From a virus: a stretch of DNA of 64,000 bases. A model generated the notes under the pieces. That model saw nothing but the letters and a program-made list of their open reading frames with translations, made no database searches and had not been told where the DNA came from. The stretch spans positions 33,915 through 97,914 of IMG/VR virus record IMGVR_UViG_3300042090_000890. One strand, given 5' to 3'. Shown here in pieces: positions 1 to 64,000 of the stretch. Both the position numbers and the translations under genes were made by a program. Position 1 is the stretch's first letter; each line of letters begins with the position of its first letter.

Positions 1-1
1 G

Positions 2-1057
2 TCCCGGATCATCGAGGAAATTTGCAAACGCAATCCAGTGCAGACCACGATAGTCACACCTTCAAAGAACGTGACCAATCAGCTGTTCCGTGAAATGCAA
101 TGGTTATTCGGATCAAAGTTGGTCGGCAAGTACGGCGATGGCAAGCATGACATCCACAAACTTTTCACAGTTTGCACGGCCCAAGCCCTCATGCGCATCG
201 AGCAAGGCTCGGAAGAGTGGGAGTTCTTCTCTGAATGCCAGCAATTCGTGTGGGATGAGTCGCATACGACTCCTGCCAATACGTTCGATGCCGTAGAGCT
301 TGGCCTTCTCAGAAATGTCCCGTACCGCTTCCACGTTTCGGCTACTCAGATGCGACATGACGGCCAGGACATGAAGCTGCGCGGCATCATTGGTCCGATC
401 GTGTACAAAAAGGAATTCAAGGAACTGGTCGACGAAGGCTTCCTCGCCCGCCCGTATTTCAAGGTATTCAACGTCGCCGCCTATGGCTTGGCCAACAACC
501 GCGACATAGCGCGTGAACAGCGGGAACAGCTTTATTTGAACCCGAACGTCAACCGTCTGGCCGCTGAGTTTGCGATCAAGTCCATCGCTCTCGCGAACCG
601 CCCGACGCTCATCCTGCTGGATGAGTTCGTACAGTTTGCGGCGCTACGCCCGTACCTTGGCTCCATACCGTTCGAGTTCTGCCACGGCGGAGCCAACGGC
701 GAAGACAAGAAGGGAACGAAGGTACGCGATATCCTTCCGAGAGAGTTCTGGGAATCCGACGTCGAAGGTGCCGTTGACCGCTTCAATCGTGGTGAGAAGA
801 AACTGTTGGTAGGCACCAAAGCAATATCAACCGGCGTGGACACCAAGCCTGCAGGATGCGTGATCAACCTTCAAGGCGGTCTATCCGAAGTGGCCACGAA
901 GCAGGCGATCGGTCGTGGTACTCGCGTTACGGAGACAAAGAAAGACGTGATCGTGGTCGACTTTCGCGTGGTTGGATCTTCGGCCATGGAACGACATGCA
1001 GATACCCGCGTCGAGATTTACAAGACGATGGGTGATGTCCAGGAGATCACAAAATGA
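2..1057 (+). CDS. SF2 DNA helicase, UvsW-like, 5'-truncated by the window edge
   Basis: C-terminal part of a superfamily 2 helicase; the frame is open from position 2, so the true start and the Walker A motif lie upstream. Visible motifs in order are DESH (motif II, near 260), VSAT (motif III, near 341), GTKAISTGVD (motif V) and QAIGRGTR (motif VI with the arginine finger, near 903). This is the pattern of phage UvsW/Rad25-like helicases, which unwind branched DNA in recombination, replication and repair. The GTG at 38 is internal. The stop overlaps the next start as ATGA, so it is translationally coupled to the sigma-like gene. The family assignment is firm. The UvsW role is inferred from the phage context. 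Confidence 0.85.
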   Translation, partial: SRIIEEICKRNPVQTTIVTPSKNVTNQLFREMQWLFGSKLVGKYGDGKHDIHKLFTVCTAQALMRIEQGSEEWEFFSECQQFVWDESHTTPANTFDAVELGLLRNVPYRFHVSATQMRHDGQDMKLRGIIGPIVYKKEFKELVDEGFLARPYFKVFNVAAYGLANNRDIAREQREQLYLNPNVNRLAAEFAIKSIALANRPTLILLDEFVQFAALRPYLGSIPFEFCHGGANGEDKKGTKVRDILPREFWESDVEGAVDRFNRGEKKLLVGTKAISTGVDTKPAGCVINLQGGLSEVATKQAIGRGTRVTETKKDVIVVDFRVVGSSAMERHADTRVEIYKTMGDVQEITK

Positions 1058-2139
1058 TCGATCAGCCGGAAGAGCACATCAAGCGTGATTTGTACAACCA
1101 GTTCCGGCACGAAATGAATCTGGTCCTGCGCGAGAATGACGAATCGAACGGACAATCCCAAAAAGTTCTGTTGAACGAGCTTTTCAAACTCGAACGAGAG
1201 TTCAAGAAGCTGATGCTGATGAACGAGCACGGAGCGATTACGTACAAGAAGTTCATCGAGTTTATCCTCGGCGATAAGTCCGAAGGCGGCAAGGGCAACA
1301 AGCTGTCGATCCGCCCGTACTTCCGAGAACGGCAGGACACGTTCTCGAACAAAGTATTTCCGATTCTGGACCGTTTTGCAGAAGCCCAGGAAGCCAAAAA
1401 GCCGGTCGACAAAGAAGCTAAGTCGATGCACCACTTTCGCATCAACTACCTCTTCGTGCGATGGGTACTCGACAAGTCGCCTGCGGGTACGCTCAATTAT
1501 CGCGGGCCGAACAAGCGTAAGATGAAGATTTTGCACGATAAAATAGTGCATATACGTCATTTGTTGTGCGAGAATAATCTACCACTCGCGCTTAACCGAA
1601 CGGCCTTATTCTTTTCGAAGATTCCACCGAGCCATGCTCAGTACATGGATCTGGTTCAGGACTCCGCCAAAGGACTTTTGGAAGCGATCGACAACTTCGT
1701 GCCGCCGTACAAGACTGTCTTCCGATCGGTTGCAATCGGTCGGATAGGCTTGAATATGTCGGAAGACGTCGGCGCTTCGCTCGTCAAACTTCCGCCGAAG
1801 GACAAGCGTATCCTGTACCGGGTCCGGAAAGCAAAACAAAAGAACGTCGACATTTCCGACAAAGACTTGCAAGCATTCGTTGGCGAGAGCTTCAAAGGCA
1901 CCACTTCCGCTGAGATAGAAATGATCGAGGCGGCTTCCAACCAAGTCGTTTCTATTGATGCCAAGGACGAGCATTCGAGGCCTATGTCAGAGACCATCGC
2001 GGACCCGACCAGCATCGAGGATCACGTAGAACGTACCGAGGTAGCCAACCAGCTCCTCGTACAGCTCAATAAGCTCAAGGTGATAGAGAAGAAAGTTTTG
2101 TTGATGAAAACCGGCGAAATATACGGTATCTTCGAGTAG
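1054..2139 (+). CDS. Phage sigma-70-family transcription factor lacking region 4.2
   Basis: 361 residues. Residues about 163-247 resemble sigma region 2: an ENNLPLALNR helix, DLVQDSAKGLLEAIDNF (region 2.2, core RNA polymerase binding) and an FRSV..GRIGLNM stretch (2.3-2.4, -10 recognition). Residues 248-285 resemble region 3. Residues 330-358 look like region 4.1, ending at GEIYGIFE and a stop. The helix-turn-helix of region 4.2, which contacts the -35 element, is missing. The N-terminal 160 residues are unrecognised. By analogy with T4 gp55 this should redirect host RNA polymerase to late promoters. The CCTAATCTT boxes before the structural genes are the obvious candidate target. ATGA overlap with the helicase gene. 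The sigma identity comes from reading the pattern and was not searched. Confidence 0.65.
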   Translation: MIDQPEEHIKRDLYNQFRHEMNLVLRENDESNGQSQKVLLNELFKLEREFKKLMLMNEHGAITYKKFIEFILGDKSEGGKGNKLSIRPYFRERQDTFSNKVFPILDRFAEAQEAKKPVDKEAKSMHHFRINYLFVRWVLDKSPAGTLNYRGPNKRKMKILHDKIVHIRHLLCENNLPLALNRTALFFSKIPPSHAQYMDLVQDSAKGLLEAIDNFVPPYKTVFRSVAIGRIGLNMSEDVGASLVKLPPKDKRILYRVRKAKQKNVDISDKDLQAFVGESFKGTTSAEIEMIEAASNQVVSIDAKDEHSRPMSETIADPTSIEDHVERTEVANQLLVQLNKLKVIEKKVLLMKTGEIYGIFE

Positions 2140-2147
2140 GAGGAATT

Positions 2148-2459
2148 ATGGCGCTTTTTACCAAGAAGGGCGAGCTGGCGATCACAAAGCCAGAGTTTAA
2201 GAAAATCGAGGCTGAAGTGGTCGGCGGCATGGCTCGCATCTCTCAGCGCATAGCGGTGACCGAAGCGGTCCTCGTGATGAACTACAATTTCCAAGGCGTT
2301 GAATTGCGTGCAGGCGACAAGATCCTGTTGCGCGGCGACTCCGGCCTAACCAAATGGGCTGCCAACGAACTGCGGCTCGAAACCGGCGAAGTGTTCGTCC
2401 TCTGTCCGGAAGATGTCGTACTTGGATATCGCACCTTGGTGGTTGGGCATGGAGGATAA
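2148..2459 (+). CDS. Small hypothetical protein, possibly GroES-like
   Basis: 103 residues, preceded by a strong ribosome binding site (AGGAGG at 2139-2144). No confident family. The C-terminal half (GDKILLRGD ... GEVFVLCPEDVVLGY) has the spacing of a small beta barrel and faintly recalls the GroES/T4 gp31 co-chaperonin pattern, in which a short beta strand is followed by an E-D-D/V-x-x-V ending. I rate that resemblance as weak. It sits between the sigma-like factor and the nuclease gene and overlaps the nuclease start, so it belongs to the same operon. Confidence 0.7.
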   Translation: MALFTKKGELAITKPEFKKIEAEVVGGMARISQRIAVTEAVLVMNYNFQGVELRAGDKILLRGDSGLTKWAANELRLETGEVFVLCPEDVVLGYRTLVVGHGG

Positions 2460-3507
2460 AATCAACAGGTACCACATTGTCATACCGGTCGGCGACCCGC
2501 ACATCCGCAAGGAAGATATTCCGGAAGCAAAGAAGTTCATAAAGTGGCTCATCAAAAGTGCGTTCAATCTTTACGAGAACACGGGCGATAAGATACTTGT
2601 GCTGTTCATGGGCGACCAACTGAATGACTTTGGCATAGCCAGAGCTGAAGTGCTAGAATTTTGGAAATGGGCCTATGACGAATTTAAGCCGGTAAAAGGC
2701 GCCGTAGACACAATGTCTCTGATCGGCAACCACGACATGAACCAAGAGGAGTCCGCTTCGACCATGTCCGTGTATGATCAGCGCACTATTCTAGCCGGTA
2801 GAGAACCAGTGTTCATAAACAATACCGCAGCCGCTATTGGGTTCGTTCGCAGTGAAGATGTTTTTCGCGCTCACGTCATTCAAGCGTACAACGCGGGAGC
2901 CAGGACTATTTTTTGCCACGCCGAATTTGAAGGATCGCAGTACGAGTCCGGCACATACGCGCCGAACGGTTTCAAACTTGACCGGTATCCAGACGACTTG
3001 TCGTTCATCACCGGCCACATTCACAAGCAACAGCAGTTCGGCAAGGTATGGTGCGTCGGTACGCCGCGTCACTTGACGAAATCCGATATAGGCGAAGTCA
3101 AAGGCGTAAACGCTTTGAATCTCACGAATGGCGTTACACTGTTCTCGCCGACGCCGGAAGATGTGTTCGAGTCGTTCAAATCGATCGTCCTCGAAGAATC
3201 ACCTACGTTTGACGAGAAGGTGATAAAAGACATTAAGGACTCGACCAAGGTGTACATCGAGATCAAAGGCTCTCGCGACTTCTGTAAGAAAATCGCTCGA
3301 CTGATTCCGTCTCTGTGCAAGGTTCGGTCGACGTACACTGATCTTGAAAGAACGGCCACGGTTAAAGAATCCGAAGGCATTCCGAAGACATTCGCGAAGT
3401 TTTCGGACGAGTATTTCAAGACGCACAATGTGCCGGACCACGTCAAGAAAGCTATTTTGGACAAAGTGTTTAAGAGATGTCCGTCTTTAAAGGATGGTGT
3501 ACGATGA
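2449..3507 (+). CDS. Mre11/SbcD/gp47-like metallophosphoesterase
   Basis: 352 residues from the ATG at 2449. All calcineurin-like phosphoesterase motifs are present: GDPH (residues 15-18), GDQLND (55-60), GNHD (93-96), a CHAEFEG motif and GHIH (189-192). These residues bind two metal ions. Proteins of this type in phages are the nuclease subunit of the gp46/gp47 (Rad50/Mre11) recombination complex. The partner ATPase is not in this window. An upstream in-frame ATG at 2413 would overlap the preceding gene by 47 nt. I prefer 2449 because a GGTGG lies about 7 nt upstream and the catalytic fold begins almost at once. The C-terminal 120 residues are unassigned and could be the ATPase-binding part. 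Confidence 0.85.
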   Translation: MEDKINRYHIVIPVGDPHIRKEDIPEAKKFIKWLIKSAFNLYENTGDKILVLFMGDQLNDFGIARAEVLEFWKWAYDEFKPVKGAVDTMSLIGNHDMNQEESASTMSVYDQRTILAGREPVFINNTAAAIGFVRSEDVFRAHVIQAYNAGARTIFCHAEFEGSQYESGTYAPNGFKLDRYPDDLSFITGHIHKQQQFGKVWCVGTPRHLTKSDIGEVKGVNALNLTNGVTLFSPTPEDVFESFKSIVLEESPTFDEKVIKDIKDSTKVYIEIKGSRDFCKKIARLIPSLCKVRSTYTDLERTATVKESEGIPKTFAKFSDEYFKTHNVPDHVKKAILDKVFKRCPSLKDGVR

Positions 3508-3827
3508 GCGACGTCAAAGCTACCGTAGAAGAGCAGCTGCAGCTGTTAAAAGGCATGACGGTCAGAACCGGCATGATCCACGAGGCGCAAGCCCTCCAGC
3601 TCAGAAACTGGCCTATGCTAATTCCAAGCGTATCCAAAGCAGAGGCACGCGTCGACACAGAACTGCAGACGGTCACGTTCGTGTGTAAGGCGAATAGGCT
3701 GTACTCGAACAAGAAAACAAAGTTGCTGTACAAGAACATCGGCGAGTGGGTACGCAACCTACTCTGGAACGAGACTCGCGTAGTCATCGAAATCAACGGC
3801 AAGAAGGTCTTCGACACGGCCAATTGA
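3504..3827 (+). CDS. Hypothetical phage protein
   Basis: 107 residues. I chose the ATG at 3504 because it forms an ATGA overlap with the nuclease stop; the longer frame from 3477 runs into that gene. The N-terminus is helical and the C-terminal half has alternating basic and hydrophobic stretches (KKTKLLYKNIGEW, RVVIEINGKK). No motif that I recognise. It ends the helicase-sigma-nuclease unit, 22 nt before the next start. Confidence 0.7.
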   Translation: MSDVKATVEEQLQLLKGMTVRTGMIHEAQALQLRNWPMLIPSVSKAEARVDTELQTVTFVCKANRLYSNKKTKLLYKNIGEWVRNLLWNETRVVIEINGKKVFDTAN

Positions 3828-3837
3828 TGATTTTCGG

Positions 3838-3843
3838 TATAAT
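3838..3843 (+). promoter_or_regulatory. Perfect TATAAT -10 box close to the small-terminase start
   Basis: TATAAT lies 5 nt before the ATG at 3849. No TTGACA-like box is found at the usual 16-18 nt. If it is active, transcription would begin at or next to the start codon and give a leaderless mRNA; the ATG has only GAGGT directly in front of it. The box may be coincidental. Confidence 0.35.
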
Positions 3844-3848
3844 GAGGT

Positions 3849-4505
3849 ATGTCGAGCGAAAAAGGCCTCCAATTATACCGACCTGACGATTACGTGACGC
3901 TTGCGAAAGCTGACCTTTCGCCGGAAGATCAAATAATTCTGACAGCTTACGTCGAAAAAGGCGGTCACCCGCTGTCACCGGTCGTGTCGACGAATATGTT
4001 CGAGTTGTTTTTGAACGGTTCGGATGCCCACGAGATCCACCGCCTCAACAGCGCGTTCCCTCTCGGCGCGATCATGGATGCCCAGATCCGTTACAAGTGG
4101 ACCGCCGCCCGCGACGCGGACGCGCTCGCCCGCCAGAGCAAAATGCGAGATACCGTTATGCGGGCGCAGGTCGCTACGACTGAGCTGATGTCTGACATGC
4201 TGGTAGCGGCCAACAAGCAACACAGCGACAAGCTCAAGAAATTCATCCAGACCGGCGACGAGAAGGATTTGGATGGCGCGCTGAATATCGAATCCCTGCA
4301 CAGCTTGCTAAAGATCACCGAAGGGTTGCTCAAAATTACCGGCCAAGACCGTGTGTCAAAGGTCAAGACAGAGAATACGCAGAACTTGAACGTCAGCTTG
4401 ACCGGCGCCGGGCCGTCCAATGACCTTTCGGACGAAGAGGCTGGTCGAATCCTTGAGATTCTGTCTGATGCAAAGCGGAGGAAAAATGCTGAGTCCAAAA
4501 AATAG
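3849..4505 (+). CDS. Probable terminase small subunit
   Basis: 218 residues, two genes upstream of the large terminase, which is the normal place for the small subunit that recognises DNA for packaging. Residues about 48-80 (NMFELFLNGSDAHEIHRLN then FPLGAIMDAQIRYKW) read as a helix-turn-helix-like segment of the kind that binds the packaging site. The middle is long amphipathic helix suited to oligomerisation and the tail is Lys-rich. There is no direct sequence signature, so the call rests on position, size and predicted fold. Alternative: another DNA-binding head-assembly protein. Confidence 0.5.
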   Translation: MSSEKGLQLYRPDDYVTLAKADLSPEDQIILTAYVEKGGHPLSPVVSTNMFELFLNGSDAHEIHRLNSAFPLGAIMDAQIRYKWTAARDADALARQSKMRDTVMRAQVATTELMSDMLVAANKQHSDKLKKFIQTGDEKDLDGALNIESLHSLLKITEGLLKITGQDRVSKVKTENTQNLNVSLTGAGPSNDLSDEEAGRILEILSDAKRRKNAESKK

Positions 4506-4947
4506 GATTCTAGTATGGCAAGTGAAAAATAAAATCTTCCAAAAGTTGTATAAATTTTTGGTATGGGCTTTCGGCATGGAAAGCGAGATCATCGATGTGC
4601 TCAATCGAGCCAGAGGCGAGATCACTGGCCTCCGTGCCGACAAGGAAAAGCTGGAGAAACAGGTTGTACTGCACGACCGTGGCACTTCCCTCGACGTACG
4701 TTCGTCACTCGCGGCTATCGATCTCGATTCGCTCGGAGAGATCATTTGGATAACGGTCGGCGACGAGCGCATGCTTAGGGCTGACGTCTTCAATCAGATA
4801 CGAGACTATTACAACACTCACGGAAAAGGTCACTCGATCTTGTTGGTCACTGGCCCGAACGTGACGTTCAAGTCTCTCACGGACGGAGATTTAGAAGAAG
4901 CTGGGCTTCGCCGACTTTCGAGGCTTGAGCGCATAGGCTTACGATGA
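4486..4947 (+). CDS. Hypothetical protein with a coiled-coil segment
   Basis: 153 residues from the ATG at 4486, which has GGAGG at 4477-4481. It overlaps the previous gene by 20 nt and the large terminase by ATGA. A basic, hydrophobic N-terminus (KNKIFQKLYKFLVWAFG) is followed by a short coiled coil (RARGEITGLRADKEKLEKQ) and a mixed alpha/beta part containing EIIWITVGDERML. The N-terminal stretch is AT-rich compared with its neighbours. Function unknown. Its place between the terminase genes suggests a role in packaging. Confidence 0.6.
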   Translation: MLSPKNRILVWQVKNKIFQKLYKFLVWAFGMESEIIDVLNRARGEITGLRADKEKLEKQVVLHDRGTSLDVRSSLAAIDLDSLGEIIWITVGDERMLRADVFNQIRDYYNTHGKGHSILLVTGPNVTFKSLTDGDLEEAGLRRLSRLERIGLR

Positions 4948-6851
4948 GTGTTTCCCGACCGGTCGATCCACATTTAGCTCAGACATTTCTAAAGCGCTTC
5001 ACGAGCCCGAAGCACGCTAAGACGTGGATTCACAATTTCCTCGATCTGGACTTCCCGGATTCGTGGGTAGACCCAGATTCGAATTCGAGTCCGGTGCATT
5101 GGCTATACGAAACGTACAAGATGTACGAGGCCAATATGGGCCACACGTCTCCGAGCACGATCGTGATTTCCTCGCGGGAGTCGTACAAGACACTTTCAGA
5201 AGCGGCGTTCGCAATCATCATGATGGTCCAATTCGGCGCCTCGATCGCTCATATGGCCGCTATCGTACCGCAGGCGACCGCCGCGCAGAATTACATTTCC
5301 ATGTTCATCGACAAGATCAAACCGTATCTGGAATACCACAAGATCGAGTTGGACTCGTCGAACGCAAAGGAAATCAGTTTAAAGCTGAATCCCGGCACGC
5401 CGGAAGAGAAACAGGCGTACATGAAGATCATCGTTTGCACCGTTACCGGCGCGAACAGTTCGCATACGAACATCTTCACGATCGACGAGATCGATACGAT
5501 CCGGTCTCGCGAGCAGCTGCGCGCCTACAAAGAAGCGGAGTACATTCCTGGAGTGTTCAACGGCCAGCATCCGGTTACGATCAAAACATCGACATTGAAA
5601 TTCCCTGGCGGACTATTTACCAAAGAGATGGAGAAGGCCCAGAAGTCCGGCCATCGCGTATTCCGGTGGAATATCATCGACATCACTGAGAAGTGTCAAT
5701 CGGCCCGACATCTGCCGGACAAGCCAAAGCAGTTCGTGTATGTTGCTCGCAGCCTGCCGCTTCGGACCATCACGGAAATCGAATATGCGAATCTGATCGA
5801 AAAGGAAAAAGAAGGTTTCGACCGTGTCGAGGCGTACGAAGGTTGCCTCAAGTGTCCTCTTCTTCCGGTGTGCCGCACCCGTTTAGCGCACCGCTCCGAA
5901 AAGGATGTTGGCGGTTTGTGGAAGCCGATCGATTTTACAATCTCACAGTTCGACAAAGACCCGGACCTGGCCGAAGCTCAGCTGATGTGCTGGAAGCCTT
6001 CGTCCGCTGGTATGGTTTATCCCCGATTCGTCGATCTCGCCGATGGGACCGGCAACACGTACAGTCTTAAGCAGGCGTGGGAAGTTTACACCGGAGAAAA
6101 AGCGCCGACAGGCCTCGTGTTCCCGCACCTGATCGAGTTCATGCTCAGCAAAGGTATTCGGTTCTATGCCGGTGTCGATTGGGGCACCACACATGCCTTC
6201 GCGATTTCGGTGTCCGCCAAGATGCCAAATGGCGAATGGTGGTTGGTAGACGGATATTCCGTACCGCAGCTCGAATTCGCCCAGATGATGGCGCTCGCGA
6301 TAGAAGTCCGGGACATGTACCGCGTCGCGCAGTGGTTCGCGGATACATCGGAGCCGATGTTCATCAAAGAATTCAAGAACGCCCGCATGCCATGCAAGAA
6401 GTTCACGAAGGATGTCTTCGGAGGCATCTCAGCTGTTCGCGGTCGGATTATCAACGCCCGCAACCGTCGGTTCTTGAAAGTCATCAAGCACGACCGAACT
6501 GAGCTGTTCATCAAGATGTTTGCGGAGCACTGCTTTAAACTGGATACCCTCGGCAATCTGACGAAGGACCCGGACGATGGTGAGTACGCAGATATCGCTG
6601 ACTCAGTGCGGTATCAAGCCCAGAACCTGTACAAGATTTCCAAGATCAATACTCCCCCGCCGCCGCAGCCGGTCAACCCGTTCGAACAGTTCTTTGCACA
6701 GACTCCTACTCCGGAAAAGCACTTTCAGGATTGGCAGACCCAGAAAAGACAGGTTTTGGACGGCGGAGACACCTCCGCAGGTTTGAAGGGAAAGTCGGCT
6801 GACGGGAACGTTATATGGGACTTTGGCACCGAAGAGGGTGCCGATGATTAG
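4944..6851 (+). CDS. Terminase large subunit (packaging ATPase and nuclease)
   Basis: 635 residues, with the usual two-domain layout. The ATPase domain has a deviant Walker A, SSRESYKT with K82, and a Walker B with catalytic glutamate, FTIDEID (D181, E182). The nuclease domain has the RNase H-like acidic triad GVDWGTT (D412), FADTSEP (D467) and DIADSVRY (D550/D553). It uses ATP to pump DNA through the portal and cuts concatemers. Between the domains is a Cys cluster, C301-x2-C304-x5-C310, that could bind zinc or an iron-sulphur cluster. The C-terminal 60 residues are Pro/Gln-rich. ATGA overlap upstream. The stop codon is followed at once by a CCTAATCTT box. Confidence 0.93.
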   Translation: MSVSRPVDPHLAQTFLKRFTSPKHAKTWIHNFLDLDFPDSWVDPDSNSSPVHWLYETYKMYEANMGHTSPSTIVISSRESYKTLSEAAFAIIMMVQFGASIAHMAAIVPQATAAQNYISMFIDKIKPYLEYHKIELDSSNAKEISLKLNPGTPEEKQAYMKIIVCTVTGANSSHTNIFTIDEIDTIRSREQLRAYKEAEYIPGVFNGQHPVTIKTSTLKFPGGLFTKEMEKAQKSGHRVFRWNIIDITEKCQSARHLPDKPKQFVYVARSLPLRTITEIEYANLIEKEKEGFDRVEAYEGCLKCPLLPVCRTRLAHRSEKDVGGLWKPIDFTISQFDKDPDLAEAQLMCWKPSSAGMVYPRFVDLADGTGNTYSLKQAWEVYTGEKAPTGLVFPHLIEFMLSKGIRFYAGVDWGTTHAFAISVSAKMPNGEWWLVDGYSVPQLEFAQMMALAIEVRDMYRVAQWFADTSEPMFIKEFKNARMPCKKFTKDVFGGISAVRGRIINARNRRFLKVIKHDRTELFIKMFAEHCFKLDTLGNLTKDPDDGEYADIADSVRYQAQNLYKISKINTPPPPQPVNPFEQFFAQTPTPEKHFQDWQTQKRQVLDGGDTSAGLKGKSADGNVIWDFGTEEGADD

Positions 6852-6860
6852 CCTAATCTT
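6852..6860 (+). promoter_or_regulatory. CCTAATCTT box, candidate late promoter
   Basis: Exact copy directly after the terminase TAG stop, 38 nt before the next ATG. It shares the 15-nt GATTAGCCTAATCTT with the copy at 11622. A TATAAT also lies downstream at 6868-6873, so a host-type -10 cannot be excluded here. Confidence 0.6.
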
Positions 6861-6898
6861 CAAGGAATATAATGCCTTGAGATTTCAAAGAGGTAAAT

Positions 6899-8533
6899 AT
6901 GCACCAGAATTCAAATGATTGCCCGGACAGTATACTGAACATGATGGTCAGTATGCTTTGCTACCAGGACGGCCAAGTTACCGACAATCCGCACCAGCGT
7001 GCGTTCGATTATCGGCTCCGCCTTGAAAGCATCGGATGTAAGAACCCGTACGGCAACGAAGTCCTGATAGGCCCCGGCCAGTCGTTCTCGCTATTTTCCA
7101 GCGTCATTGCTACCGGGCTGACCGGCAGCTCGATCGTGAACATGGACCCGCAATCGCCGCCGGAGTCGATTTACCGGTTGTCGGTATCATCCGGCACGAC
7201 GAATAATTTCCGCACCGGTCGCACGGTGTCTGATCTCGCAGGTTGCACGGTCACGGTCAACAACAACGCCGTCGCCGTATTCCAATTCACTGGAGCTAAC
7301 TACACGAATAACAACCAGAATTTCTCGGCCAATGCTGCAATCGTAGCCGGTACGACATTGATCGCAACCGGCACGGGCGCGCCAGCTTTCAACGCGTATC
7401 AGATGACAACTGCACCGGCAAATGCTACGGCAGGCGCCGTATACCAAGATGCTCTGAACACCAATCAGCGATATACCGTCGAGCAGACGGTCTCAGGCGG
7501 TACGACCTTGATTGCTTCCGGCCCGACACCGCCCGAATCGACTTTTGCGATCACGTGCAGCCCGGCATCAGCATCCGCAGGCGCGGTTTACCAGCTGAAC
7601 GGCCATCATTACCACGTCACCACCACGATTACAGGCGGTGCGTTGCTTACGGCTACTGGCTACACACAGCCGCCTGCGTCCGGCGTTTTGACGTATGTGT
7701 CCGGTACCGGTGACCCGACGATCACATATTCCTCGTTTACGCTCTCAGGCTCTCTGACACTTTTTTCTGGTACCGGCGATGGAACGATTACGTATTCAGG
7801 ATACGTCCCGGTCGGATTGCTGACTCTCGACAGCGGCGTGGGCGATTCTTTGATCATTTACACGTCTGTCACGGCTGTCGGAAATCAGTACACGTTCACG
7901 GTTAACCCGGCGAATGCTTCCGTTCCGAACATCAGTACGGTGCAGGTCGGCGACATTATGCGCATCAACGGCCAGATGGGTTATGATACTCCGCCTTATG
8001 CGTTTAATCCAATAAATTCAGGCAGTTGGATCATCATCGCTGTCTCCGGAACCACAGTCCAAGCGGTTCGTCCGGCGGGAACAGCGTTCCAAGCCGTCCA
8101 AGAAACACCTCCCGGCCCAACCGTCAACGATGTGATGTTCTACGCGAACGACAAGGTCATGCCCGGTATGATGTTCCAGATTACCGGCACATTCAGCCCA
8201 GTCACCCAGCGCACATACACCGTCCTTGATTCCACTCCGAACTTCATCCAGTTCTGTTCGACGCAGCCGATTCCTAAAGAGGACGGACTGACTTTTGTGC
8301 CAGGCACTGCAACTTTTTATACAGGCGTCAAGAAAATGGTGTATGTTGAGGTTGATCAGCCATGCGCGGCCCAGTTCAATGGACAGGTCGACGTGCTGAA
8401 CATGATCACACCGATCAAGCCAGGCTCAAGAAATTTGAGAGGCTTTTTAACAAAGATGGGCGAAACGTACAGCTGTACGGTCGTCAACACTTCGGTGAAT
8501 CAGGCGCACGTTAAGTTTTTTACAGTCGAGTAA
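6899..8533 (+). CDS. Putative virion structural protein with beta repeats
   Basis: 544 residues between terminase and portal. It is rich in Thr, Ser, Gly and Ala, has few charges and is largely beta in character, as in phage surface or decoration proteins. Residues about 265-330 hold three tandem units built on SGTGDPTITY, SGTGDGTITY and SGVGDSLIIY. An earlier pair of longer units (ANATAGAVYQ and ASASAGAVYQ) is also visible. The ribosome binding site is AGAGG, about 6 nt before the ATG at 6899. A CCTAATCTT box and a TATAAT lie upstream, so the gene starts a transcription unit. A head-fibre or decoration role is plausible but unproven. Confidence 0.6.
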   Translation: MHQNSNDCPDSILNMMVSMLCYQDGQVTDNPHQRAFDYRLRLESIGCKNPYGNEVLIGPGQSFSLFSSVIATGLTGSSIVNMDPQSPPESIYRLSVSSGTTNNFRTGRTVSDLAGCTVTVNNNAVAVFQFTGANYTNNNQNFSANAAIVAGTTLIATGTGAPAFNAYQMTTAPANATAGAVYQDALNTNQRYTVEQTVSGGTTLIASGPTPPESTFAITCSPASASAGAVYQLNGHHYHVTTTITGGALLTATGYTQPPASGVLTYVSGTGDPTITYSSFTLSGSLTLFSGTGDGTITYSGYVPVGLLTLDSGVGDSLIIYTSVTAVGNQYTFTVNPANASVPNISTVQVGDIMRINGQMGYDTPPYAFNPINSGSWIIIAVSGTTVQAVRPAGTAFQAVQETPPGPTVNDVMFYANDKVMPGMMFQITGTFSPVTQRTYTVLDSTPNFIQFCSTQPIPKEDGLTFVPGTATFYTGVKKMVYVEVDQPCAAQFNGQVDVLNMITPIKPGSRNLRGFLTKMGETYSCTVVNTSVNQAHVKFFTVE

Positions 8534-8541
8534 GGTGACGA

Positions 8542-10740
8542 ATGGCCAACGAAGAAGGCAAGAAAAAGCGGTACCAACAGAGACAAGAAATTGTCGCGTT
8601 GGACCCCAACGCTTTGAAGTTACTCAAAGCGGAAGCTGACGCTCGCCAGAAATCCAACGATGAAGAAGAAGTCACTCCGGCGGATACCGGCGTGTTGGGC
8701 GAGATCGTAAAATCGATCAAAGCTCAGAACGCGATGCAGGCGGCCCAACTGGAGCGAATGTCGTTCCAGGTCGACCCGAACGCGAACTACTCCGGCGCTC
8801 TCGGTTTTTACAAGCTCAAGCAGAACTTAACTCCTGATCATATCATCAAACGGATCTGCGGTCCGGGCGGCGACGAACTCGTTAACGAGATTCTCCAAGC
8901 TCGCTCGAATCACATCTCGTCCTTCGGTCGGCCACGTACCGATCGTTTCAGTGTAGGCTTTGAATTCCAAGACATGGACAAGAACGCCAAGCGTTCGGAA
9001 GAAGATCAGCGGAAGATCCAAGAAATGATCGATGCCGCTAAGAAGACCTTCTGGCAATGCGGTCGCGGTACGCTCGAAGGCGAACTCGACCAAGTAAACC
9101 TGTCTCAATTCTTAAAGCTGGTGACCCGCGATGGACTTGGATTCGGACGCCTAGCTACTGAAAGAGTTTGGTGGACCAATCCAAAAACTGGCAAGAAAGA
9201 GCTGTACGCATGGCGCGCAGCCGATGCCGGAACAATGCTCAAGATTCTGCCGCAGAAAGAGCACGATCAATCTCTCCGCCAAGAAGCTATTCGTCAGTTG
9301 CAACAGATCAAAAACAAAAAGATCGACATCGAGAAGTACAAGAAAGATGAGTACCGCTACGTTCAGGTTATCGAAGGTAAACCTATTCAGACATTCACTG
9401 AAGAGGAAATGGTCATCTACAATTTGTATCCGACGACCGGCATCGAATACAACGGTTACCCCCTGACCCCGATCGATCAAGCCCTTAACGCAATCACGAC
9501 TCACATCAACATCACGGTCCATAACAAACTGTACTTTCAGCACGGTCGCGCATCCAAAGGGATGTTGGTATTCCAGTCGGATTCTATGGACGAGGCAGCT
9601 GCCCAGCGCATTCGCCTACAGTTCCATCAGTCTATCAACTCCGTCCAGAACTCGTGGCGCATGCCGGTGTTCGCGATCGGGTCTGAGGACAAACTGACTT
9701 GGGAAGCAATCGACAACTCAGGCCGCGATGCAGAGTTCCAATACCTCATGGACAACAATGCTCGGGTGATCTTGTCGGCGTTCCAGATGTCGCCGGAAGA
9801 ATTGCCGGGTTACGCCCACCTCGCTCGCGGAACGAACACGCAGGCTCTCTCGGAATCTGACAATGAATGGAAGCTCACCGCAGCCCGCGACGTTGGTTTA
9901 CGTCCTCTGCTAAGCGACATTCAAGATTTCTTGAACACGCACATTCTCCCGTTCGTCGACGCGGAACTCGCGAAGACGCACCAGATCGTGTTAACTGGTC
10001 TCGACAAGGATTCTCCGGAAAAAGAGAATACCCGCCTGCAGCAAGATATGGCCGTTCACATGAACTACAACGAAGTCATGGAACAGGTCGAGAAGAACCC
10101 GATCCCGGTCGAACTGGGCGGCGACTTCCCTCTCAATCCTCAGTACCAAGCAGTCGCGGATAAGTACCTCACGGTCGGCCAGATCCTGGAGAATTTCTTC
10201 AAGGTCAAAGGCGCCGCATCCGATCCTCGTTATCAGTACATCCGTGATCCGTTCTGGTTCCAGAACAAACAGCTCATCCTCCAGGAAGCTCAGATCGCGA
10301 TGCAGCAGTCCATGCAAGCTCAACAGATGATGCAACAGCAAGCGCTGGCCGAGCAAGGTATCGCGACCGATGAGAACGGCAACCCCGTTCAGCCCGGTGA
10401 CGATGACGACAAAGGCGGCGGAGATGACTCCGGCGGAGACGATGATTCGGGCGGAGACGACTCCGGCGGCGGAGATCAGCCTCCGGAACAGACATCCAAG
10501 GCGGAGAAAGCGATCGACATCGTGAAAGAAATCACTGCCAAGAACGTGGCCTGGTCGGCGAACAACTACGTCGTCCTCGAAAAGGCCATCCGCAACAATC
10601 ACAACAGAATCTCGCGACAGCTCCTGAAGCGTCACAATGAACTTGTGACGGCCACGATGGATAACTGGAAGCGCCAGTCCGCGAAGGAACTGGCAGCCAT
10701 GGGCAAAGCGCTCAAAGACGGTAAGAAGAAGGGGAGCTGA
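8542..10740 (+). CDS. Portal protein
   Basis: 732 residues. The central region reads as an HK97/SPP1-type portal: TFTEEEMVIYNLYPTTG, YNGYPLTPIDQALNAITTH, then long helical stretches and LSESDNEWKLTAARDVG. The portal dodecamer at one head vertex passes DNA and binds terminase and neck. It lies between the terminase and the MuF-like protein, the standard order. The C-terminus carries a Gln/Met-rich helix and then an Asp/Gly/Ser low-complexity segment (about 10396-10488) of DDDxxGGGDDSGG type before a basic helical tail. The stop overlaps the next start by one base (TGATG). Confidence 0.85.
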   Translation: MANEEGKKKRYQQRQEIVALDPNALKLLKAEADARQKSNDEEEVTPADTGVLGEIVKSIKAQNAMQAAQLERMSFQVDPNANYSGALGFYKLKQNLTPDHIIKRICGPGGDELVNEILQARSNHISSFGRPRTDRFSVGFEFQDMDKNAKRSEEDQRKIQEMIDAAKKTFWQCGRGTLEGELDQVNLSQFLKLVTRDGLGFGRLATERVWWTNPKTGKKELYAWRAADAGTMLKILPQKEHDQSLRQEAIRQLQQIKNKKIDIEKYKKDEYRYVQVIEGKPIQTFTEEEMVIYNLYPTTGIEYNGYPLTPIDQALNAITTHINITVHNKLYFQHGRASKGMLVFQSDSMDEAAAQRIRLQFHQSINSVQNSWRMPVFAIGSEDKLTWEAIDNSGRDAEFQYLMDNNARVILSAFQMSPEELPGYAHLARGTNTQALSESDNEWKLTAARDVGLRPLLSDIQDFLNTHILPFVDAELAKTHQIVLTGLDKDSPEKENTRLQQDMAVHMNYNEVMEQVEKNPIPVELGGDFPLNPQYQAVADKYLTVGQILENFFKVKGAASDPRYQYIRDPFWFQNKQLILQEAQIAMQQSMQAQQMMQQQALAEQGIATDENGNPVQPGDDDDKGGGDDSGGDDDSGGDDSGGGDQPPEQTSKAEKAIDIVKEITAKNVAWSANNYVVLEKAIRNNHNRISRQLLKRHNELVTATMDNWKRQSAKELAAMGKALKDGKKKGS

Positions 10741-11621
10741 TGAAGCTCACCGACGCCCAGCGGAATGTCATCATCGAACGCATTGAGTCTCTCTTCGAGG
10801 GGACCAAAGCGCGCCTGTTAGGGTCGATGTTCAAAGGCCCGAAGCTATACTTCGAAGTCGTCCGTCGGTCGGACCCTCTGCATACTATCGAAGGCTTGTA
10901 CAATTTCACGCTGAAGACCATGTACGGCGCGACTGCCGAGCCGAACAAGAAAAATATCGAACATCTAGCTGAAATAACTGGGAATTATATGGATTCCCAG
11001 CAGCTGAAGATCAAGAATCACATCTTGGCGGACGTGGCCAAGGCTAAAACGCCGTCAGAAGCGATCCGCTCGATACGCGGTCACTTCGAGCAGGCCGGGA
11101 AGTACGTCGATCTGCTAGTATCGAACGAAACCCGCATCGTTCAGACGTACGCCTCGCGCGAAGGTATCGGCAAACTGGCGTCGGACATCGGAGTGAAAGA
11201 CCCGACCGTCGTATTCCTAGGCGTTTGCGACCATAAAATCTGTAAGTATTGCAAGAGCATGTACCACGACTCTGCGGCGATCCGCAAGCCGAAGCCGTAT
11301 AAGCTGTCTCAGGTACAGGAAGGGTATTTCAAGCCGAAGGATTGGGACGGGAAGACGCCGCACCAGGCTCCGCTACATCCGCGTTGCCGACACGTAATGA
11401 GCTTCGTGCCGCCGAACTTCGGGTTCAACGACGCAGGCGTGATCGAGTTCAAGGAATTCGGCTACGATTACCACAAAGAGTACTGGAAGCTGAAGAAAGC
11501 CGAGGAACTGCCGCCTGACTCAACACCCATGGCGAGTTTCCTGAGTTACGACGAGTACTTGGAGATGAATATCATCCACGAAGCTGAACATCTACACGAT
11601 GAGTTCTGCACGCACGATTAG
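10740..11621 (+). CDS. Mu F-like minor head protein
   Basis: 293 residues. It carries the MuF signature: a Cys/His cluster C163-x4-C168-x2-C171 followed by LHPRCRH (H213, C216), which probably binds zinc. An N-terminal helical region precedes it. MuF/SPP1 gp7-type proteins sit inside the head near the portal and are often ejected with DNA. The position directly after the portal supports the call. The stop TAG is immediately followed by a CCTAATCTT box. Confidence 0.8.
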   Translation: MKLTDAQRNVIIERIESLFEGTKARLLGSMFKGPKLYFEVVRRSDPLHTIEGLYNFTLKTMYGATAEPNKKNIEHLAEITGNYMDSQQLKIKNHILADVAKAKTPSEAIRSIRGHFEQAGKYVDLLVSNETRIVQTYASREGIGKLASDIGVKDPTVVFLGVCDHKICKYCKSMYHDSAAIRKPKPYKLSQVQEGYFKPKDWDGKTPHQAPLHPRCRHVMSFVPPNFGFNDAGVIEFKEFGYDYHKEYWKLKKAEELPPDSTPMASFLSYDEYLEMNIIHEAEHLHDEFCTHD

Positions 11622-11630
11622 CCTAATCTT
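11622..11630 (+). promoter_or_regulatory. CCTAATCTT box, candidate late promoter
   Basis: Exact copy directly after the MuF stop codon and 17 nt before the TTG start of the prohead protease. No clear ribosome binding site lies between the box and the start, so this may be a short-leader transcript. Confidence 0.6.
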
Positions 11631-11647
11631 CTAATAGATATACATAC

Positions 11648-13396
11648 TTGGTGGTCACTTTGGGTCTGAAGATTGACGGTATCGCGACATCTGAACACAT
11701 TGATTCGTCCGGTGAATTGCTCATCGTCGAGAATCATGACATCTCCGATCTTGTGTCGGGCAAAGGCGTCATGAATTGGGAGCACTCCAATAAGTCCGAT
11801 GACACGATTGGAGCAATCATCTACGCCAAGAAAATTCTCAAGAAGACCGACTGCGAGAACGACCGCCAGCGAAAATACTGGAATACCGTCAACAAGCCGT
11901 TCGTTTACATCATAGGCGAGCTGTACGATGACGAGGAACATTCAGGTGCGCTTGCCGTCGCCGCCATGATCCGGTACTACGCCAAGAAATCTGAGAATCT
12001 CCTGACAGGCTTCTCCATCGAAGGCGCCACGCTCGAACGGGATGATTATATCCTGAAAGAGTCTGTCGGTCGCCGGGTAGCCGTCACCCTCCGCCCGTGC
12101 AATAAGACTGCAATCGCTGGGTTGCTGGAAGATCCAAAAACGAAAGATATCGCTAAGTCGATCGAGGCAATGATGGCCCGCGTCGATGGCAGCCTCGTCG
12201 AAATCGACTCGGTCATCCTCGACGATATGTTCATGCCGAAGGACCCGATTCTCGACCTACATAAGGCCGTCGAAAGTCTCGCGAAGTCGATCGAAGCGGG
12301 CATGTACAATGTCACTCCGTCGCAGTTGATCGGCCAAGCCGCACTTACCCGCGAGCACATCAGCGGATTCCAGCGGAACCGTGTTAAAGCTGCCGTCCGC
12401 GATTGGGACCGCAAACGTCCTCTCAAGGAAGTTCTGAAGAGCGCTCTACCGGAAGTGTCTGACGATTACATCGGACATTTCGAGAAGTTGGCCGAAGAAT
12501 TGGCACTCAAGAAAAACATGCCATCCACGAAATTAACTCGCGTTGGGGCTAGACATTCGCCAAATCAACATCAAAATGAAGACCAACAGAAGTTGATCGA
12601 AGGCTTGTACTTCGACCCGAAGAGAAAGTTCGGCGGTAAAGATTTTGATCCTGGCCACACCGGCTATCAAACCGCGATCACGAAGCATAAAAATGACGCA
12701 GGCGCGAACGTGTTGGTCAAACAGCCCACGGGCAAATGGGCAGAGAACGCCACTCATTACTACGAGAACGCTCGCGATGTTTTTGGAATGGGCAATCACG
12801 TACCGGTTACGAATTATTTCAAGCCGCCCAAAGGATCTCAGAAATGGGATATGACTACCGATACTACGGATCGTCAGCCTGAAGGCCTGCATCATCAAGC
12901 GATGGAACTTGTCGATAAAGCCAAATCGCCAATGACCATGAACGACAAAGACCTGGCTAAACCGTTGCAAAGAGCATATGATAACGGAGACTTGAACAAA
13001 CTCATGATGATGGATCAGATTCTAGGCGGAGCGTCGGATAGACACCACGGAAACTATCTGATTCATCCTAAAGGCCACGTTATGAACATCGACAACGATC
13101 AGGCTTTTTCTTACAATATACCGGCTCCGACACCGGCGTACATGTATCAGCACATCGATCAGCCGATACACCCGGAAGCGTCAAAATGGATAAAAGGAAT
13201 TGATCCAAAAGCGTTGATCGGGAAGATGGCGGACCAAGGTCGTTCACCGGAAGAAATAAAATCCGCCGCTATGATTCTTAAACTGCATCAGAAATACGCC
13301 GACAAGCCTATGACAGGACGCCAACTGTGGGACACTATAGGCAATCATGCTACGGCAGTTCGTCGTGAAGAGCAGCGCAAGAAGAAGGTAGCATGA
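11648..13396 (+). CDS. Prohead protease fused to a kinase-like domain
   Basis: 582 residues. Residues 1-170 read as a phage prohead protease: VMNWEHS (candidate catalytic His), KPFVYIIGELYDDEEHSGA, then LLTGFSIEGATL (candidate catalytic Ser) and VAVTLRPCN. It would cleave scaffold and capsid during head maturation. Residues about 210-240 repeat a motif of the capsid N-terminus (EAGMYNVTPSQL). Residues about 330-540 contain GANVLVKQ (possible ATP-binding lysine), SDRHHGN (D464-N469) and NIDNDQAF (D482/D484), the catalytic-loop and metal-binding pattern of PI3K/HipA/Fam20-like kinases. The start is TTG at 11648 or GTG at 11651, both without a Shine-Dalgarno sequence. The protease call is good. 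The kinase fold is inferred. Confidence 0.75.
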   Translation: MVVTLGLKIDGIATSEHIDSSGELLIVENHDISDLVSGKGVMNWEHSNKSDDTIGAIIYAKKILKKTDCENDRQRKYWNTVNKPFVYIIGELYDDEEHSGALAVAAMIRYYAKKSENLLTGFSIEGATLERDDYILKESVGRRVAVTLRPCNKTAIAGLLEDPKTKDIAKSIEAMMARVDGSLVEIDSVILDDMFMPKDPILDLHKAVESLAKSIEAGMYNVTPSQLIGQAALTREHISGFQRNRVKAAVRDWDRKRPLKEVLKSALPEVSDDYIGHFEKLAEELALKKNMPSTKLTRVGARHSPNQHQNEDQQKLIEGLYFDPKRKFGGKDFDPGHTGYQTAITKHKNDAGANVLVKQPTGKWAENATHYYENARDVFGMGNHVPVTNYFKPPKGSQKWDMTTDTTDRQPEGLHHQAMELVDKAKSPMTMNDKDLAKPLQRAYDNGDLNKLMMMDQILGGASDRHHGNYLIHPKGHVMNIDNDQAFSYNIPAPTPAYMYQHIDQPIHPEASKWIKGIDPKALIGKMADQGRSPEEIKSAAMILKLHQKYADKPMTGRQLWDTIGNHATAVRREEQRKKKVA

Positions 13397-13998
13397 AAGT
13401 CTACGTAATCAAATCAGATCATTCCGAAGTGCCGTTAGCCGAAGTCCGCACGGACGGCGATACGGCCCACTTCGTAGTCGACAATACAAACGGAAAACTG
13501 CCCCAGATGGTCCAGAGCAGTCTGCCAAAATTACGTGCGATTTGCGACAATTCTTCGCATATGCACATGGAAGAGCCGAAAACAGCGACCGTCAATCTTC
13601 TGCGGTACGTTATGGACAACGGTGATGTGGTCGAGATTACGTCGGACGGCCATACCGTCATGCTCAACGGACACCTCCTGCCGCAAGAAGAGAAGGATGC
13701 GTTGTTCAACGCCTTTACGCGTGGCGAAATCAAAGTCGCTCGTAAGACCGATGTACAGCAGGCATTGCCGGTCCTCCCGTCGAATCCGCCGTCGGAGTAC
13801 GCTAAGCCGCAGAGCAAGATGAATCCGACAGTGCTTGGCATGATAGAAGATGACCAAGACAAAAAAGATACCGCCCGTGAGATGGCCACTCGCGACTATG
13901 ATCCGGCCATTGACGATGCCGAGCTGTCTGATGTAGAAGATGCTGATTGGACGAAAGAATTGATGCGCTGGCTCAAATACGGTGACAAAAATGAATGA
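13393..13998 (+). CDS. Hypothetical acidic protein
   Basis: 201 residues, coupled to the protease gene by ATGA. The N-terminal 60 residues look like a compact alpha/beta unit (MKVYVIKSDHSEVPLAEV) and the next 40 like a small beta domain (VVEITSDGHTVMLNGHLL). The C-terminus is acidic and disordered (DYDPAIDDAELSDVEDADW) and ends in an amphipathic helix. No family recognised. It sits between the protease and the giant repeat protein, so it is probably a head-assembly or internal head protein. Confidence 0.6.
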   Translation: MKVYVIKSDHSEVPLAEVRTDGDTAHFVVDNTNGKLPQMVQSSLPKLRAICDNSSHMHMEEPKTATVNLLRYVMDNGDVVEITSDGHTVMLNGHLLPQEEKDALFNAFTRGEIKVARKTDVQQALPVLPSNPPSEYAKPQSKMNPTVLGMIEDDQDKKDTAREMATRDYDPAIDDAELSDVEDADWTKELMRWLKYGDKNE

Positions 13999-16900
13999 CG
14001 AAAAGAAATTAGCACCAGACGTACCGGCTGACACACTCCACGCTCACGTGGAGCGCCATATGGCATTACCGGAAGAGTCTCAGTCAGACAATGACAACGA
14101 AGACTTCGCGGCTGAAGTCGCCTCGCATCCGAACCTTGCGCCGCATTCCATTGAGAAGCTGTACAACCACGTGATGAAGCCTGTATCTGCCAATTCTACG
14201 ACGGCGGCCACTGGCGAAGCAGAGCCGATGTCGAATGTGATCGTCGGTAATCTGCTTAGAAATCCTAACGCACCGCAGAATATCAAACAGGACTTTGCGC
14301 TCAAGACGTTTCATCCCGACAATCCGTCGTCCGATCTGCACGAAGAGTTGGCTGATTCCGGCATTCTGAACGAACAGCAATTGAAAGGCATGTCCGAGCA
14401 GGTTTTGAAAGCTGGCAAAGAGCCACACGCATACAAGCACCTTGGCCCGAATTACTACATGAAGTATTTTCGAGGCCGGTCGCAGCAGGACCCCAACGAA
14501 CTCGACGAGGACGGGAAGGAACAGCATTCTCGCGAGATGGAGCTGGGAGAAAAAGGGTTAGTTAACTCGTCTAGGCACACGCCGGAGACATTGGATCAGA
14601 CGATCGACGCGTTTTCGGCTTCGAAACATGACCCGCACGGCCTTATCGAAAAATTGGTTAACAATAGAGAAGACTTGTCTAAAGACCAATTGAATAAGAT
14701 CCATCAATGGTATGATTCCAACAAAAATGAAAAGAGCAACGCCTACAACGACGACTATTATCATAGGCAGCGCATCGATAGCTTGCTAGAGCATAAGAAT
14801 GTCGATCCAGCGTTGCTTGCCAAATATGCTGTAGGCAAACGGGTCAGCACAGAAGCTCTCAAAAATCCACGCCTGCCGCAGGAATCGATCAACGGTATCA
14901 TAAAACGTATAAAAGATCCCAACGAATGGGACACTCGGAACAGGGTAGAAAGTCTTCTCGAAAATCCGTCTATATCGAAAGACCAGGTTCGCGCATTGAT
15001 TCAGAAGGGTTCCAATAAAGCCATCAAGCATCCTCTGGCCGACGAAGCCGCTGTCCGCGACTATTGGCAGAAAGGTTCAAAGGACCTAGACTCATCCCGC
15101 GATATCTTGCAAGCGAAGAATTTACCGCCAGACGTGTTAAAAGAGCTTGTCAATCACAAGAATCAGGAAGTCGCCGTCAAAGCTCTCAACCATCCCAGAG
15201 CGGACATGGACGTGGTCAACGAAGGTCTCAAACGCCGGGCAAAGACCGTACAGGATGCCGCACGGCTACATCCGCTTGTAGCCGAGCAACAGGTCAAAGA
15301 AGGTTTGAAATCGGGCGCGACATCTCTCGCGAACGTGTACACAGATCCGAAATTCGAAGCGCAGTTCGACAAGCTCCCGAAGGTGGACCAGGAAGCGATC
15401 TTCAATAAGGCACACGAGAAGTACCAAGGTACCAACCTCGCCGAGTTGGCCAAGAAGACCAAGGAACGTTCTGAAAACGTCATCAACAGCAAGATGAACC
15501 TGGCCATGGACGAGCGCGTCCCGGCAGCCATCCGCGAAGCGCATGGTAAAGACATTGCCAATATGTTCGAGGATCAGGTCCCGAAGAATCAGATGCTGGT
15601 CCAACGCACGACCGACGTGATGAGCAAAAATCACCCGGACGACAATTCTCGTCTGGTGACGGCCATTTCACATCTTGCGATCAACGGCAACAAAGATGCC
15701 CAGAGAGCGATTCTCAATAATCCTGGCTATCTCTCGGAAGTTCAATCCAATCTGGACTTGAAAGACGCCGAACCAGATTTCCTGGAAAGCGTATATCGCA
15801 AAAGACAGGAGAATCAGGCCAATAACGTACAACTGTACGATCGCGTCGGACACCCGGAATTGTTCGATAAATCCGGCCACACGCTCAGACGTGTTTTCGA
15901 AGCTCCCAACTTGCCGTCTAATGTGTTCGACGAGATTGCTCGGAACGGACAACAGATGGACCAGATCGGTGCCGGAGACTATTTCAAAAGATACAATGAT
16001 CTGCCTGAAGACCAACAGAATCAGAAATACGAGCACATTCTAAATTCCGGTTCGCAAAAGGCAGCCATTTCAGTCGTCCGCGCTAAAGCGCCTCCGGCAT
16101 CTTGGGACCGTGCATTCAACATGCTGACCCCAGACAATAAGCAACGTCTGATCAAAGACGAAGTCGATCACGTGAAAAGTCATAGGCCGGACGTTTTCCA
16201 CAATGCCGTGCTGGGCATGTACAATGATCCGGCAGACGCAGATCGTCCTGGCATGAGCAGATACGAGAGCTATCAAGCGAAAGCCGTTAGCAAATTAGAT
16301 CCGGAATCGCCGAATGACCGCTCGGTACTTGAACAGCTGATCTCAATCCCAGAGGCTCAGCCAGGGCATATGCCAGACGAAGGATTGCTGGATAATATCC
16401 CAGAGAAAATGTACAGCAAGCCCGGTGACGATTCTCTGATTGACCATGCAGCAGCTTCCGGTAAAGGTCCTCTGGCATACAATATGCTTGCCCGGAAGAT
16501 GAACACTCTCAGTCGTGAGGCGTACGTCGGCAGTTACGAATCGGAAGATAAGAAAGCAGCAGCCAGACAGAAAGCTGAAGACCTTGTTACTTACTTGCAC
16601 GGACGTGTTGCGTCGATGCCATCTTTCAGCGACGCGGATACAGATAATCCGACCGCCGAGAATTGGTACTCACTGATGACTCGTCAGAAGCAAGGGTACC
16701 ACGACGATCGGTTCATGGGAGCTTTGAAAAAAGCAGGTGCGAACCTCGATTTCTTGGCCGACATGCCCGGCAAGGACGGCGAACTCGTAAAACGCCAGGC
16801 GCTCACGGACAACCTTCTGTCTACGCAGAAGCTGCAAGAAATGTCGCAGGCCAATTCTGTGAAAGATATTCTGGCCATCGGCAGTCCAAAGTTACGTCAG

Positions 16901-19900
16901 CAATCTTTGGATTCTTGGGTCGTCCAAGGAAATCATACGCCCGAAGATTTAGAACACCTTGCCAACAAAGTTGACGCATCGGTGCTCAATCCGGAGTCGT
17001 TCGAACACGGTCGCCGTAAGTCCATGGGCGAAGAGGCTGTCAACGTATTTAATTCCCGCATCAACAACTTGATAGACTTGTACAGGACAAAGAGTCCAGA
17101 CAGTCTCACGCATGTGATCAACAATGCTCTGCAAGTCAGCCGCTCTGACGACGATCTCACCCAAGAAGATGGCCGCCGCATCGTAAAAAATATCTTGAAT
17201 CACGTCAACGGCGCAGCATACGGTTCGCCGGAAGAGAAAGCGTCCACGCTCCTGAGCACGTACATGGCTCTCAAAAAACGAGAGATGGCGCCCGCCAATA
17301 TGGGCAAGCAAATAGAGCGTGCTGCCGTAGAAGGTAAAGACTACGACACGATGATTAAGCTGTCGGATCACAAGATGCTTTCCGAAGAGGGCATAAGCTC
17401 TTTGATGAAAGCCGCCGCGCAGCCACAGACGCTCAATTCGCGCCAGATCGCAGGCGTATCCTCGATGCTCACTTCGAATACTCCGCCTAGCGCTGTACTT
17501 GACACCGCCAAGGCCTTCGAGAACAAAACGGCGCAGGAAGTGGCCGAAGGTAAACGCCCTTCGCCCGCCGACCGAACGAAGTTGATGAGGAATCTGTTCG
17601 GCACGTTCAGCCCCAGTGAGTCCGGCCCGGAAGAAGTTCAGAAGAACGAGTTTTTAGTCAACTACATGAAAAAACAAGCGCTGGACCCGGCAGTCTCCAG
17701 ATACGCCAATACGCATTTGGCAAACATGTCTGTGCAGTTGGCAGAAGCTGGCGACGAAGATCAAGGCATCAGTCTATGGGAACAATTGCCGAATCAGTTG
17801 ACAGATTTCGACGGCAACTATCCTGACATACAAGGTGCTATCCCGTCAAAAATGCTCAACGACCCTCGTTTCATTGAGGCCTGCGGATCGGGATGGAAAC
17901 TTTCGTCCCTGGCCATAAACGCCGATAGGCTCACAGGTGCGAATGCCTCTACCCTCACGAATCGTGCGTTGGCCGCCGAGCCATACACTGTTGACCACCA
18001 GCAGTTGTTCCGAAATTTTGAAAATAACGAGTTCGTGGCACCAGAAGATTCTGTCAAGTTGGCGCGCAGCATGCCCGATGACAAGTTCAATTCTCTCACT
18101 CGCGAGCTTGGCCAGTCCATGGCAGGCAATCTGATATATGCTGCCCATGCCAGGATTAGAGATGTCGACGCGCTTGTAAAAGATCCGAATCTGGCTGCCC
18201 CGAACGCGCCGTTTATGGGAGCTGAACACCGCAACAAGATTCTGACAAATCTTGATGCATATGCCACTGCCATCAAAAACGCTGATGTTGAAGAAGAAAC
18301 GCCGAATTTGAAGGACAAACTTGGCAAAGTGTCCGAAATGATTGGTACGATCCACGGCCACTTGAAGACGATCGCCAATCATATGCGTTTGCAGGCGCCA
18401 GACCAGGTAGACAATATTGAATTTGCTAGGGATCACGCCGCGATGCTGACTACGCTCAGTAAAATCGCTACCACTAATCTGCAATTAGACCGCGACGATG
18501 CACTCAAAGTTATGGATATGGTAAAAGAATACCACTCTGTTCAGCAGGCAGCCGGTAAAGAACCTATGCCAGAGAAGACGTATCCTGCCACAAAGGGCCT
18601 CGTCGCCCGCGCCGAAAATTTCGAGGAGCAGGATTGGCGGGAAATGTTCAAGGCCGACCCACACGCAATTTACGCGCTGAGCGACCGAGCCACTATCCCT
18701 ACTGAAGCCTTGAACGCCGCCGAGATCACCAAGATCGAAAAGTCTCGCAACAAAGACGAGAATCGAGCCAAGACCTTGTTCGTTAAGACGTCCAAGGATT
18801 GGTTCTCGAAGATGTCGAAGGAAGACGTTGCTCACCACGGCAAGGATCTTCTGCATCTGTACATCAAGCTGAAAAATGCCGATGAAATCTTCCATAACGA
18901 TTACACGTATGCGATGGAAGAGGGCATGAAGTACATGGGCGACAGTATGTCGCACAAGGAACTAACCGATCTTCTACAAGAGTCCGGCGCTTCTGACTTG
19001 CGAAACTCGTTGTTCAAGACTGCCGTCGAAAACGGTGTGGGCGGCGTAGAAAGTTTGAAAGCGTACGCCAAAGAATTCCACGACCAGATATTCTCAGGTC
19101 ATTCAGATATACATGACATGGAAGCGTCGAATTTGAAGATGAAGTTAGAGCCAATCACAGCATCGCCGTACATAGATGAGGATCTCGCAGGACAAGTGTT
19201 CGATATGTACGATAGGAATAAGGGCGCCATGCACGCAGCCGCAGTTGACCTATTGGCTAATACATCAACTCCAGCGAAATCCGTGAAAAAGTTCACCGAC
19301 ACATTACTCCAAAATCATAAAGACGGATACAAGGACATTAATAAGAGAGCCTCTGCGAATCTGGCAAGTCAGATTATGCAGCATCCGAATGTGTCCGAGG
19401 AAGACCTTGGCGAACTTTTCGCTCTCAGCAACGAGCAGTTCCCGAAATACTTCGCTCCGTCTGGGAAGTTCAACCCGGCGCTAACGAATCCGACGTACGG
19501 CGGCAAGCTGTTCCGAGCCATGCCATTGGCTCTTCCGGAATCTCAAAAGATGGGTCCGAAAGGTGAAGGCGGTACGGTAGATGAAGGAAAGTGCCTCCGG
19601 GACATTAACTTGCAGCACAAGGATTACGAGCGCATGAAGTCGACCATGGCCATGATACCTGCCGAGGGTATGGCCTGGGCCGAGTTCAAGCGCAAGTTCC
19701 CGGCAGAAGAAAAATCTCTGCCGCCTTCCGTCAAAGCTGTGTTCACGTCAGCTCAGAACAAACCGGTCATGCCTGAGCAATTCGCGCAAGCTATGCGTTC
19801 GCTGGATGATAATTCCAAGAAGTACCACCTGACGTATTCGGAATGGGGATCTGGCCTGCAGCGTCATAACCCTCCTGGCCGCCCGAACTTGGTTGTTCAA

Positions 19901-20584
19901 GTAAACAATTCCGAGGCTTCCGAGAAGGAACTTTCGCAGGACCCTAAACTTTGGTCGTTGTACCAGCATCTACTCCAACAAACGAACGGCATTTCGAATG
20001 GTTCGATCGGCATGCATCCGACTACCCCGCACATGGTTTCCTGGTCGCGCGTCGACACTGATCAGCAGACGAAAGGTAAGAACGCATGGGCGATCGAAGA
20101 GTACCAATCTGACTTTGCTCAGAAGTTCCGCCGCAACTTGAAAGCTCTGGCCAGCAAGTTCCCGTCCGGAACGAAGCTGAGCGGCCAGCATGTAACCGCC
20201 GAGGACATGAAAAAGTACGCGAAGACGATCGACAATCACCTTTCGGACTGGACGGAAGCATCCATGCAGGCGGTGATCGACAACGCGAAGGCGCAAGGCG
20301 TCACGCATTTGTACATGCACGGTGCCGAGATGCGCGGGTACATGTCGAACGGCGGGCGCTACAGCCGCGAGTTCTGGGATAATCCGAACACCAAACCGTT
20401 CACGGTTGGGTTCCGGAAGATTTACGGCGAAAATCCTGCAAAATTTGGCTTCAAGGAATGCGACTATACGGATTACCCGAAGCATAACAAGGACATGCTC
20501 AACAATTTGAAGAAAAACAAGCTGTCCACGAAGTGCTGGGTTCTTGAGCTGCAGCCTCCGGCGCCCAAGAAGAAAAAAGCCTAA
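13991..20584 (+). CDS. Giant alpha-solenoid-type virion protein (2197 residues)
   Basis: Largest gene in the window. I chose ATG 13991; GTG 13982 is in frame but has no better ribosome site. The N-terminal ~500 residues carry short helical repeats of the form hP.hp...l..L (HPNLAPHSIEKLYNH, NPRLPQESINGIIKR, HPRADMDVVNEGLK), like leucine-rich-variant or HEAT repeats. Similar units recur throughout, for example HPNVSEEDLGELF. The last ~230 residues contain WSRVDTDQ, WAIEEYQSDF and VIDNAKAQGVTHLYM. This resembles the 'EIQSDW' domain of large polyvalent proteins of mobile elements. No transmembrane segments are evident. It lies among the head genes and is probably an internal or ejected protein. 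Function is unproven. Confidence 0.65.
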   Translation: MNDEKKLAPDVPADTLHAHVERHMALPEESQSDNDNEDFAAEVASHPNLAPHSIEKLYNHVMKPVSANSTTAATGEAEPMSNVIVGNLLRNPNAPQNIKQDFALKTFHPDNPSSDLHEELADSGILNEQQLKGMSEQVLKAGKEPHAYKHLGPNYYMKYFRGRSQQDPNELDEDGKEQHSREMELGEKGLVNSSRHTPETLDQTIDAFSASKHDPHGLIEKLVNNREDLSKDQLNKIHQWYDSNKNEKSNAYNDDYYHRQRIDSLLEHKNVDPALLAKYAVGKRVSTEALKNPRLPQESINGIIKRIKDPNEWDTRNRVESLLENPSISKDQVRALIQKGSNKAIKHPLADEAAVRDYWQKGSKDLDSSRDILQAKNLPPDVLKELVNHKNQEVAVKALNHPRADMDVVNEGLKRRAKTVQDAARLHPLVAEQQVKEGLKSGATSLANVYTDPKFEAQFDKLPKVDQEAIFNKAHEKYQGTNLAELAKKTKERSENVINSKMNLAMDERVPAAIREAHGKDIANMFEDQVPKNQMLVQRTTDVMSKNHPDDNSRLVTAISHLAINGNKDAQRAILNNPGYLSEVQSNLDLKDAEPDFLESVYRKRQENQANNVQLYDRVGHPELFDKSGHTLRRVFEAPNLPSNVFDEIARNGQQMDQIGAGDYFKRYNDLPEDQQNQKYEHILNSGSQKAAISVVRAKAPPASWDRAFNMLTPDNKQRLIKDEVDHVKSHRPDVFHNAVLGMYNDPADADRPGMSRYESYQAKAVSKLDPESPNDRSVLEQLISIPEAQPGHMPDEGLLDNIPEKMYSKPGDDSLIDHAAASGKGPLAYNMLARKMNTLSREAYVGSYESEDKKAAARQKAEDLVTYLHGRVASMPSFSDADTDNPTAENWYSLMTRQKQGYHDDRFMGALKKAGANLDFLADMPGKDGELVKRQALTDNLLSTQKLQEMSQANSVKDILAIGSPKLRQQSLDSWVVQGNHTPEDLEHLANKVDASVLNPESFEHGRRKSMGEEAVNVFNSRINNLIDLYRTKSPDSLTHVINNALQVSRSDDDLTQEDGRRIVKNILNHVNGAAYGSPEEKASTLLSTYMALKKREMAPANMGKQIERAAVEGKDYDTMIKLSDHKMLSEEGISSLMKAAAQPQTLNSRQIAGVSSMLTSNTPPSAVLDTAKAFENKTAQEVAEGKRPSPADRTKLMRNLFGTFSPSESGPEEVQKNEFLVNYMKKQALDPAVSRYANTHLANMSVQLAEAGDEDQGISLWEQLPNQLTDFDGNYPDIQGAIPSKMLNDPRFIEACGSGWKLSSLAINADRLTGANASTLTNRALAAEPYTVDHQQLFRNFENNEFVAPEDSVKLARSMPDDKFNSLTRELGQSMAGNLIYAAHARIRDVDALVKDPNLAAPNAPFMGAEHRNKILTNLDAYATAIKNADVEEETPNLKDKLGKVSEMIGTIHGHLKTIANHMRLQAPDQVDNIEFARDHAAMLTTLSKIATTNLQLDRDDALKVMDMVKEYHSVQQAAGKEPMPEKTYPATKGLVARAENFEEQDWREMFKADPHAIYALSDRATIPTEALNAAEITKIEKSRNKDENRAKTLFVKTSKDWFSKMSKEDVAHHGKDLLHLYIKLKNADEIFHNDYTYAMEEGMKYMGDSMSHKELTDLLQESGASDLRNSLFKTAVENGVGGVESLKAYAKEFHDQIFSGHSDIHDMEASNLKMKLEPITASPYIDEDLAGQVFDMYDRNKGAMHAAAVDLLANTSTPAKSVKKFTDTLLQNHKDGYKDINKRASANLASQIMQHPNVSEEDLGELFALSNEQFPKYFAPSGKFNPALTNPTYGGKLFRAMPLALPESQKMGPKGEGGTVDEGKCLRDINLQHKDYERMKSTMAMIPAEGMAWAEFKRKFPAEEKSLPPSVKAVFTSAQNKPVMPEQFAQAMRSLDDNSKKYHLTYSEWGSGLQRHNPPGRPNLVVQVNNSEASEKELSQDPKLWSLYQHLLQQTNGISNGSIGMHPTTPHMVSWSRVDTDQQTKGKNAWAIEEYQSDFAQKFRRNLKALASKFPSGTKLSGQHVTAEDMKKYAKTIDNHLSDWTEASMQAVIDNAKAQGVTHLYMHGAEMRGYMSNGGRYSREFWDNPNTKPFTVGFRKIYGENPAKFGFKECDYTDYPKHNKDMLNNLKKNKLSTKCWVLELQPPAPKKKKA

Positions 20585-20588
20585 CCTT
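20580..20588 (+). promoter_or_regulatory. CCTAACCTT, one-base variant of the late-promoter box
   Basis: Overlaps the stop codon of the giant gene and lies 7 nt before the ATG at 20596. One mismatch (T to C) from CCTAATCTT. The layout is the same as at 46503, where an exact copy is 6 nt from an ATG. Confidence 0.4.
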
Positions 20589-20595
20589 TCAGTCT

Positions 20596-21039
20596 ATGAA
20601 TATAGATATCGATTCCTTTTCAGCCGAAGTGACCCAAGAACTGGCCATGTCGCCGCTGGAAAAGGCTCTCCCGCCAAAGCTAAGGTATCGTTTTTACAAG
20701 TGGTTGAAGCAATATCGACATTTGCCAATGCAGCAAGCAAAACCGTCGATGGTCAACAAAACGATCCAGGCAGCTTTCGAGCACATGTCGGCCATCAAAG
20801 AGTTGAAAAAGAACGAATGCATGGTATCTGCTTTCGAAAACGGCGCGATCCGAATGGACTTCGGCGAAGAAGTCGACCCGAAGATTAAGAAAGCCGCAAT
20901 GCAGTGGGCCAAGAAAAAAGGGCTCAAGACGATCGAGGCTTCCATAGAAAAATCGGTCGCAGCTCCGTCATATGTGATCTGTGGACTGTCAGAACCGCCT
21001 AAAGGCGTCTGCGTCGATTACATCAAATACTCTCTCTAA
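20596..21039 (+). CDS. Hypothetical protein with a possible leaderless start
   Basis: 147 residues. The 11 nt between the previous stop and this ATG contain no Shine-Dalgarno sequence, only the end of the box variant. Translation must depend on a leaderless mRNA or on coupling. The first half is basic and helical (LPPKLRYRFYKWLKQYRHLP); the second half looks alpha/beta (CMVSAFENGAIRMDFGEEVD, TIEASIEKS). No family recognised. It is the last gene before the strong regulatory gap ahead of the capsid genes. Confidence 0.6.
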   Translation: MNIDIDSFSAEVTQELAMSPLEKALPPKLRYRFYKWLKQYRHLPMQQAKPSMVNKTIQAAFEHMSAIKELKKNECMVSAFENGAIRMDFGEEVDPKIKKAAMQWAKKKGLKTIEASIEKSVAAPSYVICGLSEPPKGVCVDYIKYSL

Positions 21040-21047
21040 AAATTTTT

Positions 21048-21086
21048 TAGTCAACCAAATCAATAAGTTAACCATTTTGGTCAACT
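21048..21086. promoter_or_regulatory. Operator-like inverted repeat upstream of the capsid operon
   Basis: The 108-bp gap 21040-21147 holds three related boxes: AGTCAACCA (21049-21057), AGTTAACCA (21066-21074) and inverted TGGTCAACT (21078-21086). The last two form a 21-bp near-palindrome with a 3-bp centre and one mismatch. The box TAGTCAACCAAA (21048-21059) also resembles the spacer of the minus-strand promoters at 25077 and 55781. A repressor or activator site is likely. A divergent promoter is possible. Confidence 0.45.
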
Positions 21087-21093
21087 ATTGGTA

Positions 21094-21102
21094 CCTAATC
21101 GT
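21094..21102 (+). promoter_or_regulatory. CCTAATCGT, one-base variant of the late-promoter box
   Basis: Lies 45 nt before the ATG at 21148, directly after the inverted repeat. One mismatch (T to G at position 8). It is the only box not attached to the end of a gene. It would serve the most strongly needed operon, that of the capsid. Confidence 0.4.
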
Positions 21103-21147
21103 ATGGTCTGTAGAACGAACGTTCAATCCTTAATAGGAGGATAAGAT

Positions 21148-21639
21148 ATGAGTGCTTTCACCGCCCAGGCAAAAGTCAGAGAACTGACGCAGCGACTTCA
21201 GTTGCTGATGCCGACTGCTACGATTACGCAGGCGCTTGACGCCAATGGTTATCCGGCAATCAACGTGGCCTACAACACGGCTGTTGCCCAGACCAAAGTT
21301 CTGCAAGATCCCGCCCAGTCCGCAACCGATCCGATGATCGGCGGCGTTCCCGGTCCGGCATATCGCGTGAACGGCCTCGGTCTTGCTCAGACTGCTTACA
21401 GCCCGCACGTCATCGAATTGCTGCAAGACAGCGATCAGACCGACGCGGACAGTCAGTCGTTGAAAGCTCGATTGCATCAAGCTCTCGGAAAGATGGGACT
21501 CAAGATTTTCATCAGTCAAGCTACGCAAGCTACGATTTTGGCGGCTCCAATCGCCTCTTTCGATGCTACTTTCGCAGCTGCGACTCCGTTGATCTCGATT
21601 CCGTCCGACGAAATCAATCCTCTTATCCAGAGTTCGTAA
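21148..21639 (+). CDS. Putative capsid-associated protein
   Basis: 163 residues with a strong ribosome binding site (AGGAGG about 6 nt before the ATG). It is the first gene of the scaffold-capsid operon. Rich in Ala, Gln and Thr with few charges. The middle is Pro/Gly-rich (DPMIGGVPGPAYRVNGLG). The end contains QATQATILAAPIASFDATFAAATPL, which I give only as a composition note. No family recognised. Position and composition suggest a decoration protein or an additional virion protein made in high amounts. Confidence 0.55.
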   Translation: MSAFTAQAKVRELTQRLQLLMPTATITQALDANGYPAINVAYNTAVAQTKVLQDPAQSATDPMIGGVPGPAYRVNGLGLAQTAYSPHVIELLQDSDQTDADSQSLKARLHQALGKMGLKIFISQATQATILAAPIASFDATFAAATPLISIPSDEINPLIQSS

Positions 21640-21670
21640 TAGGGCTCTAACTAAGAAAGGGAATTGGAAC

Positions 21671-22516
21671 ATGAATAAGCCAAAATGGACTGACCAAGAC
21701 GTACAGAGCATCCTTGACAGCGTTGAAGAAACGATTGCCAAGGCCGAAGCTCTTGCGAAGGCAGATCCGGCTGATCCAGATCCGAAGGACGATAAAAATG
21801 CGCCTCCGGATCAGTCAGCTGCACCGGCTTCTTCTGACGCGCCGCCTTCCGGCGACGCTCCTCCTGCAGATGGTTCGGCAGACGGCTCTCAGCCGCCTCC
21901 GGACGGTTCGCAACCTCCGATGGACGGCTCTCAGCCGCCCGCAGAAGGCCAAGAACAACAACTTGCAGCCGAAGGACAACCTGGTGAAGACCAGCCCCTG
22001 TCTGACGAAGAGCTGGCTCAGATTTACGGATCGATGCCGCCCGACGAACTTGAGAGACATTACTCGATCATCCGACAGCAGCTCCAAGCTGCCTACAGCC
22101 AAGATCAAGGTGCCGCTCCTGCTGCTCCTGAGTCTGCTGCTCCTCCCGCTCCTGCTGCACCGGCACCGCAAGGTCCGCCGCAAGAGATGGGCAAGTCGGA
22201 GAAAGATGTGATCGCTGCTCTCGAAAAGCGCGTGGCACAAGCCGAAGAAGCCAATCAAATGGTTGTGAAGGCTTTCGAAGCCCTCGCAAAACCGGCCCGC
22301 AAGTCGATTACCGAGATTCAGGTCATGAACAAGACCGAAATCGATAACTCGCAGCAAACCGGCCCGATGACGGTCGAGCAAGTCAAAGAGAAAGCCCGCA
22401 AGCTCTCTCCGGCCAAGCTCGAAAAGTCGGAACGTGACCTGATAAACCGCCTCTTCATCTCAGGTGAAGGTGCAGAAGAAGTTGAACGAATTATCCACTC
22501 TAAGGGAGGGAAATAA
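21671..22516 (+). CDS. Probable capsid scaffolding protein
   Basis: 281 residues immediately before the major capsid gene, the usual place for scaffold. The first ~165 residues are disordered, acidic and Pro/Ala-rich, with tandem DGSQPP units (about 21895-21945). The C-terminal half is charged helix (EKDVIAALEKRVAQAEEANQ), typical of scaffolds that bind capsid subunits through a basic C-terminal helix. It ends with an Arg/Lys-containing helix and GGK. No sequence signature exists for this class, so the call rests on context and composition. Confidence 0.65.
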   Translation: MNKPKWTDQDVQSILDSVEETIAKAEALAKADPADPDPKDDKNAPPDQSAAPASSDAPPSGDAPPADGSADGSQPPPDGSQPPMDGSQPPAEGQEQQLAAEGQPGEDQPLSDEELAQIYGSMPPDELERHYSIIRQQLQAAYSQDQGAAPAAPESAAPPAPAAPAPQGPPQEMGKSEKDVIAALEKRVAQAEEANQMVVKAFEALAKPARKSITEIQVMNKTEIDNSQQTGPMTVEQVKEKARKLSPAKLEKSERDLINRLFISGEGAEEVERIIHSKGGK

Positions 22517-22518
22517 TA

Positions 22519-23910
22519 ATGGACGATCTAGTCAAGACTCTTGAGAGTCTCGTGAAAACCTTGGAGGCCGGTAACTACAACGTAGCGCCGTCGCAGTTGG
22601 TCCAAGGATCAGCACTCCAGATCGAAAACCTTGAGCCTGTGATGCACAATGTGACGTTTGACGACAGTCACATCAAGCTTCAGAAGCTCTTCTCGGTGAA
22701 GAAAGCCAAGTCATTGCTTGTGCAGTTCAACCGCCAGCTGTCTTATGGACGGTTCGGTGGAACAGCGCAGCGTGAAGGCGCGGTTGGCGACTTGAACGTC
22801 GGCGACTATATCCGGGCTACGGTTCCGATGTGTTTCTACTCTTGTGTTGAGCGCGTAACGATCGCGGCCAACATGGTTGAGACCATCGACGGCAAGAAAG
22901 CCGAAGACCGTGAGGCAGATAACGCCGCAATCAAATTGTCGGCGGACATCGAGTTCGACTCTTTCAAAGGAAAAGCCGATTTCTCGAACAACGGCGTTTT
23001 CGACGGCAACCCGGCCCTCATGCCGGAACTTCCGAGCATGCTCGGTCTCGACTCGCAAGTTCGCATGTCAGACATCCTCGTTTCGACGCAGGATCTGATG
23101 TTCGCATCTTACGGATCGAACAAGTCGGTCGTTCTCTCGCAGAACGGTTCGCTTGATCAGCCGATCATCGAATCCGCAGCTCTCCGCAGCCGCATGAACA
23201 TGGGTAAAGCAGAAACCATGTTCGTTGACCCGGTCATTCTGTCCGGTTACAACACCTCGGTCGCTCTCGGTACGGGCGTGAACTCGATCCAACGGATCGT
23301 GCTCGCAGGCTCCGCACAAGACGCTACCGGTGCTGACCTTCGCAGACAGTGGGTCTCGAACGGAACAGTCGGTCTCGAAGACTCGCGCTTCTTGTCCGGC
23401 AAAACCTCGCCTCTTCGCGCAATGATCGGCAGCCCGCTCCCGCCCGCAACTGCGGTCGGCACGCCCTCCGGCTCCGGCGCTCTCATCCCCGCTGGCACGT
23501 ATGTGTACGGTGTGACGGCTGAGAACGAACGCGGTGAAGGCGTCGAGATGTTCTCGGCATCTGTTGTGGTCGCAGCTGGCCAGCAAGTGGCTCTCGTGAT
23601 CGCAGGCGTTGCAGGCGCTTCGCTCTACAACGTGTATCGCGGCACTTCGGCCTCGAACGCTTACTACATCGGTCGCATCGCTGCGAACGGTTCCGCAAGC
23701 GTGACCTTCACCGATCTCGGCAACAAGTCGCCGGGCTTCGTGACCGGTTACCTCGTCCAGAAGGACACTTGGGGATTCCACGAGTTGGCTCCGTACTCAC
23801 GTATGAAGCTCGCAATCGCGGACTTGAGCGTTCCGGAAGCGCACTTCCGCTTCCTGACTCTCGCAGGCTACCAGCCTCGCAAGAACGTCATCGTCGACAA
23901 CTTGTTCTAA
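22519..23910 (+). CDS. Major capsid protein with an Ig-like insertion
   Basis: 463 residues in the capsid position after the scaffold gene. The N-terminal arm holds EAGNYNVAPSQL, a motif shared with the prohead protease of this phage and of a type common at the start of HK97-fold capsid proteins. The body (YGRFGGTAQREGAVGDL, RMNMGKAETMFVDPVILSGY) fits an HK97-like subunit. Residues about 310-410 form a separate beta domain (PAGTYVYGVTAENERGEG, LYNVYRGTSASNAYYIGRI), like an FN3/Ig insertion that would project from the capsid. A terminator follows at 23942. The capsid call is strong from context. Confidence 0.8.
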   Translation: MDDLVKTLESLVKTLEAGNYNVAPSQLVQGSALQIENLEPVMHNVTFDDSHIKLQKLFSVKKAKSLLVQFNRQLSYGRFGGTAQREGAVGDLNVGDYIRATVPMCFYSCVERVTIAANMVETIDGKKAEDREADNAAIKLSADIEFDSFKGKADFSNNGVFDGNPALMPELPSMLGLDSQVRMSDILVSTQDLMFASYGSNKSVVLSQNGSLDQPIIESAALRSRMNMGKAETMFVDPVILSGYNTSVALGTGVNSIQRIVLAGSAQDATGADLRRQWVSNGTVGLEDSRFLSGKTSPLRAMIGSPLPPATAVGTPSGSGALIPAGTYVYGVTAENERGEGVEMFSASVVVAAGQQVALVIAGVAGASLYNVYRGTSASNAYYIGRIAANGSASVTFTDLGNKSPGFVTGYLVQKDTWGFHELAPYSRMKLAIADLSVPEAHFRFLTLAGYQPRKNVIVDNLF

Positions 23911-23941
23911 TAGAGCAAGGTAAAAGAAAGAATTCGAAAAG

Positions 23942-23964
23942 ACCCGGCCAAAAGCCGGGTTTTT
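23942..23964. terminator. Rho-independent terminator, probably bidirectional
   Basis: Stem ACCCGGC / GCCGGGT (23942-23948 with 23954-23960), loop CAAAA, then TTTT on the plus strand. On the minus strand the stem is followed by CTTTTC. It separates the convergent capsid operon and the minus-strand gene ending at 23969. Confidence 0.85.
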
Positions 23965-23968
23965 CATT

Positions 23969-24265
23969 TTAAGCGGCTTTTCGTGATACGACGCGACGCG
24001 CCTTAAAGTCCACTACAATCAGTTCGCCGGTTTTCGACGGAACGGTGATGTCGAACGAGTGGTCGCGGATCACGAACCACCGCTTACCGCCGACCACACC
24101 GACGAATGAACATCGGAAGCCGGAAAACCCCGGCGCGATCTTCCGGACCTGCCGGATAAGTTCGTTGTTCTCGCGGGTCACTTCGATCTTGTGGGATTTT
24201 ATGCCGTACAGCATCATCTCCTCGACGATTAGATACGCCTCGTCGATAGCAGTATTGAGCATCAT
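23969..24265 (-). CDS. Hypothetical protein
   Basis: 98 residues; its ATG overlaps the stop of the upstream minus-strand gene by 4 nt, so the two form an operon. The N-terminal helix (IDEAYLIVEEMMLYGIKSHKI) is followed by a beta-rich part (FRCSFVGVVGGKRWFVIRDHSFDITVP would be the core; shown as composition only). No recognised family. The stop lies 5 nt from the shared terminator. Confidence 0.7.
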   Translation of the reverse strand: MMLNTAIDEAYLIVEEMMLYGIKSHKIEVTRENNELIRQVRKIAPGFSGFRCSFVGVVGGKRWFVIRDHSFDITVPSKTGELIVVDFKARRVVSRKAA

Positions 24266-25059
24266 GCGGCCTCCTTCAATTTTTCTTGATCTTGTTTCTT
24301 GCGCGCCTTCTCAGCTTCTTTGCCCAGGTATATTAGGTACCTAGTTTTACACCAATCTTCCAGATCGTCCAGTATCAAGCTGCGCTTACCGGCGACAATG
24401 AAGTACATGCTGCCAAGGCAAATTGCCGTAAAGCGGGCCTTTTCCCATTTCGTTTCTCGCAAAAAGAAGCCTCGCTTCAAGTCTTCGAACGTCTTTTTCA
24501 AGTGTTGGCGTTTTAGAGCCATCTTGCGCTGAAAAACTATACGCTTTGCCCAACGCGGCACCTCTGGCGGCTTAGGGTCCATGGCGGCTTGGACACCGGC
24601 CCATGCCAGCACGTTGCGCCACGATTGTACAGAGTAGAATGTCCCGGTTCGCGGGCAGACGATCGGCGCCTTCTCGTGCGGGTACCATCTCCTCTGACCG
24701 TCGACTGTGAATGTTTCGAGGGCTTCGTGGACCTGCATTTCGGTGTGGATCTGACAGATCAACCGCTCAAAGAATCCTTCCGGGCATACAGGATACACGT
24801 CTTCGTAGTCGAATGCCGCACGGTGGTATACCGATATCGGCTCGCCGAACTCGGTGAAGCTGTGGAATTTATTGCCGAACTGGTCCCGCCAGTCGTGGCG
24901 CGACCCTTCCGGGTCGGTGTTTGGCACCCGCCAGGTCAAAGTCAGGATGTGTTTACCCCATCCGTTTTCGTGCAGTTCGATGTTTATACCGTACTTCTCT
25001 TTGCCAGGGAATTGACATCGATCCCACGCCCGCCTCATGTCCTCGAATATATTTCTCAT
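24262..25059 (-). CDS. Hypothetical protein, first gene of a minus-strand pair
   Basis: 265 residues. Preceded by GGAG and by a good sigma-70-like promoter at 25077-25105. The first half is aromatic and His-rich with WRVPNTDPEG, HDWRDQF and a Cys-containing PVCPEGFF; a second Cys segment is IVCPRTGTFYSV. The C-terminal third is basic and helical (KRQHLKKTFEDLKRGFF) and ends in a Lys/Glu-rich helix. I do not recognise a family. Lying opposite to the structural genes with a host-type promoter suggests early expression. Confidence 0.75.
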   Translation of the reverse strand: MRNIFEDMRRAWDRCQFPGKEKYGINIELHENGWGKHILTLTWRVPNTDPEGSRHDWRDQFGNKFHSFTEFGEPISVYHRAAFDYEDVYPVCPEGFFERLICQIHTEMQVHEALETFTVDGQRRWYPHEKAPIVCPRTGTFYSVQSWRNVLAWAGVQAAMDPKPPEVPRWAKRIVFQRKMALKRQHLKKTFEDLKRGFFLRETKWEKARFTAICLGSMYFIVAGKRSLILDDLEDWCKTRYLIYLGKEAEKARKKQDQEKLKEAA

Positions 25060-25076
25060 GGCACTCTCCAGTGTCC

Positions 25077-25105
25077 ATTATCTGATAGTCCACTGAAATG
25101 GTCAA
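25077..25105 (-). promoter_or_regulatory. Sigma-70-type promoter for the 24262-25059 gene
   Basis: On the minus strand, TTGACC (25105-25100) and GATAAT (25082-25077) are separated by exactly 17 nt. The spacer contains GTGGACTAT, also found in the promoter spacer at 55781-55809, so the two may be co-regulated. Confidence 0.7.
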
Positions 25106-25138
25106 CTATAAAATGGTAGCCAAAAACGGTTTCTGACG

Positions 25139-25144
25139 TATAAT
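25139..25144 (+). promoter_or_regulatory. TATAAT -10 box for the 25164 operon
   Basis: A perfect TATAAT, with the ribosome site AGGAGG at 25154-25159 only 9 nt further on. No convincing -35 lies 16-18 nt upstream, so the promoter may need an activator. It is divergent from the minus-strand promoter at 25077-25105. Confidence 0.5.
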
Positions 25145-25163
25145 GAGTCGTACAGGAGGCCAA

Positions 25164-25472
25164 ATGAGCTATATTTCAAAGAAAGAAAAGAAACGTGTCT
25201 CAAAGCTGATCACCAACAAATTATTGGCGATGGGCGTCAAGGACGAGTTGACGATGGTCGGGTCAGGGAAGACTCGCCAATTTTATCGGAAAGACGATAA
25301 AGGCAATCTGATCACCGAGAAAGGTAAGGACGGCAAGGCTGTACCGAAGCTCTTCGACGTGGAAATGCCGATTGCAATGAACGTCCTCCGCCGGACCGTC
25401 CGCGAGCTGCGGAACCAGCCGGTGGAAGTCATCAACGCTTTTCTGAATATGCAGACCGGCCCGCAGGAGTAG
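25164..25472 (+). CDS. Hypothetical small basic protein
   Basis: 102 residues starting at ATG 25164, chosen because AGGAGG lies 4 nt upstream; the longer frame from 25143 begins inside the TATAAT box. Lys-rich N-terminus (SYISKKEKKRVSKLITNKL) and a helical C-terminus (PIAMNVLRRTVRELRNQPVE). First gene of the early-type operon that continues with the CYTH-like gene, one base away. No family recognised. A nucleic-acid-binding role would fit its charge. Confidence 0.7.
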   Translation: MSYISKKEKKRVSKLITNKLLAMGVKDELTMVGSGKTRQFYRKDDKGNLITEKGKDGKAVPKLFDVEMPIAMNVLRRTVRELRNQPVEVINAFLNMQTGPQE

Positions 25473-25473
25473 A

Positions 25474-26064
25474 ATGGCTAAGTGGAAGGAAATCGAAATC
25501 AAATGGAACGCGCGGCGAGTGCGTCGCGCTGATTTCAACAAGGCATTGAGAGCACACCTTCGCGGCAAGAAGTGGAAGCTGGTCTCGATCGCTGGTTTCG
25601 ACTATTACCATATCAACGGCCCGTTCGTGCTCAGGCACCGGCATGGTGCGTCAACTAACGAGCTGACAGTCAAAGCCCGTACCTCAAATCAGTCGACTAC
25701 CGTCCGGAAAGAAGTGAACGTCAAGTTGCCGCCAGACGCGTCGCCTATGCTCGTCCGCGAGATGATGGTCGAACTCGGCTTCAGTAAGATCCTGCCGATC
25801 TACAAGGACTGCGACATCTACTTCGTGAAAGACGGCAAGTACATAGTCGACATCGTGTGGTACCGCGCATCATGCAACGGCGAGCGCCGCATGGACCTGA
25901 TCGAGGTAGAGATCCACAATGCCCCGATTAAAACATCGATCGAAATGCTGAACAAATGGAAGAAATTCCTTTCAGAGAACTTCGGCTTGACCGACTCCGA
26001 TATCATCAACGATTCCCTATATGAAATCTACTCTGGCAAACGCTACAGGATGAGCAAATCATGA
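25474..26064 (+). CDS. CYTH/triphosphate-tunnel metalloenzyme-like protein
   Basis: 196 residues. It opens with the CYTH signature ExExK (E6-I-E8-I-K10). Strands that follow have the paired charges of this fold: FVLRHRHG (RxR), NELTVKAR (TxK), TVRKEVNVKL (RxE), an LGF..I.K stretch, a D-x-V strand and LIEVEI (ExE) near residue 147. CYTH proteins are beta-barrel tunnels that bind triphosphates with divalent metal; known activities are adenylate cyclase class IV, thiamine triphosphatase and tripolyphosphatase. Which one applies here cannot be told. It overlaps the next gene by ATGA. It is the second triphosphate-tunnel protein of this phage, with 44256-46502. Confidence 0.7.
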   Translation: MAKWKEIEIKWNARRVRRADFNKALRAHLRGKKWKLVSIAGFDYYHINGPFVLRHRHGASTNELTVKARTSNQSTTVRKEVNVKLPPDASPMLVREMMVELGFSKILPIYKDCDIYFVKDGKYIVDIVWYRASCNGERRMDLIEVEIHNAPIKTSIEMLNKWKKFLSENFGLTDSDIINDSLYEIYSGKRYRMSKS

Positions 26065-26300
26065 CGCAAGAAGAAGCCGTTCAACGATTGACCGACGTCA
26101 TGTTACCTCTGATCGAAAACCGCACCCGCGATGAAGGCGAATTCGAAGGTCTTTTCGCGGCAGCGGCGGACAAATTGACCAAAGAAGAGCTGTCTGCTAT
26201 ACTGTGTTTCGTGATAGCCGACTACGAGATTTTCTTCGACGTGTTCGAAAAGGCGGCGGAGAACTCGATACTTAAAGGCTTGAGGAGTCGCAGTGCTTAA
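26061..26300 (+). CDS. Hypothetical small acidic protein
   Basis: 79 residues, all predicted helix (EEAVQRLTDVMLPLIENRT, KLTKEELSAILCFVIADYE). Coupled to the CYTH gene by ATGA and overlapping the next gene by 8 nt. No family recognised. Confidence 0.65.
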   Translation: MTQEEAVQRLTDVMLPLIENRTRDEGEFEGLFAAAADKLTKEELSAILCFVIADYEIFFDVFEKAAENSILKGLRSRSA

Positions 26301-26757
26301 CATGCAAGTTACCTTGCAGCCGAGAATAGAGTCAGATTACACAGGTTTATCCGCACACATGCTCGATCGCATGTCTCCGTACGCGATCTTCGCTTCCAAC
26401 AGAATGAAAAGCCAGACGGCCAATGCCTACCTCGCGTACATGGACTTCATCATGGAAGACCTGATCCGGCAAGACGAAAAGGCGCCGGTCATGAACACAT
26501 TCGAAATGATGTTTCGCATCGAAAGCGCTTCAAGGCGGCTCCCAAAGAGAGAGTACGGGGTCAAAGACACGTTCAGCGGCAGGATGCGAGCGGACATCGA
26601 AGCGAGACGCTTCGCTTTGGAACACACGTTCGATCTGGCCATCTCCTACCGACGTTTTGAAGGATGCGTGCCGTTCTCGCACGACGAGGAAACGTTGAAA
26701 AGATTCCGCAATCAGACGATTGTGTCTCATCTTAAGTCACTATCCGAGAATCTTTGA
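26293..26757 (+). CDS. Hypothetical protein with a GTG start
   Basis: 154 residues. I prefer the GTG at 26293 because GAGGAG (26282-26287) lies 5 nt upstream; ATG 26302 is the alternative. Mostly helical and Met/Arg-rich, with no recognised motif. The stop overlaps the TTGACA of the next promoter, so the operon ends here and a new one begins. Confidence 0.65.
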   Translation: MLNMQVTLQPRIESDYTGLSAHMLDRMSPYAIFASNRMKSQTANAYLAYMDFIMEDLIRQDEKAPVMNTFEMMFRIESASRRLPKREYGVKDTFSGRMRADIEARRFALEHTFDLAISYRRFEGCVPFSHDEETLKRFRNQTIVSHLKSLSENL

Positions 26758-26782
26758 CACCTGACCATAAGTTCGATATACT
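26754..26782 (+). promoter_or_regulatory. Near-consensus sigma-70 promoter
   Basis: TTGACA (26754-26759), 17-nt spacer, TATACT (26777-26782). The best host-type promoter in the window. GGAGG at 26792-26796 serves the ATG at 26802. It probably drives the operon through the DNA ligase and exonuclease. Confidence 0.85.
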
Positions 26783-26801
26783 GATTCAAATGGAGGAACT
26801 T

Positions 26802-27095
26802 ATGAACACAATTTTTCAAATCGCAGTGATCGTGATCGCGGGTTATGTCGCAATCGAAATCGCCACGGCCATCTACATCTACCGGAACCGTAGGACTTTG
26901 GTCCCGCGAATACGCAGTCTTCTGCGCAGCATCCTCGGCTTGGATGTCGATCGCGTTGCAGTCGATAGCGCTCTGGACGTATTGCATCGCAAGGTCAATT
27001 ACATCGGTCGTCACACCCAGTTCGAGCGCCAGCAGCTGCGTCAGATGGGCATCTTGAAAGATGATAACGTTTTGCCCTTGCGCAGACAACAGTAA
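26802..27095 (+). CDS. Small membrane protein
   Basis: 97 residues from ATG 26802, fixed by GGAGG 5 nt upstream and by the promoter, which the longer frame from 26754 would contain. One N-terminal transmembrane helix (IFQIAVIVIAGYVAIEIATAI) is followed by a basic cytoplasmic part (YRNRRTLVPRIRSLLRS) and a helical tail. Function unknown. It is followed by another membrane-anchored small protein; both may act at the host membrane early in infection. Confidence 0.75.
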   Translation: MNTIFQIAVIVIAGYVAIEIATAIYIYRNRRTLVPRIRSLLRSILGLDVDRVAVDSALDVLHRKVNYIGRHTQFERQQLRQMGILKDDNVLPLRRQQ

Positions 27096-27123
27096 GCTGG
27101 TATCTTTCCTCTACGGAGGCAGA

Positions 27124-27615
27124 ATGTCCAAAGTCGTTGATAATGTGATCGGAGGCGTCCTAGTGGTTGTGGCACTAGGACTCATTTTTTCGATGCAGCT
27201 TGATCTAGTCAATCGAGGTGCGTATTCGGCACCGACTCCGTCTGCAACGCCTACCATTTCACAAGTGGAACAAGTTCTGTTGGACGCGATGCACCACACG
27301 ACGGATGCTGAAGCAATCATCGCTGGATGCTCTTCCGCTGCCTTACGCGACGATCGCCTCGCAGCGGGACAACTACGCACCAACGGTCAGCTGTGCGTTC
27401 ATCTGACCGGCACGTTACAGCTTAAAACGTATCTTGGTTTGAATGGTACATGTCAGACCAAGGATTACCAATGCATGTTTGCGTCCGGCGTGGCATTTGT
27501 GTTGGTGTACACGCGCAACGTGCCGCAGAACGCCGAAGAGATGAAGGCCTTGGAAGGCCAGATCGATTTTGATTACAAAAGTTGGCTTGAAAACAGAAAA
27601 CGAAAGGATCAATAA
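27124..27615 (+). CDS. Membrane-anchored protein with Cys-containing outer domain
   Basis: 163 residues from ATG 27124 (GGAGG upstream). Residues about 8-24 are one transmembrane helix (VIGGVLVVVALGLIFSM). A Pro/Thr/Ser linker leads to a domain with four cysteines (AGCSS, QLCVH, GTCQ, YQCMF). The paired cysteines suggest disulphides in the periplasm, although orientation is inferred. The C-terminus is charged helix. No family recognised. Confidence 0.7.
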   Translation: MSKVVDNVIGGVLVVVALGLIFSMQLDLVNRGAYSAPTPSATPTISQVEQVLLDAMHHTTDAEAIIAGCSSAALRDDRLAAGQLRTNGQLCVHLTGTLQLKTYLGLNGTCQTKDYQCMFASGVAFVLVYTRNVPQNAEEMKALEGQIDFDYKSWLENRKRKDQ

Positions 27616-28866
27616 ATGAACATGACTTCTGCGAGCACTGGCTCATTCGACAATTTGCCGACCGCCGGACAAACTCTGGTGAAAACCTTCCCGCGACTCT
27701 TCAAGAAGGCGTCCTCCGGCGCGATTCAATACTGGGACATATTCGCTCAGCAGAGTCCCGCAGGATATGGTCTTGTAGTAACCATATACGGCCAGCTTGG
27801 TACTCCGAACCCGCAGCGCACTTCCGACACCGTTTCGGAAGGTAAGAACCTCGGTAAGAAGAATGCCACGACCGCCTATGAGCAGGCCATCAAGCAAGCG
27901 CAAGGTAAATGGGAAAAACAGAAAAAGAACAAGGGTTACGTCGACACCGAAGAGGCCGCTCGCGCCGAGTTGGTCGATAGCACCGTCGGCGGCGGAACGT
28001 GGCCGATGCTGGCCGAGAAGTACCGCGATTATGCCAAGAAAGTGGCGTGGCCATGCTTCGTTCAGCCGAAGCTGAACGGGCACCGTTGCATTGCTACCGT
28101 AGTCGGCGGCAAAGCAACTCTTTGGAGCCGCAAGCGCAAGCCCATCACCTCGATGCCTCACATCATCGCTGAGCTGGAAGCGAACTTCACCGACGCTATC
28201 TTGGACGGCGAGCTATACAATCAGGAAATCGGCCAGACGTCGCCGGATTATACCGGTCCGAAAACGCCCGATGCAATGACGCTCCAAGAACTAAGCGGAT
28301 TGGTCCGCTCGAAGGTTCCGAAAGGTCGATATGAGAAAGTTCAATACCACGTGTACGATTTGGTCAACGACGGTAAGTTCGTGGACCGGTACGACCAGCT
28401 CACTTCTCTGATGTCACAAGTCAATTTCCAGATCGTCTGCCTCGTGCAAACGGGCTGGGTCAACGACGACGCCGCAGTCACGAAACTGTTCGACGAAGTC
28501 CGCTCGGCTGGATACGAGGGCCTCATGCTCCGCAATGCGGATGGCCTATACATCCAGCACCCGACCAAACGATCGAAGGATCTGCTTAAGGTCAAGAAGT
28601 TCGTAGGCGACCAAGAGTTTGAGATCATCGGCATCGAAGAGGGCAACGGTAAACTGCAAGGCCACGTCGGTTCGTTCGTCTGCAAAGCAGCAAACGGAAA
28701 CGTGTTCAAAGCAAAACTGGAAGGCGAATACTCTTTCCTTAAAGAGTGTTTCGAAGACCATTCGCTGTGGGAAGGAAAGATGTTGACGGTCGAGTATTCG
28801 GAGCTGACACCTGAAGACCAGGTTCCGTTCCAAGGAGTCGGCAAAGACATTCGGGATAAAGAATGA
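27616..28866 (+). CDS. ATP-dependent DNA ligase with N-terminal WGR domain
   Basis: 416 residues. Residues about 35-108 match a WGR domain (YWDIF, VVTIYGQLGTP, KKNKGY), a nucleic-acid-binding module known from PARPs. The adenylation domain has motif I QPKLNGHR with K152 as the likely AMP acceptor; the usual KxDG is here KLNG. Motif III is ILDGELY (E199), motif IV EGLMLR and motif V DLLKVKKF. The C-terminal OB domain follows (QEFEIIGIEEGNGKL). It seals nicks during replication and repair. ATGA overlap with the exonuclease gene. The start has AAAGGA 8 nt upstream. Confidence 0.88.
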   Translation: MNMTSASTGSFDNLPTAGQTLVKTFPRLFKKASSGAIQYWDIFAQQSPAGYGLVVTIYGQLGTPNPQRTSDTVSEGKNLGKKNATTAYEQAIKQAQGKWEKQKKNKGYVDTEEAARAELVDSTVGGGTWPMLAEKYRDYAKKVAWPCFVQPKLNGHRCIATVVGGKATLWSRKRKPITSMPHIIAELEANFTDAILDGELYNQEIGQTSPDYTGPKTPDAMTLQELSGLVRSKVPKGRYEKVQYHVYDLVNDGKFVDRYDQLTSLMSQVNFQIVCLVQTGWVNDDAAVTKLFDEVRSAGYEGLMLRNADGLYIQHPTKRSKDLLKVKKFVGDQEFEIIGIEEGNGKLQGHVGSFVCKAANGNVFKAKLEGEYSFLKECFEDHSLWEGKMLTVEYSELTPEDQVPFQGVGKDIRDKE

Positions 28867-29441
28867 GCAAATTTCTCGGTTACGACACAGAAACGGGCGG
28901 CCTGTTCGCCCGCGAACACAGCCTGCTGACGCTCTACATGGCGTCGGCGGTTCTCGAATTCGGCAAGTTCCGGGTCATCCGCGACCTGGACTTGAAAATC
29001 AAGCCGAACGAGGACGAGGCGTACTGCGTCACAGCTGGCGCACTGTCCGTCAACAAGATCGATCTTGTCAAGCACGACAAAGAAGCGATCACGATCGATG
29101 CCGCAGCCGAGAAGGTCTATTACTTCTTGAAGGAAGAATCGGAAGATGGTCGGAACAAGCTGGTCCGGATGGGGCAGAACGAACCTTTCGACAAAGACTT
29201 TCTGATCAACCATCTGCTCAAAGAGAAGATTTTACGGTTGTTCACCGATTACCACACCCGCGACACGGCGGTTGTGGCTGGTTTCCTCAAAGACAAAGGC
29301 CTTTTGCCCGGCAATGCCAGTATCAGTTTGAAAAATCTCGCAAAGGCCATGGGTATTTCCGTCCCAGATTCGGACTGGCATACCGCAAAAGGAGACGTTC
29401 ATACGATGTTCAAAGTCTATGAGAGGTTCCTAACTCTATGA
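28863..29441 (+). CDS. DnaQ-like 3'-5' exonuclease (DEDDh type)
   Basis: 192 residues. The DEDD fold is shown by YDTETGG (D8, E10) near the start, a central NEPFDKDFL (Exo II Asp) and a late HTAKGDVHT (Exo III His and Asp). It would trim single-stranded DNA or RNA ends. Coupled by ATGA to the ligase, so a repair or replication role is likely. A hairpin at 29456-29480 follows the stop. Confidence 0.85.
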   Translation: MSKFLGYDTETGGLFAREHSLLTLYMASAVLEFGKFRVIRDLDLKIKPNEDEAYCVTAGALSVNKIDLVKHDKEAITIDAAAEKVYYFLKEESEDGRNKLVRMGQNEPFDKDFLINHLLKEKILRLFTDYHTRDTAVVAGFLKDKGLLPGNASISLKNLAKAMGISVPDSDWHTAKGDVHTMFKVYERFLTL

Positions 29442-29455
29442 AATAGCTGGCGTAT

Positions 29456-29480
29456 CGCATATCATGATTTGTAATATGCG
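29456..29480. other. Inverted repeat after the exonuclease gene
   Basis: CGCATAT (29456-29462) pairs with ATATGCG (29474-29480) over an 11-nt loop, followed by AATCTCATTTTA. It may be a weak terminator; the T run is poor. Confidence 0.4.
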
Positions 29481-29497
29481 AATCTCATTTTAGCGTA

Positions 29498-29526
29498 TTG
29501 CTATCCCGCCAGGTGTTTGGTATCCT
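29498..29526 (+). promoter_or_regulatory. Candidate promoter for the DUF932 gene
   Basis: TTGCTA (29498-29503), 17-nt spacer, TATCCT (29521-29526), with TGG directly before the -10 (extended -10). A short hairpin, GTATTG/CAATAC (29528-29546), lies in the predicted leader just before the AAGGAG ribosome site. Confidence 0.55.
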
Positions 29527-29562
29527 GGTATTGTTCAACACAATACTTTTAAGGAGTATCAA

Positions 29563-30528
29563 ATGTCACATGCAGTCGAAAATATGTTCTCGGTCAAGCA
29601 AGTTCCCTGGCACAACCTGGGCAAGATCATACAGGACGCTCCCACCATCGAAGAAGGAATAAAGCTGGCCGGACTCAACTGGGAAGTGGCAATGCAACCG
29701 ACCTACCTCAAGGACGGTCGCAAGTTGGCCAGCCAGGCTGTGATCCGCACGTCGGACAACACCGTCCTCGGCGAAGTTGGTTCGAAGTACCATCCCCTCC
29801 AGAATTCCAAGGCATTCGAATTTTTCGAAGAATTCGTTCAGTCGGGCGAAGTCTCGCTTGAGACTGCCGGGTCTTTGGACAACGGCAAGAAAATCTGGGT
29901 TCTCGCCCAGCTGAACCGTTCTCCGATCGAAGTCGCCGCTGGCGATGAAGTCCGCAAGTATTTGTTGCTCACGAACCGTCACGACGGCGTGGCCTCTGCA
30001 ATGGTCGGTTTCGCACCGATCCGGGTCGTCTGTGCAAACACTTTGGCAGCTGCCATCGGCGCAACTGATTCCGCTCTCCTCCGGGTTCGCCACACCAAAG
30101 GCATTGAGCTTGGCCTTGAGAGAATCAAAGAGATGGTCAACGTCGCCAACGCTCAGTTTGAGTCGACTGGCGAAGCCTTCAAAGCTATGGCACGTTGCGG
30201 CGTGTCGACGGCTGATCTCAAGAAATACGTCCAGATCGTCTTCTACCCGCAGGTCACTGAGGAAACGATCACTTCTCGTCAGCAGACTCGCCTCGATGCG
30301 ATCACTGCAGACATCACCAAGTTGTTCGAGTCTGGCTACGGCAACAGCATGCCGAGCGTTAACGGCTCGATGTGGGCACTCTATAACGGAGTCACCCAGT
30401 ACTTGTCCTACAACGTCAAAGACAATGCGAACGATCGCATGGACAGCCTCTGGTTCGGAACGAACAAAGCAACGAATGCTCGTGCGATGTCCGTAGCCGT
30501 GAAAATGTCTGCAGGAGGTGCAGTATGA
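29563..30528 (+). CDS. DUF932 / phage-plasmid-like protein (TIGR03299 type)
   Basis: 321 residues. The N-terminus has VPWHNLG, and the body has the DUF932 pattern (KYHPLQNSKAFEFF, LLLTNRHDGVASAM, PIRVVCANTLAAA). The family is widespread in phages and plasmids and its biochemical role is unknown. The promoter at 29498, a leader hairpin and AAGGAG make it the head of a short operon with the next gene. The stop overlaps that gene by 4 nt. Confidence 0.8.
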   Translation: MSHAVENMFSVKQVPWHNLGKIIQDAPTIEEGIKLAGLNWEVAMQPTYLKDGRKLASQAVIRTSDNTVLGEVGSKYHPLQNSKAFEFFEEFVQSGEVSLETAGSLDNGKKIWVLAQLNRSPIEVAAGDEVRKYLLLTNRHDGVASAMVGFAPIRVVCANTLAAAIGATDSALLRVRHTKGIELGLERIKEMVNVANAQFESTGEAFKAMARCGVSTADLKKYVQIVFYPQVTEETITSRQQTRLDAITADITKLFESGYGNSMPSVNGSMWALYNGVTQYLSYNVKDNANDRMDSLWFGTNKATNARAMSVAVKMSAGGAV

Positions 30529-30830
30529 AACATGCAAAGTACAACCAGTTCGTTGAAGGAAAGTTGATCGTGAACCATGACCTGGTACAAGTGATCCAAG
30601 CCGAAAACGGCATGTACCGGACCTTTATCGTGATGGAAAAAGGCGGCGTGATCGAACACGCCCCGTTCCCTGGCAATCCGCAAGGCCTCATCGGCGCGAT
30701 GAACCTCGCGACCGAGTGCATCGCGGGCAAAGTGTGGCTGCAAAGCGTACACTCCGCAGCTCCGGGCTGGACTGCACCGGTTGCGCAGATGCTCAACCCG
30801 GCACCGGCCAAGACTGGTAGAGTAGTTTAA
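30525..30830 (+). CDS. Hypothetical protein downstream of DUF932
   Basis: 101 residues, ATGA-coupled to the DUF932 gene. Beta-rich N-terminus (KLIVNHDLVQVIQAENG, FIVMEKGGVIEHAPFP) and a Pro/Ala-rich end. No family recognised. It ends just before the terminator at 30844. Confidence 0.7.
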   Translation: MKHAKYNQFVEGKLIVNHDLVQVIQAENGMYRTFIVMEKGGVIEHAPFPGNPQGLIGAMNLATECIAGKVWLQSVHSAAPGWTAPVAQMLNPAPAKTGRVV

Positions 30831-30843
30831 TCGAGTAGTTAGG

Positions 30844-30867
30844 CGGGCTGGCTTTCCAGCCCGTTTT
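30844..30867 (+). terminator. Rho-independent terminator
   Basis: Stem CGGGCTGG (30844-30851) with CCAGCCCG (30856-30863), loop CTTT, then TTTT. It ends the DUF932 operon and sits directly before the TATAAT of the ClpP gene. Confidence 0.9.
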
Positions 30868-30871
30868 GATT

Positions 30872-30877
30872 TATAAT
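30872..30877 (+). promoter_or_regulatory. TATAAT -10 box for the ClpP operon
   Basis: A perfect -10 right after the terminator T run and 9 nt before the ATG at 30887. A start site at the usual distance would leave almost no leader. No good -35 is seen because the region is occupied by the terminator stem. Confidence 0.45.
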
Positions 30878-30886
30878 GGGGCAACT

Positions 30887-31498
30887 ATGAGCAAGAAGTT
30901 CGTCAAAGATGAGATCGACCGTTTCCACGACTACAGTATCTATTTGCCAAACCGCACCATCTTCATGGGCAGCGAAGAAAACTCGCAAGAGCACGGCGAA
31001 TCGGGTACCGACGGTGGTATGGCCGAACGATTCGTCAAGAATATCCACATCCTCGAATCTTTAAGCGAGGACCCGATCACGATCATCATGAACAACATCG
31101 GCGGAGACGAGTACCACGGCTTTGCGATCTACGATGCCATAAAAGCGTGCAAGTCGCACGTCACCGTGAAAGTGCTCGGACATGCCATGTCTATGGGATC
31201 GATCATTTTACAAGCAGCGGACGATCGCGTAATGGCGCCCACCTCTCGCCAGATGATCCACTACGGCACCTGGTCATTCTGCGGGCATGCTAAGACTGCC
31301 GAGAAGATCGCCGAGGAAGGCAAGAAAATCAACACCTGGATGGAGAACATGTACCTCGATCGAATTAAGGTGAAAGTTCCGGATTTTTCTCTTGCAAAAC
31401 TTCGGAAGATGCTGGATCATGACACATTCTTGACAGCGCGTGACTCTGTTAATCTCGGTCTCGCTGACAAGGTACTCGGAGACGAGGAGAGCGATTGA
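30887..31498 (+). CDS. ClpP-like serine protease, copy 1
   Basis: 203 residues from ATG 30887; the track-length frame from 30866 would start inside the terminator. Has the ClpP fold order: IIMNNIGGDEYHG, then LGHAMSMGSIIL with nucleophile S102, then MIHYG with H125. Such enzymes form barrel peptidases. The phage has a separate prohead protease, so this one probably acts in host takeover or in processing other proteins. The C-terminus matches ClpP (LTARDSVNLGLADKVL). First gene of a four-gene cassette that ends with a second ClpP homologue. Confidence 0.85.
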   Translation: MSKKFVKDEIDRFHDYSIYLPNRTIFMGSEENSQEHGESGTDGGMAERFVKNIHILESLSEDPITIIMNNIGGDEYHGFAIYDAIKACKSHVTVKVLGHAMSMGSIILQAADDRVMAPTSRQMIHYGTWSFCGHAKTAEKIAEEGKKINTWMENMYLDRIKVKVPDFSLAKLRKMLDHDTFLTARDSVNLGLADKVLGDEESD

Positions 31499-31752
31499 CG
31501 CCTACGGAAAAGTTCAAGTTATTCAAGGCTGGCACGTATCTAAACGGTGGGTTCGTCGGCATTAATTTGATTCTTATCCTGGGTACGGTCAACGCGCAGA
31601 TTCCCGTCCCGATAGACATTCTGTTCTTGACCGGCGCGGCGTGTGCAGCTTGGTATGCCTGCGAAGACGGAGCCGAGTACGTGATGAAGAAATACAACCT
31701 CGACAAAAAGGGCAATCCCAAAAGGAAAGACGATGGTCAAAGTCAAAGTTGA
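31495..31752 (+). CDS. Small membrane protein between two ClpP genes
   Basis: 85 residues with a TTG start that overlaps the ClpP stop by 4 nt; GAGGAG lies about 5 nt upstream. Two hydrophobic segments (GGFVGINLILILGTV and IDILFLTGAACAAWYA) and a Lys-rich C-terminal tail. Function unknown. Its position suggests it could tether or regulate the proteases. Confidence 0.65.
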   Translation: MTPTEKFKLFKAGTYLNGGFVGINLILILGTVNAQIPVPIDILFLTGAACAAWYACEDGAEYVMKKYNLDKKGNPKRKDDGQSQS

Positions 31753-32080
31753 GAATTCCCGCATCTATCGTTTCATGGTCGCGTTCGAAGGACGCTGGTC
31801 TCCGGCTAACGAAGTCTTCCCGATTGAAACCGCCGAAGGTCAACTGGTCGGCAGCTTTGTTATCGTGGAAGGCCCAGCTTGGAAATGCTTCCTGTCCGGT
31901 ATCGGATACGCGGAATCCTTGTTCCTCGGATCGGACACGCCGCCCTACATCACACCGGTTATCACGGAAGGTCACCCGACAGAAGTCACTTCCGGCGCCG
32001 TCGAGAAGCTAGTTGTGTCTGCCAAGGCGATCAACGATGAATCGAAACGCATCAGCGTGGAAGAAGGACGAGATGAATAA
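31733..32080 (+). CDS. Hypothetical protein
   Basis: 115 residues, overlapping the membrane protein gene by 20 nt and the second ClpP gene by 8 nt. Beta-rich N-terminal half (KVKVENSRIYRFMVAFEG, LVGSFVIVEGPAWKCF) and a charged C-terminus. No family recognised. Confidence 0.65.
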   Translation: MVKVKVENSRIYRFMVAFEGRWSPANEVFPIETAEGQLVGSFVIVEGPAWKCFLSGIGYAESLFLGSDTPPYITPVITEGHPTEVTSGAVEKLVVSAKAINDESKRISVEEGRDE

Positions 32081-32759
32081 AAAGAAGGTGTCCGGCCCGC
32101 CCGATCTCGGCATGCTAGGTCTCCTGGCCGGTATGAGCGAAACGAAGGTGGTTTGGGTCACTGACTTTGACTCCGAAGCTGTCATCCGATTTTACGACAA
32201 GTTCATGCAGCTTGAACAGGACGAAGAAGTGCAGATCATTCCAGTGTTCATCAACAGTTACGGCGGCGACGTGCATGCGCTCCTCGCCATGCGCGACATG
32301 ATCAAGTCCTCGCACAAGCCGGTCGCGACCATAGCGGTCGGAATGGCAATGTCCTGCGGAGCCTCGCTGCTCGCCGCCGGTACGAAGGATTACCGCTTCG
32401 CAGCGCCGGACGCCCAGATCCTGATTCACCAGGTGTCCGGCATCGCGCCCGGCAAAGCTGACGACATCGTGGAATACGCCAAGGTGACCGCCGAACTGAA
32501 CAAGACCATGTTCCGGAACCTGGCTACTGACTGCGGTCGTCCCCTCGAAGAGTTCGAAGAAGAGATCCACAAGAAAAAGAACGTCGACTGGACTCTCAAG
32601 GTCGGCGCCGCCAAGCGCTGGGGTCTAATCGATCACGTGGGCATACCGCGCCCGCAACATCACCCTCCGACCATGTTCATTGGACAACAGATGGCCTTCG
32701 ATGCCGCCAGAGCGCTGCACGAAGCGTCTAAGTCCGCGAAAAGACGTAAGAAGAGATAA
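32073..32759 (+). CDS. ClpP-like serine protease, copy 2
   Basis: 228 residues from ATG 32073; the longer frame from 32013 lies inside the previous gene. ClpP pattern: INSYGGDVHALLAM, GMAMSCGASLLAAG with S94, then ILIHQVSG with H119. The C-terminus is basic (SKSAKRRKKR). It differs strongly from copy 1, so it is not a recent duplication. Two ClpP-type subunits could form one mixed barrel or separate enzymes. Confidence 0.85.
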   Translation: MNKKKVSGPPDLGMLGLLAGMSETKVVWVTDFDSEAVIRFYDKFMQLEQDEEVQIIPVFINSYGGDVHALLAMRDMIKSSHKPVATIAVGMAMSCGASLLAAGTKDYRFAAPDAQILIHQVSGIAPGKADDIVEYAKVTAELNKTMFRNLATDCGRPLEEFEEEIHKKKNVDWTLKVGAAKRWGLIDHVGIPRPQHHPPTMFIGQQMAFDAARALHEASKSAKRRKKR

Positions 32760-32769
32760 CGTCCAAGAG

Positions 32770-32778
32770 CCTAATCTT
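32770..32778 (+). promoter_or_regulatory. CCTAATCTT box, candidate late promoter
   Basis: Exact copy, 10 nt after the ClpP stop and 32 nt before the ATG at 32811. It marks the switch from the protease cassette to the neck and virion genes. Confidence 0.65.
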
Positions 32779-32810
32779 CAGTGTACAAATCCGTCCGGAG
32801 GATTACGTAT

Positions 32811-33212
32811 ATGAAGAAAATAGTTAAGCTCTTGGAAAACGTCAATGATGTCAATAACTTCTATGAAGTAGAGCAGTTCGAACACGTCAACGGAAACGCT
32901 CAAACTTTGTATTTTCGTTTGACGTCGGAGCTGTCCGGCAATTGCCATAAATATCAGCGGTGGATTCCGTCAATGTCCGCTCAATGTACAGTCACGTTCG
33001 ACAGCCTTGATTGCGCGAATGTCGTGCGCCGGGCCGCGACGATGGCATTCCCGAACGACGACCGATCGGTTTGGATGGTTCAACTCACACAGAACGACAT
33101 CATCATGGGTAACATGCGAGTGGAGCTGTACGACGGCGGTACGCGCGAGACGCTGCTTCTCGAAGGACGTTTAATTGGGTCGAGTACCGGCTCAAGTCGA
33201 TTCTACGCATAA
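32811..33212 (+). CDS. Putative virion protein
   Basis: 133 residues. Start fixed at ATG 32811 by GGAGG at 32797-32801; the frame is open from a GTG at 32781, which lies next to the late box. Beta-rich sequence with TLYFRLTSELSGNCHKYQR, ANVVRRAATMAFPNDD and VELYDGGTRETLLLEGRL. No recognised family. Being first after a late box and before neck-type genes, it is probably structural. Confidence 0.6.
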   Translation: MKKIVKLLENVNDVNNFYEVEQFEHVNGNAQTLYFRLTSELSGNCHKYQRWIPSMSAQCTVTFDSLDCANVVRRAATMAFPNDDRSVWMVQLTQNDIIMGNMRVELYDGGTRETLLLEGRLIGSSTGSSRFYA

Positions 33213-33223
33213 TTGGAGTGTAA

Positions 33224-34282
33224 ATGAACCATCACAAGAAGCCAGATTTTCCGCACAACGACGGGACTCACATCAACGCGCAGGGCGAAGTTGCCAGGAA
33301 TGAACCTGGCCCTACGTTCCCGGAGCATCAGCGCCGAAACGAACCTCAAGGTCCGATCGACTTCAAACATTCTAAGAAGCCGACAGGCGCCGTGTTCCCG
33401 GAAAGGGCATACGCAGGCGCCGGTCTGTACGACAGCCTTGAACCGGTCATCGACGGTGCTCAGATGCAACGCCGATTCCTGTTCGGGATTCCGCTGGCAT
33501 CACCTCTCACGAAAGAGAAGCTGACTGAGAAGGACTTGGAAGATTTCATCCGACGCGGTATCGCGCGGTTCGAGATTGACGCGAAGACGTCAGTGAACCT
33601 GACTGCCCGCCGTCACCGTCTGCCGTTCGACCCGAATCTTTACAACCAGCACATCTTCCTCGAAGTGCCTTTCAAGCCGATCCGCCGTGTGATACGTATG
33701 GCGATCTGCTCATCCAGCTACCTCGACTTCGGAGACGATCCGAAAGGTCTGATAGGCGCACCAGGACCGGATGGCGAGTTCGGCAATCACACCCATCGGA
33801 AGGAATTCCCGTCCGGCGGAGAGATTTACCGAATTCCGTCGCAGTGGATTGAGATGGGTAACGCCGTTCGCGGCTACCTGAACGTCAATCCGCTGACTCC
33901 AGCATTTACAGCTCTCGGAACAGCCTCGGCTACTGGCGCTGCGGGCGCAACGATACTCCAGTTCATCGGCCAGCAAGGCTGGGTACCGGCGTATTGGACG
34001 GTAGAGTGCGAGACCGGAATGATGACCGAAGACGGCCAACTTCCAGTAATCGTGAACGAAGCGATCGGCTCAGCCGCCGCTCTGTATGCGATCGACCTGC
34101 TCTTACCGCTGTTCCGTATCGCGTCGCAGTCTATGTCTGTGGACAGTTTGAGCCAGTCGGTCACCGATCGTATGATCGAATTGCTTCAAGATAAGCGCAC
34201 AACCATAGAAGCTCGGTATAAAGAGATAATCAAGCATCTTAAAGTGATGTTCGGGAACAACTTTTTCAGCACTAACGTGTAA
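33224..34282 (+). CDS. Putative neck or virion structural protein
   Basis: 352 residues with GGAGTG before the ATG. The first 60 residues are disordered and His/Pro-rich. The body has FIRRGIARFEIDAKTSVNL, RRHRLPFDPNLYNQHIFL and PFKPIRRVIRMAICSSSYL. The C-terminal part contains a Gly/Ala segment, then long helices. Position ahead of the neck-type genes suggests a connector or head-completion protein. No family recognised. Confidence 0.55.
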   Translation: MNHHKKPDFPHNDGTHINAQGEVARNEPGPTFPEHQRRNEPQGPIDFKHSKKPTGAVFPERAYAGAGLYDSLEPVIDGAQMQRRFLFGIPLASPLTKEKLTEKDLEDFIRRGIARFEIDAKTSVNLTARRHRLPFDPNLYNQHIFLEVPFKPIRRVIRMAICSSSYLDFGDDPKGLIGAPGPDGEFGNHTHRKEFPSGGEIYRIPSQWIEMGNAVRGYLNVNPLTPAFTALGTASATGAAGATILQFIGQQGWVPAYWTVECETGMMTEDGQLPVIVNEAIGSAAALYAIDLLLPLFRIASQSMSVDSLSQSVTDRMIELLQDKRTTIEARYKEIIKHLKVMFGNNFFSTNV

Positions 34283-34284
34283 CG

Positions 34285-36078
34285 ATGAAGATCAAGAAAT
34301 GGGCAGAACAACGGAGCAGGGCGGTAAAAAAGTCGGAGATTATAAAAGTCTCTGGCGCCGAATTCCTGCGTGATCTTCAGGCCGAGTTAGGTGCTGAGCT
34401 GTCCAAGAGTTTTCAAAAGCAAGTTGACGGAATCACTCCAGTAATCTTCAAACGTTGCATCAAGCCAGACTCCAACGCCATCGAGTTCGTCGAGAAATAC
34501 AAGGCTTCCGCCGACTACCGCACTGCTGCGCTCGATTCTATGCCGTCTGGGTTCCACCGATCGCTACTGATCAAATCGGTAGACGAGTTCTCAGTCAAGC
34601 TCGGTCACATATTGTCTGACTTGACACTCTCCGATCTCCAGAAGAAAGTGAAAACAAAGGACTGGAACCGCGTGGCTGGCAAACACGATCCGGACGCCGG
34701 TCTGATGGTTGACCATAAGCCTCACATCGAAAAATTTCCAGTCCATTCCGATTACGGCAAGATGCTTACTTCAGACATGACTCATCCGAACCATAAGTTG
34801 GAAGAGAACGGTATCTCTGCCAAGATGGTTCATGAGGTTCAGGCCCACGAGTATCCTCACGACCAAGACCTGTACATGGCGAAGCCGTACCACAAGAAGA
34901 TTGAGTCGGCGACCAAGAGTTGGGTCAAGAATCCGATTCTCGGCTGGGCATCCATGGCGACCAAAGCCATGTTCAACGCAGGCGGCATCGGACATCTGGC
35001 CGAGGACGTGACCACTCATGAGCACGAGGGTATTCCCTTGACGGTTCACAAGTTTGCGCATGATCACGTAATGATCGCCAAGAAACACAGTCCTTTCGTT
35101 GATCCAGCGGACGTACACAAGATTGCCGTCATGGATTACCTCTCGAATAATCTCGATCGTCACCATGGCAACCTCATGGTCGGTAACTACACGGACCCTC
35201 GCGGTACGAATCCTCTGTTGGCTATCGACCACGAGCGGAACTTCCAGTACAGTAAAAGGCTCTGGGACAACAAGTGGAAGCGCGAACAGCACAAGGGTAT
35301 GTCAACTGAGCCGATCATCCGCAAAGAAACGCCGATGTCATATCTGAAAGGCTCATCGCTGAAGGACGCTCTCGCTCCGAACAAGAATGCCTGGCACTCT
35401 CACGAGGATCTGGTCGACTGGTGGAAGCAACACGGCCAAACTATACGCGAGGAAATGGATAATCAAGTTCAGTCGATCAAGGACGAATCTGTACGGAAAC
35501 ACGTACGTGACAACTTCCACGATCGCTGGCACAAGATGAATGACTGGGCATCCAACGTATCGGCGGACCCGAACGACGACGCCATGTGGCAGGAATCTTC
35601 CTTGCACGACCGCTTCGATCAAGGTCGTATCCTTACACAGGAACAGCCAAGAATCAGTGCTAAGCAACTGAAATCCCTACCAAAAAATAAAAAAGATGCA
35701 CTGTTCGCCATTTCTGATATAGTCAACAAGAAGAGTCGTCTCACAATGAACCAGAGGCAATTATTGCATAGCGCGATCAAAAATATCATGACAGAAATGA
35801 CGCCGGAAGAGGCGGGCGAAGTGTTCCGTTCGGTCGCTGAGAATCCGCACATGTCGACAAAAGTCATCCGGGAGAATCCGGATGTGGACGTGAAGAATCA
35901 GATGCTGCGCCATTTTTCGGAAATGAACTACGGGCCACGCGGCAAGGATACGTACAAGTACGACCACATGCGCTCGATGGCCGACGCGATCGATAAGTTG
36001 CCGGACGATAAGAAGGAAATTCTCTCGCAGTGGGCGAATCACTACCGCCGATTGCTCGATGAAAGGCAGGCCGCATGA
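34285..36078 (+). CDS. Virion-region protein with a kinase-like domain
   Basis: 597 residues. Helical N-terminus, then His-rich segments. DQDLYMAKPYHKK may hold an ATP-binding lysine. MDYLSNNLDRHHGNLMVG (catalytic loop, D291-N296) and LLAIDHERNF (D315, metal ligand) match the PI3K/HipA/Fam20-like kinase pattern and the C-terminal domain of the 11648 protease. The last ~200 residues are helical, with an AENPHMSTKVIRENPDV segment like the solenoid repeats of the giant protein. Overlaps the next gene by ATGA. Target and activity are unknown. The kinase fold is inferred. Confidence 0.6.
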   Translation: MKIKKWAEQRSRAVKKSEIIKVSGAEFLRDLQAELGAELSKSFQKQVDGITPVIFKRCIKPDSNAIEFVEKYKASADYRTAALDSMPSGFHRSLLIKSVDEFSVKLGHILSDLTLSDLQKKVKTKDWNRVAGKHDPDAGLMVDHKPHIEKFPVHSDYGKMLTSDMTHPNHKLEENGISAKMVHEVQAHEYPHDQDLYMAKPYHKKIESATKSWVKNPILGWASMATKAMFNAGGIGHLAEDVTTHEHEGIPLTVHKFAHDHVMIAKKHSPFVDPADVHKIAVMDYLSNNLDRHHGNLMVGNYTDPRGTNPLLAIDHERNFQYSKRLWDNKWKREQHKGMSTEPIIRKETPMSYLKGSSLKDALAPNKNAWHSHEDLVDWWKQHGQTIREEMDNQVQSIKDESVRKHVRDNFHDRWHKMNDWASNVSADPNDDAMWQESSLHDRFDQGRILTQEQPRISAKQLKSLPKNKKDALFAISDIVNKKSRLTMNQRQLLHSAIKNIMTEMTPEEAGEVFRSVAENPHMSTKVIRENPDVDVKNQMLRHFSEMNYGPRGKDTYKYDHMRSMADAIDKLPDDKKEILSQWANHYRRLLDERQAA

Positions 36079-37118
36079 TTCTGTACCTTCAATATCCAGG
36101 AGCAGATCGACAGTGGTTCAAGATCACCGATTTTGAGGATCTCAATCCGGTATTCGCCATGTTCCCGATGACTCACGAGATCGCGATGTCATGCGACACG
36201 CTCAAAGAAGCGGTCAACGAGATCGTCGACTACCTGTCCGGCCACGCGATGTCAGCGTGGGTAGAGGACGCAGACCTTTCCAAATCTCTGCGGTCGAAAG
36301 CGCTCGCGCTTGGACTGTCACTCGCAGCTATGGGCGGAGACGGCCACAAGCTACATGCACCTGAAGTGAAGCCCACTCCTCCACAGCAAGCTGGCAAGCA
36401 GGAGACTTCTACAGACTTCGGCAAGCATCCTATGGATCGGTTTCTATGGAACGTCCAACAGCTGGAGTCGTCTGGCGGTTCAAATACGAATCACAAGCCG
36501 GTTGCGTCCGGGAAGTTCAAAGGCAACAAGGCGATCGGAAAGTTTGGATTGCTGAAGCCGACCATCGACGAGTTGAACGTACGCATGCGTGCGAACGGCA
36601 CGATCACGCCGGAGTTCCAGCAGCTGGAGCCGATGTCGCGCGACATGACCGAAGAGTATCTCAGCAAGAACCCGCAGGTCGAGTTGAATCTAGCCCGCAA
36701 ACTGGCAGAACACATAACGACCCGTCAGAAGGGGAATCTCCACAGAGCGGCTTTCTCGTGGTTGCACGGCCACAACCTGCATCCTCAAGACGTGCCGGAC
36801 GAAAAGCTCATCAACAGTGAGTATGTTTCGAAATACAAACAATTCGACAAGGTCAACCCGTTCGCTCCGAAGCGCGGAGTGTCCTCTATGAAGAAGACCA
36901 TGCCCAACATCGATTCCTCCGACTTCAAGACGCAGGTCAAGAACTGGTTCCGGCGCCGAGAGGACGAAGTGACTACCGAGCCGATGCATTCCTCGAACTT
37001 TCAGCCAGATCCGGGCCGCAAGCGGGATGACAAGCTGGACGATATCACTCCAAGCTCCATGAAAGATCCGATGGGACGACTCATGGAGAATATCAAGAGG
37101 GTAAACGATAAGTTATGA
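36075..37118 (+). CDS. Probable virion lytic transglycosylase
   Basis: 347 residues. After an N-terminal alpha/beta part of ~105 residues and a Pro/Gln linker, residues 122-240 read as an SLT-like muramidase: FLWNVQQLESSGGS with E131 as candidate catalytic glutamate, a NHKPVASG segment, AIGKFGLLKPTIDEL, then LHRAAFSWLHGHN. Such domains cut the peptidoglycan glycan strand during DNA entry. The C-terminus is Lys/Arg-rich and disordered. ATGA-coupled on both sides. The domain call is by pattern only. Confidence 0.55.
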   Translation: MILYLQYPGADRQWFKITDFEDLNPVFAMFPMTHEIAMSCDTLKEAVNEIVDYLSGHAMSAWVEDADLSKSLRSKALALGLSLAAMGGDGHKLHAPEVKPTPPQQAGKQETSTDFGKHPMDRFLWNVQQLESSGGSNTNHKPVASGKFKGNKAIGKFGLLKPTIDELNVRMRANGTITPEFQQLEPMSRDMTEEYLSKNPQVELNLARKLAEHITTRQKGNLHRAAFSWLHGHNLHPQDVPDEKLINSEYVSKYKQFDKVNPFAPKRGVSSMKKTMPNIDSSDFKTQVKNWFRRREDEVTTEPMHSSNFQPDPGRKRDDKLDDITPSSMKDPMGRLMENIKRVNDKL

Positions 37119-37591
37119 GAATCTCTGCCGATCAAATCGAAGACAAAGGGATAGCCGGTAAAACCGAAGACGGTCGACCGGTAGTTTACATTCTGACCAA
37201 AGGTGGTCTGCACGCATTCTTCGTGAAGACGGCTGAAGGTATCGCTTCGATCGGAGCGGCTCCGCATCTGGCTATTGCTAAGTTCCTGGCCGGTAAGAAA
37301 GAGAAAATCAACTGGGAAGAGGACTTCACCAAATCGGAAGGTCTCGCCAAGTCCGAAGTAGACCAGTTCCAAAAGCTACGTAAGATGATGTTCATGCCGT
37401 CGTTCGACAAGGCAGTCGGACCGGAAGACCTTCTCATGGTCTACAATTTTGAGCGCATGCAGATCGACGTATTGAAAACTGAAGATTTCGCAGAGTCAGA
37501 CTATGCCAAATCATGCCTGGTTCGATCTTGTGCGCTGACAGAGCCTCCGGTTCTGATCGAGGAGTACGCCAATGCAACAAAGCAATCCTAG
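37115..37591 (+). CDS. Hypothetical virion-region protein
   Basis: 158 residues. Begins with ATGA overlap and overlaps the next gene by 20 nt. The first part is beta-rich (RPVVYILTKGGLHAFFVKT) and Ala-rich (IGAAPHLAIAKFLAG); the second is charged helix with KSEGLAKSEVDQFQKL. No family recognised. Confidence 0.6.
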   Translation: MRISADQIEDKGIAGKTEDGRPVVYILTKGGLHAFFVKTAEGIASIGAAPHLAIAKFLAGKKEKINWEEDFTKSEGLAKSEVDQFQKLRKMMFMPSFDKAVGPEDLLMVYNFERMQIDVLKTEDFAESDYAKSCLVRSCALTEPPVLIEEYANATKQS

Positions 37592-38504
37592 GCGCAAAGG
37601 CGGCCCGCGCCGCCGCGAGCGACAGCCGGTTGACGGCATGCAGCAGATTTTTCATCTGGCCCATTACCAGCAATCATTCGACAAAGAAGCGTTCGACAAT
37701 CTGATTCGTGGCCAAGGTGTCAACGTCATCCACTACCGAGCGCTCCCGGACCCGTCTGGTATGGCCTCGATCGGCGACGTGCATGCGGTTCAGTCCAAAC
37801 GTTCCTCGTCCGACGGCTTCATCTACAAAGAAGCTGGAACGATGCACATCTGGTTTTCAGCCAACACCTCGGATTGGCAGGTGGAAGTGGAAGGCCTTGC
37901 GAAGCACGATGCCGCCGTGATTACCCTTCCGATGGTGTACGAGGACGACCCCCAACGAGAAGTGCTTGCATCGGCCTATGATAGATTTTATCTGAAAGAC
38001 GTAGAAGTTCGCGTAGTTGCGTTCCAATATCTCGAAGCATCTTCTCTCGGACTCGACAAGCTCCAGTACCCGGCCACGTTCGTTGAATACCTCATTGACG
38101 CGGACGGCAAGGAATATACCCAAGGCGTTGACTTTGAGTTGACCCAACCGGACGACAAAGGCGACAACGGCGGCCTGATCCGCTGGATATCACAGAACCG
38201 TCCCGGCTGGAACGACAAGACCCTTCGCGGAACGGTTTACGCCGTGCGCTATCGGTACACGCCATATTTCGTGATCGCCCGTATGATGCACGAGATCCGG
38301 GTATCCCAAATCACGGATTTTACGACGTTCGACCGAAAAGTTACTCGGATGCCGTTCCAGGCCTTGGTATACCGCGAAAATGTCTTGAGCGATCAGAATA
38401 ATGACCCGAATCGGTCGCGCGCTGACCAGCGGTTCCAGAATGCTCCGCCAGTGGGCGGCGTAACTGGGCCAAATGACGGCAGTTCGGACGGCGGAATGCT
38501 CTAA
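37572..38504 (+). CDS. Putative neck or tail structural protein
   Basis: 310 residues. Basic N-terminus (NPRRKGGPRRRERQ), then a mixed alpha/beta body with VNVIHYRALPDPSG, TMHIWFSANTSDW, VEYLIDADGKEYTQGVDFEL and YAVRYRYTPYFVIARMMHE. The disordered tail is Gly/Ser/Asp-rich. The pattern is common in myovirus neck or baseplate-connector proteins, but no family can be named. A CCTAATCTT box starts 2 nt after the stop. Confidence 0.5.
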   Translation: MQQSNPRRKGGPRRRERQPVDGMQQIFHLAHYQQSFDKEAFDNLIRGQGVNVIHYRALPDPSGMASIGDVHAVQSKRSSSDGFIYKEAGTMHIWFSANTSDWQVEVEGLAKHDAAVITLPMVYEDDPQREVLASAYDRFYLKDVEVRVVAFQYLEASSLGLDKLQYPATFVEYLIDADGKEYTQGVDFELTQPDDKGDNGGLIRWISQNRPGWNDKTLRGTVYAVRYRYTPYFVIARMMHEIRVSQITDFTTFDRKVTRMPFQALVYRENVLSDQNNDPNRSRADQRFQNAPPVGGVTGPNDGSSDGGML

Positions 38505-38505
38505 C

Positions 38506-38514
38506 CCTAATCTT
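38506..38514 (+). promoter_or_regulatory. CCTAATCTT box, candidate late promoter
   Basis: Exact copy, directly after the stop at 38504 and 23 nt before the ATG at 38538, which has AGGAG at 38526-38530. Confidence 0.65.
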
Positions 38515-38537
38515 TCGGCTAACATAGGAGATCCTTT

Positions 38538-38939
38538 ATGAATAAAATCAGGTCAAAACCATCCCAGGACCGGTATGGCGCCGACATGGCTACGGAAGAT
38601 GCGTTTAACCAGTATGCTGGCGCAGTCAAGGTCATGGGGCCAGTCTTCGGTGTGGTCGAGAAATTCCTCGGTCCTTTAGGTACAGCGGTTGGTGTGGATC
38701 TTGGTTCTCTCGTAGCCGTTTTCAATAACACCGGCACGACTTCGTTTGTAGCGCTCGGAACGTCTAGCGCGGTTGCCGCGCCGACAAGCCCGGCTAATGG
38801 TATTCCGATTCCTCCGAACTCGTATCTGATCATACCGATGGGAAATAATAACTGGATCATCTCGAACGTGGCGACGACATTTGGTTACCTGTTAGAAGAC
38901 GATCTCCAGTACAATCCGAACAGCGGCTCCAACAACTAA
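38538..38939 (+). CDS. Small beta-rich structural protein
   Basis: 133 residues. The C-terminal 80 residues look like a small beta sandwich (LVAVFNNTGTTSFVALGTS, IPIPPNSYLIIPMGNNNW), of a type often annotated as head or tail decoration in phages. Preceded by its own late box and AGGAG. No enzymatic motif. Role inferred from composition. Confidence 0.55.
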   Translation: MNKIRSKPSQDRYGADMATEDAFNQYAGAVKVMGPVFGVVEKFLGPLGTAVGVDLGSLVAVFNNTGTTSFVALGTSSAVAAPTSPANGIPIPPNSYLIIPMGNNNWIISNVATTFGYLLEDDLQYNPNSGSNN

Positions 38940-38947
38940 GGCGGAGT

Positions 38948-41002
38948 ATGGACCACAGTCAGAAGTTGCTTAAATCCATTCTTGGTGATCGAGGGTATGA
39001 GACTCTCGAAAAGGCCATATATAAGCAACGGACGCAGGCTGTCGTCGACCCACTCGAATACTACCTTCCTCTGATCGTCGTTCCGCGAACAATTTTGTCT
39101 TGGCTCGTGCAGAACATCAATCCGATGAGACAAGGCGAGATCAAAGACATAGCATTTCCTGGCCGCGAAGATATCATGATCCATATTGAAAAGCAGGCAC
39201 CGGACCAATACCGTATGGAGTTCGTCCAAGGCGGGCGGGTCATCCATCAGTTCGAGAAGCAATCTCTTCCAGCTGCCTCCGGCCATCTCATGTCGGTCGG
39301 CGAGATGTACGACGAGTTCGCTGCGCCGAAGCCAGCAACGCATGACGACAAGGTGAATGAGGAAATCAAAGCCAATCCGGAATTGAACAAGCCAAAGGCG
39401 GAGTCTCCGGAATTCGATTCGTTGCGCCACGTCATTTCTATGGCGAATGTGCAGCCGAAGGAAGATCCCGAACAGATAAAATGGACCATGTCTCACGCTA
39501 ACGTGCGGGAGATGACCGCCGTGATCGGCAAGTTAGTCGATGCTCTTACCGCCAAACAGCTCCATAGAGAAAGGTTGGAAGCTGAGCTAGACGAAACCGC
39601 CAAAGAGGAAAAGAACATGAGCGACACTACCCGAAAGCGAGCTGACACGCGGACTATCCGCCCGTCTGACTCGTACGCACAGTTGGACCGCAACAAAAGC
39701 AAGGATACGACCGATCTTGAAGAGCCGCCTACCAAGCCGGAAAAACGCCCGGAGGGCGAAGCTCGGACCGACGAGACGATTAAGCCTCGTTCGCAGACTC
39801 CGTTCAAACCTGGCAAACAAGCTGCCTCACAGCAAGAAGAGAAGCCTTTCAAAAAGCAAGATCCTCCGATGTCCGACAAGAAGTCTGACTCTGGCTCAAC
39901 TCAGGACCCGGCCACAAAGCCGAAGATTGATCCGGTTGGCGCCGCCCGCGTCGACGAGCCGCATAACCAGACTCCATTCAAGCCGGGCATCGCCGCGCCA
40001 GTGCAACAGCCTGAGAAGCCATTCAAGAAAGGTGTTCTAAGCCCCACAGAACAGCGGACGGACACGGTCGGAACTTCGTCGCCTGGTAAGAATCAGGCAC
40101 ACGGCTATTTCCGTAAAAAGATGGAGATGTTGACAAAGCCGTACGTCTCGGAAGCTCAGCGCGGCAAGTTTCACGCTATGGAAGATCGCGGTGAGATTTC
40201 TCACGCGACAGTAGCTCATTGGGATAAGGCGTCCAAAGGCAAGCATTTACCGCAACACGTCAAAAAAGAAGAGGTGAAGCCTCTCGGCGGCACAGGTACC
40301 GGCGCGCCGTCTACTCCAACGTCACGCCCTAACGGCGGCTTTGGAAGTATCACAGCAAAAGAAGAAAAACAGGTCACGAGCCATTCCTCTCCGTCCGGCG
40401 GCGGAGGCATGACTAACGCCAAAGCCCCGAAAGGCAATGGCATGGCATTCCCAGTCTTGAAAGAAGAAATGGGCAAAGGCGAGATGCCGAAAGGCGCTGG
40501 CCAACCTATGGCTCCGAAGCCTCCGCAAATGCCGAAGCCTCCCGTCCCTCCGGGCAACAATCCGGCGGCGCAGGCCGCCAAGCAGTCTCAGCAATCCGGT
40601 ATGGGCAAAATGCCTGTTCCCGGCAAGCCGAAGATGCCGTCTATGGCACCGAAAACTCCGTCGATGAACAAGTCGGATTACTTCCGAAGCAAGCTAGGAA
40701 AGTCAGAGCCGATTAGAACGAGCGCTACCGAAGAGCAGTTGTACAAGTCAGCGTGCTCGCAGTGCGGCGTGGCCGAGTTCGTAAAGGACAAGGACGGCAA
40801 CCCGAAGTTTCAGCCTTGCGCCTGCTTCCTCGTCATGAAAAAAGACTCGGAAGGCAATCCTTCCAAGTTTGTGAAAGTCCTTCGCAAGTCCAACGGTTCG
40901 TACAGCATGGAATTTGCCAAAGGCGCTGATCCAGAAGTGGTCAAGCTCTTCTTGCTTACGCTCAAGAGCAAGTTGTTGATCAAGAAGAAATTCGGCATTT
41001 AA
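38948..41002 (+). CDS. Large disordered virion-region protein with C-terminal Cys cluster
   Basis: 684 residues. The first ~130 residues are folded (LEYYLPLIVVPRTILSWL). The middle ~420 residues are Lys/Pro/Gln-rich low complexity with repeated QTPFKPG and KPFKK units (near 39795 and 39970) and several SPSGG and PKPP stretches. The last ~100 residues contain CSQCG and CACFL, a probable zinc ribbon. Start ATG 38948 has GGAG directly before it. Such a layout suits a flexible linker or an internal virion protein. No family recognised. Confidence 0.55.
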   Translation: MDHSQKLLKSILGDRGYETLEKAIYKQRTQAVVDPLEYYLPLIVVPRTILSWLVQNINPMRQGEIKDIAFPGREDIMIHIEKQAPDQYRMEFVQGGRVIHQFEKQSLPAASGHLMSVGEMYDEFAAPKPATHDDKVNEEIKANPELNKPKAESPEFDSLRHVISMANVQPKEDPEQIKWTMSHANVREMTAVIGKLVDALTAKQLHRERLEAELDETAKEEKNMSDTTRKRADTRTIRPSDSYAQLDRNKSKDTTDLEEPPTKPEKRPEGEARTDETIKPRSQTPFKPGKQAASQQEEKPFKKQDPPMSDKKSDSGSTQDPATKPKIDPVGAARVDEPHNQTPFKPGIAAPVQQPEKPFKKGVLSPTEQRTDTVGTSSPGKNQAHGYFRKKMEMLTKPYVSEAQRGKFHAMEDRGEISHATVAHWDKASKGKHLPQHVKKEEVKPLGGTGTGAPSTPTSRPNGGFGSITAKEEKQVTSHSSPSGGGGMTNAKAPKGNGMAFPVLKEEMGKGEMPKGAGQPMAPKPPQMPKPPVPPGNNPAAQAAKQSQQSGMGKMPVPGKPKMPSMAPKTPSMNKSDYFRSKLGKSEPIRTSATEEQLYKSACSQCGVAEFVKDKDGNPKFQPCACFLVMKKDSEGNPSKFVKVLRKSNGSYSMEFAKGADPEVVKLFLLTLKSKLLIKKKFGI

Positions 41003-41017
41003 TTATGAGGAGACGGA

Positions 41018-42244
41018 ATGTCTACACAGACATCAGTTTGGGTAATGATAGCGACGGACGGAGTAGCCGACAAGATTCGAGACCTTGTCGATTCTGGCTA
41101 TTTCGCTGAAGCTAAAGACCTAGACTATCACCTCAAATCCATCACAGAAAAAATCAGCGCGCTGATCAACGACAGAGGCGGTTCTGTTAAACTGTCGATC
41201 TACGATCGCCAGGTAATGGAAATGCCCGTCACGGTCGCCGAAGAGCTTCCGTTGATCATCGCTGGTTACCGCGAGGTGTTCGGTTCGCTCATGGCAGTCG
41301 GCATGGGCATGGATCTCAAAGAGGCGTCCACCGCCGCCAAGAAAGCGACCTTCACGAATCAAATTGAATTGTACGATCCGAAGGATGAGTCGTTCGCGTT
41401 GTACAAGACCCTCCAGCTCGAAGCTGACATGTTCCAGCCGCAGCCAAACTTGACTGGTACCGACCAGGAAAATCATCCTGGACCGCCTAAGCCGGATGCG
41501 TACAAGTTCGCAGTTGGTAAAGTGGTACCGGCTCTTTCCGCAGACCAACAGATGCAGGCCGAAGCTCAGATGGTCAATGCTACCATCCAACTTTTGATGG
41601 GACCAACCCAGCAGATGCAGCAACAGCAGCAGGCCCAAGAGCAGCAGCAGGCAGAGCAGGAGAAAGAGCCGCCAGGCAGCTTGCTCGAAGCAATGTCTGG
41701 TGAAAAGAAGACCGACAAGCCGAAAACTGAAACAAAACAGAAAAAAGATAGTGATTCCGATGACTCGGACGAAAGCTCCGAATCCAAGAAAGGCAAGTCT
41801 GACTCAGATTCTGGTTCGGATGAAGATTCCGATGAGGATTCAGACGCAACGAACGAAAAGCTCGGAAAACTTCTATCGTCTGTTCAGGAAAAGATGCCGG
41901 AGCTGATGAAACTTCACGAGAAGAATCCGGAAGCGTTCAAGAAGGTTATCGCTCTCGTGCAGAAGTTGGTCGACGTGGCGAAGGCCAAGAAGTCTGTTAA
42001 GAAATCTGAGATTTCCGATATGACCGAGGACTTGAACAAAGCCCTCCGTTTGACATTTCCTGTAGGCACGGTTCGCAATCGCAAGAAAAAAGTCGTTGTC
42101 GACGGCAAAGCCAAATGGCGCGGCGTGGCAGCTGGCCAAGTAAAAGACATCAAAGGCAACCCCATCTCGGTTGACTCTCACAATGCACACGCCAAAGATG
42201 GCCGAGAAGGCAAAGAGGCGGAGCCGGAAGGGGCACGTGAGTGA
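41018..42244 (+). CDS. Protein with GGDEF/mCpol-like palm domain and acidic Ser-rich linker
   Basis: 408 residues. Residues 7-110 follow the order of a nucleotidyl-cyclase/Cas10-type palm: VMIATDGVADKI (D14), a helix, ISALINDRGGSVKLSIYDR (GG54-55, D63) and LMAVGMGMDLKEASTAAKKA, where GGDEF proteins have SiGIa...A..AK. The second motif is YDR, not GGD, so activity is uncertain. A Gln-rich stretch (about 41610-41660) and an Asp/Ser/Glu/Lys-rich segment (about 41750-41855) follow, then a helical, basic C-terminus. GAGGAG precedes the start. The palm call is inference. Confidence 0.5.
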   Translation: MSTQTSVWVMIATDGVADKIRDLVDSGYFAEAKDLDYHLKSITEKISALINDRGGSVKLSIYDRQVMEMPVTVAEELPLIIAGYREVFGSLMAVGMGMDLKEASTAAKKATFTNQIELYDPKDESFALYKTLQLEADMFQPQPNLTGTDQENHPGPPKPDAYKFAVGKVVPALSADQQMQAEAQMVNATIQLLMGPTQQMQQQQQAQEQQQAEQEKEPPGSLLEAMSGEKKTDKPKTETKQKKDSDSDDSDESSESKKGKSDSDSGSDEDSDEDSDATNEKLGKLLSSVQEKMPELMKLHEKNPEAFKKVIALVQKLVDVAKAKKSVKKSEISDMTEDLNKALRLTFPVGTVRNRKKKVVVDGKAKWRGVAAGQVKDIKGNPISVDSHNAHAKDGREGKEAEPEGARE

Positions 42245-43239
42245 ACAACGTAGCTGCATTCCGATTCAGAGTAGACGTCTCTGAGGTAGCCGAGCACCTC
42301 GGCAGAACTCGCGAAGAGATCGAAGACAAAGTTGTCGGCGGTGTCGAGACACTCTCGATCGCGGCGCATGCGTACATCGTCAACCTAGCCAACAACGAGT
42401 TCGGTAGCGGCAATTTCAAACGTCAGTTCTATCTCGGTATCGGCCCGTACGGCAAAGACGCACACGGCACATCCACAAAAGATCCTCGCATCGATCAGAC
42501 GGTCAAAAATCTCCGTTGGATAAAAATAGCAGACGGAATATGGATGGTCGAGCTGGACGAGAAAGCCCAGTGGCTGGAAGACGGTCGCAAAGAAACGTTC
42601 ATGGGAGACTGGCTTTTGAAGCCAGGCGCCAAAGGCGTCAAACGTGCGAAAGACGGTTCACTCTATCGCGTAATCCCGTTCAAAGAGACCGAAGGCGGCA
42701 AAGCCGCTCCTGGCGCCAGCCCGGTGCTGGCAGACATCGTCATGCAGCATGCAAAGTCGCAGCGGATATCTCTCAAAAAGATCGAAAAGAATCCCGACAG
42801 CACTCCGAAGCTCGGTATACTTCACAAATTGGACATCAGGCCGGGCGACGCAGCGGGTTACGCTCCTGGAGCCATCTACTCGAATCCGAGATCGCAAGAA
42901 GATTCGATAGCAACAGGCAAAGGCGGTACGCCACTTCCTCCGCACGGTGGTATATTCAAACTGTCCGGCGCCGTAGTGGCGCAGAATGCTTATGACAAAA
43001 AGACTGGACAGCTGATCACAAATCCGCAGCAAGCGCAGAGGATGATCGCTACCAAGAAAGCAAAGGTCAAGAAAGAAACCGTCGTATTCCGGGTGATATC
43101 TTCGAAGCATAAGCACGAGAACCGTTGGATGTATCCGGAAGTTAAAGGTGCGAATTTTTTCCAAAAGGCGTACGAGCACGCCGAGCAGCAGTGGGCTTCG
43201 ATCGTTCAAGGCATTGAACGTTCGCTGTCGACGGAGTAA
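42241..43239 (+). CDS. Putative neck/tail-completion protein
   Basis: 332 residues, GTG start with a GTGA overlap. Begins with VAAFRFRVDVSEVAEHLGR and a long helix; near the end is RWMYPEVKGANFFQKAYEHAEQQW. The order helix, strands, then a W-x-P-G/K-x-x-x-x-F-F-x-x-A motif recalls HK97 gp10-type tail-completion proteins. The family is larger than usual, with a Gly/Pro-rich middle. Evidence is pattern and place only. Confidence 0.45.
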   Translation: MNNVAAFRFRVDVSEVAEHLGRTREEIEDKVVGGVETLSIAAHAYIVNLANNEFGSGNFKRQFYLGIGPYGKDAHGTSTKDPRIDQTVKNLRWIKIADGIWMVELDEKAQWLEDGRKETFMGDWLLKPGAKGVKRAKDGSLYRVIPFKETEGGKAAPGASPVLADIVMQHAKSQRISLKKIEKNPDSTPKLGILHKLDIRPGDAAGYAPGAIYSNPRSQEDSIATGKGGTPLPPHGGIFKLSGAVVAQNAYDKKTGQLITNPQQAQRMIATKKAKVKKETVVFRVISSKHKHENRWMYPEVKGANFFQKAYEHAEQQWASIVQGIERSLSTE

Positions 43240-43242
43240 GCG

Positions 43243-44259
43243 ATGGGCATACAGGCAACAGACATTCTCATAAAGACCATGATCGAAGGCGCCTTGGCTG
43301 ATCTTCGCAAGAATAATTGGATTCTGGACGACATCTACGCCGACCTGGCCCTCGATCCTTTGGCCAAAATGGATTACGGCTGGAAAGAAGTCATGCGTGC
43401 GAAGGAATGGTTTACTGGCAACAACATCGACGTGTACTTGACCAACCGCGTCGACACGCCTCGATTCCCGTGCATATCCATCGTGCGACTGTCGTCCCGC
43501 GAAATGACGGAACGCGACGAAATGGGCGATGGCTTCGATGAAACCGAGATCGTGCCGCACAATGTTACCAATCTGCCCCAACAAATGTATGGCCCATTCA
43601 CTCCGATAGCGTACAACCAATCGACGGGAGTCGTTACTCTGCCGGAAAATCTGACTACGAGCCGCATGTTTGTCGGCCAATTCTTGGTATCGAAGCGTAC
43701 GGGCAAAGCATATGTTATCAATCAGGTTAACGAACCATCCGCCTTCGTTATCGCACCCGGCACGGTAGATGACTTCACGGAAGCGTACATCGCACCTCCG
43801 ACTTCGCTATGGAACCTGAGCAAAGAAAGAACTTGGCTCGAAGAGACTTTCGCCATCGGTATGCATACAGAATCCGACATGAACGAAGCGATCTGGATGC
43901 GCCAGCTCGTTCAATACATCATGCTCCGGTACAAAGAGGCGTACATAGAACGACGTGGTGTGGCTCTATCCACCTTCAACGTCGGATCTATCGACATCAA
44001 TCCTCACTTCAACGGTACGGAGAAAGTATTCTCGTGCATGATGACGTTCACGGGTCAGGTGGAAGCCAACTTCATCAAATATGCTGCCCCGAAGTTGCAG
44101 GGCTTCAAAGTTACGACTTACGTCCTTGACGGACCTAAGACACCTGCAGCATACTTGAAATACGCAGAAGCGCAGGGCTGGGAAATGCAAGGTGACGAAC
44201 CTGCGAAAAGGCCGCCTAAGAAAAAGAAGCCAGATCCTCTTTCAAGAGATGAAGAATGA
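43243..44259 (+). CDS. Putative tail-terminator/neck protein
   Basis: 338 residues, start 4 nt after the previous stop. N-terminal helix (DILIKTMIEGALADLRKN), VDTPRFPCISIVRLSSRE, beta-rich middle, a helix IWMRQLVQYIMLRYKEAYIE, and a C-terminal FNVGSIDINPHFNGTEKVF followed by a basic tail. The order is compatible with a tail-terminator or head-tail joining protein that lies before the sheath gene. No direct signature. ATGA overlap with the Nudix fusion gene. Confidence 0.45.
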   Translation: MGIQATDILIKTMIEGALADLRKNNWILDDIYADLALDPLAKMDYGWKEVMRAKEWFTGNNIDVYLTNRVDTPRFPCISIVRLSSREMTERDEMGDGFDETEIVPHNVTNLPQQMYGPFTPIAYNQSTGVVTLPENLTTSRMFVGQFLVSKRTGKAYVINQVNEPSAFVIAPGTVDDFTEAYIAPPTSLWNLSKERTWLEETFAIGMHTESDMNEAIWMRQLVQYIMLRYKEAYIERRGVALSTFNVGSIDINPHFNGTEKVFSCMMTFTGQVEANFIKYAAPKLQGFKVTTYVLDGPKTPAAYLKYAEAQGWEMQGDEPAKRPPKKKKPDPLSRDEE

Positions 44260-46502
44260 AAAAAGTAGTGTGCGTCGCCATACGACATCCGGATGAACCG
44301 AACCTGTTCCTCCACGGGCTTCGTCGCGACAATCACAAGTGGGCTCTACCCGGCGGTCACGCCAAGCCTGGCGAGCTGGACGACGAGGCAGCCAACCGCG
44401 AGCTGGAAGAAGAGACCGGTCTCAAAGGTGTCAAGATCGACAAGGTGCATGATAAAGTGTACGGAAACAACCACGTCGTTCTGCACATGGCAGAGCATCC
44501 GGAAGGCGCGGAGCTTGATCCGCATTCCGATCCAGATAACGAGTTTGTGACATTCAAGTTCCTTGACCCGACCAAGCACGCCAACATGCACGTTCCGGGC
44601 AAGAACAATATCCTGATCAATTGGATGGACGGACACCTCAAGAAAGGCGAGTCGTACGAGGAAGAAACAGAAAAGATTCGTGAAAATCAGAAGAAGCCGG
44701 AAGCCCGCGTCCCGCACAAGTTCAAGGCTGCTAAGTGGACGTTCAAAAACGGTCACCCTAGATGTTTCACATGCGGGCAGGAAGAGCCTGTGTCGGGCAC
44801 ATGCGAAGCTCGCCTAGATAAATCTCAGCCGCGTTCTAAGTTAACGGTCGAGCCATTTGCAGTCGACAAATCCGTCTTCGACCCTCGTAAGCACGACTTC
44901 ATAGTTCGCATGCACAAAGGCGGAAAGCAGATCGGATTCGTAGCGATCACTCACAAGCCGAACGGGATCATGCCGTTCAACTTCGAAGTGAACCGACTGC
45001 ATCAGCGTCAAGGCCACGGCACGGCACTTATAAATCATGCGCAGAATGTATCGCGAAAGAAGCTAATTCGCTCACCGGATATGACTCAGGCCGGATCTGC
45101 CTTCGCGGATAAGTATTTGGGACCTGCCAAACCTTTGAAAAAGATCGAGATCATCCACAACGAGGATACGTCGGCCTTGATGAACCGCGTGGAAACCAAG
45201 CATTTCATGCCAGCCGAGAATCTCGATAAGCTACTGAGCGGTATAAAAAGCTCGCTTCCAGACGGAGACCCGGACACTTCCGTCCGATTCAACGTCAATA
45301 AGACTATCTATCTCGACAATCGCGATCTCGATGCGCTCCGCGACAACATGGAGAGAAAGAAGCCACGGTTCAAGGTTCGAATCAGGCAGTATTCGCCGAA
45401 CGGAGAGGAGTGGGAAGATGTTGCATACCTTGAGTTGAAGCTCAAGACAAAAGGCGATCAAACAAAGAAGATCCGCGTCCGCATCCGGGCATCTGATATC
45501 GACGCCATTTCGGAAGGCAAAGTAGTTCGCATCGATGAGGATATCGAAAAGCTCAATCTTGATATCCCAAAGGATATACTTTGGAAGCGGGTAACCTCCA
45601 TCAACACGATCATCGAAAAGTACGGCTTCCGGAAGCAGATTGTAGTGACTTATCAGCGCCGGGCGTACTCTTCCGAAAAGATCCGGGTTACTGTGGATGA
45701 TTCCATCCGGTATTCGGATGCGAAAGCGATAGAGCCAGAATCGGTTCAGATGATAAAGGACTCCGCCTACTGGAAGGCGTTCAAGAAGCGTCACCTCAAG
45801 ATTCGAAAAAGCGATTACGTCATCGTCGAAGTGAAAGAAGAGACCGGCGTACCTAAGTGGCTGCGCAAAGTGCTGGATGAATGCGAAGCCGAGGAAGTGC
45901 GCTTTTCGAAATACTGCGGCGCGATGGTTTCGTTTATCAAAAGTTCCGAGAAGGACGGGCCGATCTCAAGTAACCGTAATATCGACGCCAACTCTGTTCT
46001 ATCTGAGATCGAAGGATACGAAGCGTTCAACAAAGCCGAGCAAGCTCCGCCTGCCGCACCGTACCTTAATTTGGTATACCCCGTCTCCGTCGGCGGTAAG
46101 GCTACACGTCCGGACGGCAAGCCGTTTGAACTGAATGTGAAGGCCTTTGGCAACTCGCCGACACTGAACCATCAGGCCATCCAAGGCCATCTCGAACAGT
46201 ATGCTCTGCATATTCCGGTCGATCAATCCAAGATGACGTACGTCCCGCACAAGCTGAAAGGATTGGACGGCAAAGAAGAGCATGTTCTGGTCGTCTTAGG
46301 CATGCCGAAGAAGCTGGACCACATGAGAGTCGCTCTGTCGGCCATCGGACCGAAAAATGACTCCAAGCCGTATATACCGATCGACGAAGATGACTGGAAC
46401 CGTTTGTCGAAGCTGGGCAACGCTCTGACCGCGAAGGACGCAGGCATATCGTTTCACCCGCCGGAACTCCGATACGGCCCGACAGTCCTAAAGACCTATT
46501 AG
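44256..46502 (+). CDS. Nudix - GNAT - VTC/triphosphate-tunnel fusion protein
   Basis: 748 residues. Residues 1-125 are a Nudix hydrolase with a full box (G34, E40, R48, E49, E52, E53, G55). A Cys segment (RCFTCG ... GTC, 169-183) may bind zinc. Residues 205-290 resemble a GNAT acetyltransferase (HQRQGHGTALINHA). Residues 308-556 match the VTC polyphosphate-polymerase domain: RVETKHF, IYLDNRDLDAL, RFKVRIRQY, YLELKLK, then VIVEVKEETGVPKWL and RFSKYC. The C-terminal 180 residues are unassigned. VTC domains make polyphosphate from ATP; Nudix enzymes cut nucleoside-diphosphate-linked compounds. ATGA-coupled to a neck gene. The stop meets a late box. Domain calls for Nudix and VTC are strong. Confidence 0.75.
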   Translation: MKKVVCVAIRHPDEPNLFLHGLRRDNHKWALPGGHAKPGELDDEAANRELEEETGLKGVKIDKVHDKVYGNNHVVLHMAEHPEGAELDPHSDPDNEFVTFKFLDPTKHANMHVPGKNNILINWMDGHLKKGESYEEETEKIRENQKKPEARVPHKFKAAKWTFKNGHPRCFTCGQEEPVSGTCEARLDKSQPRSKLTVEPFAVDKSVFDPRKHDFIVRMHKGGKQIGFVAITHKPNGIMPFNFEVNRLHQRQGHGTALINHAQNVSRKKLIRSPDMTQAGSAFADKYLGPAKPLKKIEIIHNEDTSALMNRVETKHFMPAENLDKLLSGIKSSLPDGDPDTSVRFNVNKTIYLDNRDLDALRDNMERKKPRFKVRIRQYSPNGEEWEDVAYLELKLKTKGDQTKKIRVRIRASDIDAISEGKVVRIDEDIEKLNLDIPKDILWKRVTSINTIIEKYGFRKQIVVTYQRRAYSSEKIRVTVDDSIRYSDAKAIEPESVQMIKDSAYWKAFKKRHLKIRKSDYVIVEVKEETGVPKWLRKVLDECEAEEVRFSKYCGAMVSFIKSSEKDGPISSNRNIDANSVLSEIEGYEAFNKAEQAPPAAPYLNLVYPVSVGGKATRPDGKPFELNVKAFGNSPTLNHQAIQGHLEQYALHIPVDQSKMTYVPHKLKGLDGKEEHVLVVLGMPKKLDHMRVALSAIGPKNDSKPYIPIDEDDWNRLSKLGNALTAKDAGISFHPPELRYGPTVLKTY

Positions 46503-46511
46503 CCTAATCTT
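46503..46511 (+). promoter_or_regulatory. CCTAATCTT box, candidate late promoter, 6 nt from an ATG
   Basis: Exact copy directly after the TAG stop. The ATG at 46518 follows after only TTCGGC. If this is a -10 element, transcription starts at or near the A of the ATG. Confidence 0.6.
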
Positions 46512-46517
46512 TTCGGC

Positions 46518-48275
46518 ATGACCAACGACAATTCCGACTCGCAATTGAAAGGAATTACTTCAGGCGGCGCGAACGGCCTTTCTCAGCACCAATCCGAAGA
46601 TACTCTAGGCGGATCAACCATTTCCGGTGCTGGCTCTCGGAACCCGAACGACCAAATCGATCGACATCGTTTATTCCCCGGTGGAATGCTTTCGTCTCCT
46701 TGGCAAGCCTTCGTCAGAAATGGCTTCCGGCGACCAGTAGCGAAAGCAGAATACAGCACAGATCAGGCTCCTAGCAAGGCGCCCGGAGGCGCGCCGAAGA
46801 TGCAAGGTTTGGGCACCGTAAAGATCAAGGAAACGCCGAAGCCGCAAGGTTATGGCAAGGTCACCGTGAAAGAGCCGCCGAAGCCGCAAGGTTTCGGTCG
46901 CGTGATCCAAAAAGCTCTGCCGAAAGGGTTCAAAGTCGGCATTTCGCCGAAAGACGCCAAAGCGCCGGAAAATCCGGAAATTCATCACGAAGAAACGCAC
47001 GTGGCCGGTGTTGAGATTCCACACACGCTGAGAGAACACCTCAAGGCCGGAAATGTCATTCCGTACGATCACCAACTCCGAGATGAAGCTGCCGAATTTG
47101 TGACCAACGTATGGCGTAAGAATCCACACGACGGCAAGCGCATGTCATCGAGATTACTTGGAGTTACTGAAGACGACGCTCCCGCGAAGCCTGGCAAGGC
47201 GACTGTCAAAGACGAGATGTCAATCAAAAAAGACGGCGAGGCTGGCACTGCCAAGCCGTTGGCACCGCGTTTTCCTTCGAAAGAGCAGGGCGACGCTATC
47301 CAACGTGAGCTATCCGGCGGCCTTCCAAATAAAGAAGGTTGGGCCAACGTTCGACAGGAACTCGGTGCGCTTGTCGGCCTTAACAAAGATGAGAAGCCGC
47401 CTGCGCCGCCGAAGCCAAAACTGGCACCGCCGCCTGACAGCCCGCATGCTCAGCGTCCTAACCAGCGCCAGCGTGTGAAAGACGTCAAGGCAAATCTGAT
47501 GGAACAGATCGCTGCTGATCCGTCCAAATCGAAAGTCTCGCTCAGCACGACCAATTCGAAGCTCGCGAAAGACGGTATCGCATCGTTCAATCTTGTACCG
47601 ATCGAGACCTGCCCCGGCGCCGGTTCATGCGCGAAGTATTGCTATGCAGACACTGGATCATTCCTTCGCTTTTGGAAGACGACAATGCCGCCGCGAGTCG
47701 CAAACTGGCTTGCCTCGCAGAAGCCAGATTTCGTCGAGAAGATGAATGCCATGTTCGGCGACGTAAAAAAGAAAGGCAAGATCAAAGCAATCCGTGTTCA
47801 CGACTCAGGCGACTTCTACTCTCCTGACTACATAAAGAAATGGACTGAAATTGCTCGATCGAATCCGGAGTTGATGTTCTACGCGTATACGAAGAGCCAT
47901 CACCCAAATCTGCGCCAACATCTCAATGAACTTGAGAAGCTGCCAAACTTCAACGTCGTACAATCTATGGGTTCTAAATACGACCATCTTATCGATCCAT
48001 CGAAGCCGCACGCAGTTGTATTTCCTGATGAAGCCTCAATGAAGAAAGCTGGCTACGCCGACGCAATGGAATCAGACTTGGCCGCAGCGAATAAGAACAA
48101 TCGCAAAGTCGGTTTGTATATCCATGGCCAATATGACAAGTCGTACCCCGGTCTCGAAGAACATCTGAAAGGAAATCCTCGTATTATGCAGGAAGTTATG
48201 GAAGCTCTTAAAGGCGGCCCGATCAAGAAAACGGAGTCAAAAGGTCTTCGTAGGTTGATCAAGAGTAAAGCCTAA
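46518..48275 (+). CDS. GP88-like Cys-cluster domain on a disordered N-terminus
   Basis: 585 residues, no Shine-Dalgarno before the ATG. The first ~300 residues are low complexity, with three 14-residue units of GxGxVxxKExPKPQ type (46804-46920) and Pro/Lys-rich stretches. Residues about 330-560 match the mycobacteriophage gp88-like family: ETCPGAGSCAKYCYADTG (C365, C371, C375), IRVHDSGDFYSPDYIKKW and MFYAYTKSHHP. The Cys pattern and barrel-like order recall radical-SAM enzymes and suggest an iron-sulphur cluster. Family function is unknown. It is surrounded by virion genes, so it may be packaged. Confidence 0.65.
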   Translation: MTNDNSDSQLKGITSGGANGLSQHQSEDTLGGSTISGAGSRNPNDQIDRHRLFPGGMLSSPWQAFVRNGFRRPVAKAEYSTDQAPSKAPGGAPKMQGLGTVKIKETPKPQGYGKVTVKEPPKPQGFGRVIQKALPKGFKVGISPKDAKAPENPEIHHEETHVAGVEIPHTLREHLKAGNVIPYDHQLRDEAAEFVTNVWRKNPHDGKRMSSRLLGVTEDDAPAKPGKATVKDEMSIKKDGEAGTAKPLAPRFPSKEQGDAIQRELSGGLPNKEGWANVRQELGALVGLNKDEKPPAPPKPKLAPPPDSPHAQRPNQRQRVKDVKANLMEQIAADPSKSKVSLSTTNSKLAKDGIASFNLVPIETCPGAGSCAKYCYADTGSFLRFWKTTMPPRVANWLASQKPDFVEKMNAMFGDVKKKGKIKAIRVHDSGDFYSPDYIKKWTEIARSNPELMFYAYTKSHHPNLRQHLNELEKLPNFNVVQSMGSKYDHLIDPSKPHAVVFPDEASMKKAGYADAMESDLAAANKNNRKVGLYIHGQYDKSYPGLEEHLKGNPRIMQEVMEALKGGPIKKTESKGLRRLIKSKA

Positions 48276-48279
48276 TCTG
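48271..48279 (+). promoter_or_regulatory. CCTAATCTG, one-base variant of the late-promoter box
   Basis: Overlaps the stop codon of the GP88-like gene and lies 36 nt before the GTG at 48316. Last base differs from the consensus. Confidence 0.4.
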
Positions 48280-48315
48280 TATGTAAGTCTCGGTTATCTC
48301 TAGGAGAGGTGAAGG

Positions 48316-49572
48316 GTGAATCAAAAATCTGCACTTGAACAAGCGAAGGAACTCTTGAAAGCCGCTAAGGACAATCCGCAGCAATTTCAAGAACTTACGA
48401 AGGCAAGACCTTCCAAACCGAAGAAGGTTATTCCGGATGATATGAATCAACGGAAGGCGATGCTCCGAGACGGCAAGATCACGAAGGAAGAATACGCTCA
48501 GCCGGTCGGCGGCCAGATTTCTGGCGAGTCCACCACTGGCGGTTATCCTTCTGAGGAAGCGAAGAAGCAAGAAATCTCCGGCGATAAGCCAGGTGCTGGC
48601 TACCCTTCCGACAAGATGAAAAAAGACACGATGAATCCTGCCGGTGAAGCGCAAGGCGGCCAATGTGGCCCCGACAATTCAAAAGGCGGATATCCTTCGG
48701 AGCAAATGAAAAAAGACGCGATGGGCATGCAGCCGCAAAAGCCCGGAGCCGCTCCAGCTGCCAAACCGGCACCGATGCCGCAGCCCGTCAAGAAAGATGA
48801 CAAGCCGCATCCAGCTGGTAGCCCTCCCGCTCAAGCCCATAATGTGGCCGAAGGCGATGAGTCACTTCATCATGCAATGAAGATTTTGGACACGCCCGAC
48901 AAGCAGAAGTCGATGCTCGCACATCTTCGCACGCTCCATGAGCCGTCGCAACAGCGTTCTCCGGCAAACCGTCAAGCAGGCGGCATGCCTCCGCAGAAAC
49001 CGAATGCTGCTCCGCAAAGACCGCCGATGCAGAAAGCTGATATGCCCGGAACCTCCACCGCTGGTGCAGGCGCCGCAGGTGTGCCTCTGGCGATGACCGA
49101 AGCTCTGAAACATGCCAAGGAATTGCTCAAGGCAGCCAAAGATGACCCGAAGCGTTTTGCTGAACTGCGCAAGATGTCTTCCGTCGCTGGTTTGGCCACT
49201 TCTGAAAAGAAGACTGCCAAGACAAGCGAGATGAGCCTCGCGATGGCTGAAACGCAGCCGAATCCGAATCCGATGTCTGCAGAGCAGATCAGCCCGTCCA
49301 CTGGCGTAAAAACCGGCGGTGCGAAGGACCCCAACTCCGCTACCCAGCCTAAGACAGCAGAGCAGATCAGTCCGTCTACCAGCGTGAAGCCGGGCGGCGC
49401 GAAAGATCCGAATTCTGCCACTCAGCCGATGACCGCAGAGCAGATCAATGCTTCCTCGACCAAGAAAGGCGAGATGAGCACCAAAAAGTGCGGCACGATG
49501 ATGAGCAAGGATGAGATCAAGGAAGACTTGAAACAGGACTGGAAACCGAAACACTGGAAAAAGGACTGCTAA
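48316..49572 (+). CDS. Repeat-rich disordered virion-region protein
   Basis: 418 residues, GTG start with AGGAG 9 nt upstream. Built from internal duplications: a helical unit ALEQAKELLKAAKD at the start recurs as ALKHAKELLKAAKD near 49108. Three GYPSExxKKxxx units lie in the first third (48541-48720). Two long units with AEQISPST and GGAKDPNSATQP plus a partial third lie near the end (49279-49455). Between them is Pro/Ala/Gln linker. It ends with two Cys and a basic tail. No enzymatic motif. A scaffold or linker function is likely. Confidence 0.6.
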   Translation: MNQKSALEQAKELLKAAKDNPQQFQELTKARPSKPKKVIPDDMNQRKAMLRDGKITKEEYAQPVGGQISGESTTGGYPSEEAKKQEISGDKPGAGYPSDKMKKDTMNPAGEAQGGQCGPDNSKGGYPSEQMKKDAMGMQPQKPGAAPAAKPAPMPQPVKKDDKPHPAGSPPAQAHNVAEGDESLHHAMKILDTPDKQKSMLAHLRTLHEPSQQRSPANRQAGGMPPQKPNAAPQRPPMQKADMPGTSTAGAGAAGVPLAMTEALKHAKELLKAAKDDPKRFAELRKMSSVAGLATSEKKTAKTSEMSLAMAETQPNPNPMSAEQISPSTGVKTGGAKDPNSATQPKTAEQISPSTSVKPGGAKDPNSATQPMTAEQINASSTKKGEMSTKKCGTMMSKDEIKEDLKQDWKPKHWKKDC

Positions 49573-49573
49573 C

Positions 49574-49852
49574 ATGAACAAGCCGAAAGAAGAGAAGAAA
49601 GAGTTCACGATCGTTGAGCCGAAGTCTGACAAGCCTGCGGTGCAGGTCTCTCGGCAGCGTCCTCAGTCGAATGCACGCCCACAGGCACCATCGGTACCGA
49701 TCACGTTTGACGCCTGGTGGTTACGTACTCAGAACAAATATAAGTTCAAGCCGGAACTGAAAAAGGCCGTTCAAAGGCACTTTGAAGCCAGAGGGTTCAC
49801 GGACTACACAAAGTTCGACGCTGGCTTGAGAGATTTCGGATTTAGAACCTAA
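49574..49852 (+). CDS. Small basic hypothetical protein
   Basis: 92 residues, one base after the previous stop. The first half is disordered (Lys, Pro, Gln); the second is compact and helical (FDAWWLRTQNKYKFKPELKK, then HFEARGFTDYTKFD). The stop codon lies inside a CCTAATCTT box, so it ends a transcription unit and precedes the sheath gene. No family recognised. Confidence 0.65.
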   Translation: MNKPKEEKKEFTIVEPKSDKPAVQVSRQRPQSNARPQAPSVPITFDAWWLRTQNKYKFKPELKKAVQRHFEARGFTDYTKFDAGLRDFGFRT

Positions 49853-49856
49853 TCTT
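49848..49856 (+). promoter_or_regulatory. CCTAATCTT box, candidate late promoter of the tail genes
   Basis: Exact copy overlapping the TAA stop of the previous gene, 25 nt before the sheath ATG, which has GGAGG at 49869-49873. Confidence 0.7.
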
Positions 49857-49881
49857 TGTCAGTAGTTTGGAGGTATTTTAA

Positions 49882-52656
49882 ATGGCTCAGTCGTATACTA
49901 CCACAGATGGCGTAACGCTTATCGATCCTGGCACAGTCGTTTCTTTGACTGTTCAGGCCGGTAATTCGGGTACCGCTACCGCTGGCGTTGTTACAATCAT
50001 CGGTGAAGCTGATCAAGGGCCTGGTTTCTTGGATGAAGCTGATCTCAGCCTCAACCAATTTACTCCGACACAACTCGGTCAAGTTGTCGCCAAATACGGA
50101 ACAGGCCGTATCGTTGATGCGTTCAACGAACTGATCAAAGCTGCCAACGACCCGAATATCATAGGCAACGTGACGGCAGTGAACATCGTGAAAACGAACA
50201 TGTCCTCGGCTGCTCAAGGCGCTCTCGCTATGCGTTATCAGAATGCTCCGAAGTACGCTTCGGGCGTTGCTGACCAACCAGGCGCGAACGGAAACTTGAT
50301 TCAGTATCAATCCACCATCGCGGTAGCAGAAGTTGCTCCATCGACTGGCCTTATCGATTATGCTCCGGCAATCTCCGGTACTGTTCTGTTTGGAATTCGC
50401 GTTAACGGCGGACCGCTGTCTAACGTGACTGTTACGGCCAAGGAAGCCCCCTCCGCGCTCGTATCTGCCATCCAGAACATTCCCAACGGCATCCTCGCAA
50501 CCGGCGGTCTTGAGCTGTTGCCGATCCCGGCCTCTGGCCTGACGATCAGCGCAGCTCCTGTTTCGGCATCCATCCTGTTGGTCACCTTGCAAGTTGGCTC
50601 GACTTGGGCCAACGAACCGCAAGCTGGCGACGTCGCTGTGATCCCTCTTTCCGGCGATTACGGCGCAGGCCAGTTGTCTGCCATCGCTGGCGCAGGTAAC
50701 GCCAACGCCGGTACGTACATCGTTCAGTCGGTTACGAACACGGCCTCGACCGCTACTATGACTCTTCAGAGAATCTCAACGGCTGGTGCTCTGATATCGG
50801 CTTCCGGTACGACGCACTCCGACATGACCGACTTGATTCTGTTTACCCAGATCGAGATCCAGAATATCTCCGGCGACGATCGCAACGTTGCAACCGGCGT
50901 GTTCGGCACGTACAACGTGTCGCTCAACAACGGATCGCAGGTACAGATCACTGCTCCGGCTCCGTGGAACGTGATTCCGCAGCCAGGTGACATCCTCAAG
51001 ATCCCGACCATGTTGAGCACGATCAATCCCGGCTTTTATCAAGTCACGGCTGGAACAGCCACGACTTTAACGGCCACGATCTTGTCGAACGGTTCGAGCG
51101 GTTCCGGTACCGGTACTTTCATGTACACTTCCGGCGCAGAACCGTTCCAGTTACTCGCACAGGTTCTGTCTGGCACCGGCAAAACACTTTCTTTCGAAGG
51201 AAACGTCAGCACCATCTTCTTGAACGCTCAAGGTACCGACGCCGGTCTGTCTAACAGCCGACTCGTGTCCGCAGCTGAAGAGGAAATGGAACTGACCATT
51301 CTGCAAGGTACGAAGTCAAGCTCGTACACGGCAGGCGGCGACATCATCCTCGAAGTCGGTTACGAAGGAAACCTCGGCCAAGTTGTAATCAGCTCGACCG
51401 GCATCTCCTTCAACGTGAACTCGATCCCGCAGTTTACTGCAGCATTCTCGCAGTTCCCGACGGTTTCGCAGCTCGCGGCTTTCATCAATTCTCAGACCGG
51501 TTGGTCAGCTGACGTACCGTCGGCTCGGTTCAACAATCAATCTCCCTCGCAACTCGACGAAGGCACGTATAACGCCTCTTCAACGTTGCCTGACGTCCAG
51601 AACGCTCGTATCAAGATGGATGCGTACGAGTGGGAAACGGCTGTCAACGGCGGGTCCTTGATCACTTGGACTGTTCTCCGACCCGGTTTGCCGGAAGCAA
51701 CTCCGAACTTCCAGTTCTTGTCCGGCGGCGCAAAAGGCGGTACGTCTTCGGCAGCTTTCACGGCTGCGATCGATGCTACCATGAAGCTCTCTACGAACTT
51801 CATCGTTCCGCTGGTCTCTCAAGACGCTTCCAAAGACATCTTGGCAGGTCTGACTGATCCGTCTTCGACTTACACGGTCGACGCGGTCAACAGCTACTTG
51901 CTCGAAAACGTTATCTTGATGAGCGGTCTGACGCAGAAATCGAATCGCATCGCGATCGGTTCTGTCCAAGATACGTTCGCAAATTGCGTCGAAGAAGCCG
52001 GTACACTCGGATCGTATCGCTTCGGTCTGGCCTTCCAGCCGGTTCAGTGCTTCAGCTACTCGCAGAACTCGAATCAGCTCTTCCAGCCTTGGATGAGCGC
52101 AATCGTGGCTGCAGGTATGTCGGCAGCTGCCGGTTACAAAGGCATCGTCAAGAAGTTCGCGAATGTGTCCGGACTCGGAACCGTCAGCGGTTTCGACTCG
52201 ACAGATCCTGGAAACCGCATCTCGGCTCTGCAAGCTGGGTTGCTGTTCATGGAAAAGGTCAACACGGGCGGTATTCGTTGGAACTCCGACCAAACGACTT
52301 ACAACATCGACAACAACTTCGTGTACAACTCGCTGCAAGCCGTCTACATTACGGATCTTATCGCTCTCACGCTCATCGATCAGTACGATCGTCAAGCGGC
52401 GGGCAAATCCGTTGCAGACCTTACCGCGACGCTGGCTCTCAGCATGTTGGATGCGCAGATGTTCAACTTCTTACGGCTCAAGTGGATCGCAAAGTCCGAC
52501 GATGCTCCGAAGGGTTACAAGAACGCTACCGCAGACATCGAAGGACCTGCTTTGATCATCTCGTGCGAAATCAAAGTCGCTGGTTTGATCTACTTCATCC
52601 CGATCTCGATGTTGGCAAGCCAAGTGACCCAGACGGCAACGCAGACAGCGACCTAA
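49882..52656 (+). CDS. Contractile tail sheath protein
   Basis: 924 residues, longer than the T4 sheath. The N-terminus (VTLIDPGTVVSLTVQAGN then VTIIGEADQGP) has the sheath pattern, in which a pGv strand precedes an iiG.a..Gp turn. The C-terminal third (VYITDLIALTLIDQYDRQA, LSMLDAQMFNFLRLKW, IISCEIKVAGLIYFIPI) fits the conserved sheath core. The middle is a long beta-rich insertion, likely surface-exposed. Followed after 12 nt by the tube gene, as in all myoviruses. This defines the tail as contractile. Confidence 0.8.
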   Translation: MAQSYTTTDGVTLIDPGTVVSLTVQAGNSGTATAGVVTIIGEADQGPGFLDEADLSLNQFTPTQLGQVVAKYGTGRIVDAFNELIKAANDPNIIGNVTAVNIVKTNMSSAAQGALAMRYQNAPKYASGVADQPGANGNLIQYQSTIAVAEVAPSTGLIDYAPAISGTVLFGIRVNGGPLSNVTVTAKEAPSALVSAIQNIPNGILATGGLELLPIPASGLTISAAPVSASILLVTLQVGSTWANEPQAGDVAVIPLSGDYGAGQLSAIAGAGNANAGTYIVQSVTNTASTATMTLQRISTAGALISASGTTHSDMTDLILFTQIEIQNISGDDRNVATGVFGTYNVSLNNGSQVQITAPAPWNVIPQPGDILKIPTMLSTINPGFYQVTAGTATTLTATILSNGSSGSGTGTFMYTSGAEPFQLLAQVLSGTGKTLSFEGNVSTIFLNAQGTDAGLSNSRLVSAAEEEMELTILQGTKSSSYTAGGDIILEVGYEGNLGQVVISSTGISFNVNSIPQFTAAFSQFPTVSQLAAFINSQTGWSADVPSARFNNQSPSQLDEGTYNASSTLPDVQNARIKMDAYEWETAVNGGSLITWTVLRPGLPEATPNFQFLSGGAKGGTSSAAFTAAIDATMKLSTNFIVPLVSQDASKDILAGLTDPSSTYTVDAVNSYLLENVILMSGLTQKSNRIAIGSVQDTFANCVEEAGTLGSYRFGLAFQPVQCFSYSQNSNQLFQPWMSAIVAAGMSAAAGYKGIVKKFANVSGLGTVSGFDSTDPGNRISALQAGLLFMEKVNTGGIRWNSDQTTYNIDNNFVYNSLQAVYITDLIALTLIDQYDRQAAGKSVADLTATLALSMLDAQMFNFLRLKWIAKSDDAPKGYKNATADIEGPALIISCEIKVAGLIYFIPISMLASQVTQTATQTAT

Positions 52657-52668
52657 TAGGAGAACGAT

Positions 52669-53145
52669 ATGGCAGTTTCAAGAATTTTTACAGGTGCGAG
52701 AGCCAAAGTCCAGATTGGAAACAATCTTGTGGGCCTGTTCTCGCAATGTACGTGGAGCATTCGCCAAGGTAAAGACCCGGCGTTCATCCTCGGTCGATAC
52801 AACCCCGGTGAAATCGTTCCGACTACGCAAGAAGCCGTTCAGATGTCTCTGTCTGGCTACCGTGTGATCGGGGCCGGTCCGTATGCGGTTGCTAACGCAA
52901 CGCTTCTCAAGAATTTGTTGCTCGAAGACGACTTCACCGTAGCTGTGATCGATCGTCAGACGAACTCGACTATCTTTCTCGCTTCAGGCTGCCGTGTTCA
53001 AGGCTGGTCTTCCGGCGCTGCCGCTCGCGGCATCTCGGACGTCCGGATTGACGTGATCGGTATCAGAGGCGAAGACGAATACGGTATCGCACAAGGTGGA
53101 GACGACGACACTAACTCCGCAGCGAATATCACCGACGGCACCTAA
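52669..53145 (+). CDS. Tail tube protein
   Basis: 158 residues with AGGAG before the ATG. Size and place directly after the sheath are typical. Sequence is a compact beta fold: ARAKVQIGNNLVGLFSQCTW, PTTQEAVQMSLSGYRVIG, NATLLKNLLLEDDFTVAVID. It forms the inner tube through which DNA passes. Its stop overlaps the stop of the convergent minus-strand regulator by 3 nt, and no terminator is visible between them. Confidence 0.8.
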   Translation: MAVSRIFTGARAKVQIGNNLVGLFSQCTWSIRQGKDPAFILGRYNPGEIVPTTQEAVQMSLSGYRVIGAGPYAVANATLLKNLLLEDDFTVAVIDRQTNSTIFLASGCRVQGWSSGAAARGISDVRIDVIGIRGEDEYGIAQGGDDDTNSAANITDGT

Positions 53146-53474
53146 ATCATACTGGCGCCTAAAAAGTCCCGCAATTCTTTCTCGAATGTTGAGCTGGTTG
53201 TCGTTCCGATAACTGGCTCTGTCATATAACCGAAAGCCCGGTACACTTCCAATATCGAATGATCGCCCGTCACCGGCAGGACTCCGCCGTTCGGCCCGCG
53301 TATGACCTTGACTATTCCGGCTTTGTTCAGAGCGGAAACGATCTGATGAAGGAAGTTCGCACTGTTGCCTAGCTTCGCAGCCATATCTTCGACGCGACGC
53401 GGAGCAACGCCTTCAGCTTCCTTCAGGAAACTGATAAGATCCACGGCTAAGCGGACCCTTTCGGGCATCTTCAT
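53142..53474 (-). CDS. Rrf2-like winged-helix regulator
   Basis: 110 residues. Reads as an Rrf2-type winged helix: VRLAVDLISFLKEAEG, RRVEDMAAKLGNSANFLHQIV (recognition helices) and LNKAGIVKVIRGPNGGV (wing, with the typical rGp.GG). No cluster-binding cysteines, so it would not sense iron-sulphur status. AGGG precedes the ATG. It is the last gene of the minus-strand operon and converges on the tail tube gene. Possibly controls the promoters with the shared TAGTC box. That link is a guess. Confidence 0.7.
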   Translation of the reverse strand: MKMPERVRLAVDLISFLKEAEGVAPRRVEDMAAKLGNSANFLHQIVSALNKAGIVKVIRGPNGGVLPVTGDHSILEVYRAFGYMTEPVIGTTTSSTFEKELRDFLGASMI

Positions 53475-53475
53475 T

Positions 53476-53925
53476 TTATCCCTGTTCTGGTCCGTATGCA
53501 GGCGCGCCGAAGTTCTTTTCGAAGAATCCTTTGACCTTCGACAGAAGAGACGGCCTATACGGTTGCGCGATTGCCTCGTTCAAATCAGCGACCATGTCGA
53601 GAGCGATGTTTTCTTGGATACCTTCCAGGTCGACCAACACTGAGCCTGGCTGGAGTGCCGAACCGAGCGTTTCGTTAGGTCCGTATTGCAGAAAATGCAT
53701 GTTGATCGCGTAGTCCAGACGCTTCTTGGACATGTACGGCGAGTCTTTGCGGACACGTCGGCGGAAGTTCCGTTTCATAACCGCGTAGTCGGCGGAAGCC
53801 ATGAAGACGTGCTGCGGGTAAGCCCGCTTCGTCTCGTCGGAAACTGCTCCGAATTTTTTCAGAAAGTCTTCCGGCGCCTTATTCAAGTCCGTTTTACGGA
53901 GTTTTAGAACTGTCAGCCTGGTCAT
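53476..53925 (-). CDS. Hypothetical protein
   Basis: 149 residues from the ATG at 53925, fixed by AAGGAG at 53933-53938; the longer frame to 54051 lies inside the previous gene. Basic helical middle (AVMKRNFRRRVRKDSPYMS) and a C-terminal helix with KVKGFFEKNFGAP. Overlaps the upstream gene by 32 nt. No family recognised. Confidence 0.7.
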   Translation of the reverse strand: MTRLTVLKLRKTDLNKAPEDFLKKFGAVSDETKRAYPQHVFMASADYAVMKRNFRRRVRKDSPYMSKKRLDYAINMHFLQYGPNETLGSALQPGSVLVDLEGIQENIALDMVADLNEAIAQPYRPSLLSKVKGFFEKNFGAPAYGPEQG

Positions 53926-54499
53926 TTTCGTCTCCTTTAGTTGACTCTTCCGGTGTACTATACAACCAGGATTTGCAATCGGCAAGTGTTTTCTGCAAGG
54001 CCTCTTTGTCGTTGACCTTTCTGTTAAGGCCAGACGGATGCGGCAGTTCAAAACATGGCATACCGATCTTGCCGAGAGCCCAGACAGCCATCTTGCCGAG
54101 CGCGATCACCTTCGGCATAGGCAAGGATTTGAGCTTTTCGATGTGAGCTTCCATCTCTTCTTTCGGCATAGGCGTGAAGGCCTCTTCGAGACGCCCGGCG
54201 GCCTGCATCTTTGCCATCATCACTTTGGTAGCGTCCGGCTGGCCTATATTCATTTCGAGCGCTTTGAGTAGCAGTCCGAGGTTGAAGTCCCGTACGTTGA
54301 CGTCTTTCTTTTTGACTTCCGACGCTTTCTTAGTCACTTCGTCGGTCACATTTACGTACCCGCACTGGGCAGGCAATAGTCCAAGCGTTGCGACCCATTC
54401 TCGAATTGTCTTGTGCGACTTCGTGCCGACGAACGGTTCCACCGTGGTATTGTGCGGCGATGGGTTGCAGCCGACGAATATGACTTTCAAATCGCTCAC
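53894..54499 (-). CDS. Uracil-DNA glycosylase superfamily protein
   Basis: 201 residues from GTG 54499, preferred because it overlaps the previous stop as GTGA and has AGGTGAGG upstream; ATG 54523 would have AAGGA touching the codon. Motif A is VGCNPSPHNT. VIALGKMAVWALG is the central strand, and LPHPSGLNR is motif B, close to the Mug/SMUG signature. Between them is a helical insertion. These enzymes remove uracil or damaged bases. The acidic tail is disordered. Substrate cannot be deduced. Confidence 0.65.
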   Translation of the reverse strand: MSDLKVIFVGCNPSPHNTTVEPFVGTKSHKTIREWVATLGLLPAQCGYVNVTDEVTKKASEVKKKDVNVRDFNLGLLLKALEMNIGQPDATKVMMAKMQAAGRLEEAFTPMPKEEMEAHIEKLKSLPMPKVIALGKMAVWALGKIGMPCFELPHPSGLNRKVNDKEALQKTLADCKSWLYSTPEESTKGDENDQADSSKTP

Positions 54500-54744
54500 G
54501 AATTCCTCACCTTGATCAGCCATTCCTTCAGATCGAACAAGTTCCGGATTTTGACGGCATGCCTATTCAATCTCTTGTCACCATTTATCATGGAAGCGAC
54601 TTCTAAGTCAAACGCCTTGCACTGGCGGATCATCATGGCCTTCGTGTCTGGATAAGCCTTCGGATCATCGTGCGTTTTACGACAATGGGCGATCACCGAA
54701 ATCTTGTATTCTATCTCAAAGATCGTCGAGTGGAGTTGAGTCAT
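54496..54744 (-). CDS. Hypothetical small protein
   Basis: 82 residues, GAGG 6 nt before the ATG. Helical, with a basic middle (IAHCRKTHDDPKAYPDTKAM) and an amphipathic end (NLFDLKEWLIKV). It overlaps the upstream gene by 29 nt and the glycosylase gene by 4 nt. No family recognised. Confidence 0.65.
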   Translation of the reverse strand: MTQLHSTIFEIEYKISVIAHCRKTHDDPKAYPDTKAMMIRQCKAFDLEVASMINGDKRLNRHAVKIRNLFDLKEWLIKVRNS

Positions 54745-54931
54745 CCGGTTCCTCTTTCACCTTCTTGAGTTCGAACTGCGGCTCGATGCCCTGCGATTTG
54801 AGAAACAGTGCCAGTCCGGAAACGATGAGATATGCCTGGGCCTCCTTCGGGTCGTCCGGGAGATGTTTCGTCTCATGGAAGGTTCGTATGCCTCCGTCGA
54901 CGATCTTGCGCAGCTCGGTGTGGGTGATCAC
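54716..54931 (-). CDS. Hypothetical small protein
   Basis: 71 residues if the GTG at 54931 is used; it has AGGTGAG 7 nt upstream, the same arrangement as the glycosylase gene. The alternative GTG at 54943 overlaps the previous stop by 8 nt without a ribosome site. Contains DDPKEAQAYLIVSGLALFLKS and an acidic Pro-containing tail. No family recognised. Confidence 0.55.
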   Translation of the reverse strand: MITHTELRKIVDGGIRTFHETKHLPDDPKEAQAYLIVSGLALFLKSQGIEPQFELKKVKEEPDDSTPLDDL

Positions 54932-54935
54932 GAAT

Positions 54936-55340
54936 TTACTCACCTGACGCACCGCAGTACAAGTATTGGCCTGGGTCTTCGTCCAGCGACGGTCGACACG
55001 ACCGGCAGTAGAGCCCGCGTTCCGGCGGCAAGTCGGCGTCACACTCGCGGCAGTGCAGCTTGCGCGGAATAATCGATTTGTGGAAGGTGCCCGATTCGAT
55101 GAGTCGCTTGGCTTCAGCAGCCGTTACCAGCTTGACCGGCGGCAGCTCCACCTTCGGTGCATCCGGCGGAATCTCGACTCGTTTGAAATGGATCGACTCG
55201 ATCGGTTCTGACAGCTTCTGGGCCTTCTGGCCGAAGCCGCCCGGAAGAGCGTCGATAGTGACTACCCGCTCAACCACCTCGTCGTAGTGCTCCGGTATCG
55301 GCTCGATTACCGGCGCCGCAAACATGGATCGGTCGCTCAT
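54936..55340 (-). CDS. Zinc-ribbon protein preceded by a structured leader
   Basis: 134 residues with GGAGG before the ATG. The first 85 residues are Pro/Glu/Val-rich; a helix AAEAKRLIESG follows. Then comes a zinc ribbon with CREC and CRSC, 13 residues apart, and a final C near the end. Zinc ribbons of this sort bind nucleic acid or protein. The 118-nt gap upstream holds the candidate structured RNA at 55358-55453, which ends 7 nt before the ribosome site. Its translation could be controlled by that structure. Confidence 0.65.
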   Translation of the reverse strand: MSDRSMFAAPVIEPIPEHYDEVVERVVTIDALPGGFGQKAQKLSEPIESIHFKRVEIPPDAPKVELPPVKLVTAAEAKRLIESGTFHKSIIPRKLHCRECDADLPPERGLYCRSCRPSLDEDPGQYLYCGASGE

Positions 55341-55357
55341 AAAACCTCCAAAAGAAA

Positions 55358-55453
55358 GGCGGGTGGTGGGTTCATCCCACGATCAGCTATTACGCTGGAC
55401 TAGCCGCGATGAGGGGGATCATCGCAGCCGCCATAGATTCTGGCACACCCGCC
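55358..55453 (-). ncRNA. Candidate structured RNA in an operon leader
   Basis: An 8-bp closing stem (GGCGGGTG at 55358-55365 with CACCCGCC at 55446-55453) encloses four hairpins: 55366-55380 (GTGGG/CCCAC), 55384-55397 (CAGC/GCTG), 55406-55425 (GCGATGA/TCATCGC) and 55430-55444 (GCCA/TGGC). On the minus strand GGCU/AGUC can extend the third arm through a G-U pair. On the plus strand this would be a C-A mismatch, which supports a minus-strand RNA. It starts 5 nt after one gene and ends 7 nt before the GGAGG of the next. It may be a riboswitch-like leader, a processed RNA or an attenuator. Not a tRNA, because arm sizes do not fit. Confidence 0.55.
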
Positions 55454-55458
55454 AAAAA

Positions 55459-55761
55459 TTAAGCAGCTTTAACATCCTTCTTGAGCTTGACCGTTACTCG
55501 CGGAAACTCGATTTTTTTGATCAAGTTGTTCTTCGCGACAAAGACAGGATCGAGGACCGTGCAGAGCTGATCTGCGTCGACCGTTCGAAACTGTTGTTGC
55601 ATGGCAACGGTAGCCTCATACTCGTCGGTCGTAAAAGACCCTCTTTCGATGATAGCATCTTTGATCGCATCTGCCTCTGCTTCAAGGCGCTTGATTTCGG
55701 CCTTAATTGCGAGGTAATGAGCCAAAGCGGCGTTGTCGAGTACGGTATTTTTCTTTTTCAT
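55459..55761 (-). CDS. Small coiled-coil hypothetical protein
   Basis: 100 residues, first gene of the minus-strand operon, with AGGAGA before the ATG and a sigma-70-like promoter at 55781-55809. Residues 10-42 are charged helix (YLAIKAEIKRLEAEADAIKD), the rest is short helix and strand ending in a basic tail (RVTVKLKKDVKAA). No family recognised. The structured RNA candidate follows its stop. Confidence 0.7.
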   Translation of the reverse strand: MKKKNTVLDNAALAHYLAIKAEIKRLEAEADAIKDAIIERGSFTTDEYEATVAMQQQFRTVDADQLCTVLDPVFVAKNNLIKKIEFPRVTVKLKKDVKAA

Positions 55762-55780
55762 GGTATCTCCTATTCACTCA

Positions 55781-55809
55781 AGTATCTCATAGTCCACCAA
55801 AACAGTCAA
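55781..55809 (-). promoter_or_regulatory. Sigma-70-type promoter of the minus-strand operon
   Basis: On the minus strand, TTGACT (55809-55804), 17-nt spacer, GATACT (55786-55781). The spacer shares GTGGACTAT with the promoter at 25077-25105, at the same place relative to both boxes. Confidence 0.7.
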
Positions 55810-55844
55810 ATAATTCGAAAACGCGTCTCTATACGGGATTTTAT

Positions 55845-55853
55845 CCTAATCTT
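55845..55853 (+). promoter_or_regulatory. CCTAATCTT box, candidate late promoter of the fibre genes
   Basis: Exact copy in the divergent gap 55762-55919, on the opposite strand to the promoter at 55781. It is 66 nt before the ATG at 55920, the longest leader of the set, and is not attached to a plus-strand stop codon. Confidence 0.65.
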
Positions 55854-55919
55854 CAAATTGCTGGGAATGGTCTCAGTGGCGACACGGGTCGCAACAGTTC
55901 GAAAGGACTGAGGTTTACG

Positions 55920-56603
55920 ATGGCGTACTTACCGACGATGTTCGAATCGCGTTGGCCTGGTGTTATTCTCACCGGCATCATAATCGCCAATTCCATCATA
56001 ACCGTATCAGATACCGCAGGACTTCACCCGAAGCAAAAAGTCGCTCTGTCGGCCATCGGCCAGACCACCACCAACTTCACAGTTCACCGAGTTCTATCAG
56101 ACACCCAGCTGCAAGTCATTACGTGGTCCGAGACGCAGACCGGCGCTGGGCTAGATCAGTCCATTCAAAATCCGGTAGCCTTCAGCGGCGGGACTCTGAC
56201 GGCGTCAGAAGACGGTCGCAATAAGATCGGCTATGACATCGTGCTCCGCGCCGTCTACGATAATGAACCGTCCACCGCTCTCAGAAACGTCCTGGTCAAT
56301 AAGTACGGGGCCTATTACGACGCTACAAACCCGCTCCCGGTAGCCTTCGACGGGACGATCGAAGTCGGAGACGTGTCTATCGTGCAGGGCGGTAATACGA
56401 TGGTAGTCAACCCGGATGGGTCGATTAACGTTGATGCGACCATCGCAGCTACCATCCCGTCTAAGTGGACGGAGATCGATCTGAGCTACGATTCGAACAA
56501 CAACTTGATCGGGGTCCAGTATTTGGACCCAGCCGTCGAGCAGACTTTAACACTGAGTTACGACTCAAACAACAATCTGACCAAAGTGGTCGCGAGCGAA
56601 TAA
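55920..56603 (+). CDS. Putative tail or baseplate structural protein
   Basis: 227 residues from ATG 55920, with GAGG 6 nt upstream; the open frame back to 55707 overlaps the minus-strand operon and is ignored. Beta-rich sequence with ESRWPGVILTGIIIANSII, TTTNFTVHRVLSDTQLQV and a duplicated C-terminal unit (DLSYDSNNNLIGVQY, TLSYDSNNNLTKVVA). First gene of the fibre unit. No family recognised. Confidence 0.6.
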   Translation: MAYLPTMFESRWPGVILTGIIIANSIITVSDTAGLHPKQKVALSAIGQTTTNFTVHRVLSDTQLQVITWSETQTGAGLDQSIQNPVAFSGGTLTASEDGRNKIGYDIVLRAVYDNEPSTALRNVLVNKYGAYYDATNPLPVAFDGTIEVGDVSIVQGGNTMVVNPDGSINVDATIAATIPSKWTEIDLSYDSNNNLIGVQYLDPAVEQTLTLSYDSNNNLTKVVASE

Positions 56604-56604
56604 T

Positions 56605-56841
56605 ATGCCAGCTGCAGGTTCGGGCGATAGCCCACGAGATCAAAACAAATATGTGTTCAACCCTTTCACCGGGAACCTCGACGCGGTTGTGAAGTTCAAC
56701 CCGGATAGGATTGTGACGAATACGTTGAACGCCGCAGGTGGGCCGCGACTGATCTGGAACGCTGCTACAAGCACCTACGTTCCGGACGGCCCGGACGTCG
56801 TCGTCGACAACGACGGTAACGTTGTCGTGGTAGGTACATAA
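56605..56841 (+). CDS. Small fibre-operon protein
   Basis: 78 residues, start one base after the previous stop. The motif VFNPFTGNLDAV is a phrase often seen in small phage proteins encoded next to tail fibres. The rest is short beta sequence (GPDVVVDNDGNVVVVGT). The stop overlaps the next start by one base (TAATG). Function unknown. Confidence 0.6.
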   Translation: MPAAGSGDSPRDQNKYVFNPFTGNLDAVVKFNPDRIVTNTLNAAGGPRLIWNAATSTYVPDGPDVVVDNDGNVVVVGT

Positions 56842-57518
56842 TGTCGTTACACGCCGCGCTCGCAGGAGCGGACCTTCATGCACCTTCGAATTACCTGGTC
56901 GAAAACGACACGGGCAGCACGATCACGGCATTGACGGTTGTCACATTCAATGGCATCGGTACGACGTTTCCGTCGATCGTTCCAATCACGTCTTCCGGTC
57001 AGACCATTCGCGGCGTGGCGCTCACCAACATCCTGGCTACTGCAGGATCGAACATCGGATATATCACGGCGCTTGGTTTTATGATTGGAGTCAATACGTC
57101 GGCATGGGCTGAAGGTACCAAACTGTTCTCGAACAATGCTGGCGGTTTAGTCACTACTCCTACCGGTCCGCTCGTGGCAACAGTTTACAAGCAGGACGCA
57201 GTCAACGGCTGGCTCTTCATCGAAGGACCGGCAGGCTCTGGTTCAGGCGGCGGAGGCGATGTCGTCGGTCCGCCGTCATCTACCAACCAGGCTATTGCGG
57301 TATGGGACGGTACGACTGGCCAGCTACTCGAAGATGGACCTGGCACGAACGTGCAGCCGTCCGGCGCGATAGCTGCCCAAGGATTTATTACAGATCAGGA
57401 AGTGACAGGAACTGTCATTGTAGGAGCAAACCAAGCGTGGGTAGCTCCAAGTTTGAATTTAACTCTAACGGGAACGATAGACTTAACCGGCGGCGGATCG
57501 CTGATTATAGTCGACTAA
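56841..57518 (+). CDS. Putative tail fibre-associated protein
   Basis: 225 residues. The N-terminal ~130 residues form a beta domain with NYLVENDTGSTITALTVVTF and IGYITALGFMIGVNTSAW. A Gly/Ser linker (GSGSGGGGD) leads to a fibre-like C-terminus (AIAVWDGTTGQLLED, GTIDLTGGGSLIIVD). The last part is of trimeric-fibre type. Joined to the large fibre gene after 9 nt. Confidence 0.6.
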   Translation: MSLHAALAGADLHAPSNYLVENDTGSTITALTVVTFNGIGTTFPSIVPITSSGQTIRGVALTNILATAGSNIGYITALGFMIGVNTSAWAEGTKLFSNNAGGLVTTPTGPLVATVYKQDAVNGWLFIEGPAGSGSGGGGDVVGPPSSTNQAIAVWDGTTGQLLEDGPGTNVQPSGAIAAQGFITDQEVTGTVIVGANQAWVAPSLNLTLTGTIDLTGGGSLIIVD

Positions 57519-57527
57519 GGAGCAGAA

Positions 57528-60500
57528 GTGGGCGGAGTAATTGCTTTACCAGAATTAGCGGTCAATCCATCAGTACCAGCGCCTGGGAACCTGCTCTTCT
57601 TCACGAAGACAGACGGCAATGCGTACATCATGAACAGCTCCGGTGTCCTGTCGGTCATCGGTTCCGTTACGGCTATCACGTCTCTGATAGGAGATGTTTC
57701 CGGTACAGGCCCCGGCGCGACTACTACGACTGTTAATTTCGTCGGCGGCCAATCCGCATCCGCAATCGCAGCAGCTGTTATTTTGATCGATACGGCCACA
57801 TCAAGCAACGTGCCAAGCTCTCTCGTTGAAAGAGATTCTGCTGGTAACTTCGCAGCCGGTACGATCACCGCTAACTTGAACGGTAACGCTTCGACATCCA
57901 CAAGTTCTACCACCACTATCAATTTTACTGGCAACTTGGCCGGTGATGTGACTGGTAACCAGAGTACTACAGTCGTCGGCCACGTTGGCGGACAGACTGC
58001 CTCTGCAATCGCAGCAGCTACGGTTGAAGTTGGTAACGCAGCTTCGATCAATACTCCCGGCACACTCGTAATCAGAGACGGAACAGGCAGCTTCACGGCT
58101 GGTACAATCACAGCTTCCTTGGTAGGTAACGTAACCGGCAACGTGAGCGGGTCTTCCGCCAGCTTCACTGGCAGTCTGCTAGGCGACGTGACTGGCACTC
58201 AAGGTGCTACGATTGTTGGTAAGCTACAAGGTTTCGTGGTCTCCGGCGCCACACCGACAGACTCCCAAGTTCTCATCTGGAATAACACTTCTCACCAATG
58301 GAATCCGACCAGCCTTTCCGGCGATTTCACGATAAATAACACTGGAGTCGCTTCGATTTTGTCGACTACGGTTACATCGAAGTTGCTTACTGGATATGTC
58401 ATCGGAAGCAATACTCCGATCACTGCGGCGGATTCCATTCTGTCTGCATTTGAAAAGGTCCAAGGACAGCTCGGCGCGACCATGTCGTCGGCTATCACCG
58501 GACTTACAGGCGACGGTACAGCTACTGGTCCCGGCAACGTGCCATTCACTCTCGCAACAGTCAATTCAAATGTCGGTACATTCGCTTCCGTTACAGTCAA
58601 CGGTAAAGGTCTTGTAACGGCAGCTGCCAATCTGTCGGGTGACGCGACGACTTCAGGATCTGTGATAACCCTCGACACAGTCAACTCGAACGTCGGCTCG
58701 TTCGGCAGTCAGACGCAAGTAGCTTCCTTCACAGTCAACGCAAAAGGTCTGATTACAGCTGCCTCGAACATCACGATTGGCAACCTCACGAATTCAAACT
58801 TGAGCGGGGCAGCTGGTATCACCGGCTCGAACATGGCCTCTAGCACCGTCACGAATACGAATTTGGCTCAGATGGCGGCGAACACTGTCAAGGCCAATAC
58901 GACCGGTATTCCGGCAAACCCGGTCGATACCGCTCTCGGTACGGTAACGGAAGCCACTTCGTCGGTTCTCGTGTTGACTGGTTGGGCAGACGCCACGATC
59001 GGCGCACCGACTATCCAAGTCTTACAAGCGAACACTTCTCAGTCTGGCTACTTGTCATCCACTGACTGGAATACGTTCAACAGCAAGCAGACGGCTGGTA
59101 GCTACATCACAGGCTTGACCGGCGACGTAACAGCTGCTGGTCCCGGCAACGTACCAGCAACGGTCGTCGCACTGCAAGGTCATGGCATTTCGACGGCTGC
59201 GCCGACGGATGCTCAGATTCTGGTCTGGGTAAACGGAACGTCCAAGTGGACTCCAGCATCTGTATCCGGCGATGCCACTCTGTCGGACACAGGCGTTCTG
59301 ACATTCGACACAGTCAACTCGAACGTCGGCTCGTTCGGTTCTTCGACGGCCATCCCGTCCTTCACTGTCAACGCAAAAGGTCTGATTACAGCTGCGTCCA
59401 CCAATGCGGTTGTGGCACCTGCAGGAACTCTCACCGGTACGACGCTCGCTTCGAACGTTGTGTCGTCTTCGCTCACGTCCGTCGGTACGATCACGACTGG
59501 TGTATGGAACGGCACTCCGCTAACGTCGGCATACATGCTGCCTTTGGCTACCAATGAGATATACGTAGGTAACGGTTCGAACCAACCTACAGCAGTGGCA
59601 GTTTCTGGTGATATCAGCATCTTGGCATCCGGCGCGACCAAGGTTCTCGCAATCCAGAATCATTCAGTGTCGAATACCGCACCTACAGACGCACAGTTCT
59701 TGGTGTATAGTACTGGTTCTACCAGCTATGTTCCGGTGTCCATCAGCGGCGATCTCAGCATGACCGATACCGGTGCCATGACTGTTCAGAAAATTCAAGG
59801 CACTACCGTTTCCGGAACCACAGGTACTGGCAACGTGGTCTTCTCGGCTTCGCCTACATTCACAGGTACTCTCGCAGCTGCGGCCATGACGGCCACATCC
59901 CTGTCAGCCGGTTCTCTGACCGACACCAGCCTGACCGCCGGAAGTGTACCATACATCGGCGCAGGCGGACTGATCACGCAGGATAACGCGAACTTCTACT
60001 GGAACGATTCTTTCGTATCTCTCGGTATCGGCGGACAGCCCCTGACTGCTACCTTGATTACTGGTATCAACACGTCTGGAGCCGCTAAGCCCATCCAATT
60101 GATCAACTACGGTGTAGGCGGATCTGTAGGAATACGCGGAGACTTCGCTCGCGGTACGGCCTTGGCACCTGCAGCCGCTCAGGCTACTGACATTCTAAAC
60201 TTCATCTCCGGTCGTGGTTATGGTGCATCGCAGTTCGCTACTTCCAGCACTGGCGGAATGCAGATAGTCGCTGGTGAGACGTTCACGAACACTTCCAACG
60301 CGACTTACTTGACCTTCAAGACTACCATCACCGGTTCTGTGACAAGCGCTGAGCGAATGCGTATCAACACGACAGGCAACGTCTTGATCGGGACGTCGAC
60401 AGACGGCGGACAATTGCTGCAAGTCGCGGGTACGGCATCCGTAACCGGCACTCTCGCATCTGGCGCTATCACGGCTCCTACGTTGACATTGACATCTTCA

Positions 60501-61529
60501 TCGACGACGGCCTTGACCGTCAATACGACTTCCTTCGTGGTCGACTCCGTCAACAATTCGATAGGTATCGGTGTTCAACCGACTCCAGCTACCTCGATTA
60601 CAGCCGTCAACACGTCCGGTGCAGCTAAACCGATCCAACAGATTGGATACGGTACTGGATCGTCCACAGGTCTTCGTGGAGACTTTGCTCGTGGTACGTC
60701 TTCGGTCCCTACGGCTGCTCAGTCTGGCGATACTTTGAATTTCATATCCGGTCGTGGCTACGGCGCTTCACAGTTTGCGACGTCTAGCACCGCAGTCATT
60801 CAGCTTGTGGCCGGTGAAGCCTTTACCAATACCAGCAACGCGAGCTATATTTCCTTCAAGACCACTCCGACAGGTTCTGTTACCAGCGCTGAAAGAATTC
60901 GCATCAACAGTACTGGCAATATCCTGGTCAATACCACTACGGATAACGGCATTGACACAGAGCAAGTTAACGGGTCCATCTTGGTTATCGGATCGGCAGG
61001 ATCTGGATATGTTGGATTTACTCCGCAGTCTTCTCCTCCTTCGACGCCAGCTTCCGGTTTCCGGCATTATGCAGATTCGACAGGAAGATTCGCTTGGATC
61101 GGTACGAACGGCTTCCAGAGAGTTTTCGACGCGACGTCCAACACCGCAGACCGCGTCTATGTGCTGCCGGACTTCAGCGGCCAGATCGCTACCGCGCAGA
61201 TGTCCACCGCATTCTCGACTGCGGTTGTAGCACTCACCTTTGGAGCGAACGTAGCGACCAACGCTGCCCTCGGAAACACGTTCACACTTACTCTGACCGG
61301 TACGGCGAACTTGTCCGCGCCGACCAATCCGACTAACGGTCAGAAGATCACGTACCGCATCAGTCAGGATGCGACAGGCGGACGTGCGCTGACGTTCGAT
61401 CCGATCTTCAACTTCGGTAACTCGATCTACTCGCAGACTTTGACTCCGAGCAAGACCGATTATATCGGTTGCATCTACAATTCAACCACAGTAAAGTGGG
61501 ATGTTGTAGCGTTCTCAAGAGGCTATTAA
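57528..61529 (+). CDS. Large repetitive tail fibre protein
   Basis: 1333 residues with a GTG start (AAGGAG 5 nt upstream). Ser/Thr/Gly/Ala/Val-rich, almost without Cys, typical of trimeric fibres. The N-terminal half carries repeats built on FTVNAKGLITAAS and VNSNVGSFGS, with exact DNA repeats at 58672-58705 and 59305-59338. The second half holds two ~180-residue modules (INTSGAAKPIQ, DFARGT, FISGRGYGASQFATSST) at about 60020-60430 and 60560-60970. The C-terminal ~110 residues (TLTGTANLSAPTNPTNGQ, YIGCIYNSTTVKWDVVAFS) look like a tip domain. It should bind the host surface. Confidence 0.8.
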   Translation: MGGVIALPELAVNPSVPAPGNLLFFTKTDGNAYIMNSSGVLSVIGSVTAITSLIGDVSGTGPGATTTTVNFVGGQSASAIAAAVILIDTATSSNVPSSLVERDSAGNFAAGTITANLNGNASTSTSSTTTINFTGNLAGDVTGNQSTTVVGHVGGQTASAIAAATVEVGNAASINTPGTLVIRDGTGSFTAGTITASLVGNVTGNVSGSSASFTGSLLGDVTGTQGATIVGKLQGFVVSGATPTDSQVLIWNNTSHQWNPTSLSGDFTINNTGVASILSTTVTSKLLTGYVIGSNTPITAADSILSAFEKVQGQLGATMSSAITGLTGDGTATGPGNVPFTLATVNSNVGTFASVTVNGKGLVTAAANLSGDATTSGSVITLDTVNSNVGSFGSQTQVASFTVNAKGLITAASNITIGNLTNSNLSGAAGITGSNMASSTVTNTNLAQMAANTVKANTTGIPANPVDTALGTVTEATSSVLVLTGWADATIGAPTIQVLQANTSQSGYLSSTDWNTFNSKQTAGSYITGLTGDVTAAGPGNVPATVVALQGHGISTAAPTDAQILVWVNGTSKWTPASVSGDATLSDTGVLTFDTVNSNVGSFGSSTAIPSFTVNAKGLITAASTNAVVAPAGTLTGTTLASNVVSSSLTSVGTITTGVWNGTPLTSAYMLPLATNEIYVGNGSNQPTAVAVSGDISILASGATKVLAIQNHSVSNTAPTDAQFLVYSTGSTSYVPVSISGDLSMTDTGAMTVQKIQGTTVSGTTGTGNVVFSASPTFTGTLAAAAMTATSLSAGSLTDTSLTAGSVPYIGAGGLITQDNANFYWNDSFVSLGIGGQPLTATLITGINTSGAAKPIQLINYGVGGSVGIRGDFARGTALAPAAAQATDILNFISGRGYGASQFATSSTGGMQIVAGETFTNTSNATYLTFKTTITGSVTSAERMRINTTGNVLIGTSTDGGQLLQVAGTASVTGTLASGAITAPTLTLTSSSTTALTVNTTSFVVDSVNNSIGIGVQPTPATSITAVNTSGAAKPIQQIGYGTGSSTGLRGDFARGTSSVPTAAQSGDTLNFISGRGYGASQFATSSTAVIQLVAGEAFTNTSNASYISFKTTPTGSVTSAERIRINSTGNILVNTTTDNGIDTEQVNGSILVIGSAGSGYVGFTPQSSPPSTPASGFRHYADSTGRFAWIGTNGFQRVFDATSNTADRVYVLPDFSGQIATAQMSTAFSTAVVALTFGANVATNAALGNTFTLTLTGTANLSAPTNPTNGQKITYRISQDATGGRALTFDPIFNFGNSIYSQTLTPSKTDYIGCIYNSTTVKWDVVAFSRGY
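58672..58705 (+). repeat. 34-nt direct repeat in the fibre gene, copy 1
   Basis: Identical to 59305-59338. A second identical pair of 29 nt follows at 58734-58762 and 59367-59395. The identity in DNA, not only in protein, points to recent duplication or gene conversion. Confidence 0.8.
59305..59338 (+). repeat. 34-nt direct repeat in the fibre gene, copy 2
   Basis: Second copy of the repeat at 58672-58705, 633 nt further on and in the same reading frame. Confidence 0.8.
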
Positions 61530-61840
61530 TGTATAGGTATCGGTACATCAATCAATTCAGTCAGTATGGCAGAACGTTCTGTACGTTGATCCTAGACGAT
61601 CTAGAGACCAACATGCCTGAAGTTCGCATCGACAAGGAATTCGATGTACCGATGAATGAACTCGACGCCGAAACGTTGTATCAGGCGGCTGCCAGCGAGA
61701 TCGTGACAGCTCAGGCTGCGTACGACGCGTGGGCAGCTGACCAAGCCGCACAACAAGCTGAGATGCAAGCTCAGCAAGCTGCCGATGCAGAGGCTTTGGC
61801 CGCCACAATAGCAGCTGAAATAGCCGCAGGAGGTTCGTGA
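61529..61840 (+). CDS. Small helical protein after the fibre, possible fibre chaperone
   Basis: 103 residues from ATG 61529, which overlaps the fibre stop by one base (TAATG). N-terminal half mixed (YRYRYINQFSQYGRTFCTLI), C-terminal half Ala/Gln/Glu-rich helix (AAQQAEMQAQQAADAEALAA). A small helical protein directly after a fibre gene is a common place for a fibre-assembly chaperone. No direct signature. TGATG link to the next gene. Confidence 0.55.
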   Translation: MYRYRYINQFSQYGRTFCTLILDDLETNMPEVRIDKEFDVPMNELDAETLYQAAASEIVTAQAAYDAWAADQAAQQAEMQAQQAADAEALAATIAAEIAAGGS

Positions 61841-64000
61841 TGTCCGTCTTAATGAGCGGTGCAAACGGTAATTTTACCGGCGCCGGTACAAATCCTTGGT
61901 ATCTAGTTGACCCGACATCCTACTCCAACTCTGAAGCTGCCTCGACAGCCAACACCACCTCGTGGGTATCCAGTACGACTTTCGTGCCGGGCGCGATCAC
62001 GATAAGCGGTATGGCTTTGAAAGTATCCGCTCACGGTGCGGCTGGTATGGTAGCTGTCAGGCTAGGAAAGTCCGGCACGATCACAGCCATCGCTACCGGC
62101 AACCCGTCCCAAATTACGTCTGCGAACCACGGCCTAACCACTGGTGAGACAGTGCTGTTGGCCGGTACAAACTCTACTCCAGCTTTGACCGGCCCATACA
62201 CTGTCACAGTCACAGGCACGAACACTTTCACAGTTCCAGTAAACGTGACCGTAGCAGGTACTGCAGGTACGTGGACCACACCGCTGGCCAACATAGCGAG
62301 CAATACTCTCGTAGCTACTCCGGTATTCACAACCACGGTCGCCCACGGTTTCACGGCAGGCGTCACCCAGATAGTCATCAAAGGTTCGACGTCTACTCCT
62401 AACATGAACGGTACGTGGACGGTTGCGACCACTCCGACCGGCTCGACGTTCACACTCACTGGCGCTCCGAGTTTCGTTGGTGGTACTTCTGGCTGGGGAG
62501 CTTACAATATCGTTGGAGTTCCCGACTCACTAGTCGTTATCAATGCGACCGACCTTCAAACAGTCAACGCAGCTACGGCTGTTGGATGGGCGAATTTCGT
62601 ATTCCCATCTTCTTTGACTCTCACCGCCGGTACCACGTACGTCGCCCAAATTTCTGGCAGCGTGGCCAGTAGTTGGACTCCATGGCGTACTACGGCGACA
62701 GCAGGTGATTGGTCGCGAGCGCTCATTACCACTACAAATCAAGCGCCTGTCGCGAGCGATACAACTCTCATCAATGGATCGTATTCTGCACCAGGAACCA
62801 ACAGCGTGTGGACCGTTACAATGGATAGCACGTCAAGTGCTACTACATACGGAGCAATCGAAATTGGCGGCAACGGTACGTTGGCTTACGGTACCGCTGC
62901 AAGCACGGCTTACTACCTCAAGATTGCCGGTTCGGCTGGTACGACCACTACGGGTATTCAAGGATACACGGGCGGTACGTTCAGCATGGGTACCCAAGGT
63001 ACTCCAATTCCATCCACGAGTACTGCTCAGCTTGAGTTTGCATGTACGACGCCTACACAGTATGGCTTCGACATGAAGCAGGGCGGATTCACGCTCAACA
63101 CAGGCGGTAATCCGCTGACAGTTAACAGTGCGTTGCTTGCAGCAGATGCGAACTCTGGCGCCACGTCGCTGACTACGAACGTGTCGACTGGCTGGGCTTC
63201 TGGGTCTGTAATCGGAGTGGCCTCAACCACTCAAACACGTGCTCAGACAGAAAAAGTCACAATGAGCGGTGCAGCTTCCGGCACTACGCTTCCAGTCTCT
63301 GCTCTGGTCAACGCCCACGGCGGCGGCGGTACACCGAACGTGGTAGCCGAGCTGATAAACTTGACTCGCAACGCGCAGATTTTCAGTACAAGCGCAGCGA
63401 ACACGACTTACGTGAACATCGGTGCCGCAGGAAGTATCGCAAACATCCAGTCGACAGAGTTCTTCAACTTAGGTTCGGCTACGGCCAGCAAGAACGGTAT
63501 CAACGTAGCTCCGTCGAATAACGGTAGCGTGACAATCAACGGATGTTCGATTCACGACAATACTCCAGCCTCCGCGAACGGCATTAACGTCACGGGCGGT
63601 ACGAACGGAAACATCACGGTCTCGAACACCGTTTTTTACAATATCACGGCATCGTGTTTGGCAACGGTTGTGACCACGCAAACTACCAACACTTACAACA
63701 ATTTGATCGGAATGCTGGGCGGCGCACTTATTTTCAATATAGGCGACGTGCTTGGCACAGTCACCAACCTGACTGCCGTGTCTGGTACTACAGGCGGTAT
63801 CACATTCACAGGAGCGCCTGCTTCGGGTAACTTCGGTACCTTGAGTGGCTTCACCGCACACTCGAATACCAGTGTGGGCATATCGTTCAGCGGCTTGACC
63901 CAGTTCGGTAACAACCCGTACGGAACGTTCTCGAACTTGACGTCTTGGAGGAATACCACGTACGGATTATCTTTCAGCAACGTCTTCTGTTTCATAGTCG
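61840..64000 (+). CDS. Tail spike or fibre protein, 3'-truncated by the window edge
   Basis: Open frame of 720 codons without a stop to the end of the window, with CAGGAGG upstream of the ATG at 61840. Ser/Thr/Gly-rich beta sequence. The first ~280 residues have Ig-like strands (ITSANHGLTTGETVLL, TVAHGFTAGVTQIVI). From about 63330 the sequence has right-handed beta-helix rungs: NGINVAPSNNGSVTINGC, SIHDNTP, ANGINVTGGTNGNITVSN. Beta-helices in this position are tail spikes that bind or cut surface polysaccharide. Catalytic residues cannot be assigned. Confidence 0.75.
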   Translation, partial: MSVLMSGANGNFTGAGTNPWYLVDPTSYSNSEAASTANTTSWVSSTTFVPGAITISGMALKVSAHGAAGMVAVRLGKSGTITAIATGNPSQITSANHGLTTGETVLLAGTNSTPALTGPYTVTVTGTNTFTVPVNVTVAGTAGTWTTPLANIASNTLVATPVFTTTVAHGFTAGVTQIVIKGSTSTPNMNGTWTVATTPTGSTFTLTGAPSFVGGTSGWGAYNIVGVPDSLVVINATDLQTVNAATAVGWANFVFPSSLTLTAGTTYVAQISGSVASSWTPWRTTATAGDWSRALITTTNQAPVASDTTLINGSYSAPGTNSVWTVTMDSTSSATTYGAIEIGGNGTLAYGTAASTAYYLKIAGSAGTTTTGIQGYTGGTFSMGTQGTPIPSTSTAQLEFACTTPTQYGFDMKQGGFTLNTGGNPLTVNSALLAADANSGATSLTTNVSTGWASGSVIGVASTTQTRAQTEKVTMSGAASGTTLPVSALVNAHGGGGTPNVVAELINLTRNAQIFSTSAANTTYVNIGAAGSIANIQSTEFFNLGSATASKNGINVAPSNNGSVTINGCSIHDNTPASANGINVTGGTNGNITVSNTVFYNITASCLATVVTTQTTNTYNNLIGMLGGALIFNIGDVLGTVTNLTAVSGTTGGITFTGAPASGNFGTLSGFTAHSNTSVGISFSGLTQFGNNPYGTFSNLTSWRNTTYGLSFSNVFCFIV

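Follow-up and report, generated by a model that had tools for sequence, protein, structure and literature searches.

The 9-nt box CCTAATCTT is very probably the on-switch of the late genes of this phage, judged from its distribution in the window, i.e., the whole stretch of 64,000 nucleotides that was analyzed, and in related phage records. The best explanation is that it represents a single-box late promoter, which would be read by the host RNA polymerase core together with the phage's own sigma factor, and that the RNA starts 15 nt after the first C of the box. We give this reading a probability of about 0.83. A late promoter had been proposed before as the simplest interpretation by a sequence-only reading of the same DNA, and the strand, the position and the conservation of the box in relatives support this view.

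Seven exact copies of CCTAATCTT were found in the window, all of them on the plus strand and at exactly the positions that had been reported. Only 0.35 copies were expected for both strands, and none of 100 shuffled sequences reached seven. The whole record of 97,914 bases contains seven forward and no reverse copies, and, thus, there are none in the 33.9 kb upstream of the window, and the claim that no exact copy lies on the minus strand holds across the full 97.9 kb. The reversed control word did not occur in the whole record. Three one-base variants had also been described (20580, 21094 and 48271). They are indeed present at gene junctions, but they are only three of six in total (19943+, 20580+, 20881-, 21094+, 33632+ and 48271+), and the remaining three, which include the minus-strand site, sit within called genes. 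The 13 window sites with at most one mismatch did not exceed the chance level (9.4 sites expected, and 13 reached in 15 of 100 shuffles), and therefore this count was given no weight. In the seven near records introduced below, own copies included, the three junction variants were located 5-100 nt before starts in three of five (CCTAACCTT), two of two (CCTAATCGT) and four of six cases (CCTAATCTG). The positions of all features are summarized in Table 1.

Table 1. Boxes, predicted RNA starts and associated genes in the window.
Feature	Sequence	Position	Strand	Predicted RNA start	Remarks
sigma70-family protein, proposed box specificity factor		1054..2139	+		361 aa; regions 2-3, only beginning of region 4
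box	CCTAATCTT	6852..6860	+	6867	heads gene 6899-8533
box	CCTAATCTT	11622..11630	+	11637	heads head-protease-like gene 11651-13396
variant box	CCTAACCTT	20580..20588	+	20595	start 1 base 5' of ATG 20596
variant box	CCTAATCGT	21094..21102	+	21109	heads 21148-21639
box	CCTAATCTT	32770..32778	+	32785	heads gene 32811-33212; 10/11 orthologs
box	CCTAATCTT	38506..38514	+	38521	heads gene 38538-38939; 10/11 orthologs
box	CCTAATCTT	46503..46511	+	46518	immediately 3' of TAG stop
predicted leaderless late gene		46518..48275	+		585 aa, GP88 domain (PF17338)
variant box	CCTAATCTG	48271..48279	+	48286	overlaps stop codon; heads 48316-49572
box	CCTAATCTT	49848..49856	+	49863	overlaps TAA stop of 49574-49852; heads tail sheath gene 49882-52656
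box	CCTAATCTT	55845..55853	+	55860	3' of minus-strand gene island; heads gene 55920-56603

All copies had been said to precede head, neck, tail or fibre genes. Profile searches back this for the head-protease-like gene at 11651, the sheath gene at 49882 and the GP88-domain gene at 46518, while they gave no informative family for the other genes directly behind boxes. The gene 6899-8533 matches no known family, and it is placed between the terminase and the portal genes. A YAATCTT box precedes its orthologs in 11 of 14 records according to an automatic table, and one of the three misses (relative G006) is a gene-start miscall, as the box is present at 120152 together with the same start sequence. 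For the gene called at 11651-13396, the exact start codon of which is uncertain, the box was found before six of 12 orthologs. The variant at 20580 is replaced by an exact box at the same place in G006 (105774), and behind the gene headed by the variant at 21094 lie 21671-22516 and then the major capsid gene (22519-23910). The predicted RNA start at 46518 is the A of an ATG, and, therefore, this mRNA would be leaderless; the similarity of the protein to its G006 counterpart starts at this ATG. Several ortholog sets lack the box in some records, e.g., it was present before seven of 14 sheath orthologs, and before eight of ten orthologs of 55920-56603. The genes were called with a simple script and some starts are wrong, e.g., the start at 46518 was called at 46800, and, thus, all box-before-start counts carry this error.

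The analysis was extended to relatives, which were reached with the major capsid protein, because gene 6899 as query in viral contigs and 44256-46502 as query in phages gave no match. The near set comprised seven records including the own one (31-54% GC), and the distant set eight records, among them Myxococcus phage Mx1, resulting in 15 records in all. In the near records, 85 of 97 exact copies were located 5-100 nt before a called gene start, and 92 were on the strand of the capsid gene and five on the other strand; in six records, nine of 94 copies were within called genes. The possibility that the box is equally frequent within genes or on the other strand is thus not borne out, neither in the full record nor in the relatives. 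When all 27 one-base variants were pooled, only 34 of 256 copies preceded starts at this distance; for the variant CCTAATCTA the count was 11 of 12. An unprompted search for 9-mers enriched before starts ranked the box first in five of the seven near records and second in G001 (tied, ten copies), and did not list it in the fragment G005. In the distant records the box is shortened to YAATCTT, and 142 of 426 copies were 5-100 nt before a called start; for each of the 20 one-base changes this fraction was only 2-8%. One record, G008, had no strand bias for YAATCTT (8 versus 8 upstream copies). Among 72 orthologous pairs of near sites, the bases at -15/-14 agreed in 95% of the cases, the flanks in 29% and 32%. 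In 45 further independent sigma-bearing contigs, YAATCTT was before starts in 64 of 299 cases, compared to 206 of 5169 for the 20 pooled changes. These contigs lacked the initiator peak described below, with 14 of 56 sites showing the step at the predicted position, and three starts fell within the distance gap, at 13-14 nt; many of their boxes may be chance matches. This set replaces one of 50 loci, which still included near copies of the studied records (71 of 333, also without initiator peak). Literature searches for AATCTT or TAATCTT in connection with phage promoters yielded nothing relevant among the matches listed, as judged by title.

The candidate for the specificity factor is encoded in the same record. 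The assignment of the protein to sigma70 regions 2 to 3 is supported by sequence and fold alike. It matched phrog_351 (E 6e-6), as did 12 of the 15 orthologs in total, and a profile of the sigmas matched RpoD with E 1e-10, the alignment ending at RpoD residues 564-572. It stayed under the Pfam cut-off (Sigma70_r2, E 0.14), with weak Pfam matches in six of the 15 orthologs, and the structural Z score was about 12, a value that helical bundles can reach without kinship. Orthologs of 330-363 aa are present in all 15 records, and the protein was found in 75 viral loci plus Mx1. In all 15 records the protein stops short of region 4.2, which in sigma70 normally recognizes the -35 box, and ends 4-11 residues after a KVLxLK motif; the C-terminal ends were also compiled for 54 of 64 further loci, ten being omitted, mostly for incomplete or repeated matches. 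Separate sigma-4 domains were searched in 13 records, and one exceeded the cut-off (G004), with weak matches in some others; none was found in the own record. The open reading frame just 3' of the sigma gene (2148-2459) was considered as a separate region-4 gene, but matched no family in profile searches, and a likeness to GroES was unsupported (best chaperonin E 0.5).

The pairing of sigma and box is based on co-occurrence and matching anatomy, and, thus, a different phage protein or a second sigma might read the box, while the truncated sigma would act on a different set of genes. Mx1 has further strongly enriched upstream words, AGATCCGCT and TAGATCAACG, which could represent another promoter class. 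We regard this as improbable, because the orthologs accompany the box in every one of the 15 records, the absence of region 4.2 fits the absence of a -35 element, and a search of 13 records for the RNA polymerase beta' subunit gave no homolog (control 14 of 14). A search for single-subunit (T7-type) RNA polymerases gave no match in its controls. The stretch in region 3.0 differs between the clades, i.e., it is LPPKDKR-like where CC precedes the core and FYPxDKR/DRR where CC is missing.

The earlier claim that there is no shared -35 box was confirmed quantitatively with the relatives. The mean information in the -35 zone was at the level of the sampling bias, both for 79 near sites (0.027 versus 0.027) and for 142 distant sites (0.016 versus 0.015). 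Neither form of a host sigma70 promoter, i.e., TATAAT with a TTGACA -35 box or with a TGN extension, was seen in the aligned late boxes. Of the non-leaderless sites, 46 of 75 near ones and 67 of 123 distant ones had a pyrimidine-purine step at the predicted start, compared to 26 and 32, respectively, at the best other position 10-25 nt after the first C. At the exact boxes in the window the step was present in only four of seven cases. The box should thus be an extended -10 element (-15 to -7), with the RNA start 15 nt after its first C. These features also bear on the possibility that the box is an operator for a phage activator that recruits the host sigma70 holoenzyme. Sigma70-like TGNTATAAT sites are present at some early-type genes of this phage, which makes it probable that the host holoenzyme acts during one phase or another. 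An operator is nevertheless improbable, because there is no second strong element, the predicted start being the feature that stands out most downstream, and because the box is at the place of a -10 element, 6 nt before the putative start, and is not palindromic.

The distances between box and gene start were analyzed for 225 sites in the 15 records. No start was found at 0-4 nt, 29 were at 5-9 nt, of which 16 were exactly 6 nt after the box, four were at 10 nt, and none at 11-14 nt. Starts at 5-9 nt had an SD-like sequence in only four of 29 cases, i.e., they are mostly leaderless, while those at 15 nt or more mostly have a Shine-Dalgarno sequence (171 of 189 at 16 nt or more). In Mx1, the distance from a box to the deposited start is exactly 6 nt in three cases (36563, 75289 and 121405). 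An RNA start 5-10 nt after the box, as had been suggested, would agree with both the initiator peak and the leaderless genes. That the box acts in the RNA, as a processing site, translation enhancer or antitermination signal, is highly improbable: almost all copies lie on the coding strand near starts, but the sharp peak at 6 nt and the distances that are empty in the 15 records fit a transcript starting downstream of the box, the other distances vary widely, and the window gave no Rfam match above threshold.

In the single-box reading, CCTAATCTT would be the near-clade form of a promoter with the core YAATCTT at about -13 to -7; in the clade of the window, CC at -15/-14 and, in most cases, an A at -17 precede this core. 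The host core with the phage sigma would recognize and melt this extended -10 element independently of a -35 element, and a part of the late mRNAs would be leaderless. The sigma operon of this record lies behind a host-type TGGTATAAT site, which suggests a sequence of events in which the host sigma acts first, followed by the early genes together with the phage sigma, then by the late box and finally by the virion genes. The box with its strand, position and conservation, the lack of a -35 element, the distance pattern and the truncated sigma of each of the 15 records are seen in the sequences; an RNA start at this place, its late timing and the reading of the box by this sigma are inferred. 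The word ACTAATCTT was considered as a box before the helicase-sigma operon (record 33448, window -466) and rejected, because it is within a gene and is not kept there in relatives; therefore, the sigma does not appear to be under the control of its own box.

The T4-type late promoters of Straboviridae (gp55/gp33/gp45) likewise have a single -10-type box without -35 conservation and a phage sigma, and the lack of the DNA-reading domain of region 4 is also a T4-like trait. The T4 late consensus TATAAATA (TATA box) differs from YAATCTT/CCTAATCTT, and gp55 has 185 aa compared to 330-363 aa of the sigmas in the 15 records. A profile of the 15 sigmas reached a probability of 0.2 in hhalign with the single gp55 sequence, which is a weak target. 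A gp45-type sliding clamp was found in none of 13 phage records, which include fragments and in which a divergent clamp could escape, while the T4 control matched; a bacterial-type clamp was over the cut-off in none of 13, with one weak match. PMC2988020 describes gp55 and gp33 together as a split sigma without -35 sequence conservation at the promoters, and gp33 as devoid of discernible similarity to sigma proteins.

In the SPO1/K-type phages (Herelleviridae) the major capsid protein is distantly related (about 25% identity to SPO1-like phages), and a phage sigma is used for late genes, as proposed here. SPO1 late sites have two boxes, CGTTAGA(N17-19)GATATT, according to PMC3601020, in contrast to the missing -35-type element and the different -10 word in this phage. 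For phage K, a -10 but no -35 element is reported at late sites (PMC11598898). In phiEco32 and 7-11, short words before structural genes were predicted from sequence to be read by phage sigmas, which are described as distantly related to the sigmaA family (PMC4331800); the core of 7-11 is TGATGT instead of YAATCTT. Mx1 shares a similar gene order around the sigma gene, a sigma with 31% identity (WNM70309.1), YAATCTT before capsid-strand genes and the leaderless spacing, but the CC extension is not the rule (one CCT among the commonest forms). The text of its genome paper describes no promoters (PMC10720576).

Taken together, the results define a putative late promoter of Mx1-like phages exactly, name a candidate for its sigma and predict the RNA starts at the level of single bases. 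The phage K group is related, and the authors of a phage K study call the late promoters there poorly understood (PMC11598898). The predicted leaderless late mRNAs offer another point for testing. A sigma that ends before region 4.2, together with promoters without a -35 box, allows one to ask which contacts suffice for promoter choice, and, as the clades with and without CC differ in the region 3.0 stretch, a specificity swap suggests itself. Tentatively, and at slightly less than even odds, this lineage may run its late genes with a sigma lacking region 4.2 on one strict 7-base -10 word, with no recognizable gp33 or clamp and with leaderless late mRNAs as a permanent class, and would thus be a second, separately built T4-like solution. 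If true, this would be a natural sigma in which the contacts of domains 2 and 3 can suffice for specificity.

The sequence-only reading had claimed seven exact copies of the box CCTAATCTT in the window, and all of them were found, on the plus strand only. By chance 0.35 exact copies would be expected in the window (both strands), and seven were reached in none of 100 shuffles. In the full source record (97,914 bases, with the window at 33915-97914) the exact box occurs seven times forward and not once in reverse, and a reversed control word is absent. The first 34 kb lack the exact box; the genes there (22 scanned among about 41 called) include those for a primase, a UvsX-like recombinase, a DNA polymerase, SbcC, a DnaB-like helicase and GroEL. 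The three one-base variants reported earlier indeed lie at gene junctions, but the window holds six variants, a count that does not by itself exceed chance. A 748-aa protein of the virion region (window 44256-46502) has a NUDIX-type domain at its start.

With the capsid protein as query 27 viral loci were found, as well as the Myxococcus phage Mx1 (52% identity). The exact box divides the 27 records into two groups. Six records with capsids at least 67% identical have 3 to 28 exact boxes each, with few exceptions on the capsid strand. The remaining 21 have 0 to 3, which is no higher than the reversed control word (0 to 5). Fifteen records were studied, i.e., 13 virus records read in stretches, Mx1 and the source record; seven are near, including the source record, and eight are distant. 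The near set covers 31-54% GC, and, thus, the box was kept while the base composition changed.

Gene starts were called with our own script, and a box was counted as preceding a start at 5-100 nt upstream. This applied to 85 of the 97 exact boxes in the seven near records, and 92 of the 97 are on the capsid strand. Two of the rare boxes opposite to it, G003 99375 and G004 10719 (both in relatives), lie about 20 nt and about 54 nt before called starts. Overlap with called genes was checked in six records, where 85 of 94 boxes fell outside such genes. The box was also the commonest of the 1,260 permutations of its nine letters, with 95 copies versus a permutation mean of 7.9 (six records, overlaps counted twice). 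Unprompted 9-mer enrichment before starts ranked it first in five of seven near records and second, tied in count, in G001; for the fragment G005 it was not listed. All 27 one-base variants together preceded starts in 34 of 256 cases. Last-base variants did so often (CCTAATCTA 11/12, CCTAATCTG 4/6), as did two rare forms (CCTAACCTT 3/5, CCTAATCGT 2/2).

In most distant records the upstream enrichment yielded words of the (G/C)CAATCTT or TAATCTT type. The top words of Mx1 differ; AGATCCGCT and TAGATCAACG, strongly enriched before its genes, may represent a different class of promoters or a repeat. In the eight distant records 142 of 426 YAATCTT copies lie 5-100 nt before starts, versus only 2-8% for each of its 20 one-base changes. 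Summed over these records, 123 of the 142 are on the capsid strand; the distant record G008 shows no strand bias (8 vs 8). In addition, 45 further sigma-bearing contigs were analyzed, whose 25-mer overlap was at most 5% with the studied records and no more than about 5% with one another. Here the upstream fraction was 64/299, versus 206/5169 for all 20 changes together (1-12% individually); at least one upstream copy was present in 36 of the 45 contigs. Because the enrichment holds in both sets, the core YAATCTT has been kept across the lineage; the near clade is marked by CC before it and an A two bases ahead of the CC.

The claim that no -35 box is shared was borne out: the information content of the -35 zone is at the level of sampling noise, both in the near set (0.027 bits, 0.027 expected, 79 sites) and in the distant set (0.016 bits, 0.015 expected, 142 sites). 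In 72 orthologous near promoter pairs the -15/-14 bases agree in 95%, the flanks in 29% and 32%.

When leaderless cases are left out, a pyrimidine-purine step is most frequent 15 nt downstream of the first C (46/75 near and 67/123 distant sites), and at the other positions from 10 to 25 it reaches at most 26 and 32. Position 9 reaches 37 and 59, because the T before it is fixed, and in the distant set counts of 44 and 46 occur at two positions ahead of the core. The distance from box to start was split. Of 225 sites 29 fell at 5-9 nt, with 16 of these at exactly 6 nt, and four at 10 nt; distances of 0-4 and 11-14 nt did not occur, and the remainder were at 15 nt or more. SD-like sequences were common at distances from 16 nt upward (171 of 189 sites) and at 10-15 nt (6 of 7), but were seen at only 4 of 29 sites at 5-9 nt. 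Eight one-base variant words (259 sites) had a different pattern, with 6 at 0-4, 2 at 5-9 and 16 at 10-15 nt. Step peak and split distances agree on a predicted RNA start about 6 nt after the box; the split is expected, since such an RNA would have either the start codon at its 5' end or room for an SD. Window gene 46518 would be of the leaderless type, and protein similarity to the relative G006 begins right at its ATG. In Mx1 three deposited start codons are exactly at the predicted position. Counted from that start, the box would occupy -15 to -7, the register of an extended -10 element. Some observations speak against this RNA start: only four of the seven exact window boxes have the step, and the 45 further contigs contain three starts at 13-14 nt and show no initiator peak (14/56 at the predicted position).

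The candidate reader is the 361-aa protein encoded at window 1054-2139 (+). It hits phrog_351, a family of phage sigma factors (E 6e-6), to which 12 of the 15 orthologs are matched. A 15-ortholog profile matched RpoD (E 1e-10) up to residue 564-572, which we take, from the region limits, to be the first part of region 4. Pfam matches were weak (window protein E 0.14; six of 15 orthologs, best E 9e-4). For the predicted structure (pLDDT 76.6, pTM 0.61) the matches listed were nearly all sigma factors, with Z values that can arise in helical bundles, and residues 166-243 fit SigE domain 2 (1.5 A over 74 residues). All 15 orthologs end 4-11 residues past KVLxLK, the motif opening region 4. Of 54 further ORFs, several of them near copies, read among 64 not already studied, 46 end 4-21 residues past the pattern match and eight have visibly similar tails. 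Region 4.2 of sigma reads the -35 box, and this region is missing. Searches for separate sigma-4 domains in 13 records gave one hit over cut-off, weak hits in some and none in the source record, and such domains are not conserved. The anatomy of promoter and sigma is shown by the sequences. A beta' homolog was found in 0 of 13 records (control 14/14), and, therefore, transcription probably uses the polymerase core of the host.

Near-clade tails comprise 5-11 residues past the last motif (e.g., GEIYGIFE), versus four in the eight distant orthologs, and possibly bind a protein. Region 3.0, which is expected to contact -15/-14, is LPPKDKR-like in the near and FYPxDKR/DRR in the distant clade; its correlation with the CC is weak, because it is a single contrast between two clades. 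Directly after the sigma gene lies a gene of about 100 aa (window 2148-2459) with relatives in kin. A likeness to GroES noted by eye had no profile support; GroEL is encoded in the record.

T4 late promotion is similar in its single box and missing -35 (PMC2988020), but the consensus differs and the present sigma is longer. Similarity to gp55 was undetectable, and clamp searches gave no gp45-type protein and no bacterial type over cut-off. The system appears to work like T4 late promotion, yet by sequence it is no member. In the accessible parts of the respective papers, SPO1 late sites are two-box (PMC3601020) and phage 7-11 sites TGATGT-type (PMC4331800), both unlike the present box, phage K late sites are reported to have a -10 and no -35 (PMC11598898), and the Mx1 genome paper does not mention promoters (PMC10720576). 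Among the entries listed by searches of open-licence papers, none was seen to describe YAATCTT as a promoter in phages.

The helicase-sigma operon starts behind TGGTATAAT at record 31438 and lacks a conserved late box, which fits an early or middle supply of sigma by the host holoenzyme. Both G006 and the source record also show enrichment of GTATAAT upstream of starts.

Coordinates of minus-strand gene islands and early-type sites
Feature	Position	Strand	Location
Minus-strand gene island	window 23969-25059	-	inside plus-strand virion region, own gene calls
Minus-strand gene island	window 53142-55761	-	inside plus-strand virion region; ends just before box 55845
Divergent pair of TGNTATAAT-type sites	record 31393 and 31438 (window -2521 and -2476)		between leftward early genes and rightward helicase-sigma operon

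Taken together, host core and phage sigma would read a single extended -10 word, from which late transcripts would start, some of them leaderless. That this sigma reads the box, that the transcripts are late and that RNA starts at the predicted position is inferred from the sequences. The late-promoter reading of the box is supported, and it now covers a lineage rather than a single phage.

Follow-up and report, generated by a model that had tools for sequence, protein, structure and literature searches.

Why should a phage join a kinase to the protease that matures its head? The question is raised by an open reading frame in the window, the 64,000-nucleotide stretch that we analysed from a 97.9 kb virus record (IMG/VR IMGVR_UViG_3300042090_000890). 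A preliminary description, made from the letters of the DNA, had read this frame as a prohead protease fused to a kinase-like domain. The ORF is encoded between the portal gene and the scaffold and capsid genes, which is the position of a maturation protease (Table 1). Translation could equally well begin at a second TTG, at 11660, which coincides with the start of the homologue at locus L003, and the same protease-kinase architecture is found at related loci L006, L007, L010, L012, L014, L021, and L044. A search for Rfam families in positions 10000-24500 found none, and a scan of genome contigs for hosts gave a single match, in a Saccharibacteria MAG. Between the fusion and the scaffold/capsid genes lies a 2200-aa ORF (13982-20584, + strand) without a convincing Pfam match; the protease is likewise trailed by long ORFs in L002 and L018. 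In L002, moreover, the minor head protein and the protease are separated by an extra 262-aa ORF (5210-5998) that by eye resembles a GIY-YIG homing endonuclease.

Table 1. Features of the fusion gene and its head-gene neighbourhood, in window coordinates.
Feature	Coordinates	Strand	Basis or remarks
Terminase large subunit	4944..6851	+	phrog_5653, E 4.7e-14
Portal protein	8542..10740	+	phrog_15361, E 5.8e-23; PF04860, E 4.7e-12
Minor-head-like protein	10740-11621		
Protease-kinase fusion ORF	11648..13396	+	intact, 582 aa, TTG start
Head maturation protease domain, ~residues 5-161	11660..12130	+	phrog_1028, invariant columns
Capsid-N-terminus-like element, residues 213-237 (KSIEAGMYNVTPSQLIGQAALTREH); predicted autocleavage between K213 and S214	12284..12358	+	capsid comparison
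Conserved helical linker, residues 238-291, between site and kinase	12359..12520	+	alignment; helices in full-length model
PI3/PI4-kinase-fold domain, residues 312-570	12581..13357	+	K358, D464, R465, N469, D482
Major capsid protein, presumed protease substrate	22519..23910	+	phrog_752, E 1.5e-34; Gp6.1 of 9vel, E 3.6e-17
Major capsid protein N-terminus, residues 1-37, same element (K13-T14, LEAGNYNVAPSQLVQGSALQIEN)	22519..22629	+	

The N-terminal part of the protein matches the PHROG 1028 family 'head maturation protease' over residues 9-155 (E = 8.8e-7), which bears out the earlier reading of about 170 residues as a prohead protease. Across an alignment of 15 homologous full-length proteins, H46 (N-x-E-H) and S123 (S-I-E-G) are invariant and likely form the catalytic pair, and near-identical His and Ser motifs occur in the proteases of Listeria phage P100, Enterococcus phage Revolver, and Bacillus phage SPO1L5. 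Having both the family match and the conserved His and Ser, the domain belongs with PHROG 1028 and the herpesvirus-assemblin-like type. In a Foldseek search with the full-length model, kinases were the only proteins among the matches listed, and no solved structure there matched the protease half.

Because an initial protein scan of viral contigs found no relatives of the kinase, homologues were gathered by way of the protease and of small alignments. A search with the protease alignment returned 60 loci, and iterative HMM searches yielded 35 ORFs with a kinase-like region (including a few fragments and near-copies), 30 of which were aligned; a 28-row kinase alignment held no stretch conserved enough to serve as a search query. 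Beyond the window copy, 29 proteins from viral contigs and phage Mx1 contain the kinase domain, which is therefore far from a chance resemblance. Pfam family PF00454 (PI3_PI4_kinase) matches 27 of the 30 domains (E<=1). Scanned alone, the window domain only just reaches the curated cutoff, with 27.1 bits against 27.1 (E = 4.8e-6); the match goes unreported when the full-length protein is scanned, probably because of HMMER's filters. When the kinase profile was compared with the PDB, PI4KA was found at E = 2.5e-6.

Structure prediction, which the preliminary description had put forward as a check on the kinase fold, came out in its favor. AlphaFold2 modelled the domain with a pLDDT of 90.3, a pTM of 0.90, and a full C-terminal helical lobe, and the top solved fold in Foldseek was PI4KII-alpha (4hne; E = 5.4e-7, TM 0.63), followed by a weaker match to the HipA-like CtkA (TM 0.43-0.47). 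Together, the Pfam and PDB profile matches, the model, and the Foldseek result make the kinase fold solid and its subtype PI3/PI4-like. The original assignment to PI3K/HipA/Fam20-like kinases thus holds for its first member: HipA_C and HipA_2 each match only 2/30 domains and the window copy matches neither, while the Fam20C family (PF06702) shows weak matches in 4/30 (best 0.0015) and none to the window domain. Weak NdhO matches over the catalytic loop are chance similarity and are superseded by PF00454. The region first given for the kinase, residues 330-540, was right and its best bounds are slightly wider; the two motifs that had drawn attention to it, DRHHGN and IDNDQAF, lie at residues 464-469 and 481-487, and homologues have the D-R-H/N-x-x-N and D motifs, as had been expected. 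Judged by sequence and model, the kinase is PI3/PI4K-like and not HipA- or Fam20-like, and its predicted substrate would be a lipid, a protein, or a small molecule. We regard the identities of the two fused domains as close to certain. A second kinase-like ORF lies in the window outside the head cluster (34285-36078, + strand, 597 aa, DRHHGNLMV...IDHERNF) and matches PF00454 above the cutoff (E = 1.2e-6).

The alignment also bears on whether these domains are active. The catalytic DR is kept in 25/30 kinase domains, and the beta-3 lysine, the R, the N, and the second, metal-binding D form nearly invariant columns, all intact in the window copy. In five of the 30 domains (L016, L017, L018, L026, and L030) the catalytic aspartate has been lost with the domain still in place, so catalysis appears dispensable in those lineages. 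Between the kinase domains of L031 and L032, dN/dS is ~0.015, indicating strong purifying selection; for pairs that include the window copy, dS is saturated and gives no dN/dS value.

The principal new result is a short element between the two domains. An HMM built on the protease region picked up, in addition, the N-terminal end of the major capsid protein from the same phage (E = 6e-9), and the two proteins have in common the consensus K-[STA]-x-x-A-G-x-x-N-x-x-P-S-x-L-x-x-x-A-A-L-x-x-E. In the window, the protease copy and the capsid copy (KTLEAGNYNVAPSQLVQGSALQIEN) are identical at 14/25 positions, with an ungapped score of 68 against a maximum of 32 over 300 shuffles. The consensus is present in 52/60 proteases, scoring above the maximum of 1200 shuffles; L058 has a kinase and no recognizable element, and the element is weak in L036 and L048. 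Among 30 phages with both proteins, protease and capsid of the same phage share 15.1/25 residues versus 12.3 when permuted (0/5000 permutations as high), a similarity for which shared ancestry of the whole phage may be a partial cause. Outgroups carry lineage-specific versions of the element in both proteins, with 18/25 identities in P100, 14/25 in Revolver, and 13/25 in SPO1L5.

Capsid structures point to a cut just past the lysine of this element. The full-length capsid sequence of a related phage (PDB 5lii), which we take to be a staphylococcal, Twort-like phage, has K24-S25 at the aligned place, and the 439-residue capsid chains of 9row, 9rox, and 9roz start at S25, directly past the aligned lysine. 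In the full-length model of the fusion, residues 163-169, 174-199, and 211-238 fall below pLDDT 50, and such low confidence around K213 is as expected for an exposed cut site. The simplest reading, and a probable one, has the protease cleaving itself as well as the capsid protein at the K-S/T/A junction; cleavage of capsid and scaffold by the window protease is putative, with the shared site as its basis. The earlier suggestion of autocleavage between the domains thereby gains independent support from the capsid-like K-S site, from which we infer the cleavage. The proteases of P100, Revolver, and SPO1L5 have 202-264 aa, lack a kinase, and stop soon after the element. Given that these short proteases end there, the kinase of the window lineage is a module added behind a probable self-cleavage site.

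Other relatives carry other modules in the same slot. By ORF count, near-copies included, the C-terminal module is a kinase in 29, a GGDEF (diguanylate cyclase) domain in 8, and something else in 12, with 9 cut by contig ends. The GGDEF matches are well above cutoff in L038, L043, L048, L054, and L061, and the protease tree implies at least four changes between kinase and GGDEF. L066 shows a weak acetyltransferase match. Structure predictions for viral proteins also contain this kinase fold, in entries labelled portal, head morphogenesis, and ADP-ribosyltransferase. The locus thus combines an enzyme domain fused to a head component, a head-gene context, and module variation, the features of polyvalent, virion-delivered effectors, and a module neighborhood of this kind is typical of such proteins (PMC5512222).

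Three further observations concern the layout of these relatives. A separate GGDEF gene lies closely downstream of the fusion in L023, L025, L028, L031-L034, L037, L047, L051, L058, and Mx1 (Pfam-confirmed for L023 and Mx1), which suggests that many phages with such a gene carry both kinase and cyclase. L039 (8847-12269) has an intein-like insertion in the protease linker (PF14890, E = 1.9e-9), and its kinase is on a separate overlapping ORF (12251-14284). Long relatives (L004 14259-15332, L025 9063-10136, and others) contain a conserved ~350-residue domain with an invariant VPDTH between the protease and the kinase or GGDEF domain; an impression by eye that it is a DNA glycosylase received neither support nor a match in Pfam and PDB searches.

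With an apparent cutting site of its own between protease and kinase, the protein would probably free the kinase inside the new particle, to be carried to the next cell. We propose that the maturation protease serves as a carrier for the kinase, and we give the whole chain of events a probability of about one half. The full-length fusion would enter the prohead by its protease moiety; during maturation, the protease would cut its own linker at K213-S214, the equivalent of the capsid propeptide site, and release a ~369-residue fragment whose C-terminal part is the PI3/PI4K-fold kinase. This fragment would be retained in the head, ejected with the DNA, and would phosphorylate a host target early in infection. 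Precedents exist for parts of this scheme: protease gp245 of SPN3US, which is present in virions, auto-cleaves a C-terminal propeptide (PMC10052503), and the enzymes of T4 Alt and of MuF fusions are delivered from heads (PMC5512222). As a counterpoint, the freed fragment might be degraded, like many prohead core proteins. More tentatively, this lineage of large tailed phages may use its maturation protease as a general self-releasing loader. Whichever enzyme stands behind the K-S site (kinase, diguanylate cyclase, or perhaps acetyltransferase) would be taken into the prohead and released there by a cut that leaves it a capsid-type N-terminus, and would then travel to the next host and rewire its signalling.

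Other roles for the domain have to be weighed against delivery. The kinase could work during assembly in the producing cell, phosphorylating capsid, scaffold, or portal or regulating the protease, with no part to play in the next host. It is made in a late head operon next to the portal, scaffold, and capsid genes, and the fusion brings it into contact with head proteins. However, the GGDEF domain found in the same slot is a second-messenger cyclase without an evident head-protein substrate, and head maturation in P100, Revolver, and SPO1L5 proceeds with a short protease that lacks any such domain, so we consider an assembly role unlikely. We also doubt, and somewhat strongly, that the main role of the domain is structural, as a pseudokinase whose fold serves as a scaffold or fills the core and whose activity is incidental or lost. 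The five domains that persist without their catalytic aspartate speak for such a role, but the catalytic residues are retained in most of the family and in the window copy, and the L031/L032 pair is under strong purifying selection.

A different objection concerns the element, which could be a capsid-binding or targeting sequence instead of a cut site, leaving an intact protease-kinase anchored in the head that may still be ejected. Comparison of 9row with 5lii indicates that in mature staphylococcal phage capsids the element past the cut is retained, implying a function beyond being removed, and its conservation runs on for ~25 residues from the lysine, a longer stretch than cleavage alone would require. 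Against docking as the sole role, which we hold to be improbable, mature capsid chains start at the conserved K-[STA] junction, and C-terminal autocleavage has been documented in another prohead protease (PMC10052503). Docking and cleavage are also mutually compatible.

If release and delivery of the kinase occur as proposed, the loader would represent a separate delivery route from those that rely on MuF, the portal, or T4 propeptide targeting. It would provide a concrete way of loading signalling enzymes into the head in step with maturation, and the predicted release site is defined down to a single residue. Phages may, on this view, adjust host phosphorylation and the level of c-di-GMP as early as injection. 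The capsid-like element, in turn, offers a means to predict cut sites and loading signals in other head proteins. Since the cultured Myxococcus phage Mx1 shares the arrangement, the idea is open to laboratory testing.

Mx1 is the closest known parallel. Its 'putative prohead protease' (WNM70322.1, 1239 aa) combines, as in the window, a protease, a capsid-like element, and a C-terminal PI3/PI4K-like domain (DRNDGN, IDN) that matches the window kinase at a blastp E of 1e-17, and Mx1 was the only match to the kinase domain query among 50,697 phage records. It differs in having ~600 extra residues between site and kinase, an annotation as protease only, and a GGDEF gene just downstream; the Mx1 genome paper (PMC10720576) neither discusses the protease nor mentions the fusion. 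The head region of Mx1 also encodes a 1479-aa protein (L005 405-4844; record 24404-28843) that is annotated as a NUDIX hydrolase and also has ART-PolyVal (E = 2.8e-16) and acetyltransferase matches, and the next gene encodes a separate 619-aa PI3/PI4-type kinase.

Beyond Mx1, each half of the fusion has known counterparts. Maturation proteases of the Herelleviridae type (Listeria P100 gp15, SPO1-type, and Enterococcus Revolver) resemble the window protein in PHROG 1028 homology and in the capsid-like K-S element behind the protease, and differ in their short length and lack of a kinase. With type II PI4K and other PI3/PI4 kinases (PF00454), the window domain shares fold and catalytic motifs at low identity (~14%). 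Polyvalent proteins are head-gene-linked multidomain proteins with kinases, GGDEF, GNAT, and ART domains, for which delivery has been predicted; their assemblin-like (prohead-type) peptidases are always C-terminal, and their kinase family is without a C-lobe (Iyer et al. 2017, PMC5512222). In the window protein this order is reversed, with the protease N-terminal and the enzyme behind it, and its PI3/PI4K-like kinase, with a full C-lobe in the model, is not a member of that family. Our search of the open-access literature did not turn up any account of a maturation protease that bears a PI3/PI4-type kinase or a GGDEF domain. As in MuF fusions and T4 Alt, a head-located protein would deliver an enzyme to the host; unlike them, the carrier here is the maturation protease itself, with a putative release site built in.
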